Assembly (NCBI GenBank): GCA_016190245.1
Contig: JACPQY010000011.1
Location: 89,740-153,739, forward strand
Direction: 5' to 3'
Length of the DNA: 64,000 nt
DNA from: Nitrospirota bacterium
GTDB taxonomy: Bacteria > JACPQY01
The translations under genes were made by a program, and so were the position numbers. Shown one piece after another: positions 1 through 64,000 of this stretch. Positions within the stretch are counted from its first letter, which is position 1; each line of letters starts with the position of its first letter. The notes below the pieces were generated by a model that made no database searches, was not told the DNA's origin, and saw nothing but the letters and a program-made list of their open reading frames with translations.

Positions 1-363
1 CGCCTCACCGAACGCGGCCTCCGGGTGATGATCGATTCCTTCGGCACCGGCTACTCCTCCCTCAGCTACCTGCACCGATTCCCCATCCAAGGATTGAAGA
101 TCGACCCCGCCCTAGTGGGACGGGTGGACATTGACGAGGAGAGCGCCGAGATGGTGAGGACGATCGCCATGCTCGCCCGCGCCCTTTCCCTCGAGGTGGT
201 GGCCGACGGCGTCGAGACCCAGGCGCACGCGACAAAGCTCCTCGATCTCGGCTGCCGATACGCTCAGGGGCGGTTTTTCTCGGAGCCCTTGGATGCCCCG
301 GCGGCCGGGGAACTGATCACCGCCTCCAGCGCATCGGTCCCTCTCGCAGGTCAGGCCGGATAG
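1..363 (+). CDS. EAL-domain protein, C-terminal fragment (probably degenerate)
   Basis: The reading frame is open at the left edge, so only the last 120 residues of an EAL (cyclic-di-GMP phosphodiesterase family) domain are present. The family signatures are recognisable: the loop-6 region FGTGYSSLSYL, then LKID, then VADGVET and a final YAQGRFFSEPL. Two acidic positions that are normally conserved differ. The usual DDFGTG reads DSFGTG, and the usual AEGVE reads ADGVE. In active EAL enzymes these positions are metal-binding or catalytic, so this copy may bind rather than hydrolyse c-di-GMP; that is an inference. The upstream sensory or GGDEF part lies outside the window. It is convergent with the response regulator that ends at 664. 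Confidence 0.85.
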   Translation, partial: RLTERGLRVMIDSFGTGYSSLSYLHRFPIQGLKIDPALVGRVDIDEESAEMVRTIAMLARALSLEVVADGVETQAHATKLLDLGCRYAQGRFFSEPLDAPAAGELITASSASVPLAGQAG

Positions 364-382
364 AAGCGTCCAGCGTAGGGAC

Positions 383-462
383 ACGGGCTGCCTGCCCGCC
401 GACCCGTCCTCCGTCCGCCTCAGGCGGACTGCTACGGAAGCGGCGCAGGCGGGAAGCCCGCG
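383..462. repeat. Palindromic intergenic repeat, family R copy 1 (long variant)
   Basis: This 80-base element has CACGGGCTGCCTGCCCGCC at one end and GGCGGGAAGCCCGCG at the other, around an inner GTCCGCC/GGCGGAC dyad. The same arms and core occur in the 63-base elements at 9945-10007 and 15689-15751, but this copy has extra bases between the arms and the core. It sits between two convergent genes. Confidence 0.75.
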
Positions 463-557
463 GCTACCAGAAACGGGGAGTCAAGGTAGGCGCACGCCAT
501 GTTGCATGCCGCGCCATCTCCGCCGCGGCGGACGCGGCGACACATGGGCAGGGAGCC

Positions 558-591
558 CGTGGACCTTGCGGCTTCGAGAGCAAGGTCCACG
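558..591. terminator. Hairpin between convergent genes, possible bidirectional terminator
   Basis: A perfect 11-bp inverted repeat (CGTGGACCTTG at 558-568 and CAAGGTCCACG at 581-591) has a 12-base loop. It lies between the end of the EAL gene (363) and the end of the response regulator (664). No U-tract follows on either strand, so intrinsic termination is only a guess. The rest of 364-663 shows the repeat at 383-462 and no gene. Confidence 0.4.
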
Positions 592-663
592 TGCCACGAG
601 CAGAAGGCAGCCCAGGACCTTGTTATGCGCGGGCCATCGTGGCCAGCACATACCACAGGGCTC

Positions 664-1347
664 TCACGCCGGCGGCTCGAAGCGGTAGCCCACGCCGCGG
701 ACGGTCTCGATCCACATGCCGCAAGGCCCCAGCCTGCGGCGCAGGTTGGCAACATGCGTATCCACCGTCCGCGTCATCACCTCCGCGTCGATCCCCCAGA
801 CCTTATCCAGCAGGTCTTCGCGGGAATGGACGTGCCCCGGATGCGCGAGAAAGAAGGCCAGGAGTTTGAGCTCCATCGCGGTCATCTCGACCTCGTTCCC
901 CTCGACGAGGACGCGACGATCGGGCACATCCACGCTGAGTGTACCGATCTTGAAGCGGCGCTCCTCGATCTCCGGCGCGAGTCGCCTGAGAATAGCCTGC
1001 GCGCGCAGCACCACCTCGCGCGTGTTGAAAGGCTTGGTGATGTAGTCGTCCGCCCCCTTCTCGAACGCCGCGACTTTGTCCGCCTCGGAACCGAGGGCGG
1101 TGATCATGATGATAGGGATGCGGCGCGTCTCCTCTTCGGCCCGCAAGCGGCGGCAGACCTCCGTGCCGACGAGATCGGGCAGTCCGATGTCGAGGAGGAT
1201 GAGGTCCGGGCGCGTCCGCTGGGCCGACTCCATTGCCTCTCTGCCATTGCTCGCCTCGCGGACGGAATACCCATGCTGCTCGAGGGTGCGTTTGAGCACG
1301 TCCACCACCTGAGGCTCGTCGTCCACCACGAGGATCTTGTGCGTCAC
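664..1347 (-). CDS. OmpR/PhoB-family response regulator
   Basis: This 227-residue two-domain transcription factor has an N-terminal receiver (about 1-120) and a winged-helix output domain (about 130-226). The acidic pocket D9-D10, phosphoacceptor D53 (in LLDIGLPD), T83 and K105 (YITKPF) are all in place, so phosphorylation should work. The C-terminal domain ends with the typical RTVDTHVANLRRRLG and RGVGYRF segments of OmpR-type DNA-binding domains. A GTG start at 1347 puts the first receiver beta-strand at the usual distance from the N-terminus. No histidine kinase is adjacent on the same strand, so it is an orphan here. Its targets cannot be deduced. Confidence 0.93.
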   Translation of the reverse strand: MTHKILVVDDEPQVVDVLKRTLEQHGYSVREASNGREAMESAQRTRPDLILLDIGLPDLVGTEVCRRLRAEEETRRIPIIMITALGSEADKVAAFEKGADDYITKPFNTREVVLRAQAILRRLAPEIEERRFKIGTLSVDVPDRRVLVEGNEVEMTAMELKLLAFFLAHPGHVHSREDLLDKVWGIDAEVMTRTVDTHVANLRRRLGPCGMWIETVRGVGYRFEPPA

Positions 1348-1414
1348 GCGCGTATCATATCATCCGGGGATCGAGGGGTTCAAAACCAGACCGGTGCGGC
1401 TTCGCAACCCTTCT

Positions 1415-3691
1415 TCAGCGGCCCTCGTCCTCCGCCACCCCCACGCGGACCGGAGTGTACCGATCGGTCGTCGTGCCATCGCCCAGTTGACCGAAGGCGT
1501 TGAGTCCCCAGCAAACCGGCGACGCCTCCGAGGGCCCCGCGCAGGTGTGGAAGACACCCGTGGTGATCGTCCGGGTCGGTGGAGCGCCGGTGACCGGAGT
1601 GGGCGTGCTCGTCTGCTGCGGTTCGGCCACGCCGAGTTGGCCGGAGGCATTGTCGCCCCAGCAGAGAACGGACGAACGAGACCGGATCGCGCAGGTGTGG
1701 TTCTGTCCGGTCGCCACACGGATCCACTCCCCTTCCGCTTCAATCCGCGTGGGGGTGAGAATCGGCGCCCCGCCGCCCCCGATGATCTGACCGAAATCGT
1801 CGGCCCCCCAGCACCACAGCGAGCGGTCCGTTTTCAGAGCGCAGGAGTGGTTCCAGCCGGTGGCCACGACAGCCCAGTCCCGTTCCGTTCCCACCCGCGC
1901 CGGCTCGAGCGCGTCCACGCGGCTGCCGGTCCCGAGCTGTCCGAAGGCGTTGTAGCCCCAGCACCAGACCTCGCCTTCGCGGCTGAGGGCACACGTGTGG
2001 TTCGCGCCCGTCGCCACGCCCCGCCAAACGCTCGCGGCGCCCGCGCGTGCCGGCATCAGCTCGCCACCGCGGCTGCCGGTGCCGAGCTGGCCGTACGCGT
2101 TGCCGCCCCAGCACCAGAGAGAACCGCCGCTGCGAATGCCGCAGGTGTGCCGGTCTCCGGCCTCGATCTTCTCCCAGTCCGTCGCTTCACCAATGCGGAC
2201 GGGGGCGAGGCGGGTCTCTGTGCTCCCATCGCCGAGTTGGCCGAACAGGTTGTAGCCCCAGCACCAGAGCGACCCGTTTCGCCGGATCCCGCACGAGTGG
2301 AAGTAGCCGCCGGAGACCGCAGCCCAGTCGGATTCCTCACCGATCCGACCCGGAGTGCCCCGATTCGCGCGCGTGCCGTCGCCGAGTTGGCCATAGCGGT
2401 TGTCCCCCCAGGCGTAGAGGGCGCCCCCGTGCACGGCGAGGGTGTGGTACTTGCCTGCGGCCAGGCGCTCGGCCCTCGGCGCGGGAGGGGTGTGCACCAC
2501 GATCTCGGGTGACTCGGGCGATCGCCCGTTCGTGTTCACGGCATAGACGCGGTACCGGTAGGTGGCCGCATCCTCGACACCCTGATCCGTGAACATCGCT
2601 TCGCCGTGGCCGACGCTGGCGACGGGCGCGAACGCCGCTTCAGATTCCGCGCGCTCGATCACAAACCCATCCTCCTCCCCCTCCCCGGGCAGCCAGGCGA
2701 GGCGAACTTCCCAGCCATCCGTAACCGCCACCAGGGAAGTGGGCGTGACGGGCAGCGGGCAAGCGGCCAGATCATCCGCAACTCCATTGCAATCGTTGTC
2801 GATCCCATCGCCGCAGACCTCGGGAACGGCCGCGCCGACAGCGGCTGTGCATTCCACACCCATTCCATCCGTCCGGCAGATCAACACACCTGCACGCTCG
2901 CACACCCCGAGGCCGGATCGGCAGGCGTTGCCTTTCGAAATGAATGTTTCGTCGATGGCCCCATCAAGGTCGTCATCGCGACCGTTGCAGGTCTCTTCGC
3001 GCGCGACAACCGGGGGCGGCGCCGGCGGCTCCGCAGGCGGGGAAGTCGGCGCCACAGGACCGGCGACCGGCGGCACAACCGGCACGCTCTCCGCGGTTGC
3101 CGCGGCAGGGGTCGGGTTCACGGTGATCTCCATCGTCACGGGCGCGGGAGTCTCCACGGCTGTAGGCGCCGCAATACCCCCCGGAGGGGTCGCGGAGGCG
3201 GAGACGCCTGTGGCGGCAGGCAATCCCGTCCCTCTTTTCGCCACGGGGGGAGCGGGCTCGAGGTTCATCTCGATCGTGTTCGACCCCCAGGCGATCTCGA
3301 TCACATCGGTGAGGACCCAGTAGTTTTCCCGCCCGACCACCAGCGTGTAGGAACCCGGGGCGACCGACTCGAAGCGGAACGCGCCGGCATCATCGGTAAC
3401 GGTCTCGGCCGCGATTTCGCCGTCGCTCTCCCGCGCGAGCCGGACCACCGCGCCTGAAACGGGGCGGCCGCTTGCGGAGTCGAGAATCTGGCCATCCACC
3501 GCCATGTCGTAGTCCCGCTCGGCGGCTGCCGGCCGAGCCAACCCTTCGAGGCGTCCCCCCTTCCCTTCGCAGCCTTCCAGCGCGGCGATCAAGATCGCGA
3601 GGATGGCTGCGAATGCCATCGGCGCGAAGCCGATCCCCCCCCCGATGGGCAGGGCCCTCAATTGGGGCGCGAGTGTCGCCAGGTGTTCCAT
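1415..3691 (-). CDS. Secreted RCC1-repeat protein with carboxypeptidase-regulatory-like, MopE-like and FN3 segments
   Basis: The N-terminus has a hydrophobic segment ending in LIAALEGC, so this is probably a lipoprotein or secreted protein. Next comes a carboxypeptidase-regulatory-like beta-sandwich (ILDSASGRPVSGAVVRLAR), then a Pro/Ala/Val-rich linker. A MopE-type Cys/Asp motif follows (ETCNGRDDDLDGAIDE and CGDGIDNDCNG, typical of metal-binding surface proteins), then a fibronectin-III-like stretch. The last ~350 residues are about seven RCC1 repeats (CWGxNxxGQLGDG, period about 50 residues), expected to form a beta-propeller. The ATG at 3691 is preferred because GAGAGGCGAGGG lies just upstream; a GTG at 3736 is possible. 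The repeats are visible in the DNA as a ~150-base period. Likely role is extracellular binding; no catalytic motif is seen. Confidence 0.85.
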   Translation of the reverse strand: MEHLATLAPQLRALPIGGGIGFAPMAFAAILAILIAALEGCEGKGGRLEGLARPAAAERDYDMAVDGQILDSASGRPVSGAVVRLARESDGEIAAETVTDDAGAFRFESVAPGSYTLVVGRENYWVLTDVIEIAWGSNTIEMNLEPAPPVAKRGTGLPAATGVSASATPPGGIAAPTAVETPAPVTMEITVNPTPAAATAESVPVVPPVAGPVAPTSPPAEPPAPPPVVAREETCNGRDDDLDGAIDETFISKGNACRSGLGVCERAGVLICRTDGMGVECTAAVGAAVPEVCGDGIDNDCNGVADDLAACPLPVTPTSLVAVTDGWEVRLAWLPGEGEEDGFVIERAESEAAFAPVASVGHGEAMFTDQGVEDAATYRYRVYAVNTNGRSPESPEIVVHTPPAPRAERLAAGKYHTLAVHGGALYAWGDNRYGQLGDGTRANRGTPGRIGEESDWAAVSGGYFHSCGIRRNGSLWCWGYNLFGQLGDGSTETRLAPVRIGEATDWEKIEAGDRHTCGIRSGGSLWCWGGNAYGQLGTGSRGGELMPARAGAASVWRGVATGANHTCALSREGEVWCWGYNAFGQLGTGSRVDALEPARVGTERDWAVVATGWNHSCALKTDRSLWCWGADDFGQIIGGGGAPILTPTRIEAEGEWIRVATGQNHTCAIRSRSSVLCWGDNASGQLGVAEPQQTSTPTPVTGAPPTRTITTGVFHTCAGPSEASPVCWGLNAFGQLGDGTTTDRYTPVRVGVAEDEGR

Positions 3692-4043
3692 CCCTCGCCT
3701 CTCATCCATTCGGAGTGCATCACGATTCATGCGCACATGATGACGGAGGACGGACGCGTGAATATGAGGCTTCTGTCACAACGCCGGAAAAAGTTATCTT
3801 TGCAACACGTGGGAATTAGCCTTGAGGAATAATGCGATGACTACTGGAGCGTTCGATGTTGACGATGATGTAACAATTGCCGGGGCCCTATCCGGCTGTG
3901 ACCTGGGAATCCCGCAACACCCTTGCCCTCCCACTATGGCCCACAACGAGTTGAGGGAATGGGTGCGAACGGGATCTCAATTCTGTCAACCTCACAACTG
4001 GTTATGGTGAATCATTAGTAGTGCCAGGACTATGGTCCTCCAT
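3692..4043. other. Intergenic region between divergent genes, no gene recognised
   Basis: About 350 bases separate the RCC1 gene (minus) and the histidine kinase (plus). Base composition is more AT-rich than the surroundings, as expected for divergent regulatory DNA. A 62-codon open frame at 3822-4010 has no recognisable similarity, and I do not call it a gene. The only firm signal is the promoter of the kinase just downstream. Confidence 0.5.
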
Positions 4044-4072
4044 TTGACACAGACCGGTTTGGGGCGTACTGT
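4044..4072 (+). promoter_or_regulatory. Sigma70-like promoter of the two-component operon, leaderless geometry
   Basis: A perfect -35 box TTGACA (4044-4049) is followed by 17 bases and TACTGT (4067-4072). The GTG start codon at 4079 begins 6 bases after the -10 box, which is where transcription itself should start, so the mRNA is predicted to be leaderless. Confidence 0.6.
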
Positions 4073-4078
4073 TTCCGC

Positions 4079-5140
4079 GTGGGCAGCAAGGCGCGGGCGC
4101 TGGAGTCCCCGTTTGCGCCTCCGGGGATAGCTTTTCTCTTCTTCTTGGGGTTTTCAGCGGGTTTCCATTACCTGCATGTGTCGGGCGCGTTGGCCCTGGC
4201 CGCTGCGCCGGCCGGGGCGGCGGGGTTCTTTCTCGGGATTGGCGGGGGACTCCTGGTGGCAGCCGTCTGCGCTGCGGCTGACTTTGGCTTCAGCGCGGTT
4301 TTCGATACGCCCGGTGAGATCGGCGCCAACATGGCGGCCTTTGGCGCCGCGAGCGCGGTTGCCGCCATAGCGGGTTTCCACCGACGGGTGCTCAGCCGCA
4401 TCGAGGCCCGGTCGCGCGCCGAATTCGCGCGTGCCGAAAGCCGGGCCCGGGAGGCGGAGGAAATGAAGGCCCTTGCCGCCCATCTCGACAAGATGAGAGA
4501 GGAAGAGCGCGCGAAGCTGGCGCGCGACATCCACGACGATCTTGGCCAGATCCTCACGGTGCTCAAGATGGACCTCGTTCGCCTCAAGAGAAACCTCCCG
4601 CAGGAGCAGGGGCAGGAAGTGGAGGATGCGGTGCTTGCCGTGGACCGCTCGATCGAGGCCGTTCGCGCCATTGCCGGCGAACTCCGGCCGGCCATGCTGA
4701 ACGACCTGGGCCTGGCCGCCGCCGTGGAGTGGCTCGTCAAGGAGTTCGGCCGGCGCACGGGGATCGAGTGCCGGGCCGAGATTGAGTCCGACGGATCGGA
4801 GGTGGGACACGACCTCGCCCTGGCCGCCTACCGGATCCTTCAGGAATCCCTGACCAACGGGGTGCGCCACGCGCACGCCTCCGAGATCACCGTCCGGCTG
4901 GGCGTGGCGCCGGCCGAGGTTCGCCTCAGCGTGTGCGACAACGGAATCGGCCCCCCCCCCAAGAACCAACACATGCCCAGTTGCCTCGGCCTGGTAAGCA
5001 TGCGCGAGCGCGTTGCGGCTTTCGGCGGTTCCTTCTCGATCGGGCCGGGCCCGGACGGCGGCACGATGTTGGAGGCGCGCTTTCCGCAGCCGGCTCCGGC
5101 CGCCATCGCCGTGGAAGCCATGGCGGAGGCATCGGCGTGA
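4079..5140 (+). CDS. NarL-type sensor histidine kinase, membrane-anchored
   Basis: This 353-residue protein has two or three hydrophobic segments in the first 100 residues and no recognisable periplasmic sensor domain. A charged coiled-coil-like stretch (about 105-145) precedes a HisKA_3 dimerisation domain. The phospho-acceptor is H152 in RDIHDDLGQ, the signature of the NarX/DesK class. The ATPase part has an N-box LQESLTNGVRHA and a G1 box CDNGIG, followed by a 10-C tract that stays in frame, then LGLVSMRERV. Its stop overlaps the start of the response regulator by 4 bases (GTGA), so the two are certainly co-expressed and presumably cognate. The GTG start fits the leaderless promoter at 4044-4072. 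The input signal is unknown, probably membrane-linked. Confidence 0.93.
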   Translation: MGSKARALESPFAPPGIAFLFFLGFSAGFHYLHVSGALALAAAPAGAAGFFLGIGGGLLVAAVCAAADFGFSAVFDTPGEIGANMAAFGAASAVAAIAGFHRRVLSRIEARSRAEFARAESRAREAEEMKALAAHLDKMREEERAKLARDIHDDLGQILTVLKMDLVRLKRNLPQEQGQEVEDAVLAVDRSIEAVRAIAGELRPAMLNDLGLAAAVEWLVKEFGRRTGIECRAEIESDGSEVGHDLALAAYRILQESLTNGVRHAHASEITVRLGVAPAEVRLSVCDNGIGPPPKNQHMPSCLGLVSMRERVAAFGGSFSIGPGPDGGTMLEARFPQPAPAAIAVEAMAEASA

Positions 5141-5769
5141 CCCGCGTGTTTCTGGTGGACGACCACGCCCTCGTGCGCGAGGGGATACGGAGGATCCTGT
5201 CGGATGCCGAGGACATCACGCTGGTCGGTGAAGCGGCCACGGCCACGGAGGCCCTCGAGCGGGCCGGCGGGCTCAACGTAGACGTCGTCGTGCTGGACCT
5301 TTCCCTACCCGACCGGCACGGCCTGGAGGTCCTCAAGGATCTGCGAGCGGCCGCGCGGACTCCCTCCGTCCTCGTGCTCAGCATGCACGCAGAGCACCAG
5401 TACGCCGTGCGCGCCTTCAAAGCGGGCGCCTCGGGCTATCTGACCAAGCAGGCGGCCCCCGAGGAACTGATCGACGCGATCCGCACCATCGCTTCGGGCC
5501 GAAAGTACGTCACGCAGGCGGCCGCCCAGCGCCTCGCGGCGGCCGTGGCTGGCGACCGGCACGCCCTGCCCCATCAGGCCCTGTCGGATCGCGAGATGGA
5601 AGTGATGATGATGCTCGTGCGCGGAAATGGGATCAGCGACATCGCCGCGCAGTTGCAACTCAGCCCCAAAACCATCACCACCCACCGGGCACGGATCCTC
5701 AGCAAGATGGGCATGAGCAACAACGCCGACCTGGTCAGGTATTCCCTGGAGCACAAACTGATGGAGTAG
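5137..5769 (+). CDS. NarL/FixJ-family response regulator
   Basis: This 210-residue regulator has receiver residues D8, D9, phosphoacceptor D54 (VVLDLSLPD), S82 and K104 (YLTKQ). A LuxR-type helix-turn-helix follows at about 145-205 (LSDREMEVMMMLVRG, SPKTITTHRARILSKM). The open frame extends upstream into the kinase gene, but the GTG at 5137 gives a receiver of normal length and forms a GTGA overlap with the kinase stop. It is almost certainly phosphorylated by the kinase encoded at 4079-5140. The regulon is unknown; the next operon downstream (LemA, M48 peptidase, phospholipase D) is a reasonable but unproven candidate. Confidence 0.95.
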   Translation: MTRVFLVDDHALVREGIRRILSDAEDITLVGEAATATEALERAGGLNVDVVVLDLSLPDRHGLEVLKDLRAAARTPSVLVLSMHAEHQYAVRAFKAGASGYLTKQAAPEELIDAIRTIASGRKYVTQAAAQRLAAAVAGDRHALPHQALSDREMEVMMMLVRGNGISDIAAQLQLSPKTITTHRARILSKMGMSNNADLVRYSLEHKLME

Positions 5770-5910
5770 CGCGGCAGCAACCGTTCAGCCGCCGGCGGTA
5801 AGCTATCTGCCTCCAGACAAGGGACCGAGTAATCCGTGATGTGCAGTGTCTCTGTATCTGGGGCTGCTTGCTGATGGCTGACAGCCGAATGCTTCCGCGC
5901 CGCGGGCGGT

Positions 5911-5939
5911 TTGACAGGTGTGCGGCTGACAAGTAGCGT
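5911..5939 (+). promoter_or_regulatory. Sigma70-like promoter upstream of the lemA operon
   Basis: TTGACA at 5911-5916, a 17-base spacer and TAGCGT at 5934-5939 lie about 75 bases before the GTG start at 6020. The spacing is canonical and the -10 box is weak. Confidence 0.5.
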
Positions 5940-6019
5940 ACGGCCGTGATTGCGCAGATAGGGGCGGCACCATCGCCGGTCGTCCACGGCCCCCTTGCGC
6001 TTGGCGGCAGGGGAGCCAG

Positions 6020-6604
6020 GTGATCTACGCCTCCATTGCCGTCCTCGCCCTCGCGGTGGGGATCGTCATCGTTCTCTTCAACCGGCTCGTCATGCTGCGC
6101 AACCGGTTCAAGAACGCCTTTTCGCAGATCGAGGTGCAACTGAAGCGGCGGCACGACCTCGTGCCCAATCTCGTGGAGGCGGCCCGCGCCTACATTTCGC
6201 ACGAGCGCCAGACCCTCGAGGCGGTCATCGCCGCACGCAACCGGGCTGCCGGGGCGGCCCAGGGCGCCGCAGCGGACCCCACGAACGCCCGCGCCCTCAA
6301 GGAACTCGGGGAAGCCGAGTCGGGGTTGACCGCCGCCCTCGGCCGTCTCTTCGCCCTTCAGGAAAGCTACCCCGATCTGAAAGCGAACCAGGTCATCGCG
6401 CAGCTCGTGGAGGAGCTGACGTCCACGGAGAACCGGATCGCGTTCGCGCGGCAGGCCTTCAATGACGGCGTGATGGGGTACAACACGGCCCGCGAGGTGT
6501 TCCCGGGCAACCTGATCGCCGCGGGGTTCGGATTCGGCCCGGCCCCCCTGTTCGAGATCGACGACCGAAAGGAGACTGAACCCGTCCGCGTCAATCTGCG
6601 GTGA
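6020..6604 (+). CDS. lemA: LemA family protein
   Basis: This 194-residue protein has one N-terminal transmembrane helix (about 1-25) and a cytoplasmic or periplasmic four-helix LemA domain. Family signatures are visible: RNRFKNAFSQIEVQLKRRHD, LVPNLVEAARAY and the final YNTAREVFPGNLIA near the C-terminus. LemA proteins are small membrane proteins very often encoded next to M48 peptidases, as here. The GTG start at 6020 places the helix at the N-terminus, and the stop overlaps the peptidase start (GTGA at 6601). Biochemical function is not established for the family; the context points to membrane-protein quality control. Confidence 0.93.
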   Translation: MIYASIAVLALAVGIVIVLFNRLVMLRNRFKNAFSQIEVQLKRRHDLVPNLVEAARAYISHERQTLEAVIAARNRAAGAAQGAAADPTNARALKELGEAESGLTAALGRLFALQESYPDLKANQVIAQLVEELTSTENRIAFARQAFNDGVMGYNTAREVFPGNLIAAGFGFGPAPLFEIDDRKETEPVRVNLR

Positions 6605-8595
6605 CGATGGACTTCTTCGCGCGCCAGGATGAAGCCCGGCGCCGGATGCGCATCCTGCTCCTGCTCTTCGGCGGGGCCGTCGTCGCAATCGCTCTGGCGG
6701 CAGGGTTTGTGTTCCTGGTTGCCGTTCACGCCTTCGAACTCCTGCACGGGATCGAGGATCCCTCTGCCGGATACCCCCACGGACCCGCTTTCATGCGGAC
6801 CGCCCCCCTTCTTGCCGCGATCGGGTTCACCACCGGCACGATCCTGCTCGGGACCGCCGTCGGCCTCCACCGGCTACGCGCCGGGGGCCGAACGGTCGCG
6901 GCCCTCCTCGGTGGCCGCCGCATCGAGCCGGCGACGGGGAACGCCGCGGAGCGACGGTTCGTCAACATCGCCGAGGAAATGGCCCTCGCCGCGGGGGTGC
7001 CCGTCCCGGATCTCTACGTGTTGGACGGCGAGGCCGCGCTGAACGCGCTGGCGGCGGGACGCGCGCCTGACGAGGCCGTGATCGCCGTCACCGCGCCTTG
7101 CCTCACCGAACTTCCCCGCGGCGAGTTGCAGGCCCTTCTGGCCCACGAGTTCGGGCACGTTGTCGGCGGCGACGTGAGCCTCAACCTCAAGCTCATGGGC
7201 ATCCTGAACGGGCTCGTCTTTGTCGGTGTTCTGGGGAAAGGCCTTCTGCGGGCTACCCCCACGAGCCGTTCCTTCCGGGCCTGGCCTGTCCTCTTCCCCG
7301 TCGTACTCCTCGGGACGGCGCTCACCGCGATCGGGCAAGCCGGCCTGCTCGCGGCCCGCCTCATCAAGGCCGCCATTCTCAGGAACACGGAGCACCGGGC
7401 AGACGCGTTTGCGGTGCAGTTCACGCGCGAACCATCGGGACTGCGCGACGTGCTGGCGCGGATCCTCGTTCGGCCCCGGGGTTCCCTCATCGGCCATGCC
7501 GGCGCGGAGTACGCGAGCCACATGTTCTTCGCGGAGGCGGTGCGGGCGGAGGGAGGGCCGCTCACGTCAACCCACCCGCCGCTTGAAGAGCGGATCACCC
7601 GGATCGATCCGGCGTTCGACATCGCCAAGTTTCTGCGACCTCGGCAGTCCGCGTACCTCAAAGCTCTGATCCGCGGTCGAGTCCGAAAATCCCCCGGCGG
7701 CCGACCTCAGCCTTCGGCGCCGCGCTCCCCCGCCCCCCCCACCCTCGCGCAGCGAGTCGTGAGCGAGGTCGGGGAGCCGACGGCCGAACATCTCGCCTAC
7801 GCCCGCCTCGCGTACGCGCGGCTGCCGGACACCGCCCGCCGATGGCTCCAGGTCCCCGGCGGTGCCAAGGCGGCCGTGTACGCCGCTCTCCTCGACCCCG
7901 AACCGGGCGTTCGCCGCGTGCAGTACCGTCTGCTCAAGGAAGCGGGCGAGGCGGACCTGCTGGCGGAGGTCTTCGAATTCGAGCGGCCGGTGTGGGATCT
8001 CCAATCGGAACTCAAGCTGCCGCTCCTGGACCTCGCCCTTCCCGCCCTGCGAGTCTTGTCGCCGAGAGAGCGCCGAGACTTCCTCGAAAACGTGCGCCGG
8101 CTCTCGCGGGCGGACGCGCGCACGACGCTGTTCGAATTCGTGCTCGATATCATCCTTCGTCACAGACTCTCGCCGACACCTCCCGTGCGGCCGCCCTACC
8201 TCAGACAAAGCCTCCACCACGTCCTTCCCGAGGCCCTCATCGTGATCGCACGGCTGGCACGCGAAGGCCACCGCGAAGAGGACAAGGCGAACTCCGCGTT
8301 CGAGGCGGCGGCCGAGGCCATGGGCGTATCGCGCCACACACCTCCACTACCCGAGGCCTGCGGAAACGAGGCGATCAGCAATGCCCTCGGGAAGCTGCGC
8401 ACGCTGTCTCCCACCGGGAGGAAGGAGTTTCTGCTCGCGTGCGCGACCTGTGTCCTGCACGACCGAGTCGTTCAAGTCTCCGAGATGGAGCTGCTCAGAG
8501 CCGTCGCCGAGGCCCTAGGCTGTCCGACGCCGCCCCTGGGTGCGGGCTTGCAGCCGACTCTGCCGCGGCCGGATGAAATCCCGCAGCATGCCTGA
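6601..8595 (+). CDS. M48-family membrane zinc metallopeptidase with C-terminal TerB-like extension
   Basis: This 664-residue HtpX-like protease has two N-terminal membrane helices (about 18-45 and 63-88) and the zinc motif AHEFGH (H182, E183, H186), with the third ligand probably E264 in RNTEHRADAFAVQ. Hydrophobic segments follow the active site, as in HtpX. After residue 360 there is a Pro-rich linker and then about 270 helical residues. The last stretch (LLACATCVLHDRVVQVSEME, then LGCPTPPL) resembles a TerB-like helical domain. Full HtpX is about 290 residues, so this is a long, extended version. It overlaps lemA upstream and the phospholipase-D gene downstream. The probable role is degradation of damaged membrane proteins. 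Confidence 0.9.
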   Translation: MTMDFFARQDEARRRMRILLLLFGGAVVAIALAAGFVFLVAVHAFELLHGIEDPSAGYPHGPAFMRTAPLLAAIGFTTGTILLGTAVGLHRLRAGGRTVAALLGGRRIEPATGNAAERRFVNIAEEMALAAGVPVPDLYVLDGEAALNALAAGRAPDEAVIAVTAPCLTELPRGELQALLAHEFGHVVGGDVSLNLKLMGILNGLVFVGVLGKGLLRATPTSRSFRAWPVLFPVVLLGTALTAIGQAGLLAARLIKAAILRNTEHRADAFAVQFTREPSGLRDVLARILVRPRGSLIGHAGAEYASHMFFAEAVRAEGGPLTSTHPPLEERITRIDPAFDIAKFLRPRQSAYLKALIRGRVRKSPGGRPQPSAPRSPAPPTLAQRVVSEVGEPTAEHLAYARLAYARLPDTARRWLQVPGGAKAAVYAALLDPEPGVRRVQYRLLKEAGEADLLAEVFEFERPVWDLQSELKLPLLDLALPALRVLSPRERRDFLENVRRLSRADARTTLFEFVLDIILRHRLSPTPPVRPPYLRQSLHHVLPEALIVIARLAREGHREEDKANSAFEAAAEAMGVSRHTPPLPEACGNEAISNALGKLRTLSPTGRKEFLLACATCVLHDRVVQVSEMELLRAVAEALGCPTPPLGAGLQPTLPRPDEIPQHA

Positions 8596-9769
8596 AGTGA
8601 CCCCTCCATCAGCAGAACCGCCGGACGACGACGAAGGACTCCGCCTCTGCCTCCGCCGCGACAGGCTACACGAGGGGAACACGGTTCAGTTGCTGAGGAA
8701 CGGATCCGAGGCGTTTCCGGCCATGCTCCGCGCCATCGAGGACGCCCGAAGAACGATCGCCCTCGAAGCCTACATGTTCAGGTCCGATCGGACGGGCACG
8801 CGGTTCGCCGACGCTCTCGCCACCAAGGCCGGGCAGGGTTTGGTGGTGGTGCTGATCTACGACGCCGTGGGGTCCCGCGGGGCAGATCCAGCCCTTTTCG
8901 ATCGGCTCCGCCACTCCGGCGTGCGCATTCTGGAGTATCACCCGATCGCGCCGTGGCGTAGAGGTTGGGGCTGGTGGCGGCGCGACCATCGCAAGCTCCT
9001 CGTGGTGGACGGCCGAGTGGGCTTCACGGGCGGCATCAACATCTGCGACGACCATCTGGACGCCGCGGAGGGTGGAGGCGGCTGGCGCGACACGCACCTC
9101 CGCGTGGAGGGACCCGCCGTGCACGACCTCCAGAAGCTTTTTCTCTCGACATGGCGGGATGAACGGGGTCCGCAGCTCGACGAGCGATCCTTCCTCCCCG
9201 CGCTCGACCCCTCCGCCGGCCGCGCGCGGGCCGGGGCGCTCGGCTCGCGCCGCTATCGCAGCCGCCGGGCCATCCGCTGGGCCTACGTCCACGCGATCAA
9301 GCACGCGCGGGGCTCGATCGCCATCTCAAACGCGTACTTCGTGCCGGACCGAGGCATCCTGCGCGCGTTGATCAATGCCGCGTGGCGCGGCGTGGCGGTC
9401 CGGATCCTGCTGACGGGAGCCTCAGACGTCCCCACCGTGCGGTACGCGGGCCGAGCCCGGTATTCCCGGCTGCTCTCCACGGGCATCCGCCTCTTCGAGT
9501 GGCAAGGGTCCATCCTCCACGCGAAAACCGCTGTCATTGACGGCATGTGGAGCTCTGTCGGCTCCTACAACATGGATCACCGGAGCGTCTTTCACAACCT
9601 CGAGCTCAATGTGACCGTTCTGGACCGCGATTTCGGGGCGGACGTGGAACGCATGTTCGAGGCCGATCTGGAAAATAGCCGCGAGATCACTGCCAAGGAG
9701 TGGAAGAAACGGCCGCCGCACATCAAGGCCCTCGAAAGCGTCCTGTACGCGTTCCGGCATTGGTTGTAG
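8573..9769 (+). CDS. Phospholipase D family protein, cardiolipin synthase-like
   Basis: About 398 residues contain two HxKxxxxD (HKD) motifs. The first is HRKLLVVDGRVGFTGGIN and the second is HAKTAVIDGMWSSVGSYNMD. Both are complete, so a phosphatidyltransferase or phospholipase-D reaction through a covalent phospho-histidine is expected. Bacterial ClsB/ClsC-type cardiolipin synthases have this length and lack the N-terminal membrane helices of ClsA, as here. The ATG at 8573 overlaps the peptidase gene by 23 bases; a second ATG at 8588 is equally possible. It is the last gene of the lemA operon, which couples a membrane protease to phospholipid remodelling. Confidence 0.88.
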   Translation: MKSRSMPEVTPPSAEPPDDDEGLRLCLRRDRLHEGNTVQLLRNGSEAFPAMLRAIEDARRTIALEAYMFRSDRTGTRFADALATKAGQGLVVVLIYDAVGSRGADPALFDRLRHSGVRILEYHPIAPWRRGWGWWRRDHRKLLVVDGRVGFTGGINICDDHLDAAEGGGGWRDTHLRVEGPAVHDLQKLFLSTWRDERGPQLDERSFLPALDPSAGRARAGALGSRRYRSRRAIRWAYVHAIKHARGSIAISNAYFVPDRGILRALINAAWRGVAVRILLTGASDVPTVRYAGRARYSRLLSTGIRLFEWQGSILHAKTAVIDGMWSSVGSYNMDHRSVFHNLELNVTVLDRDFGADVERMFEADLENSREITAKEWKKRPPHIKALESVLYAFRHWL

Positions 9770-9860
9770 AAACCTGGCGGAGGACTCAGTCGGCGCGAAG
9801 CAAGCATCTCTCCCGCGAGAGTTGGACCACCCTCAAAAGCTATTCTGGGTAGCCGCAGCC

Positions 9861-9927
9861 CCTTGCCTACGAGGGCATGGGGCCATGATAGGTTGTGGCC
9901 CAGGATGGGCCACATAGAACATGGCCT
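9861..9927. repeat. Intergenic repeat family S, copy 1
   Basis: This 67-base segment begins CCTTGCCTACGAGGGCATGG and ends ATGGCCT. A copy with the same beginning, the same CCCAGGATGG centre and the same end lies at 14557-14626. The internal arms are GTGGCCC and GGGCCAC. They differ in sequence from the arms of the other copy but pair just as well, which points to selection on structure. Confidence 0.65.
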
Positions 9928-9944
9928 TCAGGCTGCGCTCCGGA

Positions 9945-10007
9945 CGCGGGCTGCCTGCCCGCCGAAGTCCGTCCGCCGTGGCGGACTGGACAGGCGGGAA
10001 GCCCGCG
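9945..10007. repeat. Palindromic intergenic repeat, family R copy 2
   Basis: This 63-base element has outer arms CGCGGGC/GCCCGCG, middle arms CCCGCC/GGCGGG and an inner TCCGCC/GGCGGA hairpin. The reverse complement of 15689-15751 matches it at 61 of 63 positions. It follows repeat S copy 1 in the gap between the phospholipase-D gene and the end of the glycosidase gene. No other signal was found in 9770-10063. Confidence 0.85.
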
Positions 10008-10063
10008 CCTACCAACTACCGCCACACTGCATCCCACCTCAGCGACAGCGTCCTGCCGCCAAT

Positions 10064-11470
10064 CTACCTCACCAACAAGAATACCGGCCGCGGTCCAACC
10101 TCGATGACAGGCGGCTCGTCGCCGCCCGGGAGGCGAACCCCATCCGCACCCCTCGCCTTGAGGATCGCCTCGCGCCCCTTGATCCAGGCCGCGGGAACAC
10201 GGAACGGTTGCACGGTGGCATTCGGCCGGTAGATCGCGACGATCCTGTCTCCTCGGCGCGAGAACTCGAAGGCCGACACGTCCGGCACACCCGTCTCCAC
10301 TGTTCGATCGGCTACGTAGACGGTCCCATCGAGCACACCCACAAGCTCCTTCCACGCTTCGGAAGCGGGCTTCGGCGTCGCCGGTGGGCTCCGCACGGGA
10401 TCCGTCCCGCCGAACATGCCGAAGTACCGCTCGCACTCGAACGTCTCCAGCGAGGCGAACGTCTCGAAATCCACGCCGTGTTCGAGCAGGACCCAAGGCA
10501 CGAGCACGTCCACACCTTCCGCCGCGAGCAGCAGAGTCGCGCGAGAGAGGTAGTCCGCCTGCGTTTCCTGATCCAGTCCCGAGAACGAGCAGAATCCATA
10601 CTCCGTGGCGTAGAGCGGCAGGTCCGACGCGCCATGCCGGTCCAGAACCTCGCGGATCTCGCGGACGCGCCCCCGGTAGTCCACCTTCCGATCCTCGGGA
10701 GGCGCGACGGGCGGGTAGTCGCCATAGAGGTGGATCCCAATGCCGTCCAGCATGGAAACAAGTTCGGGTTCCGCCTCGAAGACACGATCGAGGAAATCCG
10801 TTGCCGAGATGGACAGCCCCGGCACGTTCGGGGCCGGCGCGGGCGCGCCACTGACGACGAGGGCCCCGGGGTCGGACGCGCGGATCGCCCGGACGGCCTC
10901 GGATAGAACACGCGCGTAGAGTTGCGGATCCGGGCCGGAAGACCAGAAGTAGATGACGTTGGGCTCGTTCCAGATCTCCCACACGGCCACCCTTCCCCGG
11001 TAGCGCGCCGCGACGCGCGCCACAAACGCCCCGAACTCCGCGACGTCGTCCGGCGGATAGAAGCCGTGTCCGGAAATGTCCAATGTGCGGGCGGACCGAT
11101 TCCACGGCACGCTCCCGATCAGCACCCCGAGCGGCACGACACCCTTCGCCGCGAGCAAGTCTAGCGAACGATCATACCAGTCGAAATCGTACTCCCCCGG
11201 CGAGACCTCCATCCGGCTCCATGGGAAAGACATCCGAACCAACCCCCCCGTCTCCCCCAGAACGTCCGCCTCGAACGAGCGCAACGTCCACCTTCCCTCG
11301 TCGAGCCTCCCGGCCCACCACTCGATCGAACTGTTCACGCCGAATTGCAGGCGCTTCTCCGCATCCGACCCGGCGTCACACGCGACGACTGCGAGCGCCG
11401 CGACGGCCGCAAGCCCGCGCACGACCACTCGCCCACTCTTCGACCACCTCGCTTCGCAGTGTGCGCCCAC
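10064..11470 (-). CDS. Clan GH-A glycoside hydrolase lipoprotein (GH39/GH5-like)
   Basis: This 468-residue protein has an N-terminal signal and a lipobox-like VVAC (Cys31), so it is probably anchored in a membrane. The TIM-barrel shows the clan-A hallmarks: acid/base E169 in WEIWNEPNV and candidate nucleophile E290 in LYATEYGF. It also has the early SFPWSRMEVSPGEYDFDWYD segment found in GH39 and related families. A C-terminal beta-domain of about 100 residues follows the barrel. It likely retains the anomeric configuration of an oligosaccharide substrate; which sugar cannot be told. The GTG at 11470 is the upstream-most start and leaves a plausible signal peptide. It is monocistronic and divergent from the toxin-antitoxin pair. 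Confidence 0.85.
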   Translation of the reverse strand: MGAHCEARWSKSGRVVVRGLAAVAALAVVACDAGSDAEKRLQFGVNSSIEWWAGRLDEGRWTLRSFEADVLGETGGLVRMSFPWSRMEVSPGEYDFDWYDRSLDLLAAKGVVPLGVLIGSVPWNRSARTLDISGHGFYPPDDVAEFGAFVARVAARYRGRVAVWEIWNEPNVIYFWSSGPDPQLYARVLSEAVRAIRASDPGALVVSGAPAPAPNVPGLSISATDFLDRVFEAEPELVSMLDGIGIHLYGDYPPVAPPEDRKVDYRGRVREIREVLDRHGASDLPLYATEYGFCSFSGLDQETQADYLSRATLLLAAEGVDVLVPWVLLEHGVDFETFASLETFECERYFGMFGGTDPVRSPPATPKPASEAWKELVGVLDGTVYVADRTVETGVPDVSAFEFSRRGDRIVAIYRPNATVQPFRVPAAWIKGREAILKARGADGVRLPGGDEPPVIEVGPRPVFLLVR

Positions 11471-11556
11471 GTCTCGGATTCTCTCAGGAAGCCCGGCCCC
11501 TTCTCAAGTCATGCCTCCGAGAATCACCGACGCCCCCCGCCCCCGGGCGCTGCCAT

Positions 11557-11590
11557 TACTGTACATTGGACGGCCGTCCACTGTACAGTA
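11557..11590. promoter_or_regulatory. 34-bp near-perfect palindrome between glycosidase and toxin-antitoxin genes
   Basis: The left half TACTGTACATTGGACGG and the reverse complement of the right half TACTGTACAGTGGACGG differ at one position. It lies 100 bases upstream of the antitoxin start and about 85 bases upstream of the glycosidase start. A dimeric or tetrameric DNA-binding protein operator is likely. Antitoxin autoregulation is one option. Confidence 0.6.
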
Positions 11591-11654
11591 GTGCCCGCCG
11601 GTCCGGGAGCCCCGCCGCGCTCGATCCCTGATCCGGACCACGTGCGCCCGACCC

Positions 11655-11683
11655 TTGACATTCTGGTCAAGATAAGTCATCAT
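11655..11683 (+). promoter_or_regulatory. Promoter of the toxin-antitoxin operon, leaderless geometry
   Basis: TTGACA at 11655-11660, a 17-base spacer and CATCAT at 11678-11683 precede the antitoxin ATG (11690) by 6 bases. As at 4044-4072, this predicts an mRNA starting at or next to the start codon. Confidence 0.45.
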
Positions 11684-11689
11684 CAGGTC

Positions 11690-11959
11690 ATGAGCGCGTT
11701 GCGGGGCAACACGGTCCGGATTGCGGAGCTCAAGGCGAAACTGAGTGCTTACCTCAGAAACGTCCGTGGCGGGCACTCGCTCACCGTCCTGGATCGCGAG
11801 ACCCCCATCGCCCGAGTGGTCCCCTATGCCGAGGATCGTAGCCGGCTTGTCGTCCGAAAGTCCACGCTGAGCGCGAAAGAGATTCGTCTTCCCAGAGCTC
11901 CCACCCGCCGAACCAACAGCCTGAAGGTTCTCCTGGCCGACCGCGAGAACGGGAGGTGA
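11690..11959 (+). CDS. Phd/YefM-type antitoxin
   Basis: This 89-residue protein begins with the classic antitoxin DNA-binding fold: RIAELKAKLSAYLRNV, a glycine turn, then LTVLDRETPIARVVPY. The Lys/Arg-rich C-terminal tail would wrap the partner toxin. An open frame continues far upstream, but the ATG at 11690 begins the domain at the usual place and follows a TTGACA promoter. The stop overlaps the toxin GTG by 4 bases (GTGA), so translation is coupled. It should neutralise the downstream PIN ribonuclease and autoregulate the operon. Confidence 0.9.
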   Translation: MSALRGNTVRIAELKAKLSAYLRNVRGGHSLTVLDRETPIARVVPYAEDRSRLVVRKSTLSAKEIRLPRAPTRRTNSLKVLLADRENGR

Positions 11960-12372
11960 ATGCCTATCTGGACTCCTCAGCCATTCTGAGGATCATTTTG
12001 CGGGAGCGGGGGCCGGTTTCCGATTGGGCGCGATTCGATGTGCGGGTGTGCAGCGACTTGGTCGAGGTCGAGTGCATGCGCGCGCTCGATCGGCTGCGGT
12101 TGCTGAGGGAACTGACTGAACCTGAATTGGTCGCAGCTAGAAGTGGGCTGTTGGCCTTCCTGTCTGGAACGGAAAGGGTAGGCATGACTCCTGCGGTTCT
12201 TCGGCGCGCGTCCGAGTCCTTTCCCGTCGTGATCGGGACATTGGACGCGATCCACCTCTCCACTGCGCTGGCTTGGCAGGACGCCGGCTCCGAGGAGTTG
12301 GTGATGGTGACGCACGACAAGGCACTCGCGCAGGCTGCACGCGCCCAGGGGCTTCCAGTCGCAGGCGCCTGA
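11956..12372 (+). CDS. vapC: PIN-domain ribonuclease toxin (VapC family)
   Basis: This 138-residue PIN domain carries the acidic active-site residues in their usual places: D in NAYLDSSAIL at the N-terminus, E in LVEVECMRAL, D in GTLDAIHLSTAL, and D in VTHDKALAQAA near the end. It should cleave RNA with Mg2+ until bound by the antitoxin encoded immediately upstream. The GTG start at 11956 has GGGAG just before it and overlaps the antitoxin stop. This is a complete, apparently intact type II toxin-antitoxin module. Confidence 0.93.
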   Translation: MNAYLDSSAILRIILRERGPVSDWARFDVRVCSDLVEVECMRALDRLRLLRELTEPELVAARSGLLAFLSGTERVGMTPAVLRRASESFPVVIGTLDAIHLSTALAWQDAGSEELVMVTHDKALAQAARAQGLPVAGA

Positions 12373-12523
12373 GCCCCAACCCCCAGAGTCAGCACCTTGC
12401 TCCAGAGGCGCTGCGCTGCCGCGCCATCGGAGCTCCATCCGGCTCCGCCCCGCCGTGCAACGTACTACGTGGCGCCACACCGGCCCATGGATTGGCTGAA
12501 AGTCTCAAGTCCCAAGCCTGACC

Positions 12524-12557
12524 CCTATGACCCTACCTATGACCCTATGACCCCTGT
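12524..12557. repeat. Short imperfect direct repeats of CTATGACCC
   Basis: Three near copies of CTATGACCC(T) stand side by side in the gap between the toxin gene and the end of the flavoprotein gene. Their function is unknown; this may be a small slippage product. Nothing else was recognised in 12373-12607. Confidence 0.5.
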
Positions 12558-12607
12558 CCTTCTCGTGCTCCGCGAGCTTGCCGAGAACTCGCCGTGAAAT
12601 CCGCCGC

Positions 12608-14485
12608 CTACACGTACACCGAGGTCAATGACTGAAGGAACGGGATCCACCGGGTGGGCGTGCCGGAGGGGAGGATTTCGATCCGGCCCTGCGACTGCCC
12701 GATCTTCTCCAACAGCAGGTTCACAGCCCACTTGGCCGTGACGTTGGTCTTCTCCATGAACACGGCCGGATGGGGCACGAAGACCATGTCGCCGATGAAG
12801 AGCAGGTTTTCGATGGGCGACTGAATGGGCGGGCGTTTCCTCTCGTCCCCCACGTGATAGGCCGTGTAGTGTCCCCACCGATTCACGTAGTACGAACGGT
12901 AGGGCGGGATGCCGGGCATCACACCCTTCAGCTCCTCGTAGCACTGCCGCGCGATTTCTTCGTTCGTGAGATGCGAGACCGACTCGGCGTTGGCGATCTG
13001 GGTCTCGATGACCGATACGTCGCGGCCCTCGAATTCCTTCATCAGCCAACGGTGAGTCCCATCCGCCATCTTCAGGGGAAAAGTCCAGTTGAGGGTGATC
13101 CCGAGGCGGTCGAAACCCGTGGCGAAGAAGTCCGGGACCGGCTCACCCTCTCCGTTCACGATCTTGTCCATCCAGAACTTCGTGCCCTCGAACCACATGT
13201 TCACAACGTACACGTGCGTGGCGTGCAGGCCCAGGATATTCTGGAAATAGGGCTGATCGCCCAGCTTCGCCAGGTTGGACCTCACCCACGATTGGGCTGC
13301 GGGCACGTCCAGCGCAACCACGACATAGTCGCCCTCGAAGCTCCGCTCCGACTTCTCCTCCGCGCTCAGTTCCTGGAGCCGGTCCGCGCGGGCGCCACAG
13401 AAGGGGCACTCGCCGTATTCGTAGTCGCCGAAGATCAACTCGCCGCAGATCGCGCAGCGCCGCACGCGCCCACCGGGGAGCGCGCCCGCCGTCACGCGCC
13501 GCACCCTTCCGCCTTCGATCTCGATGTCCGTCACCTGCGTGTTGAAATGGACCTGTCCGCCCTTGCTGCGAATCAGATCCACCATGGGTTGCAGAAACGT
13601 CTCGCCAGGCGGATTCAGGAAAAGGTTGATCTTGAGATCCTCGCTCGAGCCGCGGACGAGCTGGATCAGGTTGGCCACCGTCAGGGCCGACGTCCGATCC
13701 ACGTTGTCGAAGTACGCCATCTCCACCATGCTGTCGAAGAGCTTCCAGACGATCTCCCTGGACAGGCCCAGCTTCTGTCCGTATTCCTCAAGCGTCATCC
13801 CATCGAGGTACTCGCGCTGCTTGGGATCGGCGTACTCGAAGCTCGCCATTTTCAGGAACGCCTTGGGCAGGCGGCGCCGATCTTCCCGCCCCCCGTAGTT
13901 GATTCGCGAGGCGTAGATCCCCTGTTCCAGCCAATCGTAGGGCGCGGGCCACTTCGAGTTGGGGATGGACGAGCGGCGGCCGTCTTTGTCTAGAAACGTG
14001 TAGATGGAGAGGCTGTCCGGTAGTTCCTGGAGCTTCCAACCGTACCTCCCCATGAACTCGCGCAGGTTGTTGTAGAACCCCCAGACGGCGTGGACCCCGT
14101 GCTCGCGCACGTAGCCCTTGAAACCCGGCTCGCGTTTGTAGGGATCATCCGGAGGACCGAACTGCTTGTCGCGCCAGCTCTTCAGCTTCCCCCCGGGCGT
14201 TCCCGATTTCTCCAGGACGACGACTTTGAATCCCCTCATGGAGAGCTCGACCCCCGCCTGCAGGCCCGAGAGTCCGCCGCCGACGATCAGCACCGTTTTG
14301 CCGTTCGGCTTGAGATCGACGCGGTTGGCCGGGGCGGACGGATACATCGCATCGAGGCGCCGGTTGCGCGAGAGCGGGACCGCCGCGATGCCGCCTGCCG
14401 CCACGACTCCGGCCGCCACTCCCGCGCGCTTCAGGAAGCGCCGGCGGGTGACCGGTTTGTCCTTGGGTTCCGGTTCGTCAGGCAT
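12608..14485 (-). CDS. Tat-exported FAD-dependent amine oxidase/phytoene desaturase-like oxidoreductase with inserted zinc ribbon
   Basis: The ATG at 14485 gives 625 residues. A twin-arginine signal (TRRRFLKRAG, residues 13-22) and hydrophobic stretch come first. The Rossmann FAD site LIVGGGLSGLQAGVEL lies near residue 66, with the second glycine motif LEKSGTPGGKLKSW typical of desaturases and flavin amine oxidases. The C-terminal NLLFIGDMVFVPHPAVFMEK is the expected second FAD contact. Inserted in the middle is a four-cysteine ribbon (C344, C347, C360, C363), unusual for this fold. The frame runs upstream through repeat S into 14719, but that part is repeat-derived, not protein. Membrane, ferredoxin and nitroreductase genes lie upstream on the same strand. 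The substrate is unknown. Confidence 0.85.
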   Translation of the reverse strand: MPDEPEPKDKPVTRRRFLKRAGVAAGVVAAGGIAAVPLSRNRRLDAMYPSAPANRVDLKPNGKTVLIVGGGLSGLQAGVELSMRGFKVVVLEKSGTPGGKLKSWRDKQFGPPDDPYKREPGFKGYVREHGVHAVWGFYNNLREFMGRYGWKLQELPDSLSIYTFLDKDGRRSSIPNSKWPAPYDWLEQGIYASRINYGGREDRRRLPKAFLKMASFEYADPKQREYLDGMTLEEYGQKLGLSREIVWKLFDSMVEMAYFDNVDRTSALTVANLIQLVRGSSEDLKINLFLNPPGETFLQPMVDLIRSKGGQVHFNTQVTDIEIEGGRVRRVTAGALPGGRVRRCAICGELIFGDYEYGECPFCGARADRLQELSAEEKSERSFEGDYVVVALDVPAAQSWVRSNLAKLGDQPYFQNILGLHATHVYVVNMWFEGTKFWMDKIVNGEGEPVPDFFATGFDRLGITLNWTFPLKMADGTHRWLMKEFEGRDVSVIETQIANAESVSHLTNEEIARQCYEELKGVMPGIPPYRSYYVNRWGHYTAYHVGDERKRPPIQSPIENLLFIGDMVFVPHPAVFMEKTNVTAKWAVNLLLEKIGQSQGRIEILPSGTPTRWIPFLQSLTSVYV

Positions 14486-14556
14486 GGCAGTAGGAATCGA
14501 TTCCCATCGATCCGGGATCGGACGCATGAGAATGCCACGTGACATGCCCCGCATCC

Positions 14557-14626
14557 CCTTGCCGAGGAGGGCATGGGGCCATGCAGTGTCGCCGCGCCCA
14601 GGATGGCGCGGCATGGACCATGGCCT
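14557..14626. repeat. Intergenic repeat family S, copy 2
   Basis: This 70-base copy shares CCTTGCC, GGAGGGCATGGGGCCATG, CCCAGGATGG and ATGGCCT with 9861-9927. Here the internal arms are CGCGCC and GGCGCG. More GGCACC/GGTGCC hairpins follow up to about 14755, and some of the open frame upstream of the flavoprotein is made of this repeat. No gene was seen in 14486-14772. Confidence 0.65.
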
Positions 14627-14772
14627 GCGGGGCTTCATCTCGTGGCACCAGGCCCTGCGTGGCAAGGTGCCATGCGGATCGCAGCCCTTCTCCGCCGCGG
14701 CGGACTGCTTTCCACTCATGGCACCAGGGCTTCCTGCCCAGGTGCGTCCCTACACAGGTTTCCCAATGCACA

Positions 14773-15564
14773 CTAATACAACGGCTTCCGATCCGAGACC
14801 GTCCCCTCGGTCGAAAGCACCTCGCGTATCCGTTCGATCTCATCCGGACCGAAAAACTTCTTGTGATGTTCCGGGTAGACGATGCCTTCGCGCGTCTCGT
14901 AGTGCTTGAGCGGGCACCACGAGGACTCGATCTGTTCGAGGGCGAGTGAGAACCGGAGCATCGTGTTTTTTCCGAGCCGAAGGAGGGCGCCCTGGACGGT
15001 CCCGAGGCCGGCCCCGTAGCCGTGACCGGCCAGCATCCGCCGGGCTTCACCGAATCCGACGCGGTGCATCCCGAGGGGCAGCGAGACCATGAGGTCATAG
15101 ATGATTCGCTGGGAGAACTCCGCCACGACCCACAAGGCGAGCATGATCACGCCCGTGGGGGCCAGGAGCAGTTTTTTCCAGAGCGGGAGGCAACCGGAAA
15201 AGCCGGCCAGCGTATCGAGTTCCTTGTTCATCATCACGCACAGGCCGTTCGCATACCCACAGAACTGGCAATTGAAGCGATCCAGCAACGGGAGCATGTC
15301 GTACCGGAACCGGTCCAGGACTACGTAGTCCGCCCAGCGCAGCCGCTGAATCCCGAGCAGGGGCCGAAACAGCCACTGGTACAGGGCCACGGTGAAGGTG
15401 GAGTGGAAAAGGATAAGGGCGGGGATGCAGGTGTACATCGGGAGGCCGCCCAAGGCTGTCCGGATGAATCCGATGCGCTTGATGTGGCTGCCCGCGATGG
15501 GCCAGATCAGGCTGGCATCGAGCCTTGGCCGGGCCACGGATTGGGTCTTGGCCTGGGACGTCAT
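14773..15564 (-). CDS. Integral membrane protein with CxxC-x6-C cluster, unknown function
   Basis: This 263-residue protein of no recognised family has two strong hydrophobic stretches, about 39-68 and 130-160. Between them, at residues 99-109, is a cysteine cluster NCQFCGYANGLCVMM (C99, C102, C109), in a position suitable for a metal, Fe-S or disulphide centre at the membrane surface. The C-terminal 60 residues are soluble and charged (YPEHHKKFFGPDEIERIREV). The ATG at 15564 is the only clear start. It sits on the same strand between the Tat flavoprotein and the ferredoxin, so it may pass electrons or anchor the complex; this is inference from context only. Confidence 0.75.
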   Translation of the reverse strand: MTSQAKTQSVARPRLDASLIWPIAGSHIKRIGFIRTALGGLPMYTCIPALILFHSTFTVALYQWLFRPLLGIQRLRWADYVVLDRFRYDMLPLLDRFNCQFCGYANGLCVMMNKELDTLAGFSGCLPLWKKLLLAPTGVIMLALWVVAEFSQRIIYDLMVSLPLGMHRVGFGEARRMLAGHGYGAGLGTVQGALLRLGKNTMLRFSLALEQIESSWCPLKHYETREGIVYPEHHKKFFGPDEIERIREVLSTEGTVSDRKPLY

Positions 15565-15688
15565 GGTTCAGGCCGGGGGCGCAGATCGTTTTGTGGAACG
15601 AGCATCCTGCGCGAGAGTCCCGCAGGCTCAAAGCCTGCTGTGCCCCGTTCCACGGGTGCCCCTACCTCGGACTCACGTTCCTGGTAGC

Positions 15689-15751
15689 CGCGGGTTTCCC
15701 GCCTGTCCAGTCCGCCACGGCGGACGGATTTCGGCGGGCAGGCAGCCCGCG
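15689..15751. repeat. Palindromic intergenic repeat, family R copy 3
   Basis: This 63-base element in the opposite orientation to 9945-10007 differs from it at two positions. It lies in the 205-base gap between the membrane-protein gene and the ferredoxin gene. The GGTAGCCG flank is also shared. Confidence 0.85.
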
Positions 15752-15769
15752 CCCTCACACCAGACCCTC

Positions 15770-16093
15770 TCAGAACCGGCGCGGCCATTGAGGCTCCCCC
15801 CGATCGAGATATCGGAAAAAACGCTTGAACTGGATGAACCGGGTCACCTTGATTGAGCCGTCCAGACAGACCGCGACGCAATCACCGCAGGACATGCAGA
15901 ACGGCCAATCCTTCACCACCTCGGCCTTCTTCCCCACCATCTCGATGGCCTTGGCGGCGCAGGCCGCCACGCAGAGCTTGCACCCCGAGCATGTCTCCGG
16001 ATCGATCGTGATCGCCCCGAGCGTCAGATCCTCCCCGAGCTTGCGGAAGCTTTCCACTCGCCGCCTGTCTTTTCGCGTCAGATGTTCAGGCAT
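15770..16093 (-). CDS. 2[4Fe-4S] ferredoxin-type protein
   Basis: About 107 residues contain two complete cluster motifs, CSGCKLCVAACAAKAIE and CMSCGDCVAVCLDGSIK. They should ligate two low-potential [4Fe-4S] clusters. An N-terminal helix-rich stretch of about 35 residues and a basic C-terminal tail (FIQFKRFFRYLDRG) flank the ferredoxin core. ATG 16093 is chosen because it lies 11 bases after the nitroreductase stop; the frame is open to 16144. It is the natural electron donor or acceptor for the flavoproteins encoded on either side (nitroreductase upstream, Tat flavoprotein downstream). Partner specificity is inferred from gene order. Confidence 0.9.
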   Translation of the reverse strand: MPEHLTRKDRRRVESFRKLGEDLTLGAITIDPETCSGCKLCVAACAAKAIEMVGKKAEVVKDWPFCMSCGDCVAVCLDGSIKVTRFIQFKRFFRYLDRGEPQWPRRF

Positions 16094-16104
16094 GAAGCGT
16101 GACC

Positions 16105-16863
16105 TCAAAAGACCGTCCTGAACGAACCGTCCTCGCCGTACCAATCAATGGCACGGGTCTCCCGGTCCACCTCGCCGTCAGGGATGCCGCGCGGGTACCC
16201 GACGGCGATCGAGGTGACCAGCTTGTAGGGGTACCGGATCCCGAGGCGCTTCCTCCATTTGCGGTAGTATGCGAGCGGCTTGACGAAGCTGACCCAGCAG
16301 GTCCCGAGCCCGTAGCTGTGCGCCGCCAGCACCATGTTCTGGCCGGTGATGCCGATATCGAGAACCGGGAAGCCCGGCGACCTCATGTCCGCCAGCAGCA
16401 CTATCACGGTGGGCGCCTTGTGCCAGACCCCCAGCTTCCCCTCGGCGATGAGTTTCATCGCGGTAAACGGGATCGGGTGGAAATTGTTCGGCGAGAGCCT
16501 CATGAGGAGCTTGGCCCTCCACTCCTTGTGTTCCGAGCCAGGCACCATGTAGTACGCGAAGCGGGTAAGCAACCGGCAGACCCTCACAACGTCCGCCTCC
16601 ATCTCCGCCATCATCGCCCGGTCCTGGAGAACGATGTATTTCCACGGCTGGGCGTTGCCCGCGGAGGGCGCGAACCGCCCCGCTTCCAGGACCCTCCTCA
16701 CCAGATATTCCGGGACCTGTTTCTGGAGATAGAAACGGACGCTGCGTCGGCGGCAGATGACGCTCTCGACGAGGTTGAATTCCGCGCCCGGCTCCGGGGG
16801 ATGCAGGCGGGGCTTGCCGGTCTCTTCGGCCTCTTCCGTCTCGATCGCCTCAGCCGTATCCAC
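16105..16863 (-). CDS. Nitroreductase-family FMN oxidoreductase
   Basis: This 252-residue protein has the nitroreductase fold: ICRRRSVRFYLQKQVPEY, then LEAGRFAPSAGNAQPWKYIV (the FMN-binding segment). GITGQNMVLAAHSYGLGTCW comes near the middle, and VTSIAVGYPRG lies near the end. An acidic N-terminal tail of about 25 residues precedes the domain. The GTG at 16863 is the most upstream start after the terminator at 16907-16942. It is the first gene of the presumed unit nitroreductase, ferredoxin, membrane protein, flavoprotein. Family members reduce nitro compounds, flavins, quinones or enoyl bonds; the real substrate is unknown. Confidence 0.9.
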   Translation of the reverse strand: MDTAEAIETEEAEETGKPRLHPPEPGAEFNLVESVICRRRSVRFYLQKQVPEYLVRRVLEAGRFAPSAGNAQPWKYIVLQDRAMMAEMEADVVRVCRLLTRFAYYMVPGSEHKEWRAKLLMRLSPNNFHPIPFTAMKLIAEGKLGVWHKAPTVIVLLADMRSPGFPVLDIGITGQNMVLAAHSYGLGTCWVSFVKPLAYYRKWRKRLGIRYPYKLVTSIAVGYPRGIPDGEVDRETRAIDWYGEDGSFRTVF

Positions 16864-16906
16864 GCTCTACTCTTCTTCTACTCCCCCGATCGCCCGCGGG
16901 CAACAG

Positions 16907-16942
16907 AAAGGGGGTCCGCTCCGCCTGAGCGCGACCCCCTTT
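16907..16942 (-). terminator. Intrinsic terminator of the phasin-like gene
   Basis: A 10-bp stem AAAGGGGGTC (16907-16916) / GACCCCCTTT (16933-16942) has an inner GCTC/GAGC pairing. It lies 14 bases beyond the phasin-like stop on the minus strand and before the nitroreductase start. The T-run after the stem is short on both strands. Confidence 0.65.
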
Positions 16943-16956
16943 TGCGTGAGGACACC

Positions 16957-17280
16957 TTATTTCAGGAAATCGTTCGCGATTCCGCTCACCGTCTCCACCC
17001 ACTTCTGGGTCTGTTCCTTGGCGGTAGCCAGGCTGCGGTTACGCACCTTCGAGATGGATTCGTAGATGCGCCGCGCGGGGTCCACCTTCGCGCCGGTCAC
17101 CTCTTCCACGCGGCAGAGGATCTTGTCCGCCGCCTCATCCACCTTCTTGCTGACGGTCTCGGCCACGTCAAACGCGCCGTCCGCCAGACTCCGCACCAAT
17201 CCCCCCTTGGACTCCTCGGCCTCGGGGGACGCCGCCGACTTCGGCGCGTGCACCGTTCTCGGTCTCTTTCTCGTTGCCAT
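16957..17280 (-). CDS. Small phasin-like protein, probable PHA granule-associated
   Basis: This 107-residue protein has a basic Ala/Pro-rich N-terminus (about 1-25) and then amphipathic helix (SLADGAFDVAETVSKKVDEA, ETVSGIANDFLK). No catalytic motif is seen. The length, helix pattern and position divergent from a PhaR regulator fit a phasin coating polyhydroxyalkanoate granules. The sequence alone would not prove this. The promoter at 17377-17405 carries a PhaR-type palindrome exactly over the predicted transcription start, which strongly supports regulation by PhaR. ATG 17280 is the clear start. Confidence 0.7.
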   Translation of the reverse strand: MATRKRPRTVHAPKSAASPEAEESKGGLVRSLADGAFDVAETVSKKVDEAADKILCRVEEVTGAKVDPARRIYESISKVRNRSLATAKEQTQKWVETVSGIANDFLK

Positions 17281-17361
17281 GTTTCTTTTTCCTTTCTTGT
17301 TCGTTTTTCACCGCCCCTCTTTCGCCTCCCCCGGCCCGGGCGGCCTCCCGTTCATCCGTGA

Positions 17362-17376
17362 TGTTGCATTGCGACA
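17362..17376. promoter_or_regulatory. Putative PhaR operator 1
   Basis: TGTTGCATTGCGACA is a hyphenated palindrome (TGTYGC-N3-GCGACA). It abuts the -10 box of the phasin promoter and covers the predicted start point. The same 15-mer with a different centre recurs at 17414-17428. Published PhaR sites are TGC/GCA-rich palindromes of similar layout. Confidence 0.65.
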
Positions 17377-17405
17377 AATCTAGCATACCCCCGAAATCCT
17401 GTCAA
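17377..17405 (-). promoter_or_regulatory. Promoter of the phasin-like gene
   Basis: On the minus strand TTGACA (17405-17400), a 17-base spacer and TAGATT (17382-17377) give a strong sigma70-type promoter. It lies about 95 bases upstream of the ATG at 17280, flanked by the two operator palindromes. Confidence 0.7.
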
Positions 17406-17413
17406 GGGGTTCG

Positions 17414-17428
17414 TGTTGCGGTGCGACA
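17414..17428. promoter_or_regulatory. Putative PhaR operator 2
   Basis: TGTTGCGGTGCGACA matches operator 1 outside the central bases and lies 8 bases upstream of the phasin -35 box. It is 64 bases before the phaR ATG, so it could also affect phaR transcription. Confidence 0.6.
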
Positions 17429-17472
17429 TGGACGGCGGGACCCCTCGGCGGGCGCTTGAAAGACGCGCCGGA

Positions 17473-17486
17473 TTGCGGTAGTGCAA
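17473..17486. promoter_or_regulatory. TTGC-N6-GCAA dyad just before the phaR start codon
   Basis: TTGCGGTAGTGCAA ends 5 bases before the ATG at 17492. It has the same half-site flavour as the two operators but wider spacing. It is a possible autoregulatory site. Confidence 0.35.
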
Positions 17487-17491
17487 CCCTC

Positions 17492-17983
17492 ATGGACCCC
17501 GTCGTCTTCAAGAAGTACAAGAACAACCGGCGGTTGTACGACACGGCCCGCCGCCGCTACGTCAACCTGGACCAGATCGAGACCCTCGTCCGCCACCGGA
17601 AGAACGTGCACGTGGTGGACGCCAAGACCGGTCGCGACCTCACGAACTCGGTCCTGTTGCAGATCATTCTCAATCGGGCCCGCGCGGGTCCGGCGGCCTT
17701 CCTTCCCACGGATTTTCTCGTCCATCTCATCCAGCACCCGGGCAAGAACGTGCTGGACTTCTACCGGCAGTTCGTGAAGGTGGGAAGCGAGTACCTCACG
17801 CGCTTTCAGAAGGGGATGGGAGGGACGGCGCGTCTGATCGAGACGGCCTTCGGGGGGGGGGCGCCCCACCGGGGTCGGAAGGGCGGGGCCGGCCTCGAGG
17901 GCCTGGCCCTGCGCGAACTCCACGCCCTGAGAGAGCGCCTGACGGGGCTGGAGACGAAACTCAGGAAGCGTCGGAAAGGCTGA
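17492..17983 (+). CDS. phaR: Polyhydroxyalkanoate accumulation regulator PhaR
   Basis: The ATG at 17492 gives 163 residues. The first 60 are the PHB-accumulation DNA-binding domain (KKYKNNRRLYDTARRRYVNL, VHVVDAKTGRDLTN). A second conserved helical segment follows (VLDFYRQFVKVGSEYLTRF), and a basic C-terminal helix (LRELHALRERLTGLETKLRK) closes the protein. PhaR represses phasin synthesis and binds nascent PHA granules, so phasins are made only when polymer is present. The divergent phasin-like gene and operators at 17362 and 17414 fit this closely. An upstream TTG at 17456 is possible but less likely. Its last 23 bases overlap the convergent radical SAM gene. Confidence 0.92.
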   Translation: MDPVVFKKYKNNRRLYDTARRRYVNLDQIETLVRHRKNVHVVDAKTGRDLTNSVLLQIILNRARAGPAAFLPTDFLVHLIQHPGKNVLDFYRQFVKVGSEYLTRFQKGMGGTARLIETAFGGGAPHRGRKGGAGLEGLALRELHALRERLTGLETKLRKRRKG

Positions 17984-19901
17984 CCCGCGGATCCGGAGAC
18001 CGAGGGGCGCCTCCGACGCGGGGGACTGCGGGGCGTCCGACACCCGAGGCGGGACGCTCCTCCAGATCGAGAATCCTGAAGAGTTCGCCCCTGTCCGCCA
18101 GCGCCCGCGCCTCCAGAAACGTCTCGAGCGACATGGCGCTGAAATTGAGCGGCCTCCCCTCGCGGCTGTGGAGCACTTTCGTCGCGTCGTCGAGCTCGAG
18201 CACGTAGTGGTGCAGCGCCTCGTCGGCGACCGGCTCGCCCGAGACCGGGTCGAACCGCAAGCCGAACTCCCTCGCCAACACCTCCTGAACGTAGGGGTCG
18301 CGGAACATATCCGTGCCGGGGTAGGCCGTGGCGGTGAACATGGACCGGTTGACGCCCCCCTGCGCGCCCTCGAGCTCCGGGCTCCCCGGTGGGAGGCCGG
18401 AGGTGTGCAGTTCGAGCTGCCACCGGATGAACGCGACGGAGGTCTTGAGGTCCTCGAGAGTTTCGCCGGGGTACCCCATGATCCAGGTGCAGTTCCCGTG
18501 GATGCCGGCATCCCGGGTGCGGCGCACGCCCTCCACCATCGCTGTGGGGAAATCATGGCCGTGGATCCGCACCGCGCCGTTGGACAGGATGAAACCGCCC
18601 TTCCCCATCGCCTCGAGGACGCGCGGACTGGCGCTCTCGGCCCCGAAGCCGATGTAGACGCAGCCGGCGCGGGACATGTTTTCGACGCGGGAGGCGGGAG
18701 TCCGCCCCAAGGCGGAGAGGCGGGAGGCGTGGGGGCGGAGGTCGGCGGCCTCGTCGAGTCGGCCGTGCGTGCCCCAGTGCACGCCGAGATCGCGCACGAT
18801 CGGTTCCATGACGGGCACCAGATCCCGGATGCGCCGGGGATCCACCATGAAGTTGTCGTCCGTGATCCCGACGAAATCGATCCCGTACTTTCGGGCCAAG
18901 GTCTCGATTTCGCCGGCGAGGTTTCGGGCCGAGCGCACGCCGTAGCGGCGTTCGCCCTGCGCGCCGCGGAAGCAGAACTTGCACGCGAACGGGCAGCCTC
19001 GGCTGCTCACCGTGTTCAGGCTCCGGCGTGCCGAGAACGGCGTCGCCGAACTGTTCCTCGCTCCCGCTCCCCATACGGGGTTGCTGATGTAAGTCTCCAG
19101 CACGCGCACGCCGTCCACGTCCTCTCCCAGGAGGTCCCATGCCGGGAGCGGCAACGCGTCGAGGTCTTCGGGGCGGCCCCCGTCGTAGACAAAACGCGGC
19201 CGGCCGTTCGGCGACGTGCCCACGAGATACGGACGCAGCTTGCCCGAGGCCTCCGCCGATCGGAATCCTTCCCGCCGGATCAATTTCGCGTCATAGGCCA
19301 TCTTCAGGATCGCGTCGTCTCCCTCGGAGTGGCACACCGCGTCCAGCTCCGGGATCCATTCGAAGAGGGCTTCGCGGAACTCCGTGGCAAGACCGTTGCC
19401 CGTGGCGAGGATCGTGTCGGGCAGGATGCGCCGGATCACGCGCGCGATGTTCTCTTGCCATCGAAGCGTCGTGATGAGCCCCGAGAATCCGACCAGGTCG
19501 GGCTCGCCATGCCGGCGAATGGTTCGTTGGATCAGTTGCTCGGCCTCGGCGAGGGTGAGATAGCGCCAGCGCCTTGTGTCGGTGCGGTATGCGAGCGGCA
19601 GGCCGAGGGAATCAAGCTCCTCGTGAGTCGTGAATTGTGAATCGCGAATCGAAGGATCTCCGTGCACCACGGGGAGGCGGTAGGCGTTGAGATCAACGAT
19701 GACGGGGTCGGCGCCGTACTGGCGAAGACGTGCAGCCAGCAGGGTGGGTCCCAACGGCGCAACATTCGGGGGCGCGGCCTCCCGAAGAGGCATGTTGATC
19801 AGCATCACGCGACTACCTTCAAGGGCACCGGGCGGTAGGTCGCGCACGACATTCGCCGGGTGCACGTAGGGGCGCAGGACCGAGGGCGTGCCGGCCATCA
19901 C
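17961..19901 (-). CDS. Radical SAM protein with N-terminal cobalamin-binding-type domain
   Basis: This 646-residue protein has an N-terminal Rossmann-like B12-binding-type domain (about 30-200, ILATGNGLATE and HSEGDDAILKMAYD). The canonical DxHxxG cobalamin ligand is not seen. The [4Fe-4S] motif is C303-x3-C307-x2-C310 in SSRGCPFACKFCFRG, followed by the TIM-barrel hallmarks GITDDNFMVDP, YIGFGAESASP and WIMGYPGETLEDL. A C-terminal helical domain follows. Relatives include methyltransferases and cyclases acting on unactivated carbons; the substrate is unknown. Its promoter at 20037-20065 shares a dyad with promoters in the glycan locus, so it may serve that pathway rather than PHA. It converges on and overlaps phaR by 23 bases. 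Confidence 0.88.
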   Translation of the reverse strand: MMAGTPSVLRPYVHPANVVRDLPPGALEGSRVMLINMPLREAAPPNVAPLGPTLLAARLRQYGADPVIVDLNAYRLPVVHGDPSIRDSQFTTHEELDSLGLPLAYRTDTRRWRYLTLAEAEQLIQRTIRRHGEPDLVGFSGLITTLRWQENIARVIRRILPDTILATGNGLATEFREALFEWIPELDAVCHSEGDDAILKMAYDAKLIRREGFRSAEASGKLRPYLVGTSPNGRPRFVYDGGRPEDLDALPLPAWDLLGEDVDGVRVLETYISNPVWGAGARNSSATPFSARRSLNTVSSRGCPFACKFCFRGAQGERRYGVRSARNLAGEIETLARKYGIDFVGITDDNFMVDPRRIRDLVPVMEPIVRDLGVHWGTHGRLDEAADLRPHASRLSALGRTPASRVENMSRAGCVYIGFGAESASPRVLEAMGKGGFILSNGAVRIHGHDFPTAMVEGVRRTRDAGIHGNCTWIMGYPGETLEDLKTSVAFIRWQLELHTSGLPPGSPELEGAQGGVNRSMFTATAYPGTDMFRDPYVQEVLAREFGLRFDPVSGEPVADEALHHYVLELDDATKVLHSREGRPLNFSAMSLETFLEARALADRGELFRILDLEERPASGVGRPAVPRVGGAPRSPDPRVSLSDAS

Positions 19902-19943
19902 CCTTTCCAGAAAGTTTCGGCGGGGGGGGGGGCTATCAGCAAG

Positions 19944-20022
19944 AGGATGGTCTCATCGGCGCAGGTGGGAACGGCATCCTTGCGTTCCCACCTGCCGTTG
20001 TCTTTACCGACAAGACCATCCT
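19944..20022. repeat. Nested two-stem inverted repeat upstream of the radical SAM gene
   Basis: The outer arms AGGATGGTCT (19944-19953) and AGACCATCCT (20013-20022) enclose inner arms GCAGGTGGGAAC (19961-19972) and GTTCCCACCTGC (19984-19995), with a loop of 11. Both stems are perfect. It is transcribed as the 5' leader of the radical SAM gene if the promoter at 20037-20065 is used. It may be a leader structure, a small RNA or a miniature mobile remnant. An 11-G run (19922-19932) lies between it and the gene. Confidence 0.6.
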
Positions 20023-20036
20023 TTGTCCGAGGGCGA

Positions 20037-20065
20037 TAATTACAACAGGTTGTATGGGCTGTCAA
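20037..20065 (-). promoter_or_regulatory. Strong promoter of the radical SAM gene with internal dyad
   Basis: On the minus strand TTGACA (20065-20060), a spacer of exactly 17 and TAATTA (20042-20037) precede the gene by about 135 bases. The spacer holds the dyad TACAAC-AG-GTTGTA (20041-20054), related to those at 49841 and 63731. Confidence 0.75.
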
Positions 20066-20161
20066 GGCCCCCCCAACATATGGTGTGGATATCTCACGTG
20101 AGCTTTTCATTTCCTCGGGGTATCTCCGCGTAGGTGCGGAACATGGTCAACTCCATACCTC

Positions 20162-21640
20162 TCAATTCCGATGAGCCTCATCCGCCCGGAAGTGCGAACC
20201 GCACGTGCGATCACGCGCAAGGGCTGCGTGCATGATCGAAAGAGCAGCGCGCCCGCAGAGTTCCAGCTCGCGTCGCGTTGCTCGCGATACCCGCGCTGCG
20301 CTGGACCCGGCCGAGAGCGCCTCAAGCCACGCGCGCACACGATGCACGCCCACATCCAGACCGCTCCTCGTCCGGACGAGTCCCGCTGCCGAGCCGACGA
20401 CTTGTTGGAGCTCCGCGACAGCGCCGCGGGTGCTGCCCTCATGGGGGTGATGTTCGTGCCAGTCGTTCAATCGGGGGGGGAGCGGGGCTCGCGTTCCCGC
20501 TCTCCTCGCGTGGCGCGCCGCGCTCTCTCCCGCTCGCTTCCCGAACACGAGACAGGCCGGGATCATCGTGCCGCCGAGCCGATCCACGGCCTGAATGCCC
20601 CCGGCCGCCTCTCCCGCGGCGTAGAGGCCATCGATCCCGGTCCGTCCCCATTCGTCCGTCTCGATGCCGCCGTTGAAGGCGTGAACGGCATGAAAGATCT
20701 CGACCGACTCGTTCCGTCCGTGATTGAGATGAACCGTCGCCACGGGCAAGCTTGCCACCGCCACGTCGAGGTAGCCGGAGGCGTCCCGCATGCTGAACGG
20801 GAAATGGCGCGCGCGATCGGAGAAGAGGCGGTCCAAGTCGTGGCCCGGTGGAATCCACCGATCGAGCGCAGCCTGCAGCGCCGGATCGAGAGTCGCCTCA
20901 CCACGCGCGATCAGATCCACGGGGAAAAAGACCGGCCGTCGCCTGCCTCGCGTCGCGAGGATCCATTGGGCAAACTCCAAATGCTTCAACCTCGCGCCGG
21001 CTTCTTCCGCCATCGCGTGCCCGACGCCCCTGCAGCGGGGATCCGCAAGCGTCCTCGCGTAGAGGCCGGCCGCTCCGCCCGTGGCGAGGACCACCGAGCC
21101 CGCCTGAACCGCCTCCATCTCGCCGCGGGCGCTGGATCCCACCACCCCGACGCACTGCCCATCGTGCATCCACAAGCCCAGAGCGGTCCAGCGGTTGTGC
21201 ACAGGCAACGCACGCGCGAGGGCGCGAAACACCGGGCGGAACTCCTCCACGCAAACCGCCTGCGACAACCTGCCGAAGCAGCCCCGCAGGCGCACGGGCT
21301 CTCCGGCGTGCGTGCGCAATCGGGCGCCCCACCCGATCAGTTCTTCGAGCCGAGGCCACGCCTCTGCCACAAGCACGTCCGCTCGGGCGGCGTCCGTCTC
21401 GGGCCCACCCACTCCGAGAATCTCCTCCAGCAAAGCCTCAGCGCATCGAGGGGGATCAGCCGGGAGCACGGCCTGATAGCCCCAAGCCCGATTGAGGAAG
21501 TAGAAGCTCGATCCCGTGTAGCCCGCATGACCGCTGTCCACGACCAGCACCTCCGCCCCCTCATCGCGCGCGGCCACGGCGGCTCTCAACCCGGCGGCCC
21601 CGCCACCCACAACGACCACGTCCGTTCGAACCCGTTCCAT
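20162..21640 (-). CDS. FAD-dependent flavoprotein of the fumarate reductase/L-aspartate oxidase family
   Basis: This 492-residue protein has an N-terminal dinucleotide motif VVVVGGGAAGLRAAVAA and the FAD segments VLATGGAAGLYA and DGLYAAGEAAGGI, followed by RLGGTMIPACLVFGKRAG. The capping domain lacks the usual substrate motif QFHPT: the corresponding segment reads HLEFAQWILATRG, so it is probably not a standard succinate/fumarate or aspartate enzyme. The helical C-terminal domain is present and ends ARDRTCGSHFRADEAHRN, recalling the RGAHYR ending of the family. The ATG at 21640 has AGAAGGA upstream. No iron-sulphur or membrane subunit is adjacent. A role in oxidising a sugar-pathway intermediate is only a guess from the neighbourhood. 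Confidence 0.85.
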   Translation of the reverse strand: MERVRTDVVVVGGGAAGLRAAVAARDEGAEVLVVDSGHAGYTGSSFYFLNRAWGYQAVLPADPPRCAEALLEEILGVGGPETDAARADVLVAEAWPRLEELIGWGARLRTHAGEPVRLRGCFGRLSQAVCVEEFRPVFRALARALPVHNRWTALGLWMHDGQCVGVVGSSARGEMEAVQAGSVVLATGGAAGLYARTLADPRCRGVGHAMAEEAGARLKHLEFAQWILATRGRRRPVFFPVDLIARGEATLDPALQAALDRWIPPGHDLDRLFSDRARHFPFSMRDASGYLDVAVASLPVATVHLNHGRNESVEIFHAVHAFNGGIETDEWGRTGIDGLYAAGEAAGGIQAVDRLGGTMIPACLVFGKRAGESAARHARRAGTRAPLPPRLNDWHEHHPHEGSTRGAVAELQQVVGSAAGLVRTRSGLDVGVHRVRAWLEALSAGSSAARVSRATRRELELCGRAALSIMHAALARDRTCGSHFRADEAHRN

Positions 21641-21759
21641 CGCGTGCAGTCCTTCTCACATGATCATTCGGCAGCCGAACGATTCCCCTAAAGCCAGGGT
21701 GGCTGGAGGCATCTAGAGGCGAACGAAACCTGCCGAATAGCTCAGGGGGTTTCATCTTT

Positions 21760-21788
21760 GACACACTCCATAGGTTGTGGAACTCTAG
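21760..21788 (+). promoter_or_regulatory. Possible promoter of the plus-strand neuB-type gene
   Basis: TTGACA (21760-21765) is followed at 17 bases by AACTCT, a poor -10 box. The spacer contains ACTCCATAGGTTGTGG, resembling the dyad sequence found in other promoters of the locus. The leader would be about 80 bases. Confidence 0.35.
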
Positions 21789-21874
21789 TGGTTGGTACAA
21801 GAGCTTGTAGGGCGTTGATGCGCTTCCTGTCGTTGCGCGAGTCTCATCCACCGGGATAGGCCCCCAGCCGTACA

Positions 21875-22951
21875 ATGGAATCGCCGATCGGCCGAGTCAC
21901 GATCAAGATCGCCAACCGACTCATAGGCGACGGCGAACCCTGTTTCGTCATGGCCGAGGCCGGCAGCAACCACAACGGGAACTTCGAGCAGGCTCTCAGG
22001 TTAATCGATGCCGCCGTGGAGGCCGGGGCCGATGCGGTGAAGTTCCAGAATTTCAAGGCGGCGAGGCTCTACCCCAGAAACGCGGGCCGCTCCGACTATC
22101 TGAAACTCGAAAAAAGCATTTACGACATCATTCATGAGATGGAGATGCCGGAGAGCTGGGTTCCTCGCTTGGCCGAGTACTGCCGGGCGAGAGGGATTCT
22201 GTTTCTGTCTTCCGCTTTCGACGAAGCCTCGGTGGATCTCATCGAACCGTTCGTGCCGGCGTTCAAGATCGCGTCCTATGAAATGACCCACTACCCACTG
22301 ATCGAGCACATCGTGCGCAAGGGAAAGCCGATGATCCTCTCCACCGGTTGCGCGGATCTGGTGGAAGTCGGCGATGTCGTTGACTTCATCCGTGGGCTAG
22401 GGCGAACGGATCTCATCTTGCTCCAATGCACGGCCAAGTACCCCGCGCCTGTCGAGACGCTCAATGTGCGCGCCTTGCCGGCCATCCGCGACGCAACGGG
22501 TTGCCTGGTGGGACTCTCCGACCACTCGCGCGACCCGGTGACGGGGCCGGCCGCGGCGGTGGCGCTGGGGGCGTGTGTCGTTGAAAAGCACTTCACGCTC
22601 AGCAATCGCCTGCCGGGACCGGACCACGGGTTCGCCCTCACTCCCGAGGACCTGAAACGGATGGTTCGCGCGATCCGCGACACCGAGGCCGCCCTCGGGA
22701 CGGGCGAAAAAATCCATAGCGCGGTCGAGGACGAGCTTCGACTTTTCGCCCGGCGCAGCGTCTTTGCCGTGCGGCCCGTCGCGCGCGGCGAGGCCTTTAC
22801 GCGCGAGAACATCGCGGTGCTGCGAAACGGCAAGAACCGGGCCGGTCTACCGCCCTCGGAATATCCGCGCCTGCTGGGCCGAGTGGCCGCCTGCCCCCTG
22901 GCCGAGGGGGAACCGGTATCGCGGCGGGCCGTCGTCAAGGGGAGACAATAG
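21875..22951 (+). CDS. neuB: NeuB-type nonulosonic acid synthase with SAF domain
   Basis: This 358-residue enzyme of the N-acetylneuraminate/legionaminate/pseudaminate synthase family condenses phosphoenolpyruvate with a six-carbon amino sugar to make a nine-carbon acid. It has the TIM barrel with FVMAEAGSNHNGNFEQA, DAVKFQNFKA, ILSTGCADL, LSDHSRDP and the metal-binding VVEKHFTLSN. The C-terminal antifreeze-like SAF domain is at about 290-355 (RRSVFAVRPVARGEAFTREN). The length is full. It is the only such gene on the plus strand, separated from the rest by a hairpin terminator, and its product type cannot be settled from sequence. A second NeuB lies at 31429. Confidence 0.93.
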   Translation: MESPIGRVTIKIANRLIGDGEPCFVMAEAGSNHNGNFEQALRLIDAAVEAGADAVKFQNFKAARLYPRNAGRSDYLKLEKSIYDIIHEMEMPESWVPRLAEYCRARGILFLSSAFDEASVDLIEPFVPAFKIASYEMTHYPLIEHIVRKGKPMILSTGCADLVEVGDVVDFIRGLGRTDLILLQCTAKYPAPVETLNVRALPAIRDATGCLVGLSDHSRDPVTGPAAAVALGACVVEKHFTLSNRLPGPDHGFALTPEDLKRMVRAIRDTEAALGTGEKIHSAVEDELRLFARRSVFAVRPVARGEAFTRENIAVLRNGKNRAGLPPSEYPRLLGRVAACPLAEGEPVSRRAVVKGRQ

Positions 22952-22962
22952 GGGCCAACGGA

Positions 22963-22982
22963 CGGCCACACGCGCGTGGCCG
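22963..22982. terminator. Hairpin between convergent neuB and DUF115 genes
   Basis: A perfect 7-bp GC stem CGGCCAC (22963-22969) / GTGGCCG (22976-22982) with a 6-base loop lies in the 42-base gap between two converging genes. It is likely a bidirectional terminator, without a U-tract. Confidence 0.5.
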
Positions 22983-22993
22983 CCGTGTAGCCT

Positions 22994-24892
22994 TCACCGG
23001 CCTACTCTGCCTCTCGCTTCCTCAGCTAGCGTTCGCCCCGCCCCGCGGAGCTCGGCCGGGAGCCAGACACAGGTTTGCACGAGGATGTCCATGAAACCCC
23101 GCAGCTTCTCGGACTGGATTTCCGAGGAGACCTGTGACGCCGAGCAGAATCTCGATGTTTCCCGGACGTGCTTCAGATGAGCCCGGCCCGCCACTGCCCG
23201 GTCTATGACAGGGTTGGATCGGAAGAAGCGTCCCAGATCGTGGAGCGTCCGACCTACCCGCAGATCCGAGGCATTGCGGCCGCCAATCCGCAAGCCTGCG
23301 CTCAGGCCCGCGCGCATCAACTCGATCTTGCCCCGCCCTGCTTCGACAGAGGACGCCGCTTCTTCAAGCCAGCATGAAAGCCCCAAGGCGGTAGGGGGTC
23401 CCACCTGGGGCGACCTCGGACCCCGCCGCCAGTGCTTCGCCGGCCTCCCCTGTAGGAAACGGAGGCTCTCCCTAAGCTCGATGGTCTCGAAGCCTCGGAT
23501 GAGCGCCCCACCCCCTGATCCGTTGAAGAGACGCAGGGACCGACTATTCGCCCGCCCGAACCTTTCGAGCCAACGCAGGCTCATGCAGAGTTGGGGGGTG
23601 CTGACCACTTCACCGCCCCTGAGCCCCCGCGCCCGCCCCAGAGGGGGATTTCGGCCCTCGAAGATCGAAGGATCCACCGGCCAGCTTACGCGGCAGCCTC
23701 TCGCGTGCGAATGTGTCCGGCTGGGGGCGTGGTCCTGACCGACCAGGACAAAGGTTTTGCAGCCCATGAGCTGTGCCAGGGATACCGCCGCGCAGGTCAC
23801 CGACGCCCCGTTCTGCAACGCCCCTGCCGACTGCCCGTGACTCTCCAACACCGCGGCGAGGGGACTGCGAACGGAGAGGTAGACGAGCTTCTCACCGTGC
23901 CGCACGCCGAAGACCCGAGGACTGACATGGAGAGCCGATACGACCGATGTGCGCCTCGGAATGGGCAAGCCTTCGTAGAAGAAAGAGACATCAATCTGGC
24001 CCTCGTCACTCAGGACAAGATCCGGCCGCACTCCTTGTTCCAGAAGGGGCTTCAGAGCCGCGTCCGCCGCGATGACGAGGGCGCGCCTCGCCGCGGTGCG
24101 GAGGGCCGAATACGAGAGGTCGAGAGAGGGGCCGGCACCGACAATGAGGCACCCCCCCCCCGTATGGCAACCCCGCAGGAGCGAGGCGGGGCCGAGTCGG
24201 GCGAGCTGCGTTGCATTCGAAAGCTCTTGGGAGACCAGCCTCCGCACGACATGAAAGGACGCCCAGAATTGGCCGAGGTCATAGACCTCCTGCATGAAAG
24301 CCTGCAGTTCCCAGCGACGGACGGTCGCATGGTAGGCCATGGGTAGAATCGGAATCCGCACTCCGCCGCGGCTGCGGGACACGTGTGCGGCCATGAAGCC
24401 GGTGATCTCCGAGAGGTCCGAGGTCAGGACCAGCCTTCCGCCGAGCAGCGCATTCGAAAGATCAAGGCGACCCAACAGGATGCGCAGGAGTCTCAGCTCC
24501 GGCTCATAGACGAACACGGGGCGACGGCTTTCACCAAGAATCTCCCGGAGTCCCTCTCCCAGAGCCGTCCCGTACAGAACCACACCTTCATAGGGCGCGC
24601 ATTTCAATCGACCAAGATCCGCTTCCACCTCCGCGGTCGGCCCCCGTGGGCTGTGCAGCGGGACGCCATCGAGTTCCCCCGTCCAAGCGCCATCCGGTCG
24701 CAGAAAAACGCGGACCCCCTTTGTGGACGCGGTGGCCACCGAGGCCGCCAAGCGGGGGTGCGAGACTCTCAGCGCGGAGAGGTTCTTCCGGAGCCGCTCG
24801 TCGGAGTCGAGCAGTGCCGGGAATCGCCGTACGCCTGCATCCGCCGTTCCCCTCCCGCTGAAGGGGCTGGACGCGCGCCCCCCCCGGCTCAT
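22994..24892 (-). CDS. DUF115/Maf-like protein, putative protein glycosyltransferase for nonulosonic acids
   Basis: About 632 residues contain the DUF115 (MptE-like) Rossmann core in the middle: CLIVGAGPSLDLSYSAL, LVIAADAALKPLLEQGVRPD and SDEGQIDVSFFYEG. CAAVSLAQLMGCKTFVLVGQ follows. Flanking N- and C-terminal helical regions give the layout of motility-associated factors (Maf), which transfer pseudaminic or legionaminic acid to flagellin. ATG 24892 lies 40 bases after the aminotransferase stop; the frame is open upstream into that gene. As last gene of a long operon with NeuB, CMP-sugar synthetases and aminotransferases, a glycosyl-transfer role is the best guess. No flagellar gene is in the window, so the acceptor may be another surface protein. 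Confidence 0.75.
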   Translation of the reverse strand: MSRGGRASSPFSGRGTADAGVRRFPALLDSDERLRKNLSALRVSHPRLAASVATASTKGVRVFLRPDGAWTGELDGVPLHSPRGPTAEVEADLGRLKCAPYEGVVLYGTALGEGLREILGESRRPVFVYEPELRLLRILLGRLDLSNALLGGRLVLTSDLSEITGFMAAHVSRSRGGVRIPILPMAYHATVRRWELQAFMQEVYDLGQFWASFHVVRRLVSQELSNATQLARLGPASLLRGCHTGGGCLIVGAGPSLDLSYSALRTAARRALVIAADAALKPLLEQGVRPDLVLSDEGQIDVSFFYEGLPIPRRTSVVSALHVSPRVFGVRHGEKLVYLSVRSPLAAVLESHGQSAGALQNGASVTCAAVSLAQLMGCKTFVLVGQDHAPSRTHSHARGCRVSWPVDPSIFEGRNPPLGRARGLRGGEVVSTPQLCMSLRWLERFGRANSRSLRLFNGSGGGALIRGFETIELRESLRFLQGRPAKHWRRGPRSPQVGPPTALGLSCWLEEAASSVEAGRGKIELMRAGLSAGLRIGGRNASDLRVGRTLHDLGRFFRSNPVIDRAVAGRAHLKHVRETSRFCSASQVSSEIQSEKLRGFMDILVQTCVWLPAELRGAGRTLAEEARGRVGR

Positions 24893-24932
24893 CCAGGTCG
24901 TGCGGCGGCCTCGCCGCAGGCAGGGAAAGGCT

Positions 24933-26306
24933 TCATCTTTCCCCGTCGATCTCGGAGATGGCCTCCTCGTACACCTGCAAGCCTTCGAGCAGGGCATCAT
25001 CCGGCATGTTCAGCGGCGGGCCCAACTTCAGAGTCCCCCGACCCGTCCGGATGCTGAACACCCCTTTCTCAAGAGCCCTCTCGACAACGCGATCCACAAA
25101 GGGCACATCCAGTTCCTTTCCCGATTTCTGGGTGAAGTAGACCGCCCACAGCATGCCTTTTCCCATGAAGCGGCCGATGCGCTTCGGGAAGCGCTCCTTC
25201 CAACGGGCAAGCACCTCCTCGATGATCTTTCCCTTCCGGGCCGACTCCGCGACCAAGTTCTCACGTTCGAAAACCTCCAGGTTGGCCAGACCCGCCGCAC
25301 ACGCGATCGGGTGCCCGCCGTGGGTGCTCGTGTAGGCGGGGTCCAGGTCGATCAGGTCCCCTCGGCCCAGGACGAAAGAAAGCGGCACACTGGACGAAGT
25401 TCCTTTGCCGCAGATCACGAGGTCGGGCTCAACCCCATAGTGCTCAAAGCAGAACAACCTGCCTGTGCGACCGAATCCCGCCTGCACCTCGTCAAAAATC
25501 AGGAGGGCACCGTGGTCCCGACTGAAGCGGCGCATTTCCTGGATGTAGGCCTCCGGATAGAATACCGCTCCCCACCCTTGGAAAGACTCCACCACGAACG
25601 CAGCGGCGCGCCTCGCATCATGTCCCTTCTTCAGGAGGCGGGCGACATCACGCCTGAAGAGCTCTGCTCCACTCGTCTGAGCAGCCCCCCTCAGCCACGG
25701 ATAGGGGAATGGCATGTGAACCATGTGGGGATCGTGATGACCGATCCATGCCTTCGCGTCGTGCTGACCGCCGATCATCTGGGCACCCATGGTCTTGCCG
25801 TGGAAGTTCCCCACGGATCCGATGAGGAGCTTGCGAACCGGCTTCCGCGTGCGGCCATAGAGACGCGCGAGCTTGACGGCCCGCTCCGTCGCCTCGGTGC
25901 CGGTGGAAAAGAGCGAAGCCTTGTCCAAGTAGGGCGGTGTGAACTCGACGAGTTTCTTGAGATAGCGCGCGCGAATCTCGGTAGGGTAGGAATAGCTGTG
26001 TAGAAGCTGTTCCGACTGCTCCTGGATGGCCTTGACGATGTGGGGATGGCCGTGCCCCGCGTTGGTCACGAAGATGGTGGAGGAAAAATCGATCCAAGCG
26101 TTGCCCCACGCGTCAAAGACCTGGTACCCCTTCGCGCGATCCCAGACAACCGGCAACTGATCCCGCACGTTCGAAGACTCGTAGCGCGCGATCTGCTCGA
26201 TGATGGGAAGAGATTCCGGCACGGGGATGGCCGTCACGATCCGCCGGTGGCGTGTGTCAACCCGCTCCACCCTCCTCGGCGCCAGGTTGAACGAATAGGC
26301 GGTCAT
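24933..26306 (-). CDS. Class III PLP-dependent aminotransferase
   Basis: The ATG at 26306 overlaps the sulfotransferase stop (ATGA) and gives 457 residues. Class III features are present: GNAWIDFSSTIFVTNAGHGH, the phosphate-binding FSTGTEATERAVKLAR, LIFDEVQAGFGRTGRLF and the PLP lysine in VICGKGTSSSVPLSFV. The region after the lysine (TSTHGGHPIACAAGLANLEV) is also typical. Such enzymes move amino groups between omega-amino acids or sugars and 2-oxo acids. In this operon it probably aminates or epimerises a precursor of the decorated sugar or a small amine substituent. It lies between the sulfotransferase and DUF115 genes. Confidence 0.9.
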   Translation of the reverse strand: MTAYSFNLAPRRVERVDTRHRRIVTAIPVPESLPIIEQIARYESSNVRDQLPVVWDRAKGYQVFDAWGNAWIDFSSTIFVTNAGHGHPHIVKAIQEQSEQLLHSYSYPTEIRARYLKKLVEFTPPYLDKASLFSTGTEATERAVKLARLYGRTRKPVRKLLIGSVGNFHGKTMGAQMIGGQHDAKAWIGHHDPHMVHMPFPYPWLRGAAQTSGAELFRRDVARLLKKGHDARRAAAFVVESFQGWGAVFYPEAYIQEMRRFSRDHGALLIFDEVQAGFGRTGRLFCFEHYGVEPDLVICGKGTSSSVPLSFVLGRGDLIDLDPAYTSTHGGHPIACAAGLANLEVFERENLVAESARKGKIIEEVLARWKERFPKRIGRFMGKGMLWAVYFTQKSGKELDVPFVDRVVERALEKGVFSIRTGRGTLKLGPPLNMPDDALLEGLQVYEEAISEIDGER

Positions 26307-27253
26307 GCCCTGCGGCCTCCTCCACCACCAGCATAGCCGAGGTCCTCGCAAAACTCATTGAATCGGTCACGCACGGCCGGAGCCAAGTCGAAGACGTGGT
26401 CGTGGGTCACTTGGTGATACTCTTCCAGTCCGCGCATGTGCGAGCGGGATAATCCGCTGAGTTCGAGCCCGGCCCAATCTGCCAAGCGGCCCGCGACGCC
26501 TTCCACATCCCTGACGAGTTCCTCGTACTTCACTCGGCGAACACGAACGGGCTCGTTCTGAGCCCCTTCCAGCCCTGCTTGAACCATCCGGCACCAGTTG
26601 TAGGCCGCACGCGTTGCCGGGTTCCACCTCGACCAATCGGATCGGTACCGCTCCTCCACGAAGAAGGGGCAGGCATCCGGGGATTCGGAGCCCCTCCTGA
26701 ACCAGGTGGTCACCCATTCCCGATAGTACGTGTCGGAATACCAAGCCCTTCGCAAACCGGACGCGACAACGTCTCGGCCGTCGCGGATCAGGTGAATCAC
26801 CTTCAGGCGAGGGAACCATTGGACCATTCGTTCCGGGATGAGATGAAGGTCGGGGTGCTTGAAAACGAAGGACCAAGAACGGCTCGATCGGAGCTGGTGG
26901 TACTCACGTCTTCGGTCGGGGAACCCCAACCTTTCGATCAGCTTGTCCCAAGACAGGTAGTTGAAACTGAAGCTGTAGCCCGGTCTGAGATTCACGCGGC
27001 GTCCAAGGAGCCGAGGATAGAACTCAACCTCGTGCAAGCAAACATCGAGGAGGAAGCGCGCGCCTGCATCCGTCATGTCGCCGGTGGCCAGCACACCGGC
27101 TGCGGCCGGCAGGCAGGGCGGCTCGTAGGCGAAGACCGTGTTCTCACAGCTACCAAGTATGCGCCCTAAGATGCCCGTCCCGGATCGAGCGGCTCCGGTG
27201 ATGAGGAGCATCGGAAGATCCAGTTCCGGGTTGCCGGATGGGAGATTGTGCAT
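26303..27253 (-). CDS. Sulfotransferase domain protein
   Basis: This 316-residue protein has the two PAPS-binding signatures. The 5'-phosphosulfate loop is LLITGAARSGTGILGRIL at the N-terminus, and the 3'-phosphate loop is VIHLIRDGRDVVASGLRRAW near residue 150. A late acidic/aromatic region (VKYEELVRDVEGVAGRLADW) completes the family pattern. It should transfer sulfate from PAPS to a hydroxyl or amine, most likely on the surface glycan or its carrier. No PAPS-synthesis genes are nearby. The stop overlaps the aminotransferase start by 4 bases. ATG 27253 is used; ATG 27211 is an alternative that still retains the loop. Confidence 0.9.
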   Translation of the reverse strand: MHNLPSGNPELDLPMLLITGAARSGTGILGRILGSCENTVFAYEPPCLPAAAGVLATGDMTDAGARFLLDVCLHEVEFYPRLLGRRVNLRPGYSFSFNYLSWDKLIERLGFPDRRREYHQLRSSRSWSFVFKHPDLHLIPERMVQWFPRLKVIHLIRDGRDVVASGLRRAWYSDTYYREWVTTWFRRGSESPDACPFFVEERYRSDWSRWNPATRAAYNWCRMVQAGLEGAQNEPVRVRRVKYEELVRDVEGVAGRLADWAGLELSGLSRSHMRGLEEYHQVTHDHVFDLAPAVRDRFNEFCEDLGYAGGGGGRRA

Positions 27254-27295
27254 GTCAAGACGACAAGATACGCTTCGCCCGCTTCCTCCCCATCC

Positions 27296-28024
27296 TCATG
27301 AGGCTCCAGACACGTCGGATCTCGGTTCGGATGTGATCTCCTCGGCTACGCGCACAACTTCGGAGGCCTCCACCCCAACCACGTCCCCCACGCGGCGTCC
27401 GATCTCCTGGAGGAGGGCCAGATCTCGCGGATAGTCCAAGTCCAGTTTGACGCGGGTACGCAGAGGCTCCGCCACTTCGATCCGGGTCACCTTGAACTTC
27501 TGCATGTTCTTATAGAAGTATGGAAAGACGTGTTCACGATCGTGAGGTTCGGTGGCCTCCTCGTGGATCCGCTTGAGACATTCGAACCTGATGAACTCTC
27601 CGGCAAAGTCATTCTCGCGGTCCGGAAATGTCGGGTTCTTCCAGCCCACAAAGTCCATGCGTTCGCTCAGACCGTACTGGACCAGCCGGTCCATCTCCGT
27701 CCAGGCGAGAAAGACATTGTCCCCCGTCACCCGGACTACGTACGGGGACGGGTGCTCCAGCGAAGCTCGGTAGTAGCGGTCCACCAGATCGTTCTCCGAC
27801 CCACGGAAGACGGCAAAACCGAGACGAGCGGCGTGTTCGGCCAGGATCGTATCCTGAGGGAGGGCGGAGGTGGCGAGGACGATCCTGTCGATCTCCCGTG
27901 CCCGAGCCAGGCGTCGCAGGACCACTTCAACGACGGGGACACCGCCGATGGGCTCGAAGCTCTTGCCCGGCCTCCGCCGAGAGCCCATCCGCGCCTGGAC
28001 AATCGCCACGACACGCTCGCTCAT
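27296..28024 (-). CDS. SpsF-type cytidylyltransferase
   Basis: This 242-residue GT-A-fold nucleotidyltransferase starts VVAIVQARMGSRRRPGKSFE, the SpsF/CMP-KDO-synthetase-like nucleotide loop. VVRVTGDNVFLAWTEMDRLV and FVGWKNPTFPDRENDFAGEF follow. VKLDLDYPRDLALLQEI near the C-terminus supplies the metal-binding acidic residues. The start is ATG 28024, because GGGGAGG lies 5 bases upstream. It should activate a sugar or nonulosonic acid with CTP. It lies between the GSA-type aminotransferase and sulfotransferase genes. SpsF-type enzymes accompany SpsE (NeuB family) and aminotransferases in spore-coat polysaccharide loci, which matches the neighbours here. Confidence 0.9.
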   Translation of the reverse strand: MSERVVAIVQARMGSRRRPGKSFEPIGGVPVVEVVLRRLARAREIDRIVLATSALPQDTILAEHAARLGFAVFRGSENDLVDRYYRASLEHPSPYVVRVTGDNVFLAWTEMDRLVQYGLSERMDFVGWKNPTFPDRENDFAGEFIRFECLKRIHEEATEPHDREHVFPYFYKNMQKFKVTRIEVAEPLRTRVKLDLDYPRDLALLQEIGRRVGDVVGVEASEVVRVAEEITSEPRSDVSGAS

Positions 28025-28060
28025 CGCTTGCCTCCCCAAGGTCCTTGCACCGGTCCCCCG

Positions 28061-29644
28061 TCAGTTCGCGGTTTGCTTTTGCGCCCTGAGATTGCGGAAC
28101 ACGGGTTGGGAGGGCACACCCTCCATGAAACGCTCGGGCTGACCGGATTCGATCGCCTTCTCGAGCACGTCCAGGGTTTCCTGGAAGGCGCGGACGGTGA
28201 CCATGAGATCCTCATCGCTGTGGGAGTAGGAGAACCCGAGGCCGGCGTAGCAGAGGATGCCGCGCTTGAGCATCTCCTGCTGGAACAGTGCAGGCAAAAT
28301 GTACGAGATCTCACCCGTCCGATCTCTGAAGATCATCTGCTGCCGTACGGGGAAACCGACGGTCTGCACGTGATCCGACAGGCCACGGTCTCGAACGAGA
28401 CGGTTGAAATTGTCGAAGATGATCTTCCCCGCCTTCCAGAGTTGACGGATCACGCGGTGCTCGCGGTAGAAGTTCAGGGCTGCAGCCGCGGCCGCGAGGG
28501 TCAAGACTTCGCCCCCATAGGTGCTCGAGAAGAAGACTTTTTCGAAATGACGCATGTACTGCTCGCGACCGACCAGAACTCCGATCGGCATCCCGTTGGC
28601 GATCCCCTTGCCGAACGTGGCCAAGTCCGGTGTGACCCCGAACAGCTCCTGGGCTCCACCTTCCGCAAACCGGAAGCCGGTCAACATCTCGTCGAAGATG
28701 AGGAGCGCGCCTTCCTCCGCCGTCATCTCCCTGACGGCATCGAGGAAACCGCCAACCGGGAACTCGTACATGGCGGGCTCCATGATCACGCAGGCGACTT
28801 CGCCCTTGTGCTTGGAGAAGATGTCCTCGAGGGATGCTGGATCGTTGTATCGGAATGGGATCGTCATTTTCCTGACCGCCTCGGGGATGCCCCACGAGCG
28901 GTCCGTGGTGCCGATGAACCAGTCCTGCATGCCGTGGTAGCCGAGGCAGGCAACCTTATCCCGCCCTGTGATGTGCCGTGCCAGGCGGACGGCCATGGCC
29001 GTCACGTCCGAGCCGTTTTTCCCGAATCGCGCCATTTCCGCGCACGGGATTCTCTCCGTCAGCATGTCGGCCACCTTCACTTCGAGCGGGTGCATCATGG
29101 AGAACGTGATCCCGTCCGAGAGCTGGGCTTTGATCGCCTCGTCCACCGCGGGAACGGAGTAGCCCAGAGTGAGCGGAAAACAGGCGAGGCAGTAGTCGAT
29201 ATACTCGTTGCCGTCCACGTCCCAGACATGGGACCCCTTCCCGCGAGCCAGATACTTTGGGGAGACACCATCGACAAAGCACCCCGGCCCCTTGGAGAGG
29301 GTTTGAGTCCCGGCCGGTATGACACGGAGCGCCTTCCTCCATTGCTCTTCGGATCGCGTCATAGGCCGACGTGTGCCGAGTCCCTGACCGGCTCCCGGCG
29401 AAAACGCGTAGGTGCCCAGCCGATAGGCCGTCGGATCGTAGAACTTGTTCTCGAAAACCCCGGACCGAACGGCACAGCATTCCCCGCAGCCGGACTTCCC
29501 GGACAAAGCCGTCCCCTCCATTGATGGACAATCCTGACACCCTTTGAGTTGCCTCGCGTTCCTGAAGTAAGCGGGCGTCCCGCTCACCTGACCCGGAGCG
29601 GGCCCACCCGCTTCGAGAGGCGATTCAGCAGACAAGGTATTCAT
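28061..29644 (-). CDS. Glutamate-1-semialdehyde aminomutase-like class III aminotransferase with Cys-rich N-terminus
   Basis: This 527-residue protein has an aminotransferase part, from about residue 100, that resembles HemL-like enzymes: IPAGTQTLSKGPGCFVDGVS, GNEYIDYCLACFPLTLGYS, ARFGKNGSDVTAMAVRLAR and LIFDEMLTGFRFAEGGAQEL. The PLP lysine lies in LATFGKGIANGMPIGVLVG. HemL itself is about 430 residues; here about 95 extra N-terminal residues carry five cysteines (C36, C39, C53, C56, C57), a possible metal site. The ATG at 29644 has a perfect GGAGGTGA, overlapping the previous gene by 20 bases. In NeuB/SpsF-type loci such enzymes aminate sugar intermediates, so this is likely a sugar aminotransferase rather than a tetrapyrrole enzyme. 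Confidence 0.88.
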   Translation of the reverse strand: MNTLSAESPLEAGGPAPGQVSGTPAYFRNARQLKGCQDCPSMEGTALSGKSGCGECCAVRSGVFENKFYDPTAYRLGTYAFSPGAGQGLGTRRPMTRSEEQWRKALRVIPAGTQTLSKGPGCFVDGVSPKYLARGKGSHVWDVDGNEYIDYCLACFPLTLGYSVPAVDEAIKAQLSDGITFSMMHPLEVKVADMLTERIPCAEMARFGKNGSDVTAMAVRLARHITGRDKVACLGYHGMQDWFIGTTDRSWGIPEAVRKMTIPFRYNDPASLEDIFSKHKGEVACVIMEPAMYEFPVGGFLDAVREMTAEEGALLIFDEMLTGFRFAEGGAQELFGVTPDLATFGKGIANGMPIGVLVGREQYMRHFEKVFFSSTYGGEVLTLAAAAAALNFYREHRVIRQLWKAGKIIFDNFNRLVRDRGLSDHVQTVGFPVRQQMIFRDRTGEISYILPALFQQEMLKRGILCYAGLGFSYSHSDEDLMVTVRAFQETLDVLEKAIESGQPERFMEGVPSQPVFRNLRAQKQTAN

Positions 29645-30899
29645 GGTTCACCTCCAGCACACGTTTCCCAGTGGTCTGAGCGCTTTCACGGGCCAGGACA
29701 TTGAAAACGATCTCCCACAACGGGAGATCCGGACTCTCCTCTGTCTTGACGTAGTCTCTCATGAATCGTGCGTAGGCTTCCTGATCCACGTTGAAAACGT
29801 CATCCCACTCGATGGACTGCGGATCCTCCATGTACCACAACCGCTTGCCCAGGGCCCTGGCAAACCCATCCAGGTAGCGCCGATGGTGAGTCCGGTGGAG
29901 GTAGCGGGTCGTGAAGAGGAGCACGGGCTTTCGCGCCATGACCGCACAGCCGATCGCGGTGCTGCGGTGGGCAAGCACGAGACGGGCTTGCCTCACCAAG
30001 CGGGGAGTGGCGTTGAACACGACCTCGCGTCCACCAAACCAATCCTCTCGTGCCCGATACTCTCCTTTCGGATCCGCCGCCACCACCACCCTCAACCCCA
30101 GCCTCGACTCGACCATGTCCAGGAAACTCCGAAGAGCCGCATAGTACTCCTGGGGGCGGATGTCGAGCCTCAGCCCCAAGGCGGTCAGGTCGGGATGCGA
30201 GGGAAGAAACTCATCCAGAAAAACCGCCTCCGTCAGCGAACCGGCGGGGTCTTGGAGGCATGACCGAAACGCCTCGTAGTCCTGTGAATGGGCCCAGATG
30301 GCTCTCGTCGTTGGCCCAACCGGGAACTCCTGTTCGATGCTCTTCCAGCCGGCGTAGACAACGTAGTCCGCGGGGCGAAGGCCGTCCGGAATGTCTGGCG
30401 CGCTCACGGTCCGGTGTCCGCCGGATACGCCGGCCGCCGGTTCCACCGGCAGAGGACAGTTTCGAACGTCCAGATAGGGCGTCCCCGAGCGACTCAGGCC
30501 GACGAACAGGTCATGGCTGCGCGGGCCATAGCTGACGAGAGGGACAGCCAGCCATGCATTCTTCACAGCACGCTCATAGTCCTCCGCACGCCAAGCACCC
30601 TGAACTACCTCGAGCTCAATGTCGCGGTACTGGGTGTAGTGCCCCCTCTCATGTCGCAGCATGGGGAACAGAACATCGGCGACATCGAGGACTTTCACCC
30701 GGCAGCCCCTTTTTGCCATGTACCCGAGCCCAAATCGCACATAGTCGCGAGCCATGACCGGCAGATGGATCAGGACCACGATGAGTTTCGAGTCTCCCCG
30801 TGTTTCGGGGGCAGGACGTCCGGCTGACGTGCCCGTCGGAACCGCCGGTCCCGTCTCGACAGCAGAGGGTGCTTCGCCGCTCTCCGTACTGACGCTCAC
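29625..30899 (-). CDS. Surface carbohydrate biosynthesis protein, putative GT-B transferase
   Basis: With the GTG at 30899 the protein has 424 residues. The first ~25 are low-complexity. Then LIVVLIHLPVMARDYVRFGL starts a Rossmann-like domain in which the protein separates a carbohydrate-modification pattern (GLGYMAKRGCRVKVLDVADV). The second half has the GT-B-like FNATPRLVRQARLVLAHRST and AIGCAVMARKPVLLFTTRYL, where a nucleotide-sugar would bind. It resembles uncharacterised surface-carbohydrate proteins found in polysaccharide loci. The GTG is chosen because AGGGA precedes it and it begins just past the KdsC-like gene. The donor may be a CMP-sugar made by neighbouring genes. The assignment is moderate. 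Confidence 0.6.
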   Translation of the reverse strand: MSVSTESGEAPSAVETGPAVPTGTSAGRPAPETRGDSKLIVVLIHLPVMARDYVRFGLGYMAKRGCRVKVLDVADVLFPMLRHERGHYTQYRDIELEVVQGAWRAEDYERAVKNAWLAVPLVSYGPRSHDLFVGLSRSGTPYLDVRNCPLPVEPAAGVSGGHRTVSAPDIPDGLRPADYVVYAGWKSIEQEFPVGPTTRAIWAHSQDYEAFRSCLQDPAGSLTEAVFLDEFLPSHPDLTALGLRLDIRPQEYYAALRSFLDMVESRLGLRVVVAADPKGEYRAREDWFGGREVVFNATPRLVRQARLVLAHRSTAIGCAVMARKPVLLFTTRYLHRTHHRRYLDGFARALGKRLWYMEDPQSIEWDDVFNVDQEAYARFMRDYVKTEESPDLPLWEIVFNVLARESAQTTGKRVLEVNHEYLVC

Positions 30900-31432
30900 T
30901 TGAACGGAATCCCTATCTGCGGCGCGGCCTTCCGCCGCCCCGCCTCCGGGGCACACCGGGCCCGCGATCCAGCCGTTCGAAAAGCTCGTGGATGGCGCCC
31001 CCCCCCCCCGGGCGAATGCAGGACGACGGCCGCGGCGCGCTTCGCAGCCCGGGTCGCATTGGAGGGGGCCACACCAAGGCCAACGGCTGCGAGCGCGGAA
31101 GCGTCCCGATCACCGTCGCCCATGAAACAGACTCGGTCGAGCCCCACTCCCATCTCTGCTGCCAGGCTCCGGAGGGTGGGGAGCTTGTCCTTGGCGCCGA
31201 CCACAAGTCGGTCGATCCCGAGGCGGCCACCAATCCACGACGCCCACGGTGTGGCCTCCCCCGTAACAAGAGCCAGGGAGATCCCGCGGCGCCGGGCAGC
31301 GGCTATGGCGTCCATGTCGACATACGAGATAAACTTCATCTCATCGCCGGCCGCGCTTACCAAGACGCGTCCATCCGTCACTACCCCATCGATATCCAGG
31401 ACCACCAGTGAGACGACACCGCGGGCTCTCAA
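30896..31432 (-). CDS. KdsC-like HAD phosphatase, frameshifted in a 12-C tract
   Basis: The HAD core LVVLDIDGVVTDGRV, LALVTGEAT, KDKLPTLRSLAAEMG and VCFMGDGDRDASALAAVGLG is that of 3-deoxy-octulosonate-8-phosphate/nonulosonate-9-phosphate phosphatases (KdsC, NeuA2 type). It removes phosphate from the NeuB product. After AAVVLHSPGGGG the frame given here ends in unrelated RHPRAFRTAG. The neighbouring frame gives GGGGAIHELFERL, the expected family C-terminus, ending at 30913. One C too many in 30998-31009 (12 C, 11 needed) explains this. It could be a sequencing error, a mutation or a slippage switch. The TTG start at 31432 overlaps the neuB stop (TTGA). Confidence 0.8.
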   Translation of the reverse strand: MRARGVVSLVVLDIDGVVTDGRVLVSAAGDEMKFISYVDMDAIAAARRRGISLALVTGEATPWASWIGGRLGIDRLVVGAKDKLPTLRSLAAEMGVGLDRVCFMGDGDRDASALAAVGLGVAPSNATRAAKRAAAVVLHSPGGGGRHPRAFRTAGSRARCAPEAGRRKAAPQIGIPFK

Positions 31433-32373
31433 CTCGCGGTGCCTCCCACCCTCCTCAGCTTCCGCAAGATGGGGATTTCCGCCGGGTAGAGGCGCTTCTT
31501 CCCGTCACCCAGGGCATTCTCGATCGAGCGCACGTACTTGACCAAGATGTCGAAACCCTGCGGCTCAACCGATGCAGCTTGGTCGCTTCCCCACATCGAC
31601 CGACCGAGGGTGAAGTGCCTCTCGATCATGCACGCGCCCAGCACGGCGGCGCCAATCGAAGGCGCAAGCCCAACCTCATGTCCCGAGTAACCCACCGGCA
31701 CGTCGAAGATCGTGCGTAGTGCTTGGATGACCCTGAGGTTGAGCCGCTCGATCGGGGATGGATACTCGCTCGTGCAGTGCAGGATAATCAGCTCATTCCT
31801 GCCGAGCACGTCGACCGCATGCTCCACTTGCTCGAGCGTGCTCATCCCCGTGGACAGCACGATGGGGCGCCCCTTCGACCGCAGATGCCGAAGCAGGTTG
31901 TCGTCCGTCAGGCAGGCAGATGCAACCTTGTAGCACGGTGGGTCGTACCGATCGATGAAGTCGACCGAGTTCTCGTCCCAACACGAGGCGAACCACATGA
32001 TCCCCCTCTCCCGGCAGTACCGGTCGATCTCGTTGTACTCATCGGCTCCGAACTCAAGGCCCCGCTTGAGATCGCCGTTCGTCGTTCCAAAGGGGCTTTC
32101 CCGGGGCCGGGCGAGCTCTTCCTCGGTGTAGACCACCTCGATCGTCCGTTTCTGGAATTTCACGGCATCACACCCCGTGCGAACCGCTTCGTCAATGAGA
32201 CGTTTGGCCAGCACGACGCTGCCGTTGTGATTGATCCCTATTTCGGCGACGATGAAGCAGGGGTATCCCTCCCCTACCAGCCTCGGGCCGATCTGGACAA
32301 CCTTGCCCCGGTCTGTCCCCTCAGATCGGAGGGTCTCAAGGATCGCTACCTCAGCCGTTTGCCCTTGTATCAT
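31429..32373 (-). CDS. neuB: NeuB-type nonulosonic acid synthase without SAF domain
   Basis: This 314-residue TIM-barrel synthase has FIVAEIGINHNGSVVLAKRL, DAVKFQKRTIEVVYTEEEL, IVLSTGMSTLEQVEHAV, LHCTSEYPSPIERLNL, GYSGHEVGLAPS and MIERHFTLGRSMWGSD. It lacks the C-terminal SAF domain that the 21875 paralogue has. The ATG at 32373 has a clear AAAGGAGG 7 bases upstream. It should condense PEP with a phosphorylated or free hexose/hexosamine to give a nine-carbon (or related) ulosonic acid. The next gene, overlapping by 4 bases, is a KdsC-like phosphatase, which suggests a 9-phosphate product as in mammalian-type or KDN-type pathways. The exact sugar is not determinable. Confidence 0.93.
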   Translation of the reverse strand: MIQGQTAEVAILETLRSEGTDRGKVVQIGPRLVGEGYPCFIVAEIGINHNGSVVLAKRLIDEAVRTGCDAVKFQKRTIEVVYTEEELARPRESPFGTTNGDLKRGLEFGADEYNEIDRYCRERGIMWFASCWDENSVDFIDRYDPPCYKVASACLTDDNLLRHLRSKGRPIVLSTGMSTLEQVEHAVDVLGRNELIILHCTSEYPSPIERLNLRVIQALRTIFDVPVGYSGHEVGLAPSIGAAVLGACMIERHFTLGRSMWGSDQAASVEPQGFDILVKYVRSIENALGDGKKRLYPAEIPILRKLRRVGGTAS

Positions 32374-32410
32374 GAACTAGCCTCCTTTCTAGAATCATTC
32401 CTGTGGCGTC

Positions 32411-33211
32411 CTACCAGCAGGTGCGTCCACCGTCGACGACAAGGTTGGCCCCCGTCATGAACGATGAAGCATCCGAACACAGAAAAAGCATGGCTCCTTT
32501 GTACTCATCCTTTCGCGCCATCCGCCCCATCGGGATCAAGCGTGAAAGACGGCTTACGAAAACAGAGTCCTGGCCATCGTAGGCGCCCGCCGGTGAGAGG
32601 GCATTAACCCGGATGCGTTGGGGCGCCCAGTAGGTGGCGAGGTAGCGCGTGAAAGCCAGGAGCGCGGCCTTGCACATCGAGTAAGAGACAGGCGAGTTGA
32701 AGGACATCCCCTCGTAAATCCGGTGATCCGGGCTGATGACGCCCACATCCGAGGCGAGATTCACGATGACCCCCCGCCCGGCTGCACACATCACCTTGCC
32801 GACCGCCTGAGTCACCAGTAACGTGCCCGTGAGGTTAACATCGAGAGCCCGCTTCCACGCCCCCAGCGGATACTCCTCAAAGCGGGCAAACAGCCCCTCA
32901 ACGGTCTCGTTCTTGCCCGTCAGCGCCGCGTTGTTCACCAGGACATCGATCCGGCCGAAGCGTGCCTGGGTCGCCCCGATCACTTCGTCCACCTGCTCGC
33001 GGCAGGTCAGGTCCACATCAAATCCCGCCGCCGCCACGCCATACTCCCGTTCTAACCTGCGCGCCGCCACCTCGGGCTGGGCGTGGGGCAGATCCAAGAG
33101 AACGGGGGTCCCGCCGGCCTCCGCGATCGCCTCAGCATGTTGAACCCCCAGGAACCCCGCACCTCCCGTGACAAGGGCCACACGGCCGGAGAGATCGAAT
33201 CGATTTTCCAC
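32411..33211 (-). CDS. Short-chain dehydrogenase/reductase
   Basis: This 266-residue SDR has the cofactor loop ALVTGGAGFLGVQHAEAIAE, VLVNNAALTG, VNLASDVGVISPD and a catalytic YSMCK (S/Y/K triad). The C-terminal GAMLFLCSDASSFMTGANLV and VDGG end is typical. The aspartate at the end of beta-2 (PVLLDLPHA) suggests NAD rather than NADP. The GTG at 33211 is preferred, because GGGGAGGG lies 5 bases before it in the same context as the 28024 start; an ATG at 33226 directly after the preceding stop is possible. PtmA-type SDRs occur in legionaminic acid/flagellin-modification loci; this gene sits directly upstream of NeuB. Confidence 0.9.
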   Translation of the reverse strand: MENRFDLSGRVALVTGGAGFLGVQHAEAIAEAGGTPVLLDLPHAQPEVAARRLEREYGVAAAGFDVDLTCREQVDEVIGATQARFGRIDVLVNNAALTGKNETVEGLFARFEEYPLGAWKRALDVNLTGTLLVTQAVGKVMCAAGRGVIVNLASDVGVISPDHRIYEGMSFNSPVSYSMCKAALLAFTRYLATYWAPQRIRVNALSPAGAYDGQDSVFVSRLSRLIPMGRMARKDEYKGAMLFLCSDASSFMTGANLVVDGGRTCW

Positions 33212-33226
33212 GCTTGCCCTCCCCAT

Positions 33227-34144
33227 CTAGAGCCTCTCCGAAGCGGTACCGTCTCGAACTCGCGAGTCCACCGCCACGCAGGGCTGCACCGGTCGGATGG
33301 GGGCGACGCTTCTTGCCAAACGGTGCCCCTGTACAAACTGGAGGTATTCGCGGGCCAGCTCGCATTCTCCCACACCGGGCACTCGCGCGCCCTGGATGAT
33401 GTAGTCGCCGGTGTAGCCCAACGCCTCCAGGCGCGCAAAACAAAAGGCGAAATCGGCGGCGCCCGTCCCCAACCGAACCGTCGTGCCCCTCCACGTGGAG
33501 TCCTTCACGTGCACGCTGCCGACAAACTGCCCGTACGCGTCGATTTCCTCCCGCGCGCGAAACCCGTTCTGGATACTGTTCCCGATGTCGTAGGTCACCC
33601 TGAGGCGGGGATCGGCCACCTCATCGAGAAAGTCCCTCAGGACCGAGGGGCCGAGGGCCGTCTCCACGTGAAGCTCCATGCCTCGCGCCTGGGCCATCGG
33701 GAGCCATACCTGAAGAACTTCACGCGCCTCCCGTCTGGCCTCCCACGATCGGATGGCGTTGGCCCCCAGAAAGGGCAGTACAACCCGCACGATCCCGGCC
33801 CGTCCGCAGGCGTCCATCACCATCTCCACCGCATCCAGCATCGCCCGTCTCGCCCGCTCCGGCGTGCAGAGCAGCGGACGTTCCACCAGTAGATCCAAGC
33901 ACAAGGATCTGACTTCCACACTGTGAAGGCGGGCGAGACGCAGCATTTCGGCGATTCCGGAAGACGACGTGATCGGATTGCTCTCCAGCCCCGCGGCATC
34001 GAAAAGCCATTCGATGCAGTCGAGACCCACCCGGGCTGCCTTGGGGAATTCCTCGCGCCAACCCTCGACGGGAAAGGACTGAATCTTCCCTCCTTGGGGT
34101 GGGGAAAGCCGGCCTTGAACAATGCCAATCCTGTTTTGAGCCAT
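33227..34144 (-). CDS. Sugar phosphate isomerase/epimerase-like TIM barrel protein
   Basis: The ATG at 34144 gives 305 residues of the AP-endonuclease-2/xylose-isomerase-like fold: IGIVQGRLSPP at the N-terminus, FPKAARVGLDCIEWLFD, VLPFLGANAIRSWE, and metal ligands in ELHVETALGP, VTYDIGNSIQNG and GSVHVKDSTWRG. Similar TIM barrels occur in inosose, tagatose and sugar-epimerase pathways. The long upstream open frame to 34501 overlaps the previous gene and lacks family similarity. The 130-base gap before it is the largest within this operon. It likely interconverts a sugar precursor ahead of the SDR and NeuB steps. Confidence 0.85.
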   Translation of the reverse strand: MAQNRIGIVQGRLSPPQGGKIQSFPVEGWREEFPKAARVGLDCIEWLFDAAGLESNPITSSSGIAEMLRLARLHSVEVRSLCLDLLVERPLLCTPERARRAMLDAVEMVMDACGRAGIVRVVLPFLGANAIRSWEARREAREVLQVWLPMAQARGMELHVETALGPSVLRDFLDEVADPRLRVTYDIGNSIQNGFRAREEIDAYGQFVGSVHVKDSTWRGTTVRLGTGAADFAFCFARLEALGYTGDYIIQGARVPGVGECELAREYLQFVQGHRLARSVAPIRPVQPCVAVDSRVRDGTASERL

Positions 34145-34275
34145 CACCGTTCCCGAGGTTCCGGCTGTGGGAGAAGGCGCGTCACGGCATCGCCCGGTGA
34201 GGTCTTCCAACCGTTCCCCGCCGTGCCCAGGCCCACGAGGTGGCCAACGGTTCCCGCGACTTCCCCCTCGGACCT

Positions 34276-36117
34276 TCAACGGCCCAGCCTCAGGGGAAGC
34301 ATCATTTCCGAGCCCACGTGGCCCGACTCCAGGATCGTCCGAATCAGCTTTCGCAACGAGCGGGCCGGTCCCGTGAAAGGCGGCCTGAACAAACCGCGGA
34401 GACGCCAGATCAGGTGATCCAGAAGCAGATCGCAGGCTTGGGCGAGCGACCTCGACGAGACCGCAGCCGTACCCATGAGCAGAAGCAGCGGGAAGGCCCA
34501 CCGCGTGAGCGGGTTCAGAAGCAAGGGAACGAAGCGGGATGTTCGAATGTTAAAGTAGCCGTCTTCAGGGAGGGCAGCGTCGAGAGTCGCGGCACGCGTG
34601 GCCGCCCTCCCCACCAGGCCCAGCGAGGACGAGGGGAGACCTTCCAAACGCTTCCCCGCGAAAGCGTAGAGCAAGTCCCGAAGGAAGTACCAAGCCACCT
34701 GCAAGAAGGGGAGCCGCCGGACGCCCAACTTTTCCTCGACGTAGCGGGCATCCACCTCGGAGGTGATTCGGTGCCGCCACGAAAGCACCTTGAGAAGCGA
34801 CAAACCGGTGTAGTTCACAAAATGGTCGGCTTGGTAGGCGTCCGTATCGCTGATCCGCAGAAGGTAGGCCTCTTCCTCCTCCACGGTCTTCCCAATGAAA
34901 CCCTGCTCGCGGGCGTACTCGTAGAGAGGCGTGCCGGGGAGGGCTTGGGCATAATTCACGCTGATCAGCGCACTCGGCAGAGTGCTGATCTCCAGGTAGG
35001 GCGTCACCTGCTGTAGGAAACCAATGGTCTCAGAGATGGTGGAATCCGACTCACCGGGCATCCCGATCACGATCTGGAGAACGGTGTGCAGACCTGCCTC
35101 ATGCGTCCATCGAATGGCGTTCACATTCTCAGACACCGTGGTCTTCTTCTCCATCACATCGAGGATGGTTTGGCTGCCGGATTCCACACCGTAGATCACG
35201 GCCGTGCAGCCGTGATTCTTCCACTCGAAGAGCGTTTCCAGATCCACGGTCGCCGCGCGCACGCCCGCGGCCCTCCAAGAAATCCCCATCTCGCCCAGGC
35301 GCCTCGCCAACTCCCCGGAGCGCCTCCGATCGGACCCGAAATTCTCGTCGCCGATGCTCACGAGTCTCACGCCATAGCGTTCCATGAGGTGGCGCACATG
35401 GTCTATGACTCGATCCACAAGCAGGAACCGATAGCCTCTTTCCCAGCGATGACAGAAAGTGCATCGGGCGACACACCCCTTGGCTGCAATTACGGTGGTC
35501 CACTTCGCTCCCTCCCTGACCTGCCGCTCCCAATCCGGCCATCTGTTCTCCTGGGAAACGTAATGAGAAAGGGAACCGTCCGCCTGGAGAATCTCGAAAT
35601 CGGGGGAGGGGATTTCATCCGGACGCAGCGCCAGACCGAAGCCCGTAAAGACAAACCGCCCTTCCGGCCCCACGAAACAAATCCCCCGGGTGCTGCCCAA
35701 CTTCTCGTAGTCCAGAGGTCTTTTTGCAGTGATCTCCGCCAACTCGCAGATGATCCGCTCACCGTCTCCCACCACACAGAAGTCAACGGGGCATCGCCGA
35801 AGCAGAACCTCCGCGCTCGCCGCGAGATTGCCTCCCACGACAATGGTGGTCCGAGGTGACATTTCGCGAACCATCGTTGTCAGGAACCGGGTGTACGCGT
35901 AGGCCGTGGAAACCACCGCGCTCACCCCCAGCAGGTCGCAAGGATTCCGGGCAAAGTAGTCTCGGATCTGTGCGGGGGCCGGCCTGCGATAGTCCAGATT
36001 GAAGAATTCCACATCGTGGCCCGATGCCCTCAAAGCCTGAACGATCGCCATGCTTCCGAGCGGTGGAAACCGCGTGGGCTGCGGCCTGATCGGCGTCGTG
36101 CAGATGCAGATCCTCAT
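34276..36117 (-). CDS. Radical SAM protein with N-terminal cobalamin-binding-type domain
   Basis: This 613-residue protein has a B12-binding-like Rossmann domain at about 1-140 (TTIVVGGNLAASAEVLLRRC, FCVVGDGERI). The cluster motif C215-x3-C219-x2-C222 lies in AAKGCVARCTFCHRW. The barrel carries LVSIGDENFGSD, AVIYGVESGSQTILD and LQIVIGMPGESDSTISET. A long C-terminal domain (about 430-613) contains a hydrophobic stretch (FPLLLLMGTAAVS) and may bind membrane or a lipid-linked substrate. No DxHxxG is visible. It is encoded 8 bases after a second radical SAM gene, so the two probably act in sequence, for example in C-methylation or rearrangement of a sugar. Substrate unknown. Confidence 0.88.
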   Translation of the reverse strand: MRICICTTPIRPQPTRFPPLGSMAIVQALRASGHDVEFFNLDYRRPAPAQIRDYFARNPCDLLGVSAVVSTAYAYTRFLTTMVREMSPRTTIVVGGNLAASAEVLLRRCPVDFCVVGDGERIICELAEITAKRPLDYEKLGSTRGICFVGPEGRFVFTGFGLALRPDEIPSPDFEILQADGSLSHYVSQENRWPDWERQVREGAKWTTVIAAKGCVARCTFCHRWERGYRFLLVDRVIDHVRHLMERYGVRLVSIGDENFGSDRRRSGELARRLGEMGISWRAAGVRAATVDLETLFEWKNHGCTAVIYGVESGSQTILDVMEKKTTVSENVNAIRWTHEAGLHTVLQIVIGMPGESDSTISETIGFLQQVTPYLEISTLPSALISVNYAQALPGTPLYEYAREQGFIGKTVEEEEAYLLRISDTDAYQADHFVNYTGLSLLKVLSWRHRITSEVDARYVEEKLGVRRLPFLQVAWYFLRDLLYAFAGKRLEGLPSSSLGLVGRAATRAATLDAALPEDGYFNIRTSRFVPLLLNPLTRWAFPLLLLMGTAAVSSRSLAQACDLLLDHLIWRLRGLFRPPFTGPARSLRKLIRTILESGHVGSEMMLPLRLGR

Positions 36118-36125
36118 CCCGGCGT

Positions 36126-37688
36126 TCAGCTCCTGGCGGCAGAATCCGGACCCGCGGGCACCTCCGAGCCACCCTGCAGCCTTCCGTCCAGTTTGTAGTG
36201 GTCGAATACCGTATAGGCAGACCCCGACTCAGGCCCCCGAGCAGTCGCCGGCCCGGGAACCACCCCCGTGGTAGGATCCGCCCGCTGCATCTCCCAGTCT
36301 CGCGAACGTTTGTGCCCGGTCTTCAGTGGATTCGCGAAACTCACTTCCTCCCCCAGCACTGCCCTTTGGCATCGGCCCATCTCGTCCATCACCGTTCCCA
36401 CCAACTGCTCATCGCTCAGGGACGTGAGGTTCACATGCAGATCCTGGCGATCGCCACAGGACAGGAGGTATTCTTCCTCGTTCCTCACGGCCCCCGTCTT
36501 CAAGGCGTGCTCGTACATCGGTGTCCCCGGCAGCGGCAGAAGGAAACCTCCGCTGGGCGCCAACCCCAATCCAATGCAATAGTCGATCGTGTTCTTGATC
36601 GTTTCGACAGTCTCGCTTGGATACCCGAATACCACGCTCGAAATCGTGGCGATTCCCCCCTTGAGGAGCGTGTTGCGAGTGTTGGCGAAACCCTCCCGGG
36701 AGATGGGCTTGTTCATGGCGCGCAAGATGTCGGCGTTGGCCGATTCGATCGAGTAGGCGACTCCGACACAGCCGGACTCCTTCATTTTCCGAACGATGAC
36801 GGCGTCCCGCGGGTCGGGCTTGGCGAAGAGCGTCCCCAGGACGGAAGCCGACCAGAAAATCCTCAATCGGTGCTGCGCGAGAACATCACAGAACTTCTCG
36901 AGGAATCCCTTTGCGGGAAAAGTCAGGTCATCCCAAAACTGAACATAGTTCGCGCCGTATCGGCCTACGAGATCCCTGATTTCACCCACGACGTTCTCCG
37001 TCGAGCGGTAGCGGAACCCCATCCCCTGGAACGCGTGATAGCAGAACGTGCACCTGAAGACGCAGCCCCGAGCCGTTGTGATGTTCATCACCCGAAGCTC
37101 CCCACGCGGGATCGGATACGGCTCGCTGATGTTGTTCGGCGACGAATCCAGGTAGGCCTGAATGTCAAAGAGGTCACGGTTCGGGTAAGGCAGGGTGTCC
37201 AACTCCTCGATCGGAGGTCGGTGCGGCGTTCGAACGATACGAGAGTCCGCACGGGTATAGATCCCCTGCACGGACTCGAGAGACTCGCCTCGTTCCACCG
37301 CCCGGACAACGTCCACGAAAGTCGCGTCACCCTCTCCCACCACCGCCACATCGGCCGCGCTGCCGGACAGGATCCGTTCGGGAATCGAAGAAGCGACCGT
37401 GTTGCCGACGACAATTCTTGCATGGGGTTGCGTCTCCCTGATCACACCGAGCGCCCACTTCGCCCACCTGTAGTGCGTCACAATGCACCCGAACGCGATG
37501 AGATCGAAGCGGTGCGTCCTCAAGAATGCCTGGAGGTCGTCGTCCGAGTGGCGATGCGCGTCCATGTCGTATAGGCTGAAGGTGTAGCCCGCGTTGTGCA
37601 GGGCCGTGGCCACATATCCAAGTCCGATGGGATAGAACTTCCTTGGATTGTTGGGCCTCAAGCAAGGATTAATGAGAAGGATCTTCAC
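36126..37688 (-). CDS. Radical SAM protein with N-terminal cobalamin-binding-type domain
   Basis: This 520-residue protein has an N-terminal Rossmann domain with the fold pattern KILLINPCLRPNNPRKFYP, ARIVVGNTVASSIPERILSG and VAVVGEGDATFVDVV. The radical SAM motif C209-x3-C213-x2-C216 is in TTARGCVFRCTFCYHAF. Later barrel motifs are YVQFWDDLTFPAKGFL, GVAYSIESANADILRAMNK and SSVVFGYPSETVETIKNT. The C-terminal ~50 residues are low complexity. It is separated by 8 bases from the 34276 gene. Radical SAM enzymes of this class can be methylases or ring-forming enzymes; in a sugar locus an unusual C-branch or deoxygenation is plausible. Confidence 0.88.
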   Translation of the reverse strand: MKILLINPCLRPNNPRKFYPIGLGYVATALHNAGYTFSLYDMDAHRHSDDDLQAFLRTHRFDLIAFGCIVTHYRWAKWALGVIRETQPHARIVVGNTVASSIPERILSGSAADVAVVGEGDATFVDVVRAVERGESLESVQGIYTRADSRIVRTPHRPPIEELDTLPYPNRDLFDIQAYLDSSPNNISEPYPIPRGELRVMNITTARGCVFRCTFCYHAFQGMGFRYRSTENVVGEIRDLVGRYGANYVQFWDDLTFPAKGFLEKFCDVLAQHRLRIFWSASVLGTLFAKPDPRDAVIVRKMKESGCVGVAYSIESANADILRAMNKPISREGFANTRNTLLKGGIATISSVVFGYPSETVETIKNTIDYCIGLGLAPSGGFLLPLPGTPMYEHALKTGAVRNEEEYLLSCGDRQDLHVNLTSLSDEQLVGTVMDEMGRCQRAVLGEEVSFANPLKTGHKRSRDWEMQRADPTTGVVPGPATARGPESGSAYTVFDHYKLDGRLQGGSEVPAGPDSAARS

Positions 37689-37749
37689 TCCTCTGTCCTC
37701 CCTTCATTCACCTCAGAAGACTTGACGCGGGCGGGTCTCCAGCGCAGGC

Positions 37750-38634
37750 CTAGCATCGCTCGGATCTCCCCGCAGCAAAGGTGCGGCAAGCTTCGACGGC
37801 GCGAGGGCGCGGTCGCTCCTGGTCAGGTCGTGTCAACCGACCGGCTGCGTCCTCACGCGACTTGAGAAAACGGATTCTGAGCCATTGCCCCCGGCGCGAG
37901 CTGTCCAGCGCCTTCGCCCCTTCCAGTTCCAAGGCAAGAAACCGACCACGCACCAGATCGCCCCGCAACGCGGGAAGTCGCGGCGATCCCACGGCGAAGA
38001 GCGCATTGCACAATTCCTTCACCACGGGATATTCCTGCCGGCGGAGGATCCGGCGGAACCCATTCGACTGCGGCCGGGCGCCGTTCAGGAGGTGGCGTTG
38101 TTTGAGGAGGCGAGTTCCCATCTTCTTGGTATGCAGATAGAAACTCTCCCTCCACCAGAGGTTCGTCTTGCACCAGCGATGCAGACTCCATCGGCGCCGG
38201 CCGGGCGTTGCCACGAGTTCGCGGCCGGCCAGCAGCACCGGATGTTGGAGAGGGGATGAAACCGACGCCACCGTCACCCCACTCTCACCCGAAAGTGCAG
38301 CCGCGGCCAACACGTCCTGATGCGTGACATTCACATAGAAAGGGTTGAGGAGGACGGTCATGCCGTCCGACCCAGGAGCGTGCAGGGCCGATGCGACCGC
38401 GGGTATCTCCTCACGCATGTTCCTTACACGAAAGACCTCCAGTCCCTCCCCCTCCAGAAATCCCGCCAACCCGGCGGAATCCGTAACGCCATGGATGGGC
38501 AAGCGGAGACCCTCGCGCAGAAATCGTAGCCCGGGGCGCACCCAAGGAACCGCGAGGTTCCAGCTTTCCCCCACCGAATAGGGAAACCCCGAGCGTACCG
38601 AGCCCGCGAACACGAGCACCGTGGGGCTAGACAT
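37750..38634 (-). CDS. Protein with degenerate cytidylyltransferase-like domain
   Basis: This 294-residue protein has a first half that follows the NeuA/SpsF fold pattern without its nucleotide loop: VLVFAGSVRSGFPYSVGESW replaces IPARGGSRG. GVTDSAGLAGFLEGEGLEVF parallels VSTDDAEIAELSRAHGAEVP of the neighbouring synthetase, and MTVLLNPFYVNVTHQDVLAA parallels its VLQPTFPFRQ segment. The second half is basic and has no recognised domain. It overlaps the true synthetase (38627) by 8 bases, so it may have arisen by duplication and act as a partner subunit. Catalysis is doubtful because the lysine/arginine loop is lost. Confidence 0.65.
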   Translation of the reverse strand: MSSPTVLVFAGSVRSGFPYSVGESWNLAVPWVRPGLRFLREGLRLPIHGVTDSAGLAGFLEGEGLEVFRVRNMREEIPAVASALHAPGSDGMTVLLNPFYVNVTHQDVLAAAALSGESGVTVASVSSPLQHPVLLAGRELVATPGRRRWSLHRWCKTNLWWRESFYLHTKKMGTRLLKQRHLLNGARPQSNGFRRILRRQEYPVVKELCNALFAVGSPRLPALRGDLVRGRFLALELEGAKALDSSRRGQWLRIRFLKSREDAAGRLTRPDQERPRPRAVEACRTFAAGRSERC

Positions 38635-39421
38635 GATGGGCGCGTTCCATTTCTCGGTGAATCACTCCCTCGTGAAGGAGGAATCGAGCCATCTCGAGGT
38701 CCTCCGCAGAGTCGATGTCGAGCGCCTCCTCCCAGTTAGTCTCGACAAACCGTCCCCCGCCTTTCGTGGGCGGTCCCGGGCTCCGGGTCTTGCCGGGACT
38801 GCCCGCCCCGCACACTGACCAGCGATCAGGATCGACCGTGAGGGGATCGTATGCGGGGTAGTCACGAGAGATATTCACGCAATCATGTTGAAAATAGCTG
38901 CCCCTTCCCCTTTTCTGATTGAAGCGCAAAGGGATCAAACTGCCTCCCTCCGAAAAGAAATAGCTCCCCGTGCGTATGTCCGCCAGACTGAACGTGTGGA
39001 CATCCGTCACCCCCCCCTCTTCGAAGAGGCGGAAACACTCATCAACGGTTGCCGACTGCCTGAACGGGAAGGTGGGTTGAAGAACCGCGACAATGGGGTT
39101 TTCGATACCCTCTCGGAGGGCGAGCTCATACAGGAGGTGGGATACCGCCGCCGACGCCGGGGCCCGGTCCCCTGCGAGCGCGGCTGGCCGGAGGAAGGGC
39201 ACCTCCGCGCCGTGAGCCCGGCTCAGTTCGGCTATTTCGGCATCATCCGTGCTGACGAAAACTCGATCGACAAACCTGGAGCTGAGGCAGGGCTCAATGG
39301 TCCACGCCACCAGCGGTTTTCCTCCCAGATCCGCGATGTTCTTCCTTGGAAGACCCCTGGACCCACCCCTGGCCGGGATGACGACAATGCACAATTGTGC
39401 GTCTATCACGGCGTGCGCCAA
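38627..39421 (-). CDS. CMP-sugar synthetase, acylneuraminate cytidylyltransferase family
   Basis: This 264-residue protein has the intact nucleotide loop IVVIPARGGSRGLPRKNIAD, then FVSTDDAEIAELSRAHGAEV and VAVLQPTFPFRQSATVDECF. The C-terminal EEALDIDSAEDLEMARFLL gives the metal/sugar-binding acidic residues. A 20-residue stretch before that (CGAGSPGKTRSPGPPTKGGG) is unusual for the family and looks like a loop insertion. It should couple CTP to a nonulosonic or KDO-type acid to make the CMP-sugar donor. It is the first gene of the 14-gene operon, behind the promoter at 39587-39618. Confidence 0.9.
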   Translation of the reverse strand: MAHAVIDAQLCIVVIPARGGSRGLPRKNIADLGGKPLVAWTIEPCLSSRFVDRVFVSTDDAEIAELSRAHGAEVPFLRPAALAGDRAPASAAVSHLLYELALREGIENPIVAVLQPTFPFRQSATVDECFRLFEEGGVTDVHTFSLADIRTGSYFFSEGGSLIPLRFNQKRGRGSYFQHDCVNISRDYPAYDPLTVDPDRWSVCGAGSPGKTRSPGPPTKGGGRFVETNWEEALDIDSAEDLEMARFLLHEGVIHREMERAHHV

Positions 39422-39586
39422 AGGCCGGATGCGGCCTCAAGTACTCCCGGGTTGAATCCCCCCCACACTCGAAGCCGGTACGGCGGGTTGCCTATAGGGC
39501 AACGCCAGACGAGGAGGGTGAGCTCACTCACGGGCCGCATCCATGCGGTTCGCCTTTCCATGGTCCAACCTAATCCTACCGGTTGA

Positions 39587-39618
39587 TGTTAGCAGAAGTT
39601 GACGTCATCCGTCAACTT
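39587..39618 (-). promoter_or_regulatory. Promoter region with 9-5-9 inverted repeat ahead of the first glycan operon
   Basis: AAGTTGACG (39596-39604) and CGTCAACTT (39610-39618) form a perfect dyad. On the minus strand its TTGACG serves as -35, with CTAACA (17 spacer) or TAACAT (18 spacer) as -10. The dyad thus overlaps the -35 box, as a repressor operator would. The rest of 39422-39783 has no gene. Confidence 0.5.
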
Positions 39619-39783
39619 ATCGAGCCACCTCCCGGGGGCAAATGTTCATTCACTTACCAATCAATCGGACGAGGGGGAGGAAAGTTTAGCCTCTCCTGGT
39701 CATGAATTCCATGAGGTCCCCTCATCGGGTCCACCCCCTGCATCGGGCGGGGGCTAGGATCTGTTTCGCTCTCGTCATTCGGC

Positions 39784-41793
39784 CTAGGCAAGGTCCGGGA
39801 AATCGGCATCAGGGCGTGACGGAGACAAACCTCCCCTCTTTGCCATGGGCGATTCGGCGGATGTCTCGCGGTCCCACCAGTTCGAAGGATCGGCAAACTC
39901 CCGGCCCACCCTATTCTCTCTCATGTAGCGGGCGACGCACCGATCCAGCGTGGCTGCGGCATCACCGGTGGCTACCACCTCGGTCATGAAACGCTGGATG
40001 AAGTTCCCCACCCGCTCCGGCGCCCGATCGTCCATGAAACAGTTGAAATCGCGCGCCCATCGCGAGAAGTCGCCCACGCGCCGGTCGCCCAAGCCGGCGC
40101 GGGTGATGGCCCCCGCGAAGTCCTCGAGCGACCTGAAAAGCACCTGCTGCCCTTTCTCGCGGTAGAGGGGATGGGCGGTGTACCCTGAACAGTCCCAATG
40201 AACGGCGCGTCGCCCGTAGGCACCGGCGATGATCCCCACCGTGCTGAAGCCGAAGCAGACGGACAAGTCCGCGGCCATGAACGCCGTCACCGGCGACAAG
40301 GAGTGATCAAGGAATACCACCCGACCGCTTTCCTGGAGAAGCAGCATGCGTTCCACGATTCCGTCACCGCCGGGCAGATCCCGCAGTCCCCGGAGCATGC
40401 CGGGGCCCTTCCGCTTGGCGACGCCTGCCCAGGTGGAATGCTCTTCCAAGAGCGACAGGACTCGTTCGTAGAAAAACGCGAGTCTCGCCGGGGACTGATG
40501 GTAGTGGACGTCGACTGAGGAATCGAAAATGGCCAGAATGAAACTCCGGCCCTTCCTCAAGCGGTCGCCGAGCACCACACCTGTTCGGTCGGGCTTCATC
40601 CACACGCCACAAGGCAGCACATGCCGGCAGGCATGGCCTTTCTTCCGGAGGGTATCCAGCATGACCTTGCCCCAAACGAAATAGGCGTGCTGGGGATGGA
40701 GGTGAGTGCTCACGTTGTGGTGCGAGTAGTTCGACCAGTGCGACCCGACCATGATCGCCCCCGCGTCCTCCAAAGCCATCGCTTGTGCGGCTTGGGTCCA
40801 GCTTCCCTCCTGGTGCTGGATGAGGAGCTTCACATTCAGACTCCTGTAGACCGAGCGGTGGATGCACCGCAGGAGATGAAACTTGAAGCGGAAGAAATGG
40901 AACCACCAGGGAGCACGACGATCGTAAGCCAAGAGCGTCTTCAATAGCCACATGACATCCGACGCCGAAAACCGGGAAAAGGAAGCGGGACGGCGGAAGT
41001 CTATCCACCGGCAACCGTGCCCTCCAATCCATTCCAGCCTTTCCGGCGTGGGCGGCGTGTTGTCCCGGTCTAGATAGCAGACGATGTCGTACGTACCCTC
41101 CCTCACGTGCGGCCGCCAAAAAAGGAGCGATCGGCTCGCCGGGAAGAGGTTGTTTTCGTATTCGATCCACAGGGAAGATTTCTCGGGATCGATGTTCCCT
41201 CTGGGACGGAGCTTGAGGATTGAACCCGCGCAACCACGCGCCAGGTCCAGGATTGGACGGACCGCAAATCGGAGTGATTCCGCCAGGTAGGGAGATTGGC
41301 TGACTCGGAATCCCTGGTCCAGGCAAAAGGCTCGGAGCGGTCCGTTGGCCAAGTGGTACCGAAGGTGTATCTCGTGGAGAGCCGGGCCGAAGTCGGCGGT
41401 GGCGGCCTTCACCATGGCCACGAAACGAATGCGTGCGTATAGAGCCAAGGACAGAAATGAACGGACAGCATCCAAGAGGAGGGGGGGCTGGCCGTCGAAA
41501 CGCATCTGCAGGTGGCGACTCACGCAAGCGTGGAGGTGATCCTCTATTTCGTGGGGGCCCAAAGCGCCCTCCCTGTCCATTCTCAGGGTCACGATGCGGA
41601 TGCGTATCGGAACCCGGAGCCGCTCCAGCATCCGAAGGATCCTGAGGCACAGCGGACGGGTGAAAACCGGGTCAAGACAGATGGTCGCGCCGGTGCAAGC
41701 GGCCTTGAGCAACAGCAGAAGAAATCGGGGTGACAAGTCGAGCCGGTCGGGCCAGATGAAGCGCGGCAGATGAACCCCCTCAGCCCCGGCCAT
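39784..41793 (-). CDS. Large putative glycosyltransferase, surface-carbohydrate type
   Basis: The ATG at 41793 gives 669 residues (a TTG at 41829 is an alternative). No standard family motif is recognised, but the second half has the layout of GT-B polysaccharide proteins. KLLIQHQEGSWTQAAQAMAL comes first, then a segment like YFVWGKVMLDTLRKKGHAC. DSSVDVHYHQSPARLAFFYE and VVFLDHSLSPVTAFMAADLS follow, and CFGFSTVGIIAGAYGRRAVH is a typical donor-binding Gly-rich loop region. The first ~200 residues are helical and basic. It shares this layout with the 49889 gene. It is the last gene of the second glycan unit. A polymerising or transferring enzyme for an atypical sugar is likely. Confidence 0.55.
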   Translation of the reverse strand: MAGAEGVHLPRFIWPDRLDLSPRFLLLLLKAACTGATICLDPVFTRPLCLRILRMLERLRVPIRIRIVTLRMDREGALGPHEIEDHLHACVSRHLQMRFDGQPPLLLDAVRSFLSLALYARIRFVAMVKAATADFGPALHEIHLRYHLANGPLRAFCLDQGFRVSQSPYLAESLRFAVRPILDLARGCAGSILKLRPRGNIDPEKSSLWIEYENNLFPASRSLLFWRPHVREGTYDIVCYLDRDNTPPTPERLEWIGGHGCRWIDFRRPASFSRFSASDVMWLLKTLLAYDRRAPWWFHFFRFKFHLLRCIHRSVYRSLNVKLLIQHQEGSWTQAAQAMALEDAGAIMVGSHWSNYSHHNVSTHLHPQHAYFVWGKVMLDTLRKKGHACRHVLPCGVWMKPDRTGVVLGDRLRKGRSFILAIFDSSVDVHYHQSPARLAFFYERVLSLLEEHSTWAGVAKRKGPGMLRGLRDLPGGDGIVERMLLLQESGRVVFLDHSLSPVTAFMAADLSVCFGFSTVGIIAGAYGRRAVHWDCSGYTAHPLYREKGQQVLFRSLEDFAGAITRAGLGDRRVGDFSRWARDFNCFMDDRAPERVGNFIQRFMTEVVATGDAAATLDRCVARYMRENRVGREFADPSNWWDRETSAESPMAKRGGLSPSRPDADFPDLA

Positions 41794-41865
41794 GAGCGCC
41801 TGTTGCGGGGAACTCCGGGGACAACCCAAGCTTGCGCCGCAACGGCCTGAGCGGAAACGGCCCTC

Positions 41866-42606
41866 TCACGGCCCGCCGCCACCCCGCCGTTCGCCCCAAA
41901 AGAAGACCTCGGGGTTCAAGGCCCCGTGGCGTCGGCTCCAATCGCTCGGGTAGAGTCTGAGGGCCGACTTCTCAAACATGTCTTCCCACGTTCTGCGGAA
42001 GAGGTTCCACTGGGGCTGCCCGTTGGGGTCAAGGTCTGTGTACCAGCCTTCGTCCAAGCGGTCGTGGCGATAGGCACCCAAGGAGGGAAGCAGCAGGAAG
42101 AAACGACCGCCCGGCCTCAGCACTCGCGCGATCTCCGCCAGGGCCTCGGCAGGGTGGCTTAGGTGCTCGAGCACGCCGTAGCTGAAGATGAGACCGAGGG
42201 ATCTCGCGCGAAAACCAAGGGCGTGCGCATCCATGACGGAAAAGTGGATGTCCGAATAGCGTGCTCGGGCCTTCTCGATCGCGCTGCGAGACACGTCGAT
42301 ACCGTGGAGAGGGCCGTGTCGGAGGCCATCCGGGGAAAGCACCCGGCCTGCCTCATGAATGAAGTACCCCGTCCCGCACCCGATATCGAGGGCGCCCTCT
42401 CCTACATCCAAGATGAAGTCGGGCAGCGCGGAGAGGATCACCCGCTTCCCGGGGGCATCGTTCCATGCTTGATCCCTGTTCTCCTGGAACAGCGTATCGT
42501 AGAAACCTGCAGAGGGCTTCGGTCGCATTCGGGGCGTCCCACGACGGCCCGATTCTTCCTGCAAGAGAAAGTCATGAGATGCCGGTGAGGCCGATGGTTG
42601 AACCAT
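41866..42606 (-). CDS. Class I SAM-dependent methyltransferase
   Basis: About 246 residues contain the SAM motif I GALDIGCGTGYFIHEAGRVL, motif II GIDVSRSAIEKARARY, and motif post-I and IV LIFSYGVLEHLSHPAEALAE, followed by IARVLRPGGRFFLLLPSLG. The start is uncertain: ATG 42606 is used, ATG 42528 would still keep the whole domain, and a TTG at 42675 is less likely. Its sub-family (Methyltransf_11-like) includes sugar O- and N-methylases. It lies between the 42873 radical SAM gene and the putative glycosyltransferase, so methylation of the glycan is probable. Confidence 0.88.
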   Translation of the reverse strand: MVQPSASPASHDFLLQEESGRRGTPRMRPKPSAGFYDTLFQENRDQAWNDAPGKRVILSALPDFILDVGEGALDIGCGTGYFIHEAGRVLSPDGLRHGPLHGIDVSRSAIEKARARYSDIHFSVMDAHALGFRARSLGLIFSYGVLEHLSHPAEALAEIARVLRPGGRFFLLLPSLGAYRHDRLDEGWYTDLDPNGQPQWNLFRRTWEDMFEKSALRLYPSDWSRRHGALNPEVFFWGERRGGGGP

Positions 42607-42872
42607 GGAAGATGGATGGCCGTCCGGAGGGAGTGCCCCGTTCTTCTCCTTTCTTCTACGCGTGCGAATATCCAAGGGTCCAGTTTCTCATGCGGCGATC
42701 GGCAGGCGCCCAACGGCCTCGTCTCGACGAATCGAGTCGTCGATCGGACTTCTCATCTGAAGTTCACCCCACGCCGAACGCGGCTCCACCTTTTGGGGAA
42801 TAGGTTTGACGATGGGCGAGAGGGGCCGGGCGCCGGTAGAGTATTGAGCGCCTCCAGCCTTCGCGAGAGCGT

Positions 42873-45113
42873 TCAGGCGAACCTCCTTCCGGGCAGGCAG
42901 GGCATGTGAGGCCCGGCTTCCGAATTCGGGTGCGGAACGATGCCCGCCCGACCGGGGAGGTGCTCCGGAGGAAGCGTCGTCTGAGAACAGTCAACTCTCC
43001 GGAACAGTTTATCGAGATGGACATTGGAGAACAGGCGAATGATTCCCTCGTCACCACGCCCGAAGAGCCGCGCATGTCTCTCGAGCATTTCGACCTGTTC
43101 GGCGTCGTGAAAGAATCGTGCTCGCTTCGGCGCTGGGAAGGCGTACTCCCCGAATTCGCGCGGAGAGGGGTCTGAGACGAACCGCTGTACATCGTAGCGC
43201 AATTCGACCTCGCGGTGCTGGGACTCTCCCTCCAGCAGGTCCCGTTTTCGGAGTACCTCGTAGGTGAGAATGTCATCCACAAACTCCTCGATGCCTTCGC
43301 GCATTTTCCCGGCCTCGCCAAGGGCGGTCAGAGCCGTGTTGCGCGCGATCTCCGCCAGGCGGGTCATGTGGCGCGTGATAGCCATTGCCTTGTACTTGAA
43401 GAGCACGATGGTGCCCAGCTCACCCCTCAAGTACCGCTCCACATTCTCGGGTCTGCGTGTGAATTCGAGCAGTGCGTCCTTGGACTCCCACAGCTCATCC
43501 CGCGTCTCGGCCAGGAAATCGTCAAAGAAATCCTTGATCCCGGACTGCCCTCGACTCTCGAAGATGGATCTCAGCCACGCAAACCCGGACAGTCCGGCCT
43601 GCTTCAACAGTCGCAGCAGACCCTTGTAGGTACCCTCGTTGTGGAAACAGGCGACGACCAAATCGAACTGCCTGCAGGCAAAATAATCCTCAAACGAAAG
43701 GGTGAGCGATGAAACGCAGATCTCCTCGATCTCCGCCGAAGTCACGCTTCCGAGGGGTGTGACGTAATGCCCGAAGCATCGCGGCAATACGCGGAAACGG
43801 GTCTGGAGTCCGTGTTTCTTGCGCGTCTCCGATGAGGTCAGTTCCGTGCCGGGAAGCATCATGGCCTGATGCGTCAACACACTCTTGAAACCCGCGTCGA
43901 TCACGAGCTCGAGGGATCGCAGGTGTTTCTCCCTCGTGTCGCCCGGCAGACCCAGAATGACCTCCGAGCAGCTGTTTGCGCCAACCTCGTCTGCTTTGAG
44001 GGAAAGATCCAGGAGTTTGTCCGTATCGATGTTCGATCGTTTGATGTTCTTCAGGACCTCGGGGTCCATACTCTGCACGGATCCCGAGATCCGCAACGCG
44101 CCACGGATGAGCTTCGCCGATTCAAGGACGCGCAGCTTGTGGCTCTTTCCCGTGGTGGCGTTGACATATTCCGGCCACCCAAACATCTCCCTGGATGCTG
44201 CAAGCGCCCGGCACGTTTCCAAGTCATCCAGGTACATGCCGAAATTCGAATCCGCAATATACAGGTCGTTTCGTCCGCCCCTCGAGCGACGCTCGGCCAT
44301 CTTGCGTCCGATGTAGGCTATCTCTGCGGCTACCTTCTCCCTCCCGTTCCTGTAGACCTTGCCATAGTAGTTCAACCCCTCGACGCAAAAAGTGCATGAG
44401 AACGGGCAGCCGCGGTTCGTCTGGACAATGGGCATCAGATTCCCGTCGAAAAACTCGTCCAGCAGTCCCATCAGGTACGGGGAGGGTATGACGGTGAGGT
44501 CGCGGAGCCGGTCGGCATTCGGAGGTCCGATGAATTGCCCGTCGGAGGTCCGACAATGAACTCCCGACAGGCGGAAACGCTGAAGATGCCGCTTGTCGTA
44601 TGAGACATCTGCACAGGCCTGCAAAAGCCCGCAGAAGGCAGCTTCGCCTTCCTTCACCACGTAGAAGTCAATCGCCGGATGCTCTCGAAGAAAGGCCTCC
44701 TGCTCCGGCGTTTCAATGGGATAGTTTGGGCCTCCGAATACGACGAGCGTCTCTTCGCTGATTCCCTTGACCAGCTGGGCGATGGCGTAGGACAATTCAA
44801 GATTCCAGACATAGTTGCTGAACCCAAGAATCCGCGGCTTCTCCTTCTGCAAGGCCGTTATCAGCTTCTCCGGATACTTGAACAGCCTGACCCTGGGTTT
44901 CGGCTTCACGTTCGCAAGGACGAAGGCGGCCAGGCTTCCGATGGCAGCCGGGATCACATCCGAAGAAACCTGCCGCTGGGTGTAGGTCAGATCTGCGATC
45001 CAGACGAGAGCCTCCGTTCCTCCGCGCGAGGCCGCGAATTCTCCGGGGTACCGAGGAGACCCGGGCCCGGGCGCTTGTCCCGCTCCGGGGCCGTTCTTGA
45101 AATCACTCACCAC
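42873..45113 (-). CDS. Radical SAM protein with N-terminal cobalamin-binding-type domain, large
   Basis: This 746-residue protein has an N-terminal B12-binding-like region at about 35-170 (PRILGFSNYVWNLELSYAIA, LVVFGGPNYPIETPEQEAFL, FYVVKEGEAAF). The cluster motif is C236-x3-C240-x2-C243 in QTNRGCPFSCTFCVEGL. The barrel has DLYIADSNFGMYLDDLETC, LRISGSVQSMDPEVLKNIKR and SEVILGLPGDTREKHLRSLE. A ~260-residue C-terminal extension contains helices and no known motif. The closest type seen in genome data is an uncharacterised Fe-S oxidoreductase of polysaccharide loci. A GTG start is used at 45113. Its length exceeds the usual radical SAM/B12 proteins by about 200 residues. Confidence 0.87.
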   Translation of the reverse strand: MVSDFKNGPGAGQAPGPGSPRYPGEFAASRGGTEALVWIADLTYTQRQVSSDVIPAAIGSLAAFVLANVKPKPRVRLFKYPEKLITALQKEKPRILGFSNYVWNLELSYAIAQLVKGISEETLVVFGGPNYPIETPEQEAFLREHPAIDFYVVKEGEAAFCGLLQACADVSYDKRHLQRFRLSGVHCRTSDGQFIGPPNADRLRDLTVIPSPYLMGLLDEFFDGNLMPIVQTNRGCPFSCTFCVEGLNYYGKVYRNGREKVAAEIAYIGRKMAERRSRGGRNDLYIADSNFGMYLDDLETCRALAASREMFGWPEYVNATTGKSHKLRVLESAKLIRGALRISGSVQSMDPEVLKNIKRSNIDTDKLLDLSLKADEVGANSCSEVILGLPGDTREKHLRSLELVIDAGFKSVLTHQAMMLPGTELTSSETRKKHGLQTRFRVLPRCFGHYVTPLGSVTSAEIEEICVSSLTLSFEDYFACRQFDLVVACFHNEGTYKGLLRLLKQAGLSGFAWLRSIFESRGQSGIKDFFDDFLAETRDELWESKDALLEFTRRPENVERYLRGELGTIVLFKYKAMAITRHMTRLAEIARNTALTALGEAGKMREGIEEFVDDILTYEVLRKRDLLEGESQHREVELRYDVQRFVSDPSPREFGEYAFPAPKRARFFHDAEQVEMLERHARLFGRGDEGIIRLFSNVHLDKLFRRVDCSQTTLPPEHLPGRAGIVPHPNSEAGPHMPCLPGRRFA

Positions 45114-45252
45114 GGTTGAGGACTCACCGGCGGTTGTAGTCGACGAGGGCGCATCTCATCGAGGTGGAGGCCTGATGGATATCCGGGCATTGCTCATGGC
45201 AAGTTCGAAGTCGGTGAAACGGATGAACAGATGAACACATGAAGGCGTACGT

Positions 45253-47022
45253 CTATTTCTTCCGACAATAGAAAGTCATGAAACTGCCCCAGAAGGGGGG
45301 AGAAACGCCGTTTCCGTCGAGGAGCCGAAGCAAGTTCTCCCTTGTGAAATATCGTGTTTCGAAAAAGGGGAATTCCTCCTTTTCCACCTCGAACCCGTGG
45401 TCTTCGAGGAAATGGCGCAGGGAGATGCGGGAGAAAAGGGAGACATGGGTCTGGTCGTGAAGCAGGCGATACCGTTCCTTGTAGCGACCGGCCATCGCGC
45501 CGTCGAAGTCCGGCGTGGCGACGATCAGGGCGCCTCCCGGCCTGAGGAGGCCGTAAACCAGGCCAAGCTCCTCTTCCGGCCGGGGAAGATGCTCGATGAC
45601 ATGGTTCATGACCACGAGATCGAAATGGTCTTTCGCGAAGCCGGCGTCTCGGAGCCTGCCTGTGAAAACGCGGCCATGCTGCGAAGCCACGTCAGCCGCC
45701 TTGGCCGAGAGCTCCACGCCGTAGACTTCCCACTTGTCGCTCACGGCGGAGAGGAGTTCTCCCGTGCCGCAACCGAGGTCCAGGAGGCGACCGCCCGGCA
45801 GGGTGCTGATGTAGGCAAGGATGTCGCCCAGGTCATCCAAGCGTTGCTCCCGCTCCTCCATGCGGTCGCGAACCCGGCCGTCCGGATCCTCCACTCTCCC
45901 CCAGTACCCTTCTTCGAAGGCGTCCTCTCGGGCCCGTGACTCCCGCCGGCGGTAGTACAGGCCCCGCTTTTTGCGCTCACGGACTTGGAGCAGGCGTTCA
46001 GTGAGGACGAGGTCCTCGTAGCTGTCGATCTCAAGATTCTTCGGGAAGGCGATGCTGCAGAGACCGACGTCGCCGAAGAGCCTGCACCGATGCCGTAGGA
46101 ACCCGTCTTTCCTGAAGGCCCAGGCATTTCCAGCCTCCCGTTTCCGCGGCGTACGCATCTGGCGGGGCACGCGAGGCGTCATCACGTCGTCGAGCCCGAA
46201 AAAGAAGCCGTAGTCTTCGACGACAAACGCGGCGCTGTCATACCCGTCTTCGTTGACCTTGGCGATGAGGAGCGAGAAGTCCGTCGGCTCACTCAGGGGG
46301 GATGTCGCCTGCGCGAATAGGACCGTTTCGAATTCCTCACCGGCTTTCTCCAACTCCTCAAGAGCGTGTAACACCGCCTCCTCCGAGGTCGACTCGTCTC
46401 TGGCCAGATCTTTCGGTCGATCTACCAAGACCACCTCCGGGAAGTCCCGCAGGACATCCCTAATCCTGCCGCTTTCGGTCGAGACCACCACCTTGTCGAT
46501 TTCGGGTGTGTGGAGACACGTTTCGACCACGTAGGCGAGGAGAGGCTTGCCCATGATCAGTTTCAAGTTCTTGAGAGGAATACTCTTCGATCCTCCCCGC
46601 GCCGGGATGATGGCCACGGTTCGCGGCTTGGGATGGGGACCTTTCAGAAGCTCCGCCCACTCCAACACCTCCGTGATCCTTCCCCGATCGTCGAGGACGG
46701 GGATCTTCTCGATCCTCGTGCTGACCATCAGGTTCTTCGCTTTCTCCTCCAAGCCGGGGGTTCCCGACCGGATAGATCGAAATTCCCTTCTCATGACCAA
46801 TCCGACAGCCGCATCGAGCTCAAGGCCACGCAGGATGCCCCGGCGAATGTCGCCGTCCGTGACGGTTCCCAGCAGCCTGCGGTCGGGGTCGACCACGAAG
46901 AGGATACGCTCGGATGTCTCGCTGAGCTTCCTCAGCGCCTCGCCAAGGCTTATCCCGTCAGAGATCAGCAGCAGGGACAGATCCGACTGCAGCCGCCTTG
47001 AGTGGAACGACGAGTCGGTCAT
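45253..47022 (-). CDS. Three-domain fusion: CBS pair, CMP-sugar synthetase, SAM methyltransferase
   Basis: This 589-residue protein has three domains. Residues 15-125 are two CBS motifs (FVVDPDRRLLGTVTDGDIRR, IEKIPVLDDRGRITEVLEWA), which usually bind adenine nucleotides. Residues 136-350 are a NeuA-type cytidylyltransferase (AIIPARGGSKSIPLKNLKLI, VVVSTESGRIRDVL, LFAQATSPLSEPTDFSLLI, IDSYEDLVLTERLL). Residues 365-589 are a class I methyltransferase (RLLDLGCGTGELLSA, VVMNHVIEHLPRPEEELGLV). CBS plus nucleotidyltransferase occurs in PtmE/sugar-activating enzymes; adding a methyltransferase is unusual. ATG 47022. It would activate a sugar acid under nucleotide control and methylate it or its product. 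It lies between a stand-alone methyltransferase and the 42873 radical SAM gene. Confidence 0.88.
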   Translation of the reverse strand: MTDSSFHSRRLQSDLSLLLISDGISLGEALRKLSETSERILFVVDPDRRLLGTVTDGDIRRGILRGLELDAAVGLVMRREFRSIRSGTPGLEEKAKNLMVSTRIEKIPVLDDRGRITEVLEWAELLKGPHPKPRTVAIIPARGGSKSIPLKNLKLIMGKPLLAYVVETCLHTPEIDKVVVSTESGRIRDVLRDFPEVVLVDRPKDLARDESTSEEAVLHALEELEKAGEEFETVLFAQATSPLSEPTDFSLLIAKVNEDGYDSAAFVVEDYGFFFGLDDVMTPRVPRQMRTPRKREAGNAWAFRKDGFLRHRCRLFGDVGLCSIAFPKNLEIDSYEDLVLTERLLQVRERKKRGLYYRRRESRAREDAFEEGYWGRVEDPDGRVRDRMEEREQRLDDLGDILAYISTLPGGRLLDLGCGTGELLSAVSDKWEVYGVELSAKAADVASQHGRVFTGRLRDAGFAKDHFDLVVMNHVIEHLPRPEEELGLVYGLLRPGGALIVATPDFDGAMAGRYKERYRLLHDQTHVSLFSRISLRHFLEDHGFEVEKEEFPFFETRYFTRENLLRLLDGNGVSPPFWGSFMTFYCRKK

Positions 47023-47056
47023 CCTACCGGATCGGGTCGCGGCAGGGACGAACGGG

Positions 47057-47953
47057 TCAAACCCTTTCCAGCCCCGCCATGAGCGTATCGCATAGTCCCA
47101 ACGACGCGAGCTGGGCTTCGTAGGCGGCGTTGAGCGCCGGCGAGTCCAGGAAGCTCCAGATCATGTGCCCACCTTTCATGCCTCGTGCCAACCAGTAGAG
47201 ATGGTTCGAGAGGGGATACCGCTGGACCTGCTTCAGGAAGGCGAGCCGGAATCCCGCCTGGGTTGAAAGCACCCGGAGATTTTCCGACGTAAACAGATAC
47301 AGATGACATCCCCAATATCCGAAGTCCGCGAAGGCCCTCGACCGGTAAAGCGTGTAGAGGGCGTCGTTGGGGCTGGGGACCTCGAGGATGACCTGGCCTC
47401 CCGGCGCCAAGAAGCGGGAGAGGTTCCCGAGCGTTTCCCTGGGATCGGGAAGGTGCTCCAGCACGTGAAAGAGAGTGATGAAATCGTAGCGCCTCTTGAC
47501 TTCTGAGAGAGACGAGTAGACATGTATTCCCCTTTTGCGGTGGTGGGCTTTCCACCCCTTTTCGATCTCGAGACCCTCCGCGAGCTGTGCCGACTGTCGC
47601 GCAAGTGCGACGAAGCCGCCTGACCCGCACCCGAAGTCCAGCACGGCCTTGTTCTGCAAGAGCTGTTCGCAGAACTCGTAGCGGCGCTTGTCGTCTGCGG
47701 CCGTCATGCGGAGAATGTCTTCGATACCGTCCACCGGGTCGTCGTGCATCGCTCCATTCTCGTAGAACCCTTCCTCGATGTGGTCGAACGAAGACAGGGC
47801 CACCAGACCGCACGCAGCGCATTCGAACACATCCACGTCGCCTCGATCTCTGACCCCCTTGTGCCTGAGGCGCAGATCCCTGTGCCCACAGAGGTAGCAG
47901 GCCCTCGTGTTCTCCAGGCCCCTCGAGGGCCCACGCCTGGGCCGAGCCTTCAT
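47057..47953 (-). CDS. SAM methyltransferase with N-terminal zinc-finger-like Cys4 domain
   Basis: The ATG at 47953, preceded by a 9-G run, gives 298 residues. The N-terminus has a CxxC pair in CYLCGHRDL and another in FECAACGLV, as in sugar C-methyltransferase-like proteins and other proteins with a small zinc ribbon. The methyltransferase domain follows: VLDFGCGSGGFVALARQSA, GLEIEKGWKAHHRKRG, and FITLFHVLEHLPDPRETLGN. YWGCHLYLFTSENLRVLSTQ ends the core. It lies immediately upstream of the CBS-cytidylyltransferase-methyltransferase fusion on the same strand, so two methyl transfers in sequence on one sugar are plausible. Confidence 0.87.
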   Translation of the reverse strand: MKARPRRGPSRGLENTRACYLCGHRDLRLRHKGVRDRGDVDVFECAACGLVALSSFDHIEEGFYENGAMHDDPVDGIEDILRMTAADDKRRYEFCEQLLQNKAVLDFGCGSGGFVALARQSAQLAEGLEIEKGWKAHHRKRGIHVYSSLSEVKRRYDFITLFHVLEHLPDPRETLGNLSRFLAPGGQVILEVPSPNDALYTLYRSRAFADFGYWGCHLYLFTSENLRVLSTQAGFRLAFLKQVQRYPLSNHLYWLARGMKGGHMIWSFLDSPALNAAYEAQLASLGLCDTLMAGLERV

Positions 47954-48200
47954 GCCCCCCCCCAATCCCTCGGCGCACCCTGCCGCGTCATGATCGGGCA
48001 CGCCCTGGCACCGGGCCGGAGCGCGGTAACGGGACGGCGGGAGCGAGGATCGACGCTCGGGCGGAGAACGCAATCCTGGCAGACACACTCGCGCCAGAGG
48101 CCTGATCGCCGGCCCCCGGGAAGGTGAAGCCGGGAGTTTGAGGCGATCCTAGTAGGGGATGGCGGAAACTTTGCAAGGAGGACGTGTGGAAACCACCGCA

Positions 48201-49757
48201 CTAGGCCGCCGCCGGCACCCCTTGTGATGGGCCCACTGGATTCAAGGGGGCTTCGAGGGTTGCCGCCCGGAAGAACTCCTTCCGGTAGACTTGTGCATAC
48301 TCGTTGAGGATCCTCAGTCCCTCGTCGTCTGACTTCTCGGCTCGCTCGATCCGCGGCCATTCACTCTTTGGAAACCTCACGTAAAGCGGGAATACCCTTT
48401 GGAACGCCATGAGCTGCCCGTGCGAGATGTGAGGTTGGCGGATGGCGGGCTTCATGTTCAGATCCGTGGCCATCTCACGCGCGCCCCAGTAGCCCTTCTT
48501 CACGCAGTACTCGCGCAACCACGTTCCGCCGTAGGGCTGAAAGATGTACGCCGACACACCTTCGGCGAAGAACTCGCGGTTGAGGTTCACCGTATCCATC
48601 ATCATGTCTCGTGTCTCGTCGGGGAAGCCGATGATGTTGTTGACCGAGAGTTGGATCTTGGACGCCGCAACCATGCGACACCCCCGGATCACGCGTTCAT
48701 TCGAGACAGGCCTTCTGAGCATGGAGCGCCTGTAGGCCTCGTTCCCGCTCTCGACGCCGACGCTCATCCGGAAGCACCCGATGTCCTCGAGATCTCGAAT
48801 GTTGCGTTCGGTCAGCGTTTCGGGCCGGGTGTTGAACCAGAAGGGCAGCCGAATTTCCTTGTACCCCTCCACAAACTCCTGGAAGCGACGTTTGGACATG
48901 GCGAGGAAGGTTTCCGACACGAAATAGAAGAACTGGACGTTGTACTTCGCCCGGTAGAATCCGATCTCGTCCAGGATCTGCTTCATCGGCTTGTCTCGGA
49001 GCCATTCCCCCTGCTCCTTGAACGTCTCCTCGAAGGCGGGGGCGGAGCAGTATGCACATTTGTACATGCAACCACGGGAAAACTCGACGGGCACCATCCT
49101 CCACATCTTGCCGGACATCGGGCGCACGAAGCGGTCCCTCTCGAAGATCTCAAAATCCAGATAAGGGAGGGCGGCCGCGTTCTGCACACTCGACTTGGGA
49201 TTCCGGTACTCCTTGCCGTCCTTCTTCACCCAGATGTTGGGGACGGCCGCGTAGTCCTCCCCGCGAGCCATCTTCTCGCACAACTGGACCATGCATTCCT
49301 CACCTTCACCGACGCAGACCATGTCCACAACATCTTCCTCGAAAACCTCCTCCGGCCTGAAGATGGCGTGGACTCCTCCCACGATGGTCGGGATGCCCAA
49401 GTCCCGAACCCGTCTCAGCAAGGCGACCCCGTTGGGAAAAGTCGGCTCCACCGAAGAGAGCCCGATCAGGTGGGGCTGGTACTCCAGAACCTTCCTCCGG
49501 AAGTCCTCGAACTGGTCGCTCTGTCTGTAGGAGATGCCGACATCCTCCCAGTTGAAGACCGGCACCTGCAGCAGCGCCACCCTCTCTTCGTCACACGTCT
49601 TCTCGTCTCGTCCGGGATAGAACGTGTTGTCGAAGAGATCCACCCTGAAACCCGCACGTTTGAGGGCGCCCGAAAGAGAAGAGATGCTCACAGGAATCAG
49701 GTTCTCCATTGGGGAATTGGAATAGACGAGAAGAACGCGGAAGCCCTCATTTCCCAC
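48201..49757 (-). CDS. Radical SAM protein with N-terminal cobalamin-binding-type domain
   Basis: This 518-residue protein has an N-terminal Rossmann domain (FRVLLVYSNSPMENLIPVSI, IPTIVGGVHAIFRPEEVFEE, DMVCVGEGEECMVQLCEKMA) and the [4Fe-4S] motif C230-x3-C234-x2-C237 in EFSRGCMYKCAYCSAPAF. Barrel motifs are FYFVSETFLAMSKRRFQEFV, FRMSVGVESGNEAYRRSMLR and SVNNIIGFPDETRDMMMDTV. The GVHAIFRPEE segment contains no DxHxxG. The GTG start at 49757 is followed 5' by a promoter at 49837-49865 whose spacer holds the shared dyad, so this is the first gene of a separate transcript within the glycan locus. Confidence 0.9.
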   Translation of the reverse strand: MGNEGFRVLLVYSNSPMENLIPVSISSLSGALKRAGFRVDLFDNTFYPGRDEKTCDEERVALLQVPVFNWEDVGISYRQSDQFEDFRRKVLEYQPHLIGLSSVEPTFPNGVALLRRVRDLGIPTIVGGVHAIFRPEEVFEEDVVDMVCVGEGEECMVQLCEKMARGEDYAAVPNIWVKKDGKEYRNPKSSVQNAAALPYLDFEIFERDRFVRPMSGKMWRMVPVEFSRGCMYKCAYCSAPAFEETFKEQGEWLRDKPMKQILDEIGFYRAKYNVQFFYFVSETFLAMSKRRFQEFVEGYKEIRLPFWFNTRPETLTERNIRDLEDIGCFRMSVGVESGNEAYRRSMLRRPVSNERVIRGCRMVAASKIQLSVNNIIGFPDETRDMMMDTVNLNREFFAEGVSAYIFQPYGGTWLREYCVKKGYWGAREMATDLNMKPAIRQPHISHGQLMAFQRVFPLYVRFPKSEWPRIERAEKSDDEGLRILNEYAQVYRKEFFRAATLEAPLNPVGPSQGVPAAA

Positions 49758-49836
49758 GGGACCCCCCCACGATTCTGGTAATGGGGACCGTAAACATCAC
49801 CATATATGGATACAACCCCTTAGACTCTGTTTTGAT

Positions 49837-49865
49837 ACACTACAATATGTTGTGGTATCTGTCAA
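49837..49865 (-). promoter_or_regulatory. Promoter with internal dyad upstream of the 48201 radical SAM gene
   Basis: On the minus strand TTGACA (49865-49860), 17 bases and TAGTGT (49842-49837). The spacer contains TACAATATGTTGTG (49841-49854), placed 5 bases from TTGACA exactly as in the 20037-20065 promoter. Confidence 0.7.
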
Positions 49866-49888
49866 GATGCCGCGGCGTTGTTCGTGTA

Positions 49889-51919
49889 CTAACTGAACAG
49901 TTCGGCCGAGGCGGCACGTTCTTGAGTCCGTGGCGTCACATTCTCTATCCTGGCCTTGAGGCGGCTTAGGTACTGATCCCTCGACCCAGGGAAGTCGCAG
50001 TAACGCCCCAGGAAGTCCGTAACCTTGCACCGGTCCATCGGGTTGTCTCCCACGCCCAGGATTTCGAGGACGTGGAGCCTTAGATCTGAAGGAGAATACG
50101 CGTAGCGGCCAAGGTCTGTCTTGCCCGACAGGGGGCTGTTGTCCACGCACGAAGGGGTGCGCAGGACGACGACCGGACAGCCGGAAGCCAAGCCGTCGAA
50201 CACCGCCGACGATTCGAGGGTGACCATCACTTTCGCGTCACGCAGGAGCGTGGGAAGCCGCTCCTGGGAAAAGACGAACCTGGCCTCGGCGGCACGTCCG
50301 AGGCTTTCTCGGATCTCCCGGAGATCTGTGCTTGGATGGTTCTTGACGACAATCTCCACATCCACCAGATCCGCCAGAGCCTCATACGTCCAATCTAATA
50401 TCTCCAAGGACCGCGGCAGGCCGGTCGATAGGGCCACCACCAGCTTGCTCCTGCGGGACCGCCAGTCCAGCCACTCGGAGAGGAGCTTGGGGTAGTCAGG
50501 GAATCGCATCGGTCCCAATATCACCAGGGCGTCGCTCGGCCAGCCCTCCGCGAGGAGCGACTTCGCGGGGATCTCTCCCACACAGGCCAGCCAATCGGGG
50601 TACGGCTGAACGGACTCCAGCCTGCGGCGCTCGAATTCGCGCGGATCCGCGTGGTAGCTCAGCAGGAGCTCAGGTAGCGACGAATGCTGGATCCCGATGG
50701 TCGTCGTGGATCCTGCTTCGCAGGAGGCGAAATTGAGCGCCTTTTCCCACGGCTGAAACTCGCACGAGTAGTAGAGGAAGCGCGGCTGCGCCTCGGACAG
50801 GACGCGCCTGAAGGCCCTGTAGTGCGTCAGCATCATCATGAGGTGTGACCCTGCGAAGGATGCCGCCCACTCTTCCGCCATCAAGGGCCAGATAGGGAGG
50901 CCCGAGACGAACCGGGTCTTTCTGAGGATGCCGAGCAGCCGGAGGCTGCGCCAGGCGGACCAGACGGTCGCCCCGGCGGCCCAGAGAAGGTCCGTCCATT
51001 CGGTCCATTCTTTGACGAGAGAGAACCGGTAGCCTTCGGCCGCCAGGCGCCCCGCCAACGCCACACTGCTAGAAAAGTCATAGCCCTCCCGATTCACGAT
51101 GAGCGCCACCCACGCGAGGTCCGACGCGTTCTCGCGCTCCAACGCGTCTTGAAGAGGCGCGAAGTAGCTGTCCACGAACTTCGAGCGCCCCATGGCTTCC
51201 GCATCGGGGAAGGGGAAGTAGTTGACGAAGAGGTGCTTGACGTTTCTGAAGTGGAGGCGGCGTTTCCGAAAAGGCGGCATCATCTGCCCCACAAGCCTCA
51301 TTTTCCGCAGCTCCAGAAGGAGCCACTTGAGAGAGCCGGCAAGGGCCGAGCAAAGGAACATGGCAAAGGACCGCCCTGGTGACGGCGCCAGATCCACAAC
51401 TTTGCTTCCCCGGGTCCTCGCCCACTGCACAACGCACTGGGACAGAGCGGGCTGACCGATCGCCACCCAGACCTCGTCCCAGCGCCCCTCGCCTAGGATC
51501 CTCGAAAGGACGGACAATCGGACCAGGTTGGCATAGAAGGGGGAGGACCACGTATCCTTCTTAGCCGGAAGAGAAAAATCCCACAGAGAAAAAGCGAGCC
51601 CGGGAAGACGAAGCGCCTCTCTCAGCGACTGACCGGATCGGAGCCGCCCGCAGGAGAAGTCGTGCAACCATCGTAGGAACTCTGGTTTCAGGGCGAAGGC
51701 CTGCTCGTGAAACCATTCATTGAAGGGGAGAACCTCGATGCCTGCCCGGTGGGGCGGAGTCAACTCCTTGAGCAATTCTCTCAACCAACCGCTCCTCCCG
51801 CCTATCGGACAGAGGACAAGAGACGCGAGAGACTCCTTCGTTCGAAGGATCTCGACGAGAGTCCGTCCCGGAACCTTGCCGTCCACCACGAGGAGCACGC
51901 GAGAGGCCGGGGCGCTCAT
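49889..51919 (-). CDS. Large putative glycosyltransferase, surface-carbohydrate type
   Basis: The ATG at 51919 gives 676 residues. The architecture is N-terminal Rossmann-like (RVLLVVDGKVPGRTLVEILR), then a long central region. The C-terminal GT-B-like half carries TIGIQHSSLPELLLSYHADP, WLACVGEIPAKSLLAEGWPS, KLVVALSTGLPRSLEILDWT and VKNHPSTDLREIRESLGRAA. VMVTLESSAVFDGLASGCPV resembles the donor-binding end of polysaccharide transferases. It resembles uncharacterised LPS/O-antigen proteins of about 670 residues. Upstream genes on the same strand are a methyltransferase and a SPASM radical SAM gene. The donor and acceptor cannot be inferred from the sequence. Confidence 0.6.
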   Translation of the reverse strand: MSAPASRVLLVVDGKVPGRTLVEILRTKESLASLVLCPIGGRSGWLRELLKELTPPHRAGIEVLPFNEWFHEQAFALKPEFLRWLHDFSCGRLRSGQSLREALRLPGLAFSLWDFSLPAKKDTWSSPFYANLVRLSVLSRILGEGRWDEVWVAIGQPALSQCVVQWARTRGSKVVDLAPSPGRSFAMFLCSALAGSLKWLLLELRKMRLVGQMMPPFRKRRLHFRNVKHLFVNYFPFPDAEAMGRSKFVDSYFAPLQDALERENASDLAWVALIVNREGYDFSSSVALAGRLAAEGYRFSLVKEWTEWTDLLWAAGATVWSAWRSLRLLGILRKTRFVSGLPIWPLMAEEWAASFAGSHLMMMLTHYRAFRRVLSEAQPRFLYYSCEFQPWEKALNFASCEAGSTTTIGIQHSSLPELLLSYHADPREFERRRLESVQPYPDWLACVGEIPAKSLLAEGWPSDALVILGPMRFPDYPKLLSEWLDWRSRRSKLVVALSTGLPRSLEILDWTYEALADLVDVEIVVKNHPSTDLREIRESLGRAAEARFVFSQERLPTLLRDAKVMVTLESSAVFDGLASGCPVVVLRTPSCVDNSPLSGKTDLGRYAYSPSDLRLHVLEILGVGDNPMDRCKVTDFLGRYCDFPGSRDQYLSRLKARIENVTPRTQERAASAELFS

Positions 51920-51963
51920 CTCAGCGGGCGGCTGGCAAAGGCCTCGGGCACCTGCCGTCCGCG

Positions 51964-52815
51964 CTATTCGGGGATGCCGGCTTCCGGTTCCAGCCAGACG
52001 GACAGAGGAAGATGGATCTCCGTTTCCGTTTCGGCCGTTCCTGCCGCGGTCTTCCACAGTGCGAATACGGCAAACACCAGCCTCTCATAGGGCGTGACCG
52101 CCGTGGGAGAGGGTGTACCCCAGTATCCATAGGTCAGAAGCCGACGGGGCCGTGGTCGCAGCTTGGACAATAGAGCGAGGGCCCCGCGGACATTGAACAC
52201 CACATAGTTGGCGCGTTCCACTTCGCCCTGGATCCCGTCAAAACGGATCCACTGGAAGCTCTTCGAGAAATCGTTGGTCCCTCGCCTCTCGGTAAGACGC
52301 ATCGAAAGGATCAGCACCCCCTCATTGGAAACGTGCTGCCAGCAGCGATGAATAATTCGGTCGGTCTCAAGGTTCCAGTCCGCGCAACTCAGGCTGAACA
52401 CCGTGTCGAAGGAGCTTCGTGGCAGATTCCCCAAGCGCAGAACATCCCCACACACAAAGGACACCGGCATGGAGTATTCTGATGCCCTTCGTCTGGCCTC
52501 TTCAATGGCCGGACCGTTGATGTCCACTCCCACATAGCTGGAGACGGGGTACTTCTCGGCCAGAGCGAGCGCCAGCCCTCCCGCTGCACAACCCACATCC
52601 AGAACGTTGCCAAAAGTCCCTCCGCCCCCCCCGACCCTCTCCAGCACCCATCGCTCAGAAGGATAGAAGTCATCCCATCTCCGCCGGTGGGTGGCGTAGT
52701 ACTCGGCTATCCGGTCCGTCCCATAGGAGAGGTTTCTCACGGCCGACCCATCCGGGTCGGGACCGGAGATCCGCTGCTCATCGAGCGGACCCCTCTCGAC
52801 CTTCGAGCGCATCAT
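51964..52815 (-). CDS. Class I SAM-dependent methyltransferase
   Basis: The ATG at 52815 overlaps the radical SAM stop (ATGA) and gives 283 residues. The SAM motif I is NVLDVGCAAGGLALALAEKY, then YVGVDINGPAIEEARRRASE. FDTVFSLSCADWNLETDRII and HRCWQHVSNEGVLILSMRL follow. An N-terminal helix (YGTDRIAEYYATHRRRWDDF) precedes the fold. Upstream coding potential to 53085 lies inside the previous gene. Translation is coupled to the radical SAM/SPASM enzyme, so the two probably modify the same substrate. Confidence 0.87.
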   Translation of the reverse strand: MMRSKVERGPLDEQRISGPDPDGSAVRNLSYGTDRIAEYYATHRRRWDDFYPSERWVLERVGGGGGTFGNVLDVGCAAGGLALALAEKYPVSSYVGVDINGPAIEEARRRASEYSMPVSFVCGDVLRLGNLPRSSFDTVFSLSCADWNLETDRIIHRCWQHVSNEGVLILSMRLTERRGTNDFSKSFQWIRFDGIQGEVERANYVVFNVRGALALLSKLRPRPRRLLTYGYWGTPSPTAVTPYERLVFAVFALWKTAAGTAETETEIHLPLSVWLEPEAGIPE

Positions 52816-53804
52816 GGAGGAAGAGGGGTGCCCGCTCGGAGCTTGCCGACCTCCGACGCCCTGTGTGAACACTTTGAACAGGGGTCCACTTCGTGCGCCC
52901 TCCCGGCTCGGTGCAGACGTCGAAACTCCCGGGCACGTTCGCCCAACCACGCCTCCTTGATGCTCATCTCGGGAAATCGCCCGAATCCGTTGAACTGGTA
53001 GTGCCTGGGACTCTTGTTCATGTAGGGGCACAGGAGGATCATTCCATCCCACGTCACCGTCAGTCGCTGCCAGAGGCAAGGGCACGCCCAGTCCGACGCG
53101 CCGACGTCCGCCGGGGACCGTTCATCCCTCAGATCCAAGCAGGTCACCTGGTCGGCGATCGGACTCCAGAACTCGACATATCGCTCGACATCGAGGCCCG
53201 GGACCTTGACCGACTGGAGGCGGATCTGCGGCCAGGAAACGCCCTTTCGCTTTCGGATTTCGCGCAGCCTCCGAACATTCCGGACCACCTTCTCGAAGGT
53301 GGCGCCCACCCGATGACTTTCGTAGAACTTCTTCTCGTACCCTTCGAAGGAGACGATGATCCGGTCCAACCCCGCTTCGACGAGCGCCTCGGCAACGTGC
53401 TCCGTGAGCCCCGTCCCGTTGGTGTTGAAGAACACGTCGATCACGCCTTTCTGCTTCGCGTAGGACACCATCTTGGGAAGGTCCTTGTGAAGGAGCGGTT
53501 CCCCCCGGACATTGAACTTGAGCGAGGCTAGACCTTCGCGCGCCCCCTCATCCACGATGGCCTTGCAAAGGTCCGGATCCAGGAACCCGCGGTCATATTC
53601 AAAGTAGGTCGTGGCGCAGAAGGTGCACTTGAGATTGCACACACTCGTCGATTCCAAGTCCAAGTGAAGGGGGAATGGGCCCGGACGATCCAGCGTCGGA
53701 TTCAGAGTCCAAGCCTCGCGATAGCGCCTCACTTCCGGCCGCGAGACGTTGAAGACGGACCCCTCGATCTCCTGAAGGTTTCCGTTGACCGCCAGGCTTG
53801 TCAT
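52812..53804 (-). CDS. Radical SAM/SPASM-domain protein
   Basis: The ATG at 53804 overlaps the epimerase stop (ATGA) and gives 330 residues. The radical SAM motif is C56-x3-C60-x2-C63 (STSVCNLKCTFCATTYF). The barrel carries KFNVRGEPLLHKDLPKMVSY and DRIIVSFEGYEKKFYESHRV. A C-terminal SPASM-like auxiliary cluster domain is suggested by cysteines in ACPCLWQRLTVTWDGMILLC and by DPCSKCSHRA at the end. SPASM enzymes are dehydrogenases, peptide cross-linkers or carbohydrate modifiers; here a sugar alcohol or amino sugar is likely. The translational coupling on both sides ties it to the epimerase and methyltransferase. Confidence 0.88.
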   Translation of the reverse strand: MTSLAVNGNLQEIEGSVFNVSRPEVRRYREAWTLNPTLDRPGPFPLHLDLESTSVCNLKCTFCATTYFEYDRGFLDPDLCKAIVDEGAREGLASLKFNVRGEPLLHKDLPKMVSYAKQKGVIDVFFNTNGTGLTEHVAEALVEAGLDRIIVSFEGYEKKFYESHRVGATFEKVVRNVRRLREIRKRKGVSWPQIRLQSVKVPGLDVERYVEFWSPIADQVTCLDLRDERSPADVGASDWACPCLWQRLTVTWDGMILLCPYMNKSPRHYQFNGFGRFPEMSIKEAWLGERAREFRRLHRAGRAHEVDPCSKCSHRASEVGKLRAGTPLPP

Positions 53805-54760
53805 GCTGCCGTGTCCTCGGCCCCGACTTGATAGGACGCCACCATTCGCGCGAGACCGTCCTCCAACATCCAGCGGGGGGACCAAGCGAGCACCCTCCGA
53901 AGCCGACCGATGTCCGCCCAGAAACCCTGCACGTCACCGGGCGTCGGCGGGGCGGAGCGGACGGGATAGCTCCCGGGATCATGCCCACAGCACCGGATCA
54001 GGCGATCAATCAGATCCCCCACCCTGGAGGGCACGCCGGACCCCAGGTTCAAGGTCTGTCCGTCCGAGGCCGGGACCTCCAACGAACGGGCCCACGCCTC
54101 GACCACGTCTCCGACGTAGATCAGATCGCGGACACGGTCCAGAGAACCCTTGACCTCGATCGCGGCTCCACGCAACAGATATGAGAGGTAGATGCCGACC
54201 ATCCCGTGGCGCTGATTGGTGAGGTCCTGGCCGGGTCCATAGACGTTGAACATGCGAAAGATGGTGTATGCCAGTCCCTGTCTGCCGAAGAGGCTTACGT
54301 ACCGCTCGGCCGCCAGCTTCGAGACCCCGTAGAACGATGCCGGAGTACATTCCACGGCCTCGTCGGCGGCTCCGGTCCTTTCCCCGTAGACGCCCATGGT
54401 GCTGGCCAGGATGATCTTTCTCACCCGGGCCTGCCGGGCCCACAGCAGCAGAGCCAGGGTACCCCCTGCGTTCGAGTCAAGATCCCCGGCGGGGTCCAGG
54501 AAGGATCCTTCGCCCGAGGATTGCCCGCCCAGATGGCAAACGATCGTCACGCCGAAGGAGTCCAACGGGCGCAGATCGGAGCGTGCGCCAAGGCGCATCG
54601 AAATGAGAGGCACGTTGCCTGGCACATTCTTCCGCCTCCCTGTGCTGAGGTCATCCAGGATGACGACCGAGTGGCCTTCCTCGAGGAGTCGAGCTACCAG
54701 GTGTGACCCGATGAAACCTGCGCCCCCCGTTACCAGGCAGGTCTCGCGCCTATGCGGCAA
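53801..54760 (-). CDS. NAD-dependent sugar epimerase/dehydratase
   Basis: This 319-residue extended SDR has the N-terminal TCLVTGGAGFIGSHLVARL, CHLGGQSSGEG, ILASTMGVYGERTGAA, catalytic SFYGVSKLAAERYV and FRMFNVYGPGQDLTNQRHGM. VRDLIYVGDVVEAWARSLE and a C-terminal LRRVLAWSPRW complete it. It belongs to the UDP-glucose 4-epimerase/dTDP-glucose dehydratase group. The start is taken as TTG 54760, because AAAGGAGG lies 8 bases upstream; ATG 54784 without such a site is an alternative. It overlaps the preceding fusion gene by about 11 bases. Confidence 0.87.
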   Translation of the reverse strand: MPHRRETCLVTGGAGFIGSHLVARLLEEGHSVVILDDLSTGRRKNVPGNVPLISMRLGARSDLRPLDSFGVTIVCHLGGQSSGEGSFLDPAGDLDSNAGGTLALLLWARQARVRKIILASTMGVYGERTGAADEAVECTPASFYGVSKLAAERYVSLFGRQGLAYTIFRMFNVYGPGQDLTNQRHGMVGIYLSYLLRGAAIEVKGSLDRVRDLIYVGDVVEAWARSLEVPASDGQTLNLGSGVPSRVGDLIDRLIRCCGHDPGSYPVRSAPPTPGDVQGFWADIGRLRRVLAWSPRWMLEDGLARMVASYQVGAEDTAA

Positions 54761-56651
54761 CGACGGACCCTCCTTTCCGGTCATCCAAGCACTGCCGGAG
54801 GGCGTCGACAAAGCGATGCATCACGGGAATTGGCACCGCGGAGACGCGGATGCATCTTGCCAAGGGCCCTTGCCGGAAGCCGCTGCGAACCAGGAACCCT
54901 CGTTCGCGGAGGTCTTCGGTCAGCCTTTTCGCGCCCCAATCCCCCGCGTCGATCAACGAGAAGTTGGCCGCGGTGGGATAGGTGCGAAGACCCCAACGTG
55001 CGCACTCGGATTCCAGATAGGTCTTGCCCGCCAGCACGCTCGCGACGCCCTCCCGAACGATCGCCGGATGGTCCAGCAGGTACTCCGCCCATGAGAGCGC
55101 CACGGAATGAGATTCGTAGCCGAACCGGAGAGCGGATGCGGAGGGTGCGATCGGGGGCGAAGCCGCGAGGAAACCCGCCCGGAGCCCCGGCATTCCGAAT
55201 GCCTTGGAAAAAGTCCGACAGACGAGAAGGTTGTCAAAACGATCGAGATCCGGCAACACTGTTTCCAAGCAGAACAGGAAATACGCTTCATCCGCCAGCA
55301 CGGCCACACCCATCCGCCCGGCCACCTCGAGAATCGATCGCAGCCGGTCCGCCGAGAGCACTGCACCCGTGGGGCTGTTGGGATTGGCCAGGACGAGCAG
55401 GCGGGGTCTCCGTTCCAAGGTGGCCCTTATGGCCGTTTCGTCCACGCCCATGTCTTCTCCGTGCGGGATAGGAACGGGGCGCACCCGGAAAAGGTCTGCG
55501 TACACCCCCACCATCGCGTAGGTAGGCTCTAGGAATGCCACGGGGTCCCCCGGCGACACGAACAATTCGAAGGCGTGACGGATGGCCCCCTCGGCACCCT
55601 GGGTCAGCACAATCTGGGAGGGGTTCAGGTTGGGTGCACCGAACAATTCCGACCGGGCAATCTTCTCCTTTAGATTGCGCACATCGGGGTAGGTCTGGAT
55701 GAGCCCGCCGGTGACCAACTCTTTCATTTCCGCAAGCGCGCCATCCGGGATCGAGTAACCGGGCTCATTCCGGTGCAGCCGAACGACTCCCTCCCTCTCG
55801 GACGAGGTGTCCTCGACGCGCCGGATCCGCGCCAGATGGGGGTGCGCCGCCGACGCGGTTGAAACCCGCCGGATCGAGGGCTCATCGCCGCGCGGAGGGT
55901 AAGGAGTTGCCGTCTCGGAGAACCCGTTGGCCCTCAACCAGTACTCCACCTGGGGAATCTGCCACTCGTAGTCCACGTCCAGTCCTCCCCACTGGCAGAG
56001 AGGGAGGATCCTGCGACCCATCCACTTCTGCGGGAGCAGGCCCTCCTCCAAGTGATCCAGACATCGGGGGCGCACGACCGAGACTCCCATGTCCGCAAAC
56101 CAAACGTCCCCTTGAGAATCGCGGTCGCAGCTCAGTCCATCCCCGTGGGGAAACCTGTCGAACGGAATGAACGGATCTAGAAATCCACCGTCTCCAACTT
56201 TGCGCGCCCTCAGAGGGCTCCACATGTTGTAGCGGGAGACCGTCACGACGGAATCGGCATCCGGTCTGAGCCTCAACATTTCGACGGCGCGATCGATCGT
56301 CGAGGCCAAGACCGTCGGGCTGTTGCAGAAGAGAAGGACCACTGCCTCGAAGGGGCCTTCCGCCCCCAGCCGCGAGTCCCGCACTGTCTGAAAGGCATGT
56401 CGGAAGACGTCCTCCCCCAGGGCGGAATCCGTGCAGAGCTCAGGCGGCCGTGCAAGGATCGGCACGCCCATGCGGTCTGCTATCTCCGCGATCCCCGGCG
56501 AATCGGTCGAAACATAAACTCCTTGGACGCACCTCGAGTTCTGGGCGGCAAGGATGGGATACGTCATCATGGGCCGCCCCAACAGAGGGTATGTGTTCTT
56601 CCCCGGAAAACCCTTGCTCCCCCCACGTCCGATCACGATCGCGACGACCAT
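54750..56651 (-). CDS. Bifunctional fusion: cytidylyltransferase and class I/II aminotransferase
   Basis: This 633-residue protein has two domains. Residues 1-230 are a NeuA-type nucleotidyltransferase (VVAIVIGRGGSKGFPGKNTY, VYVSTDSPGIAEIADRMGVP, FCNSPTVLASTIDRAVEML). Residues 280-633 are a HisC-like PLP enzyme: RLHRNEPGYSIPDGALAEMK, ANPNSPTGAVLSADRLRSIL, VLADEAYFLF, and Schiff-base lysine about 483 in CRTFSKAFGMPGLRAGF. The start is ATG 56651 with GGAGG 5 bases before. Fusion of CTP-transfer and amino transfer recalls phosphonate enzymes such as PntC, but there the transaminase is of another subclass, and no PEP mutase is in the window. The two steps probably act on one amino-alcohol or amino-sugar intermediate. 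Confidence 0.9.
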   Translation of the reverse strand: MVVAIVIGRGGSKGFPGKNTYPLLGRPMMTYPILAAQNSRCVQGVYVSTDSPGIAEIADRMGVPILARPPELCTDSALGEDVFRHAFQTVRDSRLGAEGPFEAVVLLFCNSPTVLASTIDRAVEMLRLRPDADSVVTVSRYNMWSPLRARKVGDGGFLDPFIPFDRFPHGDGLSCDRDSQGDVWFADMGVSVVRPRCLDHLEEGLLPQKWMGRRILPLCQWGGLDVDYEWQIPQVEYWLRANGFSETATPYPPRGDEPSIRRVSTASAAHPHLARIRRVEDTSSEREGVVRLHRNEPGYSIPDGALAEMKELVTGGLIQTYPDVRNLKEKIARSELFGAPNLNPSQIVLTQGAEGAIRHAFELFVSPGDPVAFLEPTYAMVGVYADLFRVRPVPIPHGEDMGVDETAIRATLERRPRLLVLANPNSPTGAVLSADRLRSILEVAGRMGVAVLADEAYFLFCLETVLPDLDRFDNLLVCRTFSKAFGMPGLRAGFLAASPPIAPSASALRFGYESHSVALSWAEYLLDHPAIVREGVASVLAGKTYLESECARWGLRTYPTAANFSLIDAGDWGAKRLTEDLRERGFLVRSGFRQGPLARCIRVSAVPIPVMHRFVDALRQCLDDRKGGSVVAA

Positions 56652-56704
56652 CACTCCTCCTCAGACGCCGACCGAGCGACCCCGGCAGGCCGAAGGTCCC
56701 CTCA

Positions 56705-57415
56705 TTACGATGCTGCCCAAAGCTCGGGCCATCGCGCCGATAGCTCGGCTAGGTCTCGGACCTTGTGGGATCCGTCCACCGGCTCGAAGGGATCGAGGCG
56801 GTCCGGACGAACGCGTGCTACGAAGCGAACTTGAGCCTGAATCGCGCTCTCGAGATCGCCCTGGGAATCGCCGACGTAGAGAACTGAATCGCTCGGACAT
56901 CGGCTCTCGCGAGCGACGAGACTCAGCAGCTCCGCCTTCCCTCTCGGCGCTCCGTAGGTCCCTCGGAAGAAGCGGCTGAGCCCCCGGGCTGCCACGATCT
57001 CCCGCAGCTCTTCTTCCGGCGTTCCGGAAACAATGAAGAGTGGGCAGCGGCCGGAAAAGGCCTCCAGGAACGCCAGTGCACCCTCTACCATGGGACACGT
57101 CAACATCTCCGCCACCACCAGCCTGCTGAATTCGCGCCCCAAAGCTTGGCTCTCGGAATCGCTCAGAGGTCGTCTCAAAATATCCCTGTAAACGAGCTCG
57201 AATTTCTTGTACCGGGAGGTTCCGCCCAGTCTGATGTGCAGAGAAACAATCTGGTCCAGGAACTCCGGGTCGGCTTCAAAGAGTTTCCTGAACGCCCAGG
57301 TCTTGATATCCACGCTCTCAAGGATCACTCCATCGCAGTCCAGCACGACGACCTTCGGCGGCTCCGATCGAGTACCGGCTTCCCTCAAGCGACCGCGGAG
57401 GCTTGATGAGACCAT
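56705..57415 (-). CDS. HAD-superfamily phosphatase
   Basis: This 236-residue protein has motif I VVLDCDGVILESVDIKTWAF, motif II LFIVSGTPEEELREIVAARG, motif III lysine near FRGTYGAPRGKAELLSLVAR, and motif IV VLYVGDSQGDLESAIQAQVR. The cap is helical, as in phosphoglycolate phosphatase and beta-phosphoglucomutase relatives. ATG 57415 is used, because GAGGTG lies 9 bases upstream; the frame reaches 57427. It overlaps the dehydrogenase gene by 31 bases. A dephosphorylation step before or after cytidylyl transfer is likely. Confidence 0.9.
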   Translation of the reverse strand: MVSSSLRGRLREAGTRSEPPKVVVLDCDGVILESVDIKTWAFRKLFEADPEFLDQIVSLHIRLGGTSRYKKFELVYRDILRRPLSDSESQALGREFSRLVVAEMLTCPMVEGALAFLEAFSGRCPLFIVSGTPEEELREIVAARGLSRFFRGTYGAPRGKAELLSLVARESRCPSDSVLYVGDSQGDLESAIQAQVRFVARVRPDRLDPFEPVDGSHKVRDLAELSARWPELWAAS

Positions 57416-58455
57416 GATTCGTTCCACCTCACACCCAGCAATTGACCTGCCTCCAGAACGGATTTCCAGACGGCGTCCGAGACAGGAATACCCTCGCGCA
57501 GCCGCCGTGCCTTCGTTCGCTCCTCGAGCTCCCCAGGCAGCAAAACCTCACCCCGTCCGTCCGCGGGCGCTGAGCTCTTCACGCATTCGCAGAGCACGCG
57601 AACCTGGGCCGCGAATCCGGCCGGATTCTGGAACGCGTTGGGATTCAGGACGGCCATGAATAGCCCGTTTCCGATCTCGTAGTTCTCCCCCTGCACAGCA
57701 AGGGAGCCGGCCCCCGTGAGCAATCCGGCGAGGATCTCCACCAGGAGACAGAGGGCATAACCCTTGTGCCCTCCGAACGGCAGGAGCATTCCACCATCGT
57801 AATAGTCCTCCGGCCGGCGGCTGGGCCGGCCGAGGCGATCGAGAATCCACCCCTCAGGGAGCATTTCACCCTGCTCCCGGGCGAGACGGATCCTCCCCGA
57901 AGCCACGACCGCCGTTGAGAAGTCCATCACCAGCGGCTTCGCCCCTTCGACAGGGACGGCAGCCGCGAAGGGATTCGTGCCGAAGACCGGACGTACCCCA
58001 CCGAAAGGCGCCACTCTTGCCTGTGCGCCCCCCCCGTTCACGAGAGCGAGGGCAAGACAACCGCGAGCCGCCGCCAGAGCCGGGTAGGTGCCCGCGCAAC
58101 CGACGTGCCCGCAATGGAAAACTCCAGCGACCGCCACCTCCACGTTCGACGCCTTCTCGATCAGCCTGTCCGTCACCCATCGGGCCACGACCTGGCCAAA
58201 ACCCCAGCCCCCGTCCACCAGGATCGCGGCGGGGCCCTCGCGCACGAGGGTCGGCACGGCGGACGGTTTCAACTCGCCCGTTCCAATCTGCCGCAGGTAT
58301 TCCGTGACGCGGATGATCCCGTGGGAGTCGTGGCCGGCTAGGTTCGCCTCCACCAGCGATTCCGCCACGATTCGCGCGGTGCTTTCCGCCGCGCCAGAGC
58401 GACAAAAGATCGCCGCCACGAACTCACGCAGGCCCTCGGTATCCCGGACGAGCAT
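57385..58455 (-). CDS. Ldh_2/YbiC-type malate/lactate dehydrogenase family oxidoreductase
   Basis: The ATG at 58455, with AAGGGAG 7 bases upstream, gives 356 residues. It has the features of the NAD(P)-dependent 2-hydroxyacid dehydrogenase family (Ldh_2): AGHDSHGIIRVTEYLRQIGT, GWGFGQVVARWVTDRLIE, VGCAGTYPALAAARGCLALA, ARVAPFGGVRPVFGTNPFAA and LLPFGGHKGYALCLLVEILA. Relatives include malate, sulfolactate, ureidoglycolate and 2,3-diketogulonate dehydrogenases. It reduces a 2-oxo acid, which suggests the pathway passes through a small hydroxy acid or an ulosonic acid side chain. It lies between the HAD phosphatase and an epimerase gene. Confidence 0.9.
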   Translation of the reverse strand: MLVRDTEGLREFVAAIFCRSGAAESTARIVAESLVEANLAGHDSHGIIRVTEYLRQIGTGELKPSAVPTLVREGPAAILVDGGWGFGQVVARWVTDRLIEKASNVEVAVAGVFHCGHVGCAGTYPALAAARGCLALALVNGGGAQARVAPFGGVRPVFGTNPFAAAVPVEGAKPLVMDFSTAVVASGRIRLAREQGEMLPEGWILDRLGRPSRRPEDYYDGGMLLPFGGHKGYALCLLVEILAGLLTGAGSLAVQGENYEIGNGLFMAVLNPNAFQNPAGFAAQVRVLCECVKSSAPADGRGEVLLPGELEERTKARRLREGIPVSDAVWKSVLEAGQLLGVRWNESWSHQASAVA

Positions 58456-58479
58456 GGGCACACTCCCTTCGGGCCGGCG

Positions 58480-59409
58480 CTAGCCTGCCTGGCTCCCAAT
58501 GACCGAGGCCTCGATCGGGGGGGCCGTTTCTTCGTAGATCTCCTCCAGACATTCCAGCAATCCCTGGCCGAAGTCGACGCACGGGTTGTTCACCAGCTTC
58601 CTGGCGACCTTCGGCTTGAACGAATACGGCGTGATCCTGTAGTGGCCGGGGAGCAATTCTTCAGCCCGCTCGGCTCCCACCCTCCGCATCTCAATCCTGA
58701 CGTCCTTGCCCACTATGTCGCGGATCATGCGGAGGAGATCCCTGAACCGCATCGGGGATGGACCCGTCAGGATGACGCGCTGATTGCGAAACTCCTCCCG
58801 CAGAACATGCACACTCGAGAGGGCCGCGTCCCTCACGTGAATGTATTCCCTCGTCTCCCCACCGGTACCGTACGCCACCACCCGACGCTCCTGGAGCGCC
58901 TGGCGCAGATACCTTTGCACACTGTTGTACTCGTCCGCTCTCGGCCCGTAGACCGTGCCGTAGCGAAGAATCACATACTCCAGCCCGTACCGGCGTTCGT
59001 ACTCCTCGATATACAGCTCGGCGGCCTGCTTGCTGCATCGATAGAAGGATCCCTCTTCACTGTAGACATAGATGCTGCTGGCGTAGATGAATCTCTTGAC
59101 GCCGGCGAGTCGTGAAGCCTCGAGGGCGAGCACGGTACCCAGCACATTCTGCTCGACCGTCTCCACAGGGTGATCCCGCCCAATCTCCAGATGGGGAATT
59201 CCCGCCATTTGATAGACAACGTGGTGCCCTCGAACCACTTCTCTCAGTTGCTCTGCGCAAAGCAGGTCGCCCTGGACGAAGACCTGGGCAGGGCTGAGGT
59301 GTCGCGTCCGCCTGCGGTCAAAAATGGTCACCTCATGGTCACCTTCCGAAAGCGCATCGGCGAGGTGGCTTCCAATGAATCCGGACCCTCCAAGGACGAG
59401 GATCTTCAC
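58480..59409 (-). CDS. NAD-dependent sugar epimerase/dehydratase
   Basis: The GTG at 59409 has a strong GGAGGA 5-7 bases upstream, and the protein is 309 residues. It starts KILVLGGSGFIGSHLADALS. It has HVVYQMAGIPHLEIGRDHPV, RFIYASSIYVYSEEGSFY, a catalytic segment YRCSKQAAELYIEEYERRYG and YVILRYGTVYGPRADEYNSV. The usual YxxxK reads FYRCSKQA, so the proton-donor tyrosine and lysine are in place. The most 5' gene of the second glycan run, it is preceded by a long leader and a candidate promoter at 59887-59916. The preceding open frame to 59442 lacks a start with support. Confidence 0.9.
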   Translation of the reverse strand: MKILVLGGSGFIGSHLADALSEGDHEVTIFDRRRTRHLSPAQVFVQGDLLCAEQLREVVRGHHVVYQMAGIPHLEIGRDHPVETVEQNVLGTVLALEASRLAGVKRFIYASSIYVYSEEGSFYRCSKQAAELYIEEYERRYGLEYVILRYGTVYGPRADEYNSVQRYLRQALQERRVVAYGTGGETREYIHVRDAALSSVHVLREEFRNQRVILTGPSPMRFRDLLRMIRDIVGKDVRIEMRRVGAERAEELLPGHYRITPYSFKPKVARKLVNNPCVDFGQGLLECLEEIYEETAPPIEASVIGSQAG

Positions 59410-60457
59410 CTTTCCTCCCCCCCTCGGCGGTTCGCGCGACAACCGGATGAGGAAAATGTTCGAGCGCGGGCGACCTCCATGTCCAATGCCTCCACTCCGA
59501 TCCTCTATCCCGTCAGCCGATATTCATCCATACAAAACCTGTGGAACGGTGTTTCTCTCAAACCCTTCCTCCCCTAGCGGACGGCGGGGCCTCGCAACCC
59601 CACCACCATGCAGGGAAGGACCGAACGCCACGACCGCGAGGCGTACCCCTGCAAACCATCCGGGGAGCCCGTTTCGCTGCAAATGCGCAGAACTCGCCCC
59701 TACCGAGTGGGGCAAGAGATGGTGCCTACCACACCCGCCGGAGTTCAAGACCCCTCTACTCACGCACTACCTTCTTCCCTTCCCGACATGGGGTCGTCAA
59801 ACAAGTCTTCGTCCATCGAGCACCCCACGTCAACAGTAAGCCTCGACCCCAGATCAGAAAGATTACCATATCTAGTAGATGTGTTCATGCTACCCCTATA
59901 TGTGGCCCCCTGTCAAGCTGGGGCGGTCATTAAGTCACTTAACAATTTGACCTTCGGCAGTTACCTATGGGTCTTTAGCCGGAACTCGATGGTCATGGCG
60001 GGAGACGCGCCCGGTGTGCCGACCGGGCTGCACCGGCCACGAGCTTCTCTGGTCAGCCGGAAAGGGGCTAAAGATCGTTCGTGCACTTGCCGAACAATGG
60101 TATGAGCATCGCTGGCTTCAAGCGGCGATGTCTCGATGAGCGCCAGACACGGGGGAACCGTGGGACAACGTCATTGATGAATCCGGCAGGCTTGAACCCG
60201 AGCTTCTCCTGGATGTGGAGAATCTGACCGTGAGAAAGACGCTGCAGCCTCGACGATTCGAACGCTGATGAGTCTAGGAGTGCGTCAGTCACCACAGACA
60301 CGGGGGGTCACGAAAGGCGGTCAGTCTCGCGCCCGCAGTGCCCCGCCTGATTGGGATGATGCCCCGACCCACTACAGCCGCCAATGGGAAGGAATGGCAC
60401 ACCTCCCACTGCCGGGGGCGTGACTGCGGGCTCTTTGTGGAAAGCACAGGCCGCGGC
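59410..60457. other. Gene-poor intergenic stretch of about 1 kb
   Basis: I found no recognisable protein or RNA gene. Open frames such as 60068-60301 (minus) and 59608-60105 (plus) show no family features. Visible signals are the promoter at 59887-59916 and a perfect odd palindrome TTAAGTCACTTAA at 59930-59942. It separates the leftward glycan run from the plus-strand reductase and may hold decayed genes or regulatory DNA. Confidence 0.5.
59887..59916 (-). promoter_or_regulatory. Candidate promoter of the 58480-39784 run
   Basis: On the minus strand TTGACA (59916-59911), 18 bases and TAGCAT (59892-59887). Its CCACATATAGGGG spacer is a weaker match to the shared dyad. The leader to the GTG at 59409 would be about 470 bases. 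Confidence 0.45.
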
Positions 60458-60486
60458 TTGACTTGGCCAAGCTCTAGTGGTAAGAA
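60458..60486 (+). promoter_or_regulatory. Candidate promoter of the RmlD-like gene
   Basis: TTGACT (60458-60463), a 17-base spacer and TAAGAA (60481-60486) lie 75 bases before the ATG at 60562. CTACA-AGA-TGTAG (60495-60507), a dyad related to those in the minus-strand promoters, sits at the predicted start of transcription. Confidence 0.5.
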
Positions 60487-60561
60487 TCGCAAAGCTACAA
60501 GATGTAGTGGTTGCTACCTCCGATTGCTTGTGTGGCAAGAGGATTGGTGAGGCGTGGTGCC

Positions 60562-61476
60562 ATGAAGGTACTAATCACGGGCGGCAGAAGTCTCCTTGGA
60601 AAGGCGCTCGTTCAGGCCGCCCCCGGGGAGTATGGTCTTCATGCCACCTACTTCCAGCACCCCCCAAGCGATGCCGCGGACGGTGTTCGCTATCACCAAC
60701 TTGACCTTCGAGATGCAGCCCAGATCGCGTCCCTTGCGAGCCAAGCTCGGCCCGATATCTTGGTCCACGTCGCATCCTTGGGAGATGTGGACTATTGCGA
60801 GCGAAACCCGCAGGAGGCTTGGGATGTCAATGTCAGGGGGACTGCCGAGCTGTGGAACGCCTGTGCGCGGCTCGGCTGCCGGATGACCTACGTCTCGAGC
60901 AACGCCGTTTTCGATGGGAACTCAGCGCCGTACACCGAGAAGGATCCGTGTCATCCCACGAGCCACTACGGCCGGACCAAGCGAGTCGCCGAGGAGCTGG
61001 TGCAGAGCCTCGACCCGGCCACGTTGGTCATACGCCCGAATCTCTTGTTCGGCTGGAATCACCCCGATCATCGCCCGAATCCCGTCACCTCGATGCTCGG
61101 GAAGCTCGCAACGGGCGACAGGGTGGAGGCCGTGGACGACATCTTCAACAACCCCGTTTCGGCGGAGGACTGCGCGGTCGCGATCTGGCGGGCGATCCGT
61201 CAGCGGTGTTCCGGAACCATCCATGTGGGGGGGCGGGACCGGTTGAGCCGCTATGCCTTTCTGAGCTTGGCCGCCCGCGTGTTCGAATTCGGAGGCGACG
61301 TCGTGGCACCGGTTTCCAGTTCACGGTTCCCCTCCCTCACACCCCGTCCGCGGGATACCACCTATCGAACGGAGCGAATGGAATCCGAGCTCGGGCTTTC
61401 ACCCGCACTGGCCGGCGAGGGACTGTCTCGAATGAAGGCCTTGGCGCCTCACCCTGCCCGCTCAGCCGCCGCCTGA
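60562..61476 (+). CDS. RmlD-like NAD(P)-dependent sugar reductase (extended SDR)
   Basis: This 304-residue protein begins KVLITGGRSLLGKALVQAA, then RPDILVHVASLGDVDYCERN, MTYVSSNAVFDGNSAPYTEK and catalytic SHYGRTKRVAEELVQ. FNNPVSAEDCAVAIWRAIRQ and GTIHVGGRDRLSRYAFLSLA follow. This matches dTDP-4-dehydrorhamnose reductase-type proteins, though RmlA-C genes are absent nearby, so it may reduce another 4-keto sugar. ATG 60562 is chosen over an upstream in-frame start at 60511. It converges on the glycosyltransferase unit and ends before a hairpin terminator. Confidence 0.9.
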   Translation: MKVLITGGRSLLGKALVQAAPGEYGLHATYFQHPPSDAADGVRYHQLDLRDAAQIASLASQARPDILVHVASLGDVDYCERNPQEAWDVNVRGTAELWNACARLGCRMTYVSSNAVFDGNSAPYTEKDPCHPTSHYGRTKRVAEELVQSLDPATLVIRPNLLFGWNHPDHRPNPVTSMLGKLATGDRVEAVDDIFNNPVSAEDCAVAIWRAIRQRCSGTIHVGGRDRLSRYAFLSLAARVFEFGGDVVAPVSSSRFPSLTPRPRDTTYRTERMESELGLSPALAGEGLSRMKALAPHPARSAAA

Positions 61477-61490
61477 TCCCAGATGAAGGG

Positions 61491-61512
61491 GCCCCGCCGA
61501 ACCGAGCGGGGC
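61491..61512. terminator. Bidirectional hairpin between convergent genes
   Basis: GCCCCGC (61491-61497) pairs with GCGGGGC (61506-61512) across 8 bases. It sits between the RmlD-like stop and the glycosyltransferase stop. GC-rich stem, no U-tract. Confidence 0.5.
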
Positions 61513-62468
61513 TAACAGCCTGTCCGCGAGAGCAGTTCTTGGACTCGGTGCGCGTAGGTATGCTCGGCGTGGGCCCGCCGGCAGGCCTTGGCTGCGATGG
61601 CGCGACGCTCCTTGGGATGCTTCAGGTAGTAGGCAAGCTTTCGTTCAAGGTCCCGCGGACCGCGATAGGTAACGATCTCCTCTCCGAGGGCAAAGAACTC
61701 GCGAAGGGCCGACTTGTGATCGGTCAGCTGAAACGCAGCGCTGCCCGCCAACTCGAACACACGTTGGTTGGGCGCCGTGATGGATTGAGGATGGTGAATA
61801 TTCAAGACCATCGCGGACTGCGCGTAGAGCCTGCGGACTTGGGAGGGGCGTAGGGTCGGCCGCTCATCAATCGACGCCCAGACCAGTTCGGGGTGTCGCC
61901 GCCATCCCGGACCGACCAGCCTCAACCGGAACGACGACAGGCCGGACAGGAGTCGGACGCGATTCGGATACGGTGTCCCAACGAAGGTGACATCCCATCG
62001 TGGCCGAACGGAGTTGGTAACGGGGCGGTAGGAATCCGGATCAAACCCCAAGGGCAGGTAGCTCACACGCCCTTTGGACACTCTCCGGAGCCAGGGCACA
62101 TAGGCCCGATCAAAAATGAAGACATGATCCAGCGTGCGACCGGCGCTCCAGTAGTCCGTCCAAGGTCTCGGATCATCGAACCACCATGAAGCCATGGTGA
62201 TTCCCATCCCTCGGAGTGCGGCGACGCTGCCCGCGGAAAGGAACTCGCCCTTCAACAGCAAGACCAGTTCAGGCCGCCATCTCCTCGCCGCGCCGAGAAG
62301 CCGGTCGTTCGACTCCGACCTCCATCGGGCGGGCGCAAGCCCCGAGTCGTGCTGCACGCGGTAGTAGAACGTGTGGACCTTGCAGCCCGCATCCCTCAGG
62401 GCACGTCGAACGAAATCCGTTGTTCGGCCGTACCATCGGGCACCCGCCAGGAGGACGTTCGGAGGCAT
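61512..62468 (-). CDS. CgeB-like glycosyltransferase family protein
   Basis: The ATG at 62468, 19 bases after the upstream GT gene, gives 318 residues. It begins NVLLAGARWYGRTTDFVRRA, then LVLLLKGEFLSAGSVAALRG, ASWWFDDPRPWTDYWSAGRT and VFIFDRAYVPWLRRVSKGRV. The C-terminal part has MVLNIHHPQSITAPNQRVFE, LAGSAAFQLTDHKSALREFF and IVTYRGPRDLERKLAYYLKH. This is the CgeB/DUF3880-type GT-B layout with the donor-binding glutamate in RVFELAG. It acts with the neighbouring GT4 on a surface glycan. Confidence 0.85.
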   Translation of the reverse strand: MPPNVLLAGARWYGRTTDFVRRALRDAGCKVHTFYYRVQHDSGLAPARWRSESNDRLLGAARRWRPELVLLLKGEFLSAGSVAALRGMGITMASWWFDDPRPWTDYWSAGRTLDHVFIFDRAYVPWLRRVSKGRVSYLPLGFDPDSYRPVTNSVRPRWDVTFVGTPYPNRVRLLSGLSSFRLRLVGPGWRRHPELVWASIDERPTLRPSQVRRLYAQSAMVLNIHHPQSITAPNQRVFELAGSAAFQLTDHKSALREFFALGEEIVTYRGPRDLERKLAYYLKHPKERRAIAAKACRRAHAEHTYAHRVQELLSRTGC

Positions 62469-62487
62469 CTCCCTTGAAACTGAACCC

Positions 62488-63708
62488 TCAGCCCTCGCGG
62501 GCGCGCACCTGCGGCGCTCGCGCCTCCGCCAGCAGGTCCAAGTAGACTTGAGCCAAGAGGGCCCGGCTCCGAACCCGGTCCGCCCGAGCCTCCACCACCG
62601 CTCGATTGGCGCCTGACGCCCGCCGCCGGAAGGCCTCGTCCCGCAGCACGCGCAGGAGACCTGCGGAGAAGCCCTCGACGTCTCCGGCCGCGCACAGGAC
62701 TCCGTTCGCTCCCGGTACGATCCACTCGCGCATGGCGGGCAGATCAGAGGCAACCACGGGCAGGCCACAGGCCATGGCCTCGAGCACGGCATTCGATGAA
62801 CCATCATCCACGGGGCAACTGACCATCACATCGCAGGCGGCCATGACCCGGGCCAGGTCGGCGCGTTCGACCTCGCCAAGAAACACGACCTTCCGGCCCA
62901 CCCCAAGATCCTCCGCCAGCTCCCGCATCCCCCGCATCAGAGGCCCGTCGCCGGCGACAACGGCCCGGATGGCCGGCTCCTCGCGATGGGCATGGGCGAA
63001 CGCACGGACGAACGTTTCCGGCGCGTAGATCTCCTCCAGCTTCCGAGCGAAAAGGACGATGCGCGAGTCCTCCCATCCCAAGTCACGGCGGACGCGGCCC
63101 CTCGATTCCCGATCAGACCGAAACAGCGAAAGGTCCACCCCGAGCGAAAAGCAATGCAGCCGATGGGCGGGCACGCCATACCTGCCGCTCAGAAGAGAAC
63201 GGGTATGCTCGTTGTCGCAGGTCACAGCGTCCGCTCGCGCCAGCGTGAATGCGGCCACCCGGCGCATCCACCGGCTCCGGCTCGCACGGAATCGCACGTC
63301 CGAACCGAAACAGAACAAATGAAACGGATGATGCCCCGAGAGGGCGGCCCAGAAACCTGTGGTGGGGATCCAATCGGCGTGCAAAAGGTCCGGCCTGAAC
63401 TCCCTCAGGAGTCGCTTCACGCGCGCCACGTAGGGCACCTTGAGAACCATCCGGGCGATGGCCCGGTGCGGGCCACCCCCTCGAATCGGCCGGTACCCAA
63501 GGTTTATGGACCGCACATCACTGGGGCAGTACTTCCCCATTCCATCCACGAGATGCACATACAGGATGTCGAACCTGCAGTCCCTCAGGGTCTGCAGGAA
63601 GAAACCATCGTGGTTCCCCCCAGGGGTGAGGTAGAAGAGCCGAGCCCCCCCCGCATCAACCGACGCCACCCCCGCTGTTGGTGGGGATGACGGTGCAAGA
63701 CCCAACAT
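62488..63708 (-). CDS. Glycosyltransferase family 4
   Basis: This 406-residue GT-B enzyme has the N-terminal acceptor domain with RPDLLHADWIPTTGFWAALS and CFGSDVRFR, and the C-terminal donor domain. That domain shows HCFSLGVDLSLFRSD, IVLFARKLEEIYAPETFVRA, VVAGDGPLMRGMRELAEDLG, KVVFLGEVERADLARVMAAC and DGSSNAVLEAMACGLPVVAS, the last containing the EX7E-type retaining GT4 signature. ATG 63708 is the only good start and lies about 9 bases after the predicted transcription start. It is the first gene of a two-GT unit. Confidence 0.93.
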   Translation of the reverse strand: MLGLAPSSPPTAGVASVDAGGARLFYLTPGGNHDGFFLQTLRDCRFDILYVHLVDGMGKYCPSDVRSINLGYRPIRGGGPHRAIARMVLKVPYVARVKRLLREFRPDLLHADWIPTTGFWAALSGHHPFHLFCFGSDVRFRASRSRWMRRVAAFTLARADAVTCDNEHTRSLLSGRYGVPAHRLHCFSLGVDLSLFRSDRESRGRVRRDLGWEDSRIVLFARKLEEIYAPETFVRAFAHAHREEPAIRAVVAGDGPLMRGMRELAEDLGVGRKVVFLGEVERADLARVMAACDVMVSCPVDDGSSNAVLEAMACGLPVVASDLPAMREWIVPGANGVLCAAGDVEGFSAGLLRVLRDEAFRRRASGANRAVVEARADRVRSRALLAQVYLDLLAEARAPQVRAREG

Positions 63709-63723
63709 TTAGTAGGCGCTTGA

Positions 63724-63752
63724 TCTGTACTACAAGATATTGAGGATGTCAA
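63724..63752 (-). promoter_or_regulatory. Promoter with internal dyad upstream of the GT4 gene
   Basis: On the minus strand TTGACA (63752-63747), 17 bases and TACAGA (63729-63724). The spacer contains TACAAGATATTGAG (63731-63744), related to the dyads at 20041 and 49841. The 5' leader would be very short. Confidence 0.6.
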
Positions 63753-63879
63753 ACCTTTCTGGATGTTCGTTCACCTAACAATCATCGGCTCGCCGAGTCG
63801 GCTCATGACAGAAAGGTAAGGTTTCGGTGAACCCATCATGGTAGCCGCAACCTTTATGTTGCGTCCGCGCCGTCGTGGG

Positions 63880-64000
63880 TCAAGCGGCTTTGAGTGTGTA
63901 AAAGTGTCGGGGCGTCGAGAGCGCATATTTTCTCCAGTTGAAGTTCATCGTGAGGCCCACGTACGCGAGGAGGCGGTACGTGGTGATTTCTCCGCCGATG
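63880..64000 (-). CDS. C-terminal fragment of an unidentified protein at the window edge
   Basis: The frame is open to the right edge and ends at a TGA at 63880. The last 40 residues read IGGEITTYRLLAYVGLTM, then NFNWRKYALSTPRHF and YTLKAA. A basic-aromatic end of this kind is seen in several transposases, but I cannot assign a family. Confidence 0.35.
   Translation of the reverse strand, partial: IGGEITTYRLLAYVGLTMNFNWRKYALSTPRHFYTLKAA

Follow-up and report, generated by a model that had tools for sequence, protein, structure and literature searches.

Bacterial acidic sugars are mostly built by a few known routes. The prokaryotic KDN pathway consists of a KDN-9-phosphate synthase, a phosphatase and a CMP-KDN synthetase, and in the 8-amino-Kdo (Kdo8N) pathway, with KdnA and KdnB, a 3-deoxy-ulosonate is oxidised and then aminated before CMP activation. 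The cobalamin-dependent radical SAM subfamily includes non-methylating members, namely AprD4 and BchE. Nonulosonic acid (NulO) clusters of Leptospira make di-N-acetylated NulOs and Neu5Ac, and one of their synthases is fused to a C-terminal phosphatase domain, which was read as an animal-like phosphorylated route (PMC3438082). The Maf transferase of Clostridium botulinum, CbMaf, is reported to accept several ulosonic acid donors (PMC11339370). The comparison presented here separates two recurring modules in a single large locus: a common NeuB operon with a SAF-less synthase and a cytidylyltransferase-radical SAM pair, referred to as modules A and B.

Extent and composition of the locus

The gene block spans about 42-43.5 kb of the window (the whole stretch of 64,000 nucleotides analysed) and has a core of 28 same-strand genes (22994-59409) plus flanking genes. 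The window reaches the contig end, so the right edge of the locus lies beyond view. Genes are named by their first coordinate and lie on the minus strand unless marked (+); domains were assigned by Pfam. Five of the genome's 44 radical SAM matches (0.58 expected, P = 3e-4) and four of its six CTP_transf_3 matches (0.08 expected, P = 1.5e-6) fall within 43.5 kb; thus, their clustering is not due to chance. The locus is a mosaic of modules. As a whole it combines partly known modules in a new way, and the connection of radical SAM enzymes with CMP-sugars is apparently undescribed. A sequence-only reading had not recognised the combination; this is justified for the locus as a whole, though not for module A, a widespread NeuB operon. 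Pfam recovers both NeuB synthases of that reading (21875 and 31429), its KdsC-like phosphatase (HAD families at 30896), its three aminotransferase domains (class III at 24933 and 28061, Aminotran_1_2 within 54750) and its five radical SAM genes with a sixth at 17961, CxxxCxxC being kept in all six. It had counted one cytidylyltransferase too many and overlooked the Maf-type gene, a sulfotransferase and further glycosyltransferases.

On the left, the locus starts from a conserved anchor (16957..22951) composed of a small gene, a PHB-regulator gene (+), a radical SAM gene with a B12-binding domain (17961, -), an FAD oxidoreductase gene (20162, -) and NeuB1 (21875..22951, +; Pfam NeuB 9.7e-82, SAF 3.6e-12). 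The host phylum is barely sampled, and the only relative within it (G001) keeps the order of this anchor (G001:C2:135282-141616; identities 40, 61, 68, 51 and 69%). It carries a diverged island at the same place, with relatives of the Maf-type gene, 48201, 61512 and 62488.

Two recurring modules

Module A comprises a cytidylyltransferase (27296..28024; PF02348, 2.4e-24), a HemL-like (GSA aminomutase-like) aminotransferase (28061..29521; PF00202, 8e-42), a KdsC-type phosphatase (30896..31405), the synthase NeuB2 (31429..32373; PF03102, 7.3e-80, no SAF) and a short-chain dehydrogenase (SDR; 32411..33211; PF13561, 2.5e-48). The operon is found in many phyla: among 80 HemL loci, 53 have a homologue of 27296 and 48 one of the SDR, and all five genes occur together in 20, again from many phyla. 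The usual order is cytidylyltransferase, two genes, HemL, SDR, KdsC and NeuB2; in the single locus that was scanned, the two genes encode transketolase halves. As far as the literature found shows, this operon is uncharacterised, although it is very common. The HemL-like protein shares 62% identity with its homologue in L031 and scores 422 bits against NCBIfam PRK06209 (cut-off 486). An extended module includes the class III aminotransferase 24933..26306 (PF00202, 5.8e-80), whose homologues in L031 (62%) and L032 (43%) both adjoin a homologue of the xylose-isomerase-like TIM barrel 33227..34144 (PF01261, 5.1e-21). A possible glycosyltransferase of unknown family (29625..30779) gave no Pfam or NCBIfam match and no significant PDB match, and has homologues in the L031 and L146 glycan loci.

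NeuB2 belongs to a clade without SAF: the domain is missing from all 36 NeuB genes or fragments with at least 49% identity to NeuB2, and present in 22 of the 23 NeuB genes below 40%. The KdsC gene adjoins NeuB2, and in seven loci of this clade KdsC is fused to NeuB as the N-terminal part; therefore, KdsC very probably acts on the NeuB2 product. Judged by sequence, NeuB2 and KdsC point to a phosphorylated-substrate ulosonic acid route like those via KDN-9-P or Neu5Ac-9-P; the top NCBIfam model for 30896 is a KDN-9-phosphatase (85 bits, under the cut-off of 180). The earlier equation of NeuB, KdsC and CMP synthetase with the established nonulosonic route was only partly apt: genes specific to Leg, Pse or Neu are missing from the scanned window genes, and a phosphorylated route is indicated.

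Module B contains a cytidylyltransferase fused to a HisC/CobD-like PLP enzyme (54750..56651; PF02348, 5.5e-15; PF00155, 3.3e-41), a SPASM radical SAM enzyme (52812..53804; PF04055, 3.1e-24; PF13186, 3.1e-10), an NAD-dependent epimerase (58480..59409; PF01370, 4.2e-43), a HAD phosphatase (56705..57427; PF00702, 5.5e-10) and an Ldh_2-type 2-hydroxyacid dehydrogenase (57385..58455; PF02615, 2.2e-103). Between 52812 and 54750 lies an NAD-dependent epimerase/dehydratase gene (53801..54784; PF01370, 1.3e-48). Module B recurs in unrelated genomes (L146-L154), and the six loci among these that were tested contain no NeuB. Relatives of the N-domain of 54750 are separately encoded (56-63%), those of 56705 occur in L146, L151 and L153 (38-45%) and those of 58480 in L146 and L150-L154 (42-55%), while 2-Hacid_dh replaces 57385 in the related loci. 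At least two modules emerge independently, each as a gene set that recurs in unrelated genomes, which supports the claim that several CMP-activated acidic sugars are made. NeuB1, 38627, 45253, 34276 and 42873 have no partner assigned to them.

Radical SAM enzymes and further sugar genes

A B12-binding domain accompanies the radical SAM domain with its CxxxCxxC motif in 17961, 34276, 36126, 42873 and 48201; 52812 differs from the other radical SAM genes of the locus by its SPASM domain. Gene 34276..36051 matches PF04055 and PF02310 (motif CVARCTFC). The nearest solved relative of 36126..37688 is AprD4, a sugar-acting enzyme, and its product is 42% identical to that of an L153 gene overlapping a cytidylyltransferase gene. 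For 42873..45113, the nearest solved relatives are the C-methylases TokK and CysS, and a protein encoded on an Azospirillum oryzae plasmid shares 39% identity. Genes of the 52812 type have a cytidylyltransferase in their locus in 6/6 of the closest, 4/6 of the intermediate and 1/12 of the distant relatives (directly adjoining in five of the six closest), and those of the type of 48201..49757 in 4/5 close versus 1/20 distant relatives, in small samples with bins defined by similarity rank. This co-inheritance supports a role of the radical enzymes in CMP-sugar pathways in the sense of a shared pathway, not of direct action on a CMP-sugar, and lends the earlier suggestion of radical chemistry in such pathways indirect support. 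Radical enzymes travelling with sugar-activating genes in unrelated bacteria probably alter sugars in ways not yet described. It is possible, though we lean against it, that 52812 and 48201 found new radical SAM families whose substrates are sugar acids activated with CMP or destined for it; the surface glycans of many bacteria, cultured and uncultured, would then contain acidic sugars that are carbon-branched, C-methylated or deoxygenated.

Further cytidylyltransferase domains are found in 38627..39394 (PF02348, 3e-22) and in a CBS-cytidylyltransferase-methyltransferase fusion (45253..47022; PF00571, PF02348, PF13489). Together with 27296 and 54750, this makes four such domains and not five as formerly read. 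The supposed fifth, 37750..38619, has no Pfam or NCBIfam match, and hhalign gave a probability of 0.1% for cytidylyltransferases; it represents a separate small family, paired here with 38627 and likewise with a cytidylyltransferase gene at G001:C2:190077-191572. Class I methyltransferases are encoded at 41866..42528 (PF08241, 1.8e-19), 47057..47953 (PF13489, 2.9e-24) and 51964..52815 (PF13649, 4.8e-16), and the sulfotransferase at 26303..27253 (PF13469, 5.8e-15). A large putative glycan-assembly protein (39784..41793) weakly matches TIGR04417 PFTS_polysacc (3e-4). The overlooked 49889..51919, a putative glycosyltransferase, resembles the TIGR04326 surface carbohydrate family (NCBIfam; 173 bits, cut-off 250) and an L147 protein (30% over 644 aa). 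An RmlD-type reductase (60562..61476, +; PF04321, 1.8e-52) and two glycosyltransferases (61512..62468, PF13524, 5.9e-38; 62488..63669, group 1, PF00534, 1.4e-30), with 29% and 38% identity to relatives in the G001 island, follow on the right.

Sugars, acceptor and comparison with known systems

Building on the observed gene identities, module recurrence and co-inheritance, we infer substrates, reaction order and acceptor for a modular surface-glycan island, in which modules A and B and radical modification would supply at least two CMP-activated acidic sugars to an acceptor at the surface, the simplest candidate being flagellin, reached via the Maf-type transferase; we favour this explanation by a little over even confidence. 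In module A, NeuB2 would most likely form a 3-deoxy-2-ulosonate phosphate by condensing a phosphorylated aldose with PEP, the KdsC-type enzyme would take off the phosphate, the SDR, the HemL-like enzyme and the PLP enzyme 24933 would oxidise and aminate the chain, and 27296 would add CMP. Module B would not need NeuB to provide a second CMP-activated acid; it would rely on the 2-hydroxyacid dehydrogenase, epimerase, HAD phosphatase and cytidylyltransferase-aminotransferase fusion, and the SPASM enzyme would belong to this pathway too. C-methylation or deoxygenation of these sugars would be the most likely task of the B12 radical SAM enzymes, with TokK/CysS and AprD4 as precedents, and class I methyltransferases may add further methyl groups; sulfation is conceivable.

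The sugars of the island appear to be destined for the surface or flagella. The Maf-type gene 22994..24892 (PF01973, 8.6e-27) encodes a protein of about 630 aa with an MptE-like/Maf central domain, is 28-29% identical to a G001 protein carrying PF01973 and Maf_flag10_N, and matches the Maf structure 5mu5 colinearly but weakly. It is the sole PF01973 gene of the genome and directly adjoins NeuB1. No flagellin genes lie beside it. The six flagellin-domain matches of the genome are on other contigs (C5, C10, C30 and C56), so the Maf-type gene is the one pointer to flagellin as the acceptor. In the Maf family, a position beside flagellin genes is frequent, not obligatory. The earlier statement that flippase and ABC exporter are absent is true of the scanned window genes, but other parts of the genome encode a Wzt-like ABC ATPase (C16) and a single Wzx-like protein (C29), so export may instead take a lipid-linked or ABC route. 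Other contigs, or a cytoplasmic flagellin route of the Maf type, may explain why the locus has no exporter.

An O-antigen, capsule or exopolysaccharide locus with lipid-linked or ABC export genes past the contig end, instead of a flagellin glycosylation island, is a serious contender that we rate below even; it is a question of the acceptor and does not conflict with the proposed modules. The window stops at the contig end, several glycosyltransferases are present, a Wzx-like gene in L146 lies two genes away from the cytidylyltransferase of module B, and the Wzt-like gene on C16 is near the genome's third NeuB; the position and uniqueness of the Maf-type gene, found also in the G001 island, argue for flagellin. 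We consider it unlikely that the locus is an ordinary legionaminic, pseudaminic or neuraminic acid cluster with accessory genes, its radical SAM genes serving unrelated substrates. Two NeuB and four CTP_transf_3 domains would fit, and Leptospira clusters likewise hold multiple aminotransferases, synthases and CMP synthetases (PMC3438082). However, a DegT aminotransferase, a hydrolysing 2-epimerase (NeuC/LegG/PseG) and an N-acetyltransferase gave no Pfam match among the scanned window genes, NeuB1 and NeuB2 score under the NCBIfam NeuB_NnaB and PseI cut-offs, and the radical SAM genes are co-inherited with cytidylyltransferases.

A fusion of several organisms' pieces into one contig is very improbable: the assembly has 86 contigs and G+C steps from 0.65-0.69 across most of the left flank to 0.59-0.64 in the island, but other stretches of the contig also drop to 0.60-0.61, the anchor runs across the junction as in G001, four genes have relatives in the G001 island, and contamination is 0.84%. 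FrbH has the same cytidylyltransferase-PLP fusion architecture as 54750. By this analogy a CMP-phosphonate pathway could be imagined, but we give it hardly any credence, as the genome (85% complete) has no PEP mutase above the cut-off (best 26.4 bits versus 31.5).

The radical SAM/CMP-sugar link poses a concrete enzymatic question, namely which sugar and which bond, and the question of module A can be approached in cultured bacteria with the same genes rather than in this uncultured lineage.

Compared with the prokaryotic KDN pathway, module A has the same gene types, a NeuB-type synthase, a KdsC-type phosphatase (its KDN-9-phosphatase match being under the cut-off) and a cytidylyltransferase, plus an additional SDR and HemL-like aminotransferase. 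It shares the oxidise-then-aminate logic of the Kdo8N pathway but would follow it with a class III/HemL-like aminotransferase and with an SDR as the oxidase; genes of the DegT or iron-alcohol-dehydrogenase type were not detected. The Leptospira interrogans cluster similarly unites several genes each for aminotransferases, NulO synthases and CMP synthetases, but has the full legionaminic pathway, carries its phosphatase C-terminally in the fusion (here separate, or N-terminal in fused relatives), and its main text does not mention radical SAM genes, five of which are present here (PMC3438082). The Bacillus subtilis sps legionaminic pathway is likewise described as a non-canonical NulO route (PMC7439481), and solved SpsE (1vli) is among the nearest PDB matches of NeuB2. 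Maf-dependent flagellin glycosylation, for instance that of C. botulinum (PMC11339370), resembles this locus in the Maf-type transferase beside NeuB; the flagellin genes here are non-adjacent, and there are far more sugar genes as well as radical SAM genes. TokK/CysS and AprD4 share domain layout and sequence relationship with the B12 enzymes of this locus, but their substrates are antibiotics or precursors, and not sugars of surface glycans.

Gene content and setting of the glycan locus

The window represents the final 64 kb of a contig of 153,739 bases in a source genome of 3.29 Mb (86 contigs, completeness 84.8%), and the right edge of the locus is truncated at the contig end. Between 59409 and 22994, 28 genes follow each other on the minus strand with a largest gap of at most 389 bases. 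This run is flanked by the synthase gene NeuB1 (21875, plus strand) on the left; on the right follow an RmlD gene in divergent orientation and a pair of glycosyltransferase genes. The two NeuB synthases, a KdsC-type phosphatase, three aminotransferase domains and five radical SAM enzymes named in the sequence-only reading were confirmed using Pfam and NCBIfam, by which four of the radical SAM enzymes are B12-binding and one is of the SPASM type. Four of the five cytidylyltransferase domains claimed there were also recovered by these databases, whereas the fifth, a supposedly degenerate domain at 37750, was unsupported and is rejected: the gene encodes a separate small protein, paired with a cytidylyltransferase both here and in G001, a relative in the phylum.

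The density of radical SAM and cytidylyltransferase genes in the locus is well over the genome average. Every radical SAM enzyme of the locus has kept the CxxxCxxC motif, and since their mutual identity is 27% at best, the set is divergent and does not result from recent duplication. Further genes encode a Maf-type glycosyltransferase (22994), a sulfotransferase, a TIGR04326-like protein and methyltransferases (41866, 47057–47953 and 51964, plus a methyltransferase domain inside the cytidylyltransferase gene 45253). Matches of the 45253 and full-length 54750 proteins to plasmids were solely partial and distant. Predicted structures were of low confidence for the Maf-type protein (mean pLDDT 38) and the product of gene 29625 (mean pLDDT 48). 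No cobalamin riboswitch or other Rfam RNA was detected in the window at the gathering threshold. A stretch of 1.15 kb without a called gene (59410–60561) separates divergent genes and contains two promoter-like sites but no Rfam match; it could regulate expression of the long operon.

The phylum-level comparison comprised two genomes of the same family, the source and G001. Gene order of 16957–22951 is conserved in G001 (40–69% identity). Past NeuB1, the glycan gene sets differ; in G001, genes for NeuB, cytidylyltransferases and radical SAM enzymes are spread over about 80 kb. A conserved anchor with differing content is the behaviour of hypervariable surface-glycan islands. A chimeric contig could be considered as the origin of this gene collection; however, this is disfavoured by the same arrangement of conserved anchor and variable island in both genomes. 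Within the anchor, the genes for a PHB-accumulation regulator (17492–17983) and a B12 radical SAM enzyme (17961–19898) overlap tail-to-tail by 23 bases; they are also neighbours in G001 (61 and 68%).

Radical SAM enzymes and cytidylyltransferases

Unfused relatives of the cytidylyltransferase half of the cytidylyltransferase-PLP fusion 54750 occur in diverse genomes (56–63% identity). Genes recurring around them encode a SPASM radical SAM enzyme of the 52812 type, an epimerase of the 58480 type, an SDR and a 2-hydroxyacid dehydrogenase (Ldh_2 type in the window, 57385); a HAD phosphatase (56705 in the window) recurs less often. No NeuB was detected in the six loci of this kind tested. In a reverse search with 52812, the six best foreign matches were six of the same loci, counting as five independent cases because two are from one genus. 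The 52812-type and cytidylyltransferase genes overlap or lie at most 18 bases apart in five of the six and are 7.8 kb apart in the sixth.

As a control, 52812 relatives were binned by similarity rank. A cytidylyltransferase was present in the locus of 6/6 relatives in the closest bin, 4/6 in the intermediate bin and 1/12 in the distant bin (10/12 vs. 1/12, Fisher P 6e-4). For the B12 radical SAM enzyme 48201, the corresponding numbers were 4/5 closest relatives (present in C16 of the source genome, G262, G001 and, 12 kb off, G049; absent in G286) vs. 1/20 (Fisher P 2e-3), or 3/5 vs. 1/20 under a 10-kb limit (P 0.016). These samples are small and the stretches of unequal length.

A NeuB operon and possible delivery routes

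Using the HemL-like aminotransferase 28061 as query with one genome per species, at least 571 confirmed relatives were found, and 80 loci were kept. A conserved operon of cytidylyltransferase (27296 in the window), HemL-like aminotransferase, SDR (32411), KdsC (30896) and NeuB2 (31429, minus strand) was complete in 20 of them; its carriers include Bacteroidota, Ignavibacteria and Chloroflexota, with Mucilaginibacter and Hymenobacter as cultured, non-pathogenic examples. In the single locus scanned, the two genes separating cytidylyltransferase and HemL are transketolase halves; none occurred among the scanned window genes. Homologs of 24933 and 33227 are adjacent in similar loci of Rhodospirillaceae (L031) and Arcobacter (L032). 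The SAF domain is absent from all 36 NeuB2-type synthase genes or gene fragments, and seven members of this clade are KdsC-NeuB fusions with KdsC always N-terminal (L041, L044, L050, L051, L052, L060, L071). This fusion of phosphatase and synthase suggests that the NeuB2 product is a phosphate; the same has been proposed for a synthase of Leptospira that includes a phosphatase domain (PMC3438082).

The Maf-type gene adjoining NeuB1 is the sole PF01973 gene of the source genome, and six flagellin-domain matches lie elsewhere in the genome. A flippase would be dispensable if the Maf route is used; a Wzx-like gene is located on C29. Another contig of this genome (C16:7523–16969, L029) carries a third NeuB (297 aa, no SAF match) adjoining a cytidylyltransferase. 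Also encoded there are a B12 radical SAM enzyme of the 48201 type (40%), a Wzt-like ABC ATPase, a 2-hydroxyacid dehydrogenase and a CBS domain fused to UDP-glucose dehydrogenase. This set is comparable in kind to the window locus but smaller.

Putative chemistry and comparison with known systems

Among solved relatives, TokK and CysS, both C-methylases, come closest to the radical SAM enzyme 42873, and AprD4, the substrate of which is an aminoglycoside sugar, comes closest to 36126. Judged by these neighbours, the most economical guess for the B12 radical SAM chemistry is C-methylation or deoxygenation. A phosphonate pathway was rejected, as PEP mutase was not found over the cut-off in the genome.

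Radical SAM genes are also clustered elsewhere. In the source genome, five lie within 6.3 kb on C24 (3271–9616), and C72 has four more matches in or near a 3.4-kb stretch (4098–7533: 4098, 5503, 7000). A plasmid of Azospirillum oryzae KACC 14407 (NZ_CP054615.1, 211457–244307) has four, one with 39% identity to 42873, adjoining NDP-sugar epimerases, an SIS isomerase, carbamoyltransferases and transketolase-like genes; being cultured, this species is a possible tractable model.

Pathways for nonulosonic acids or CMP-sugars that involve radical SAM enzymes were described in none of the top-ranked open-access papers, although one Campylobacter capsule locus does include a radical SAM gene. The NeuB2 operon and Maf are of already known kinds, and the link between radical SAM enzymes and CMP-sugars is, within the limits of the open-access literature, apparently undescribed.
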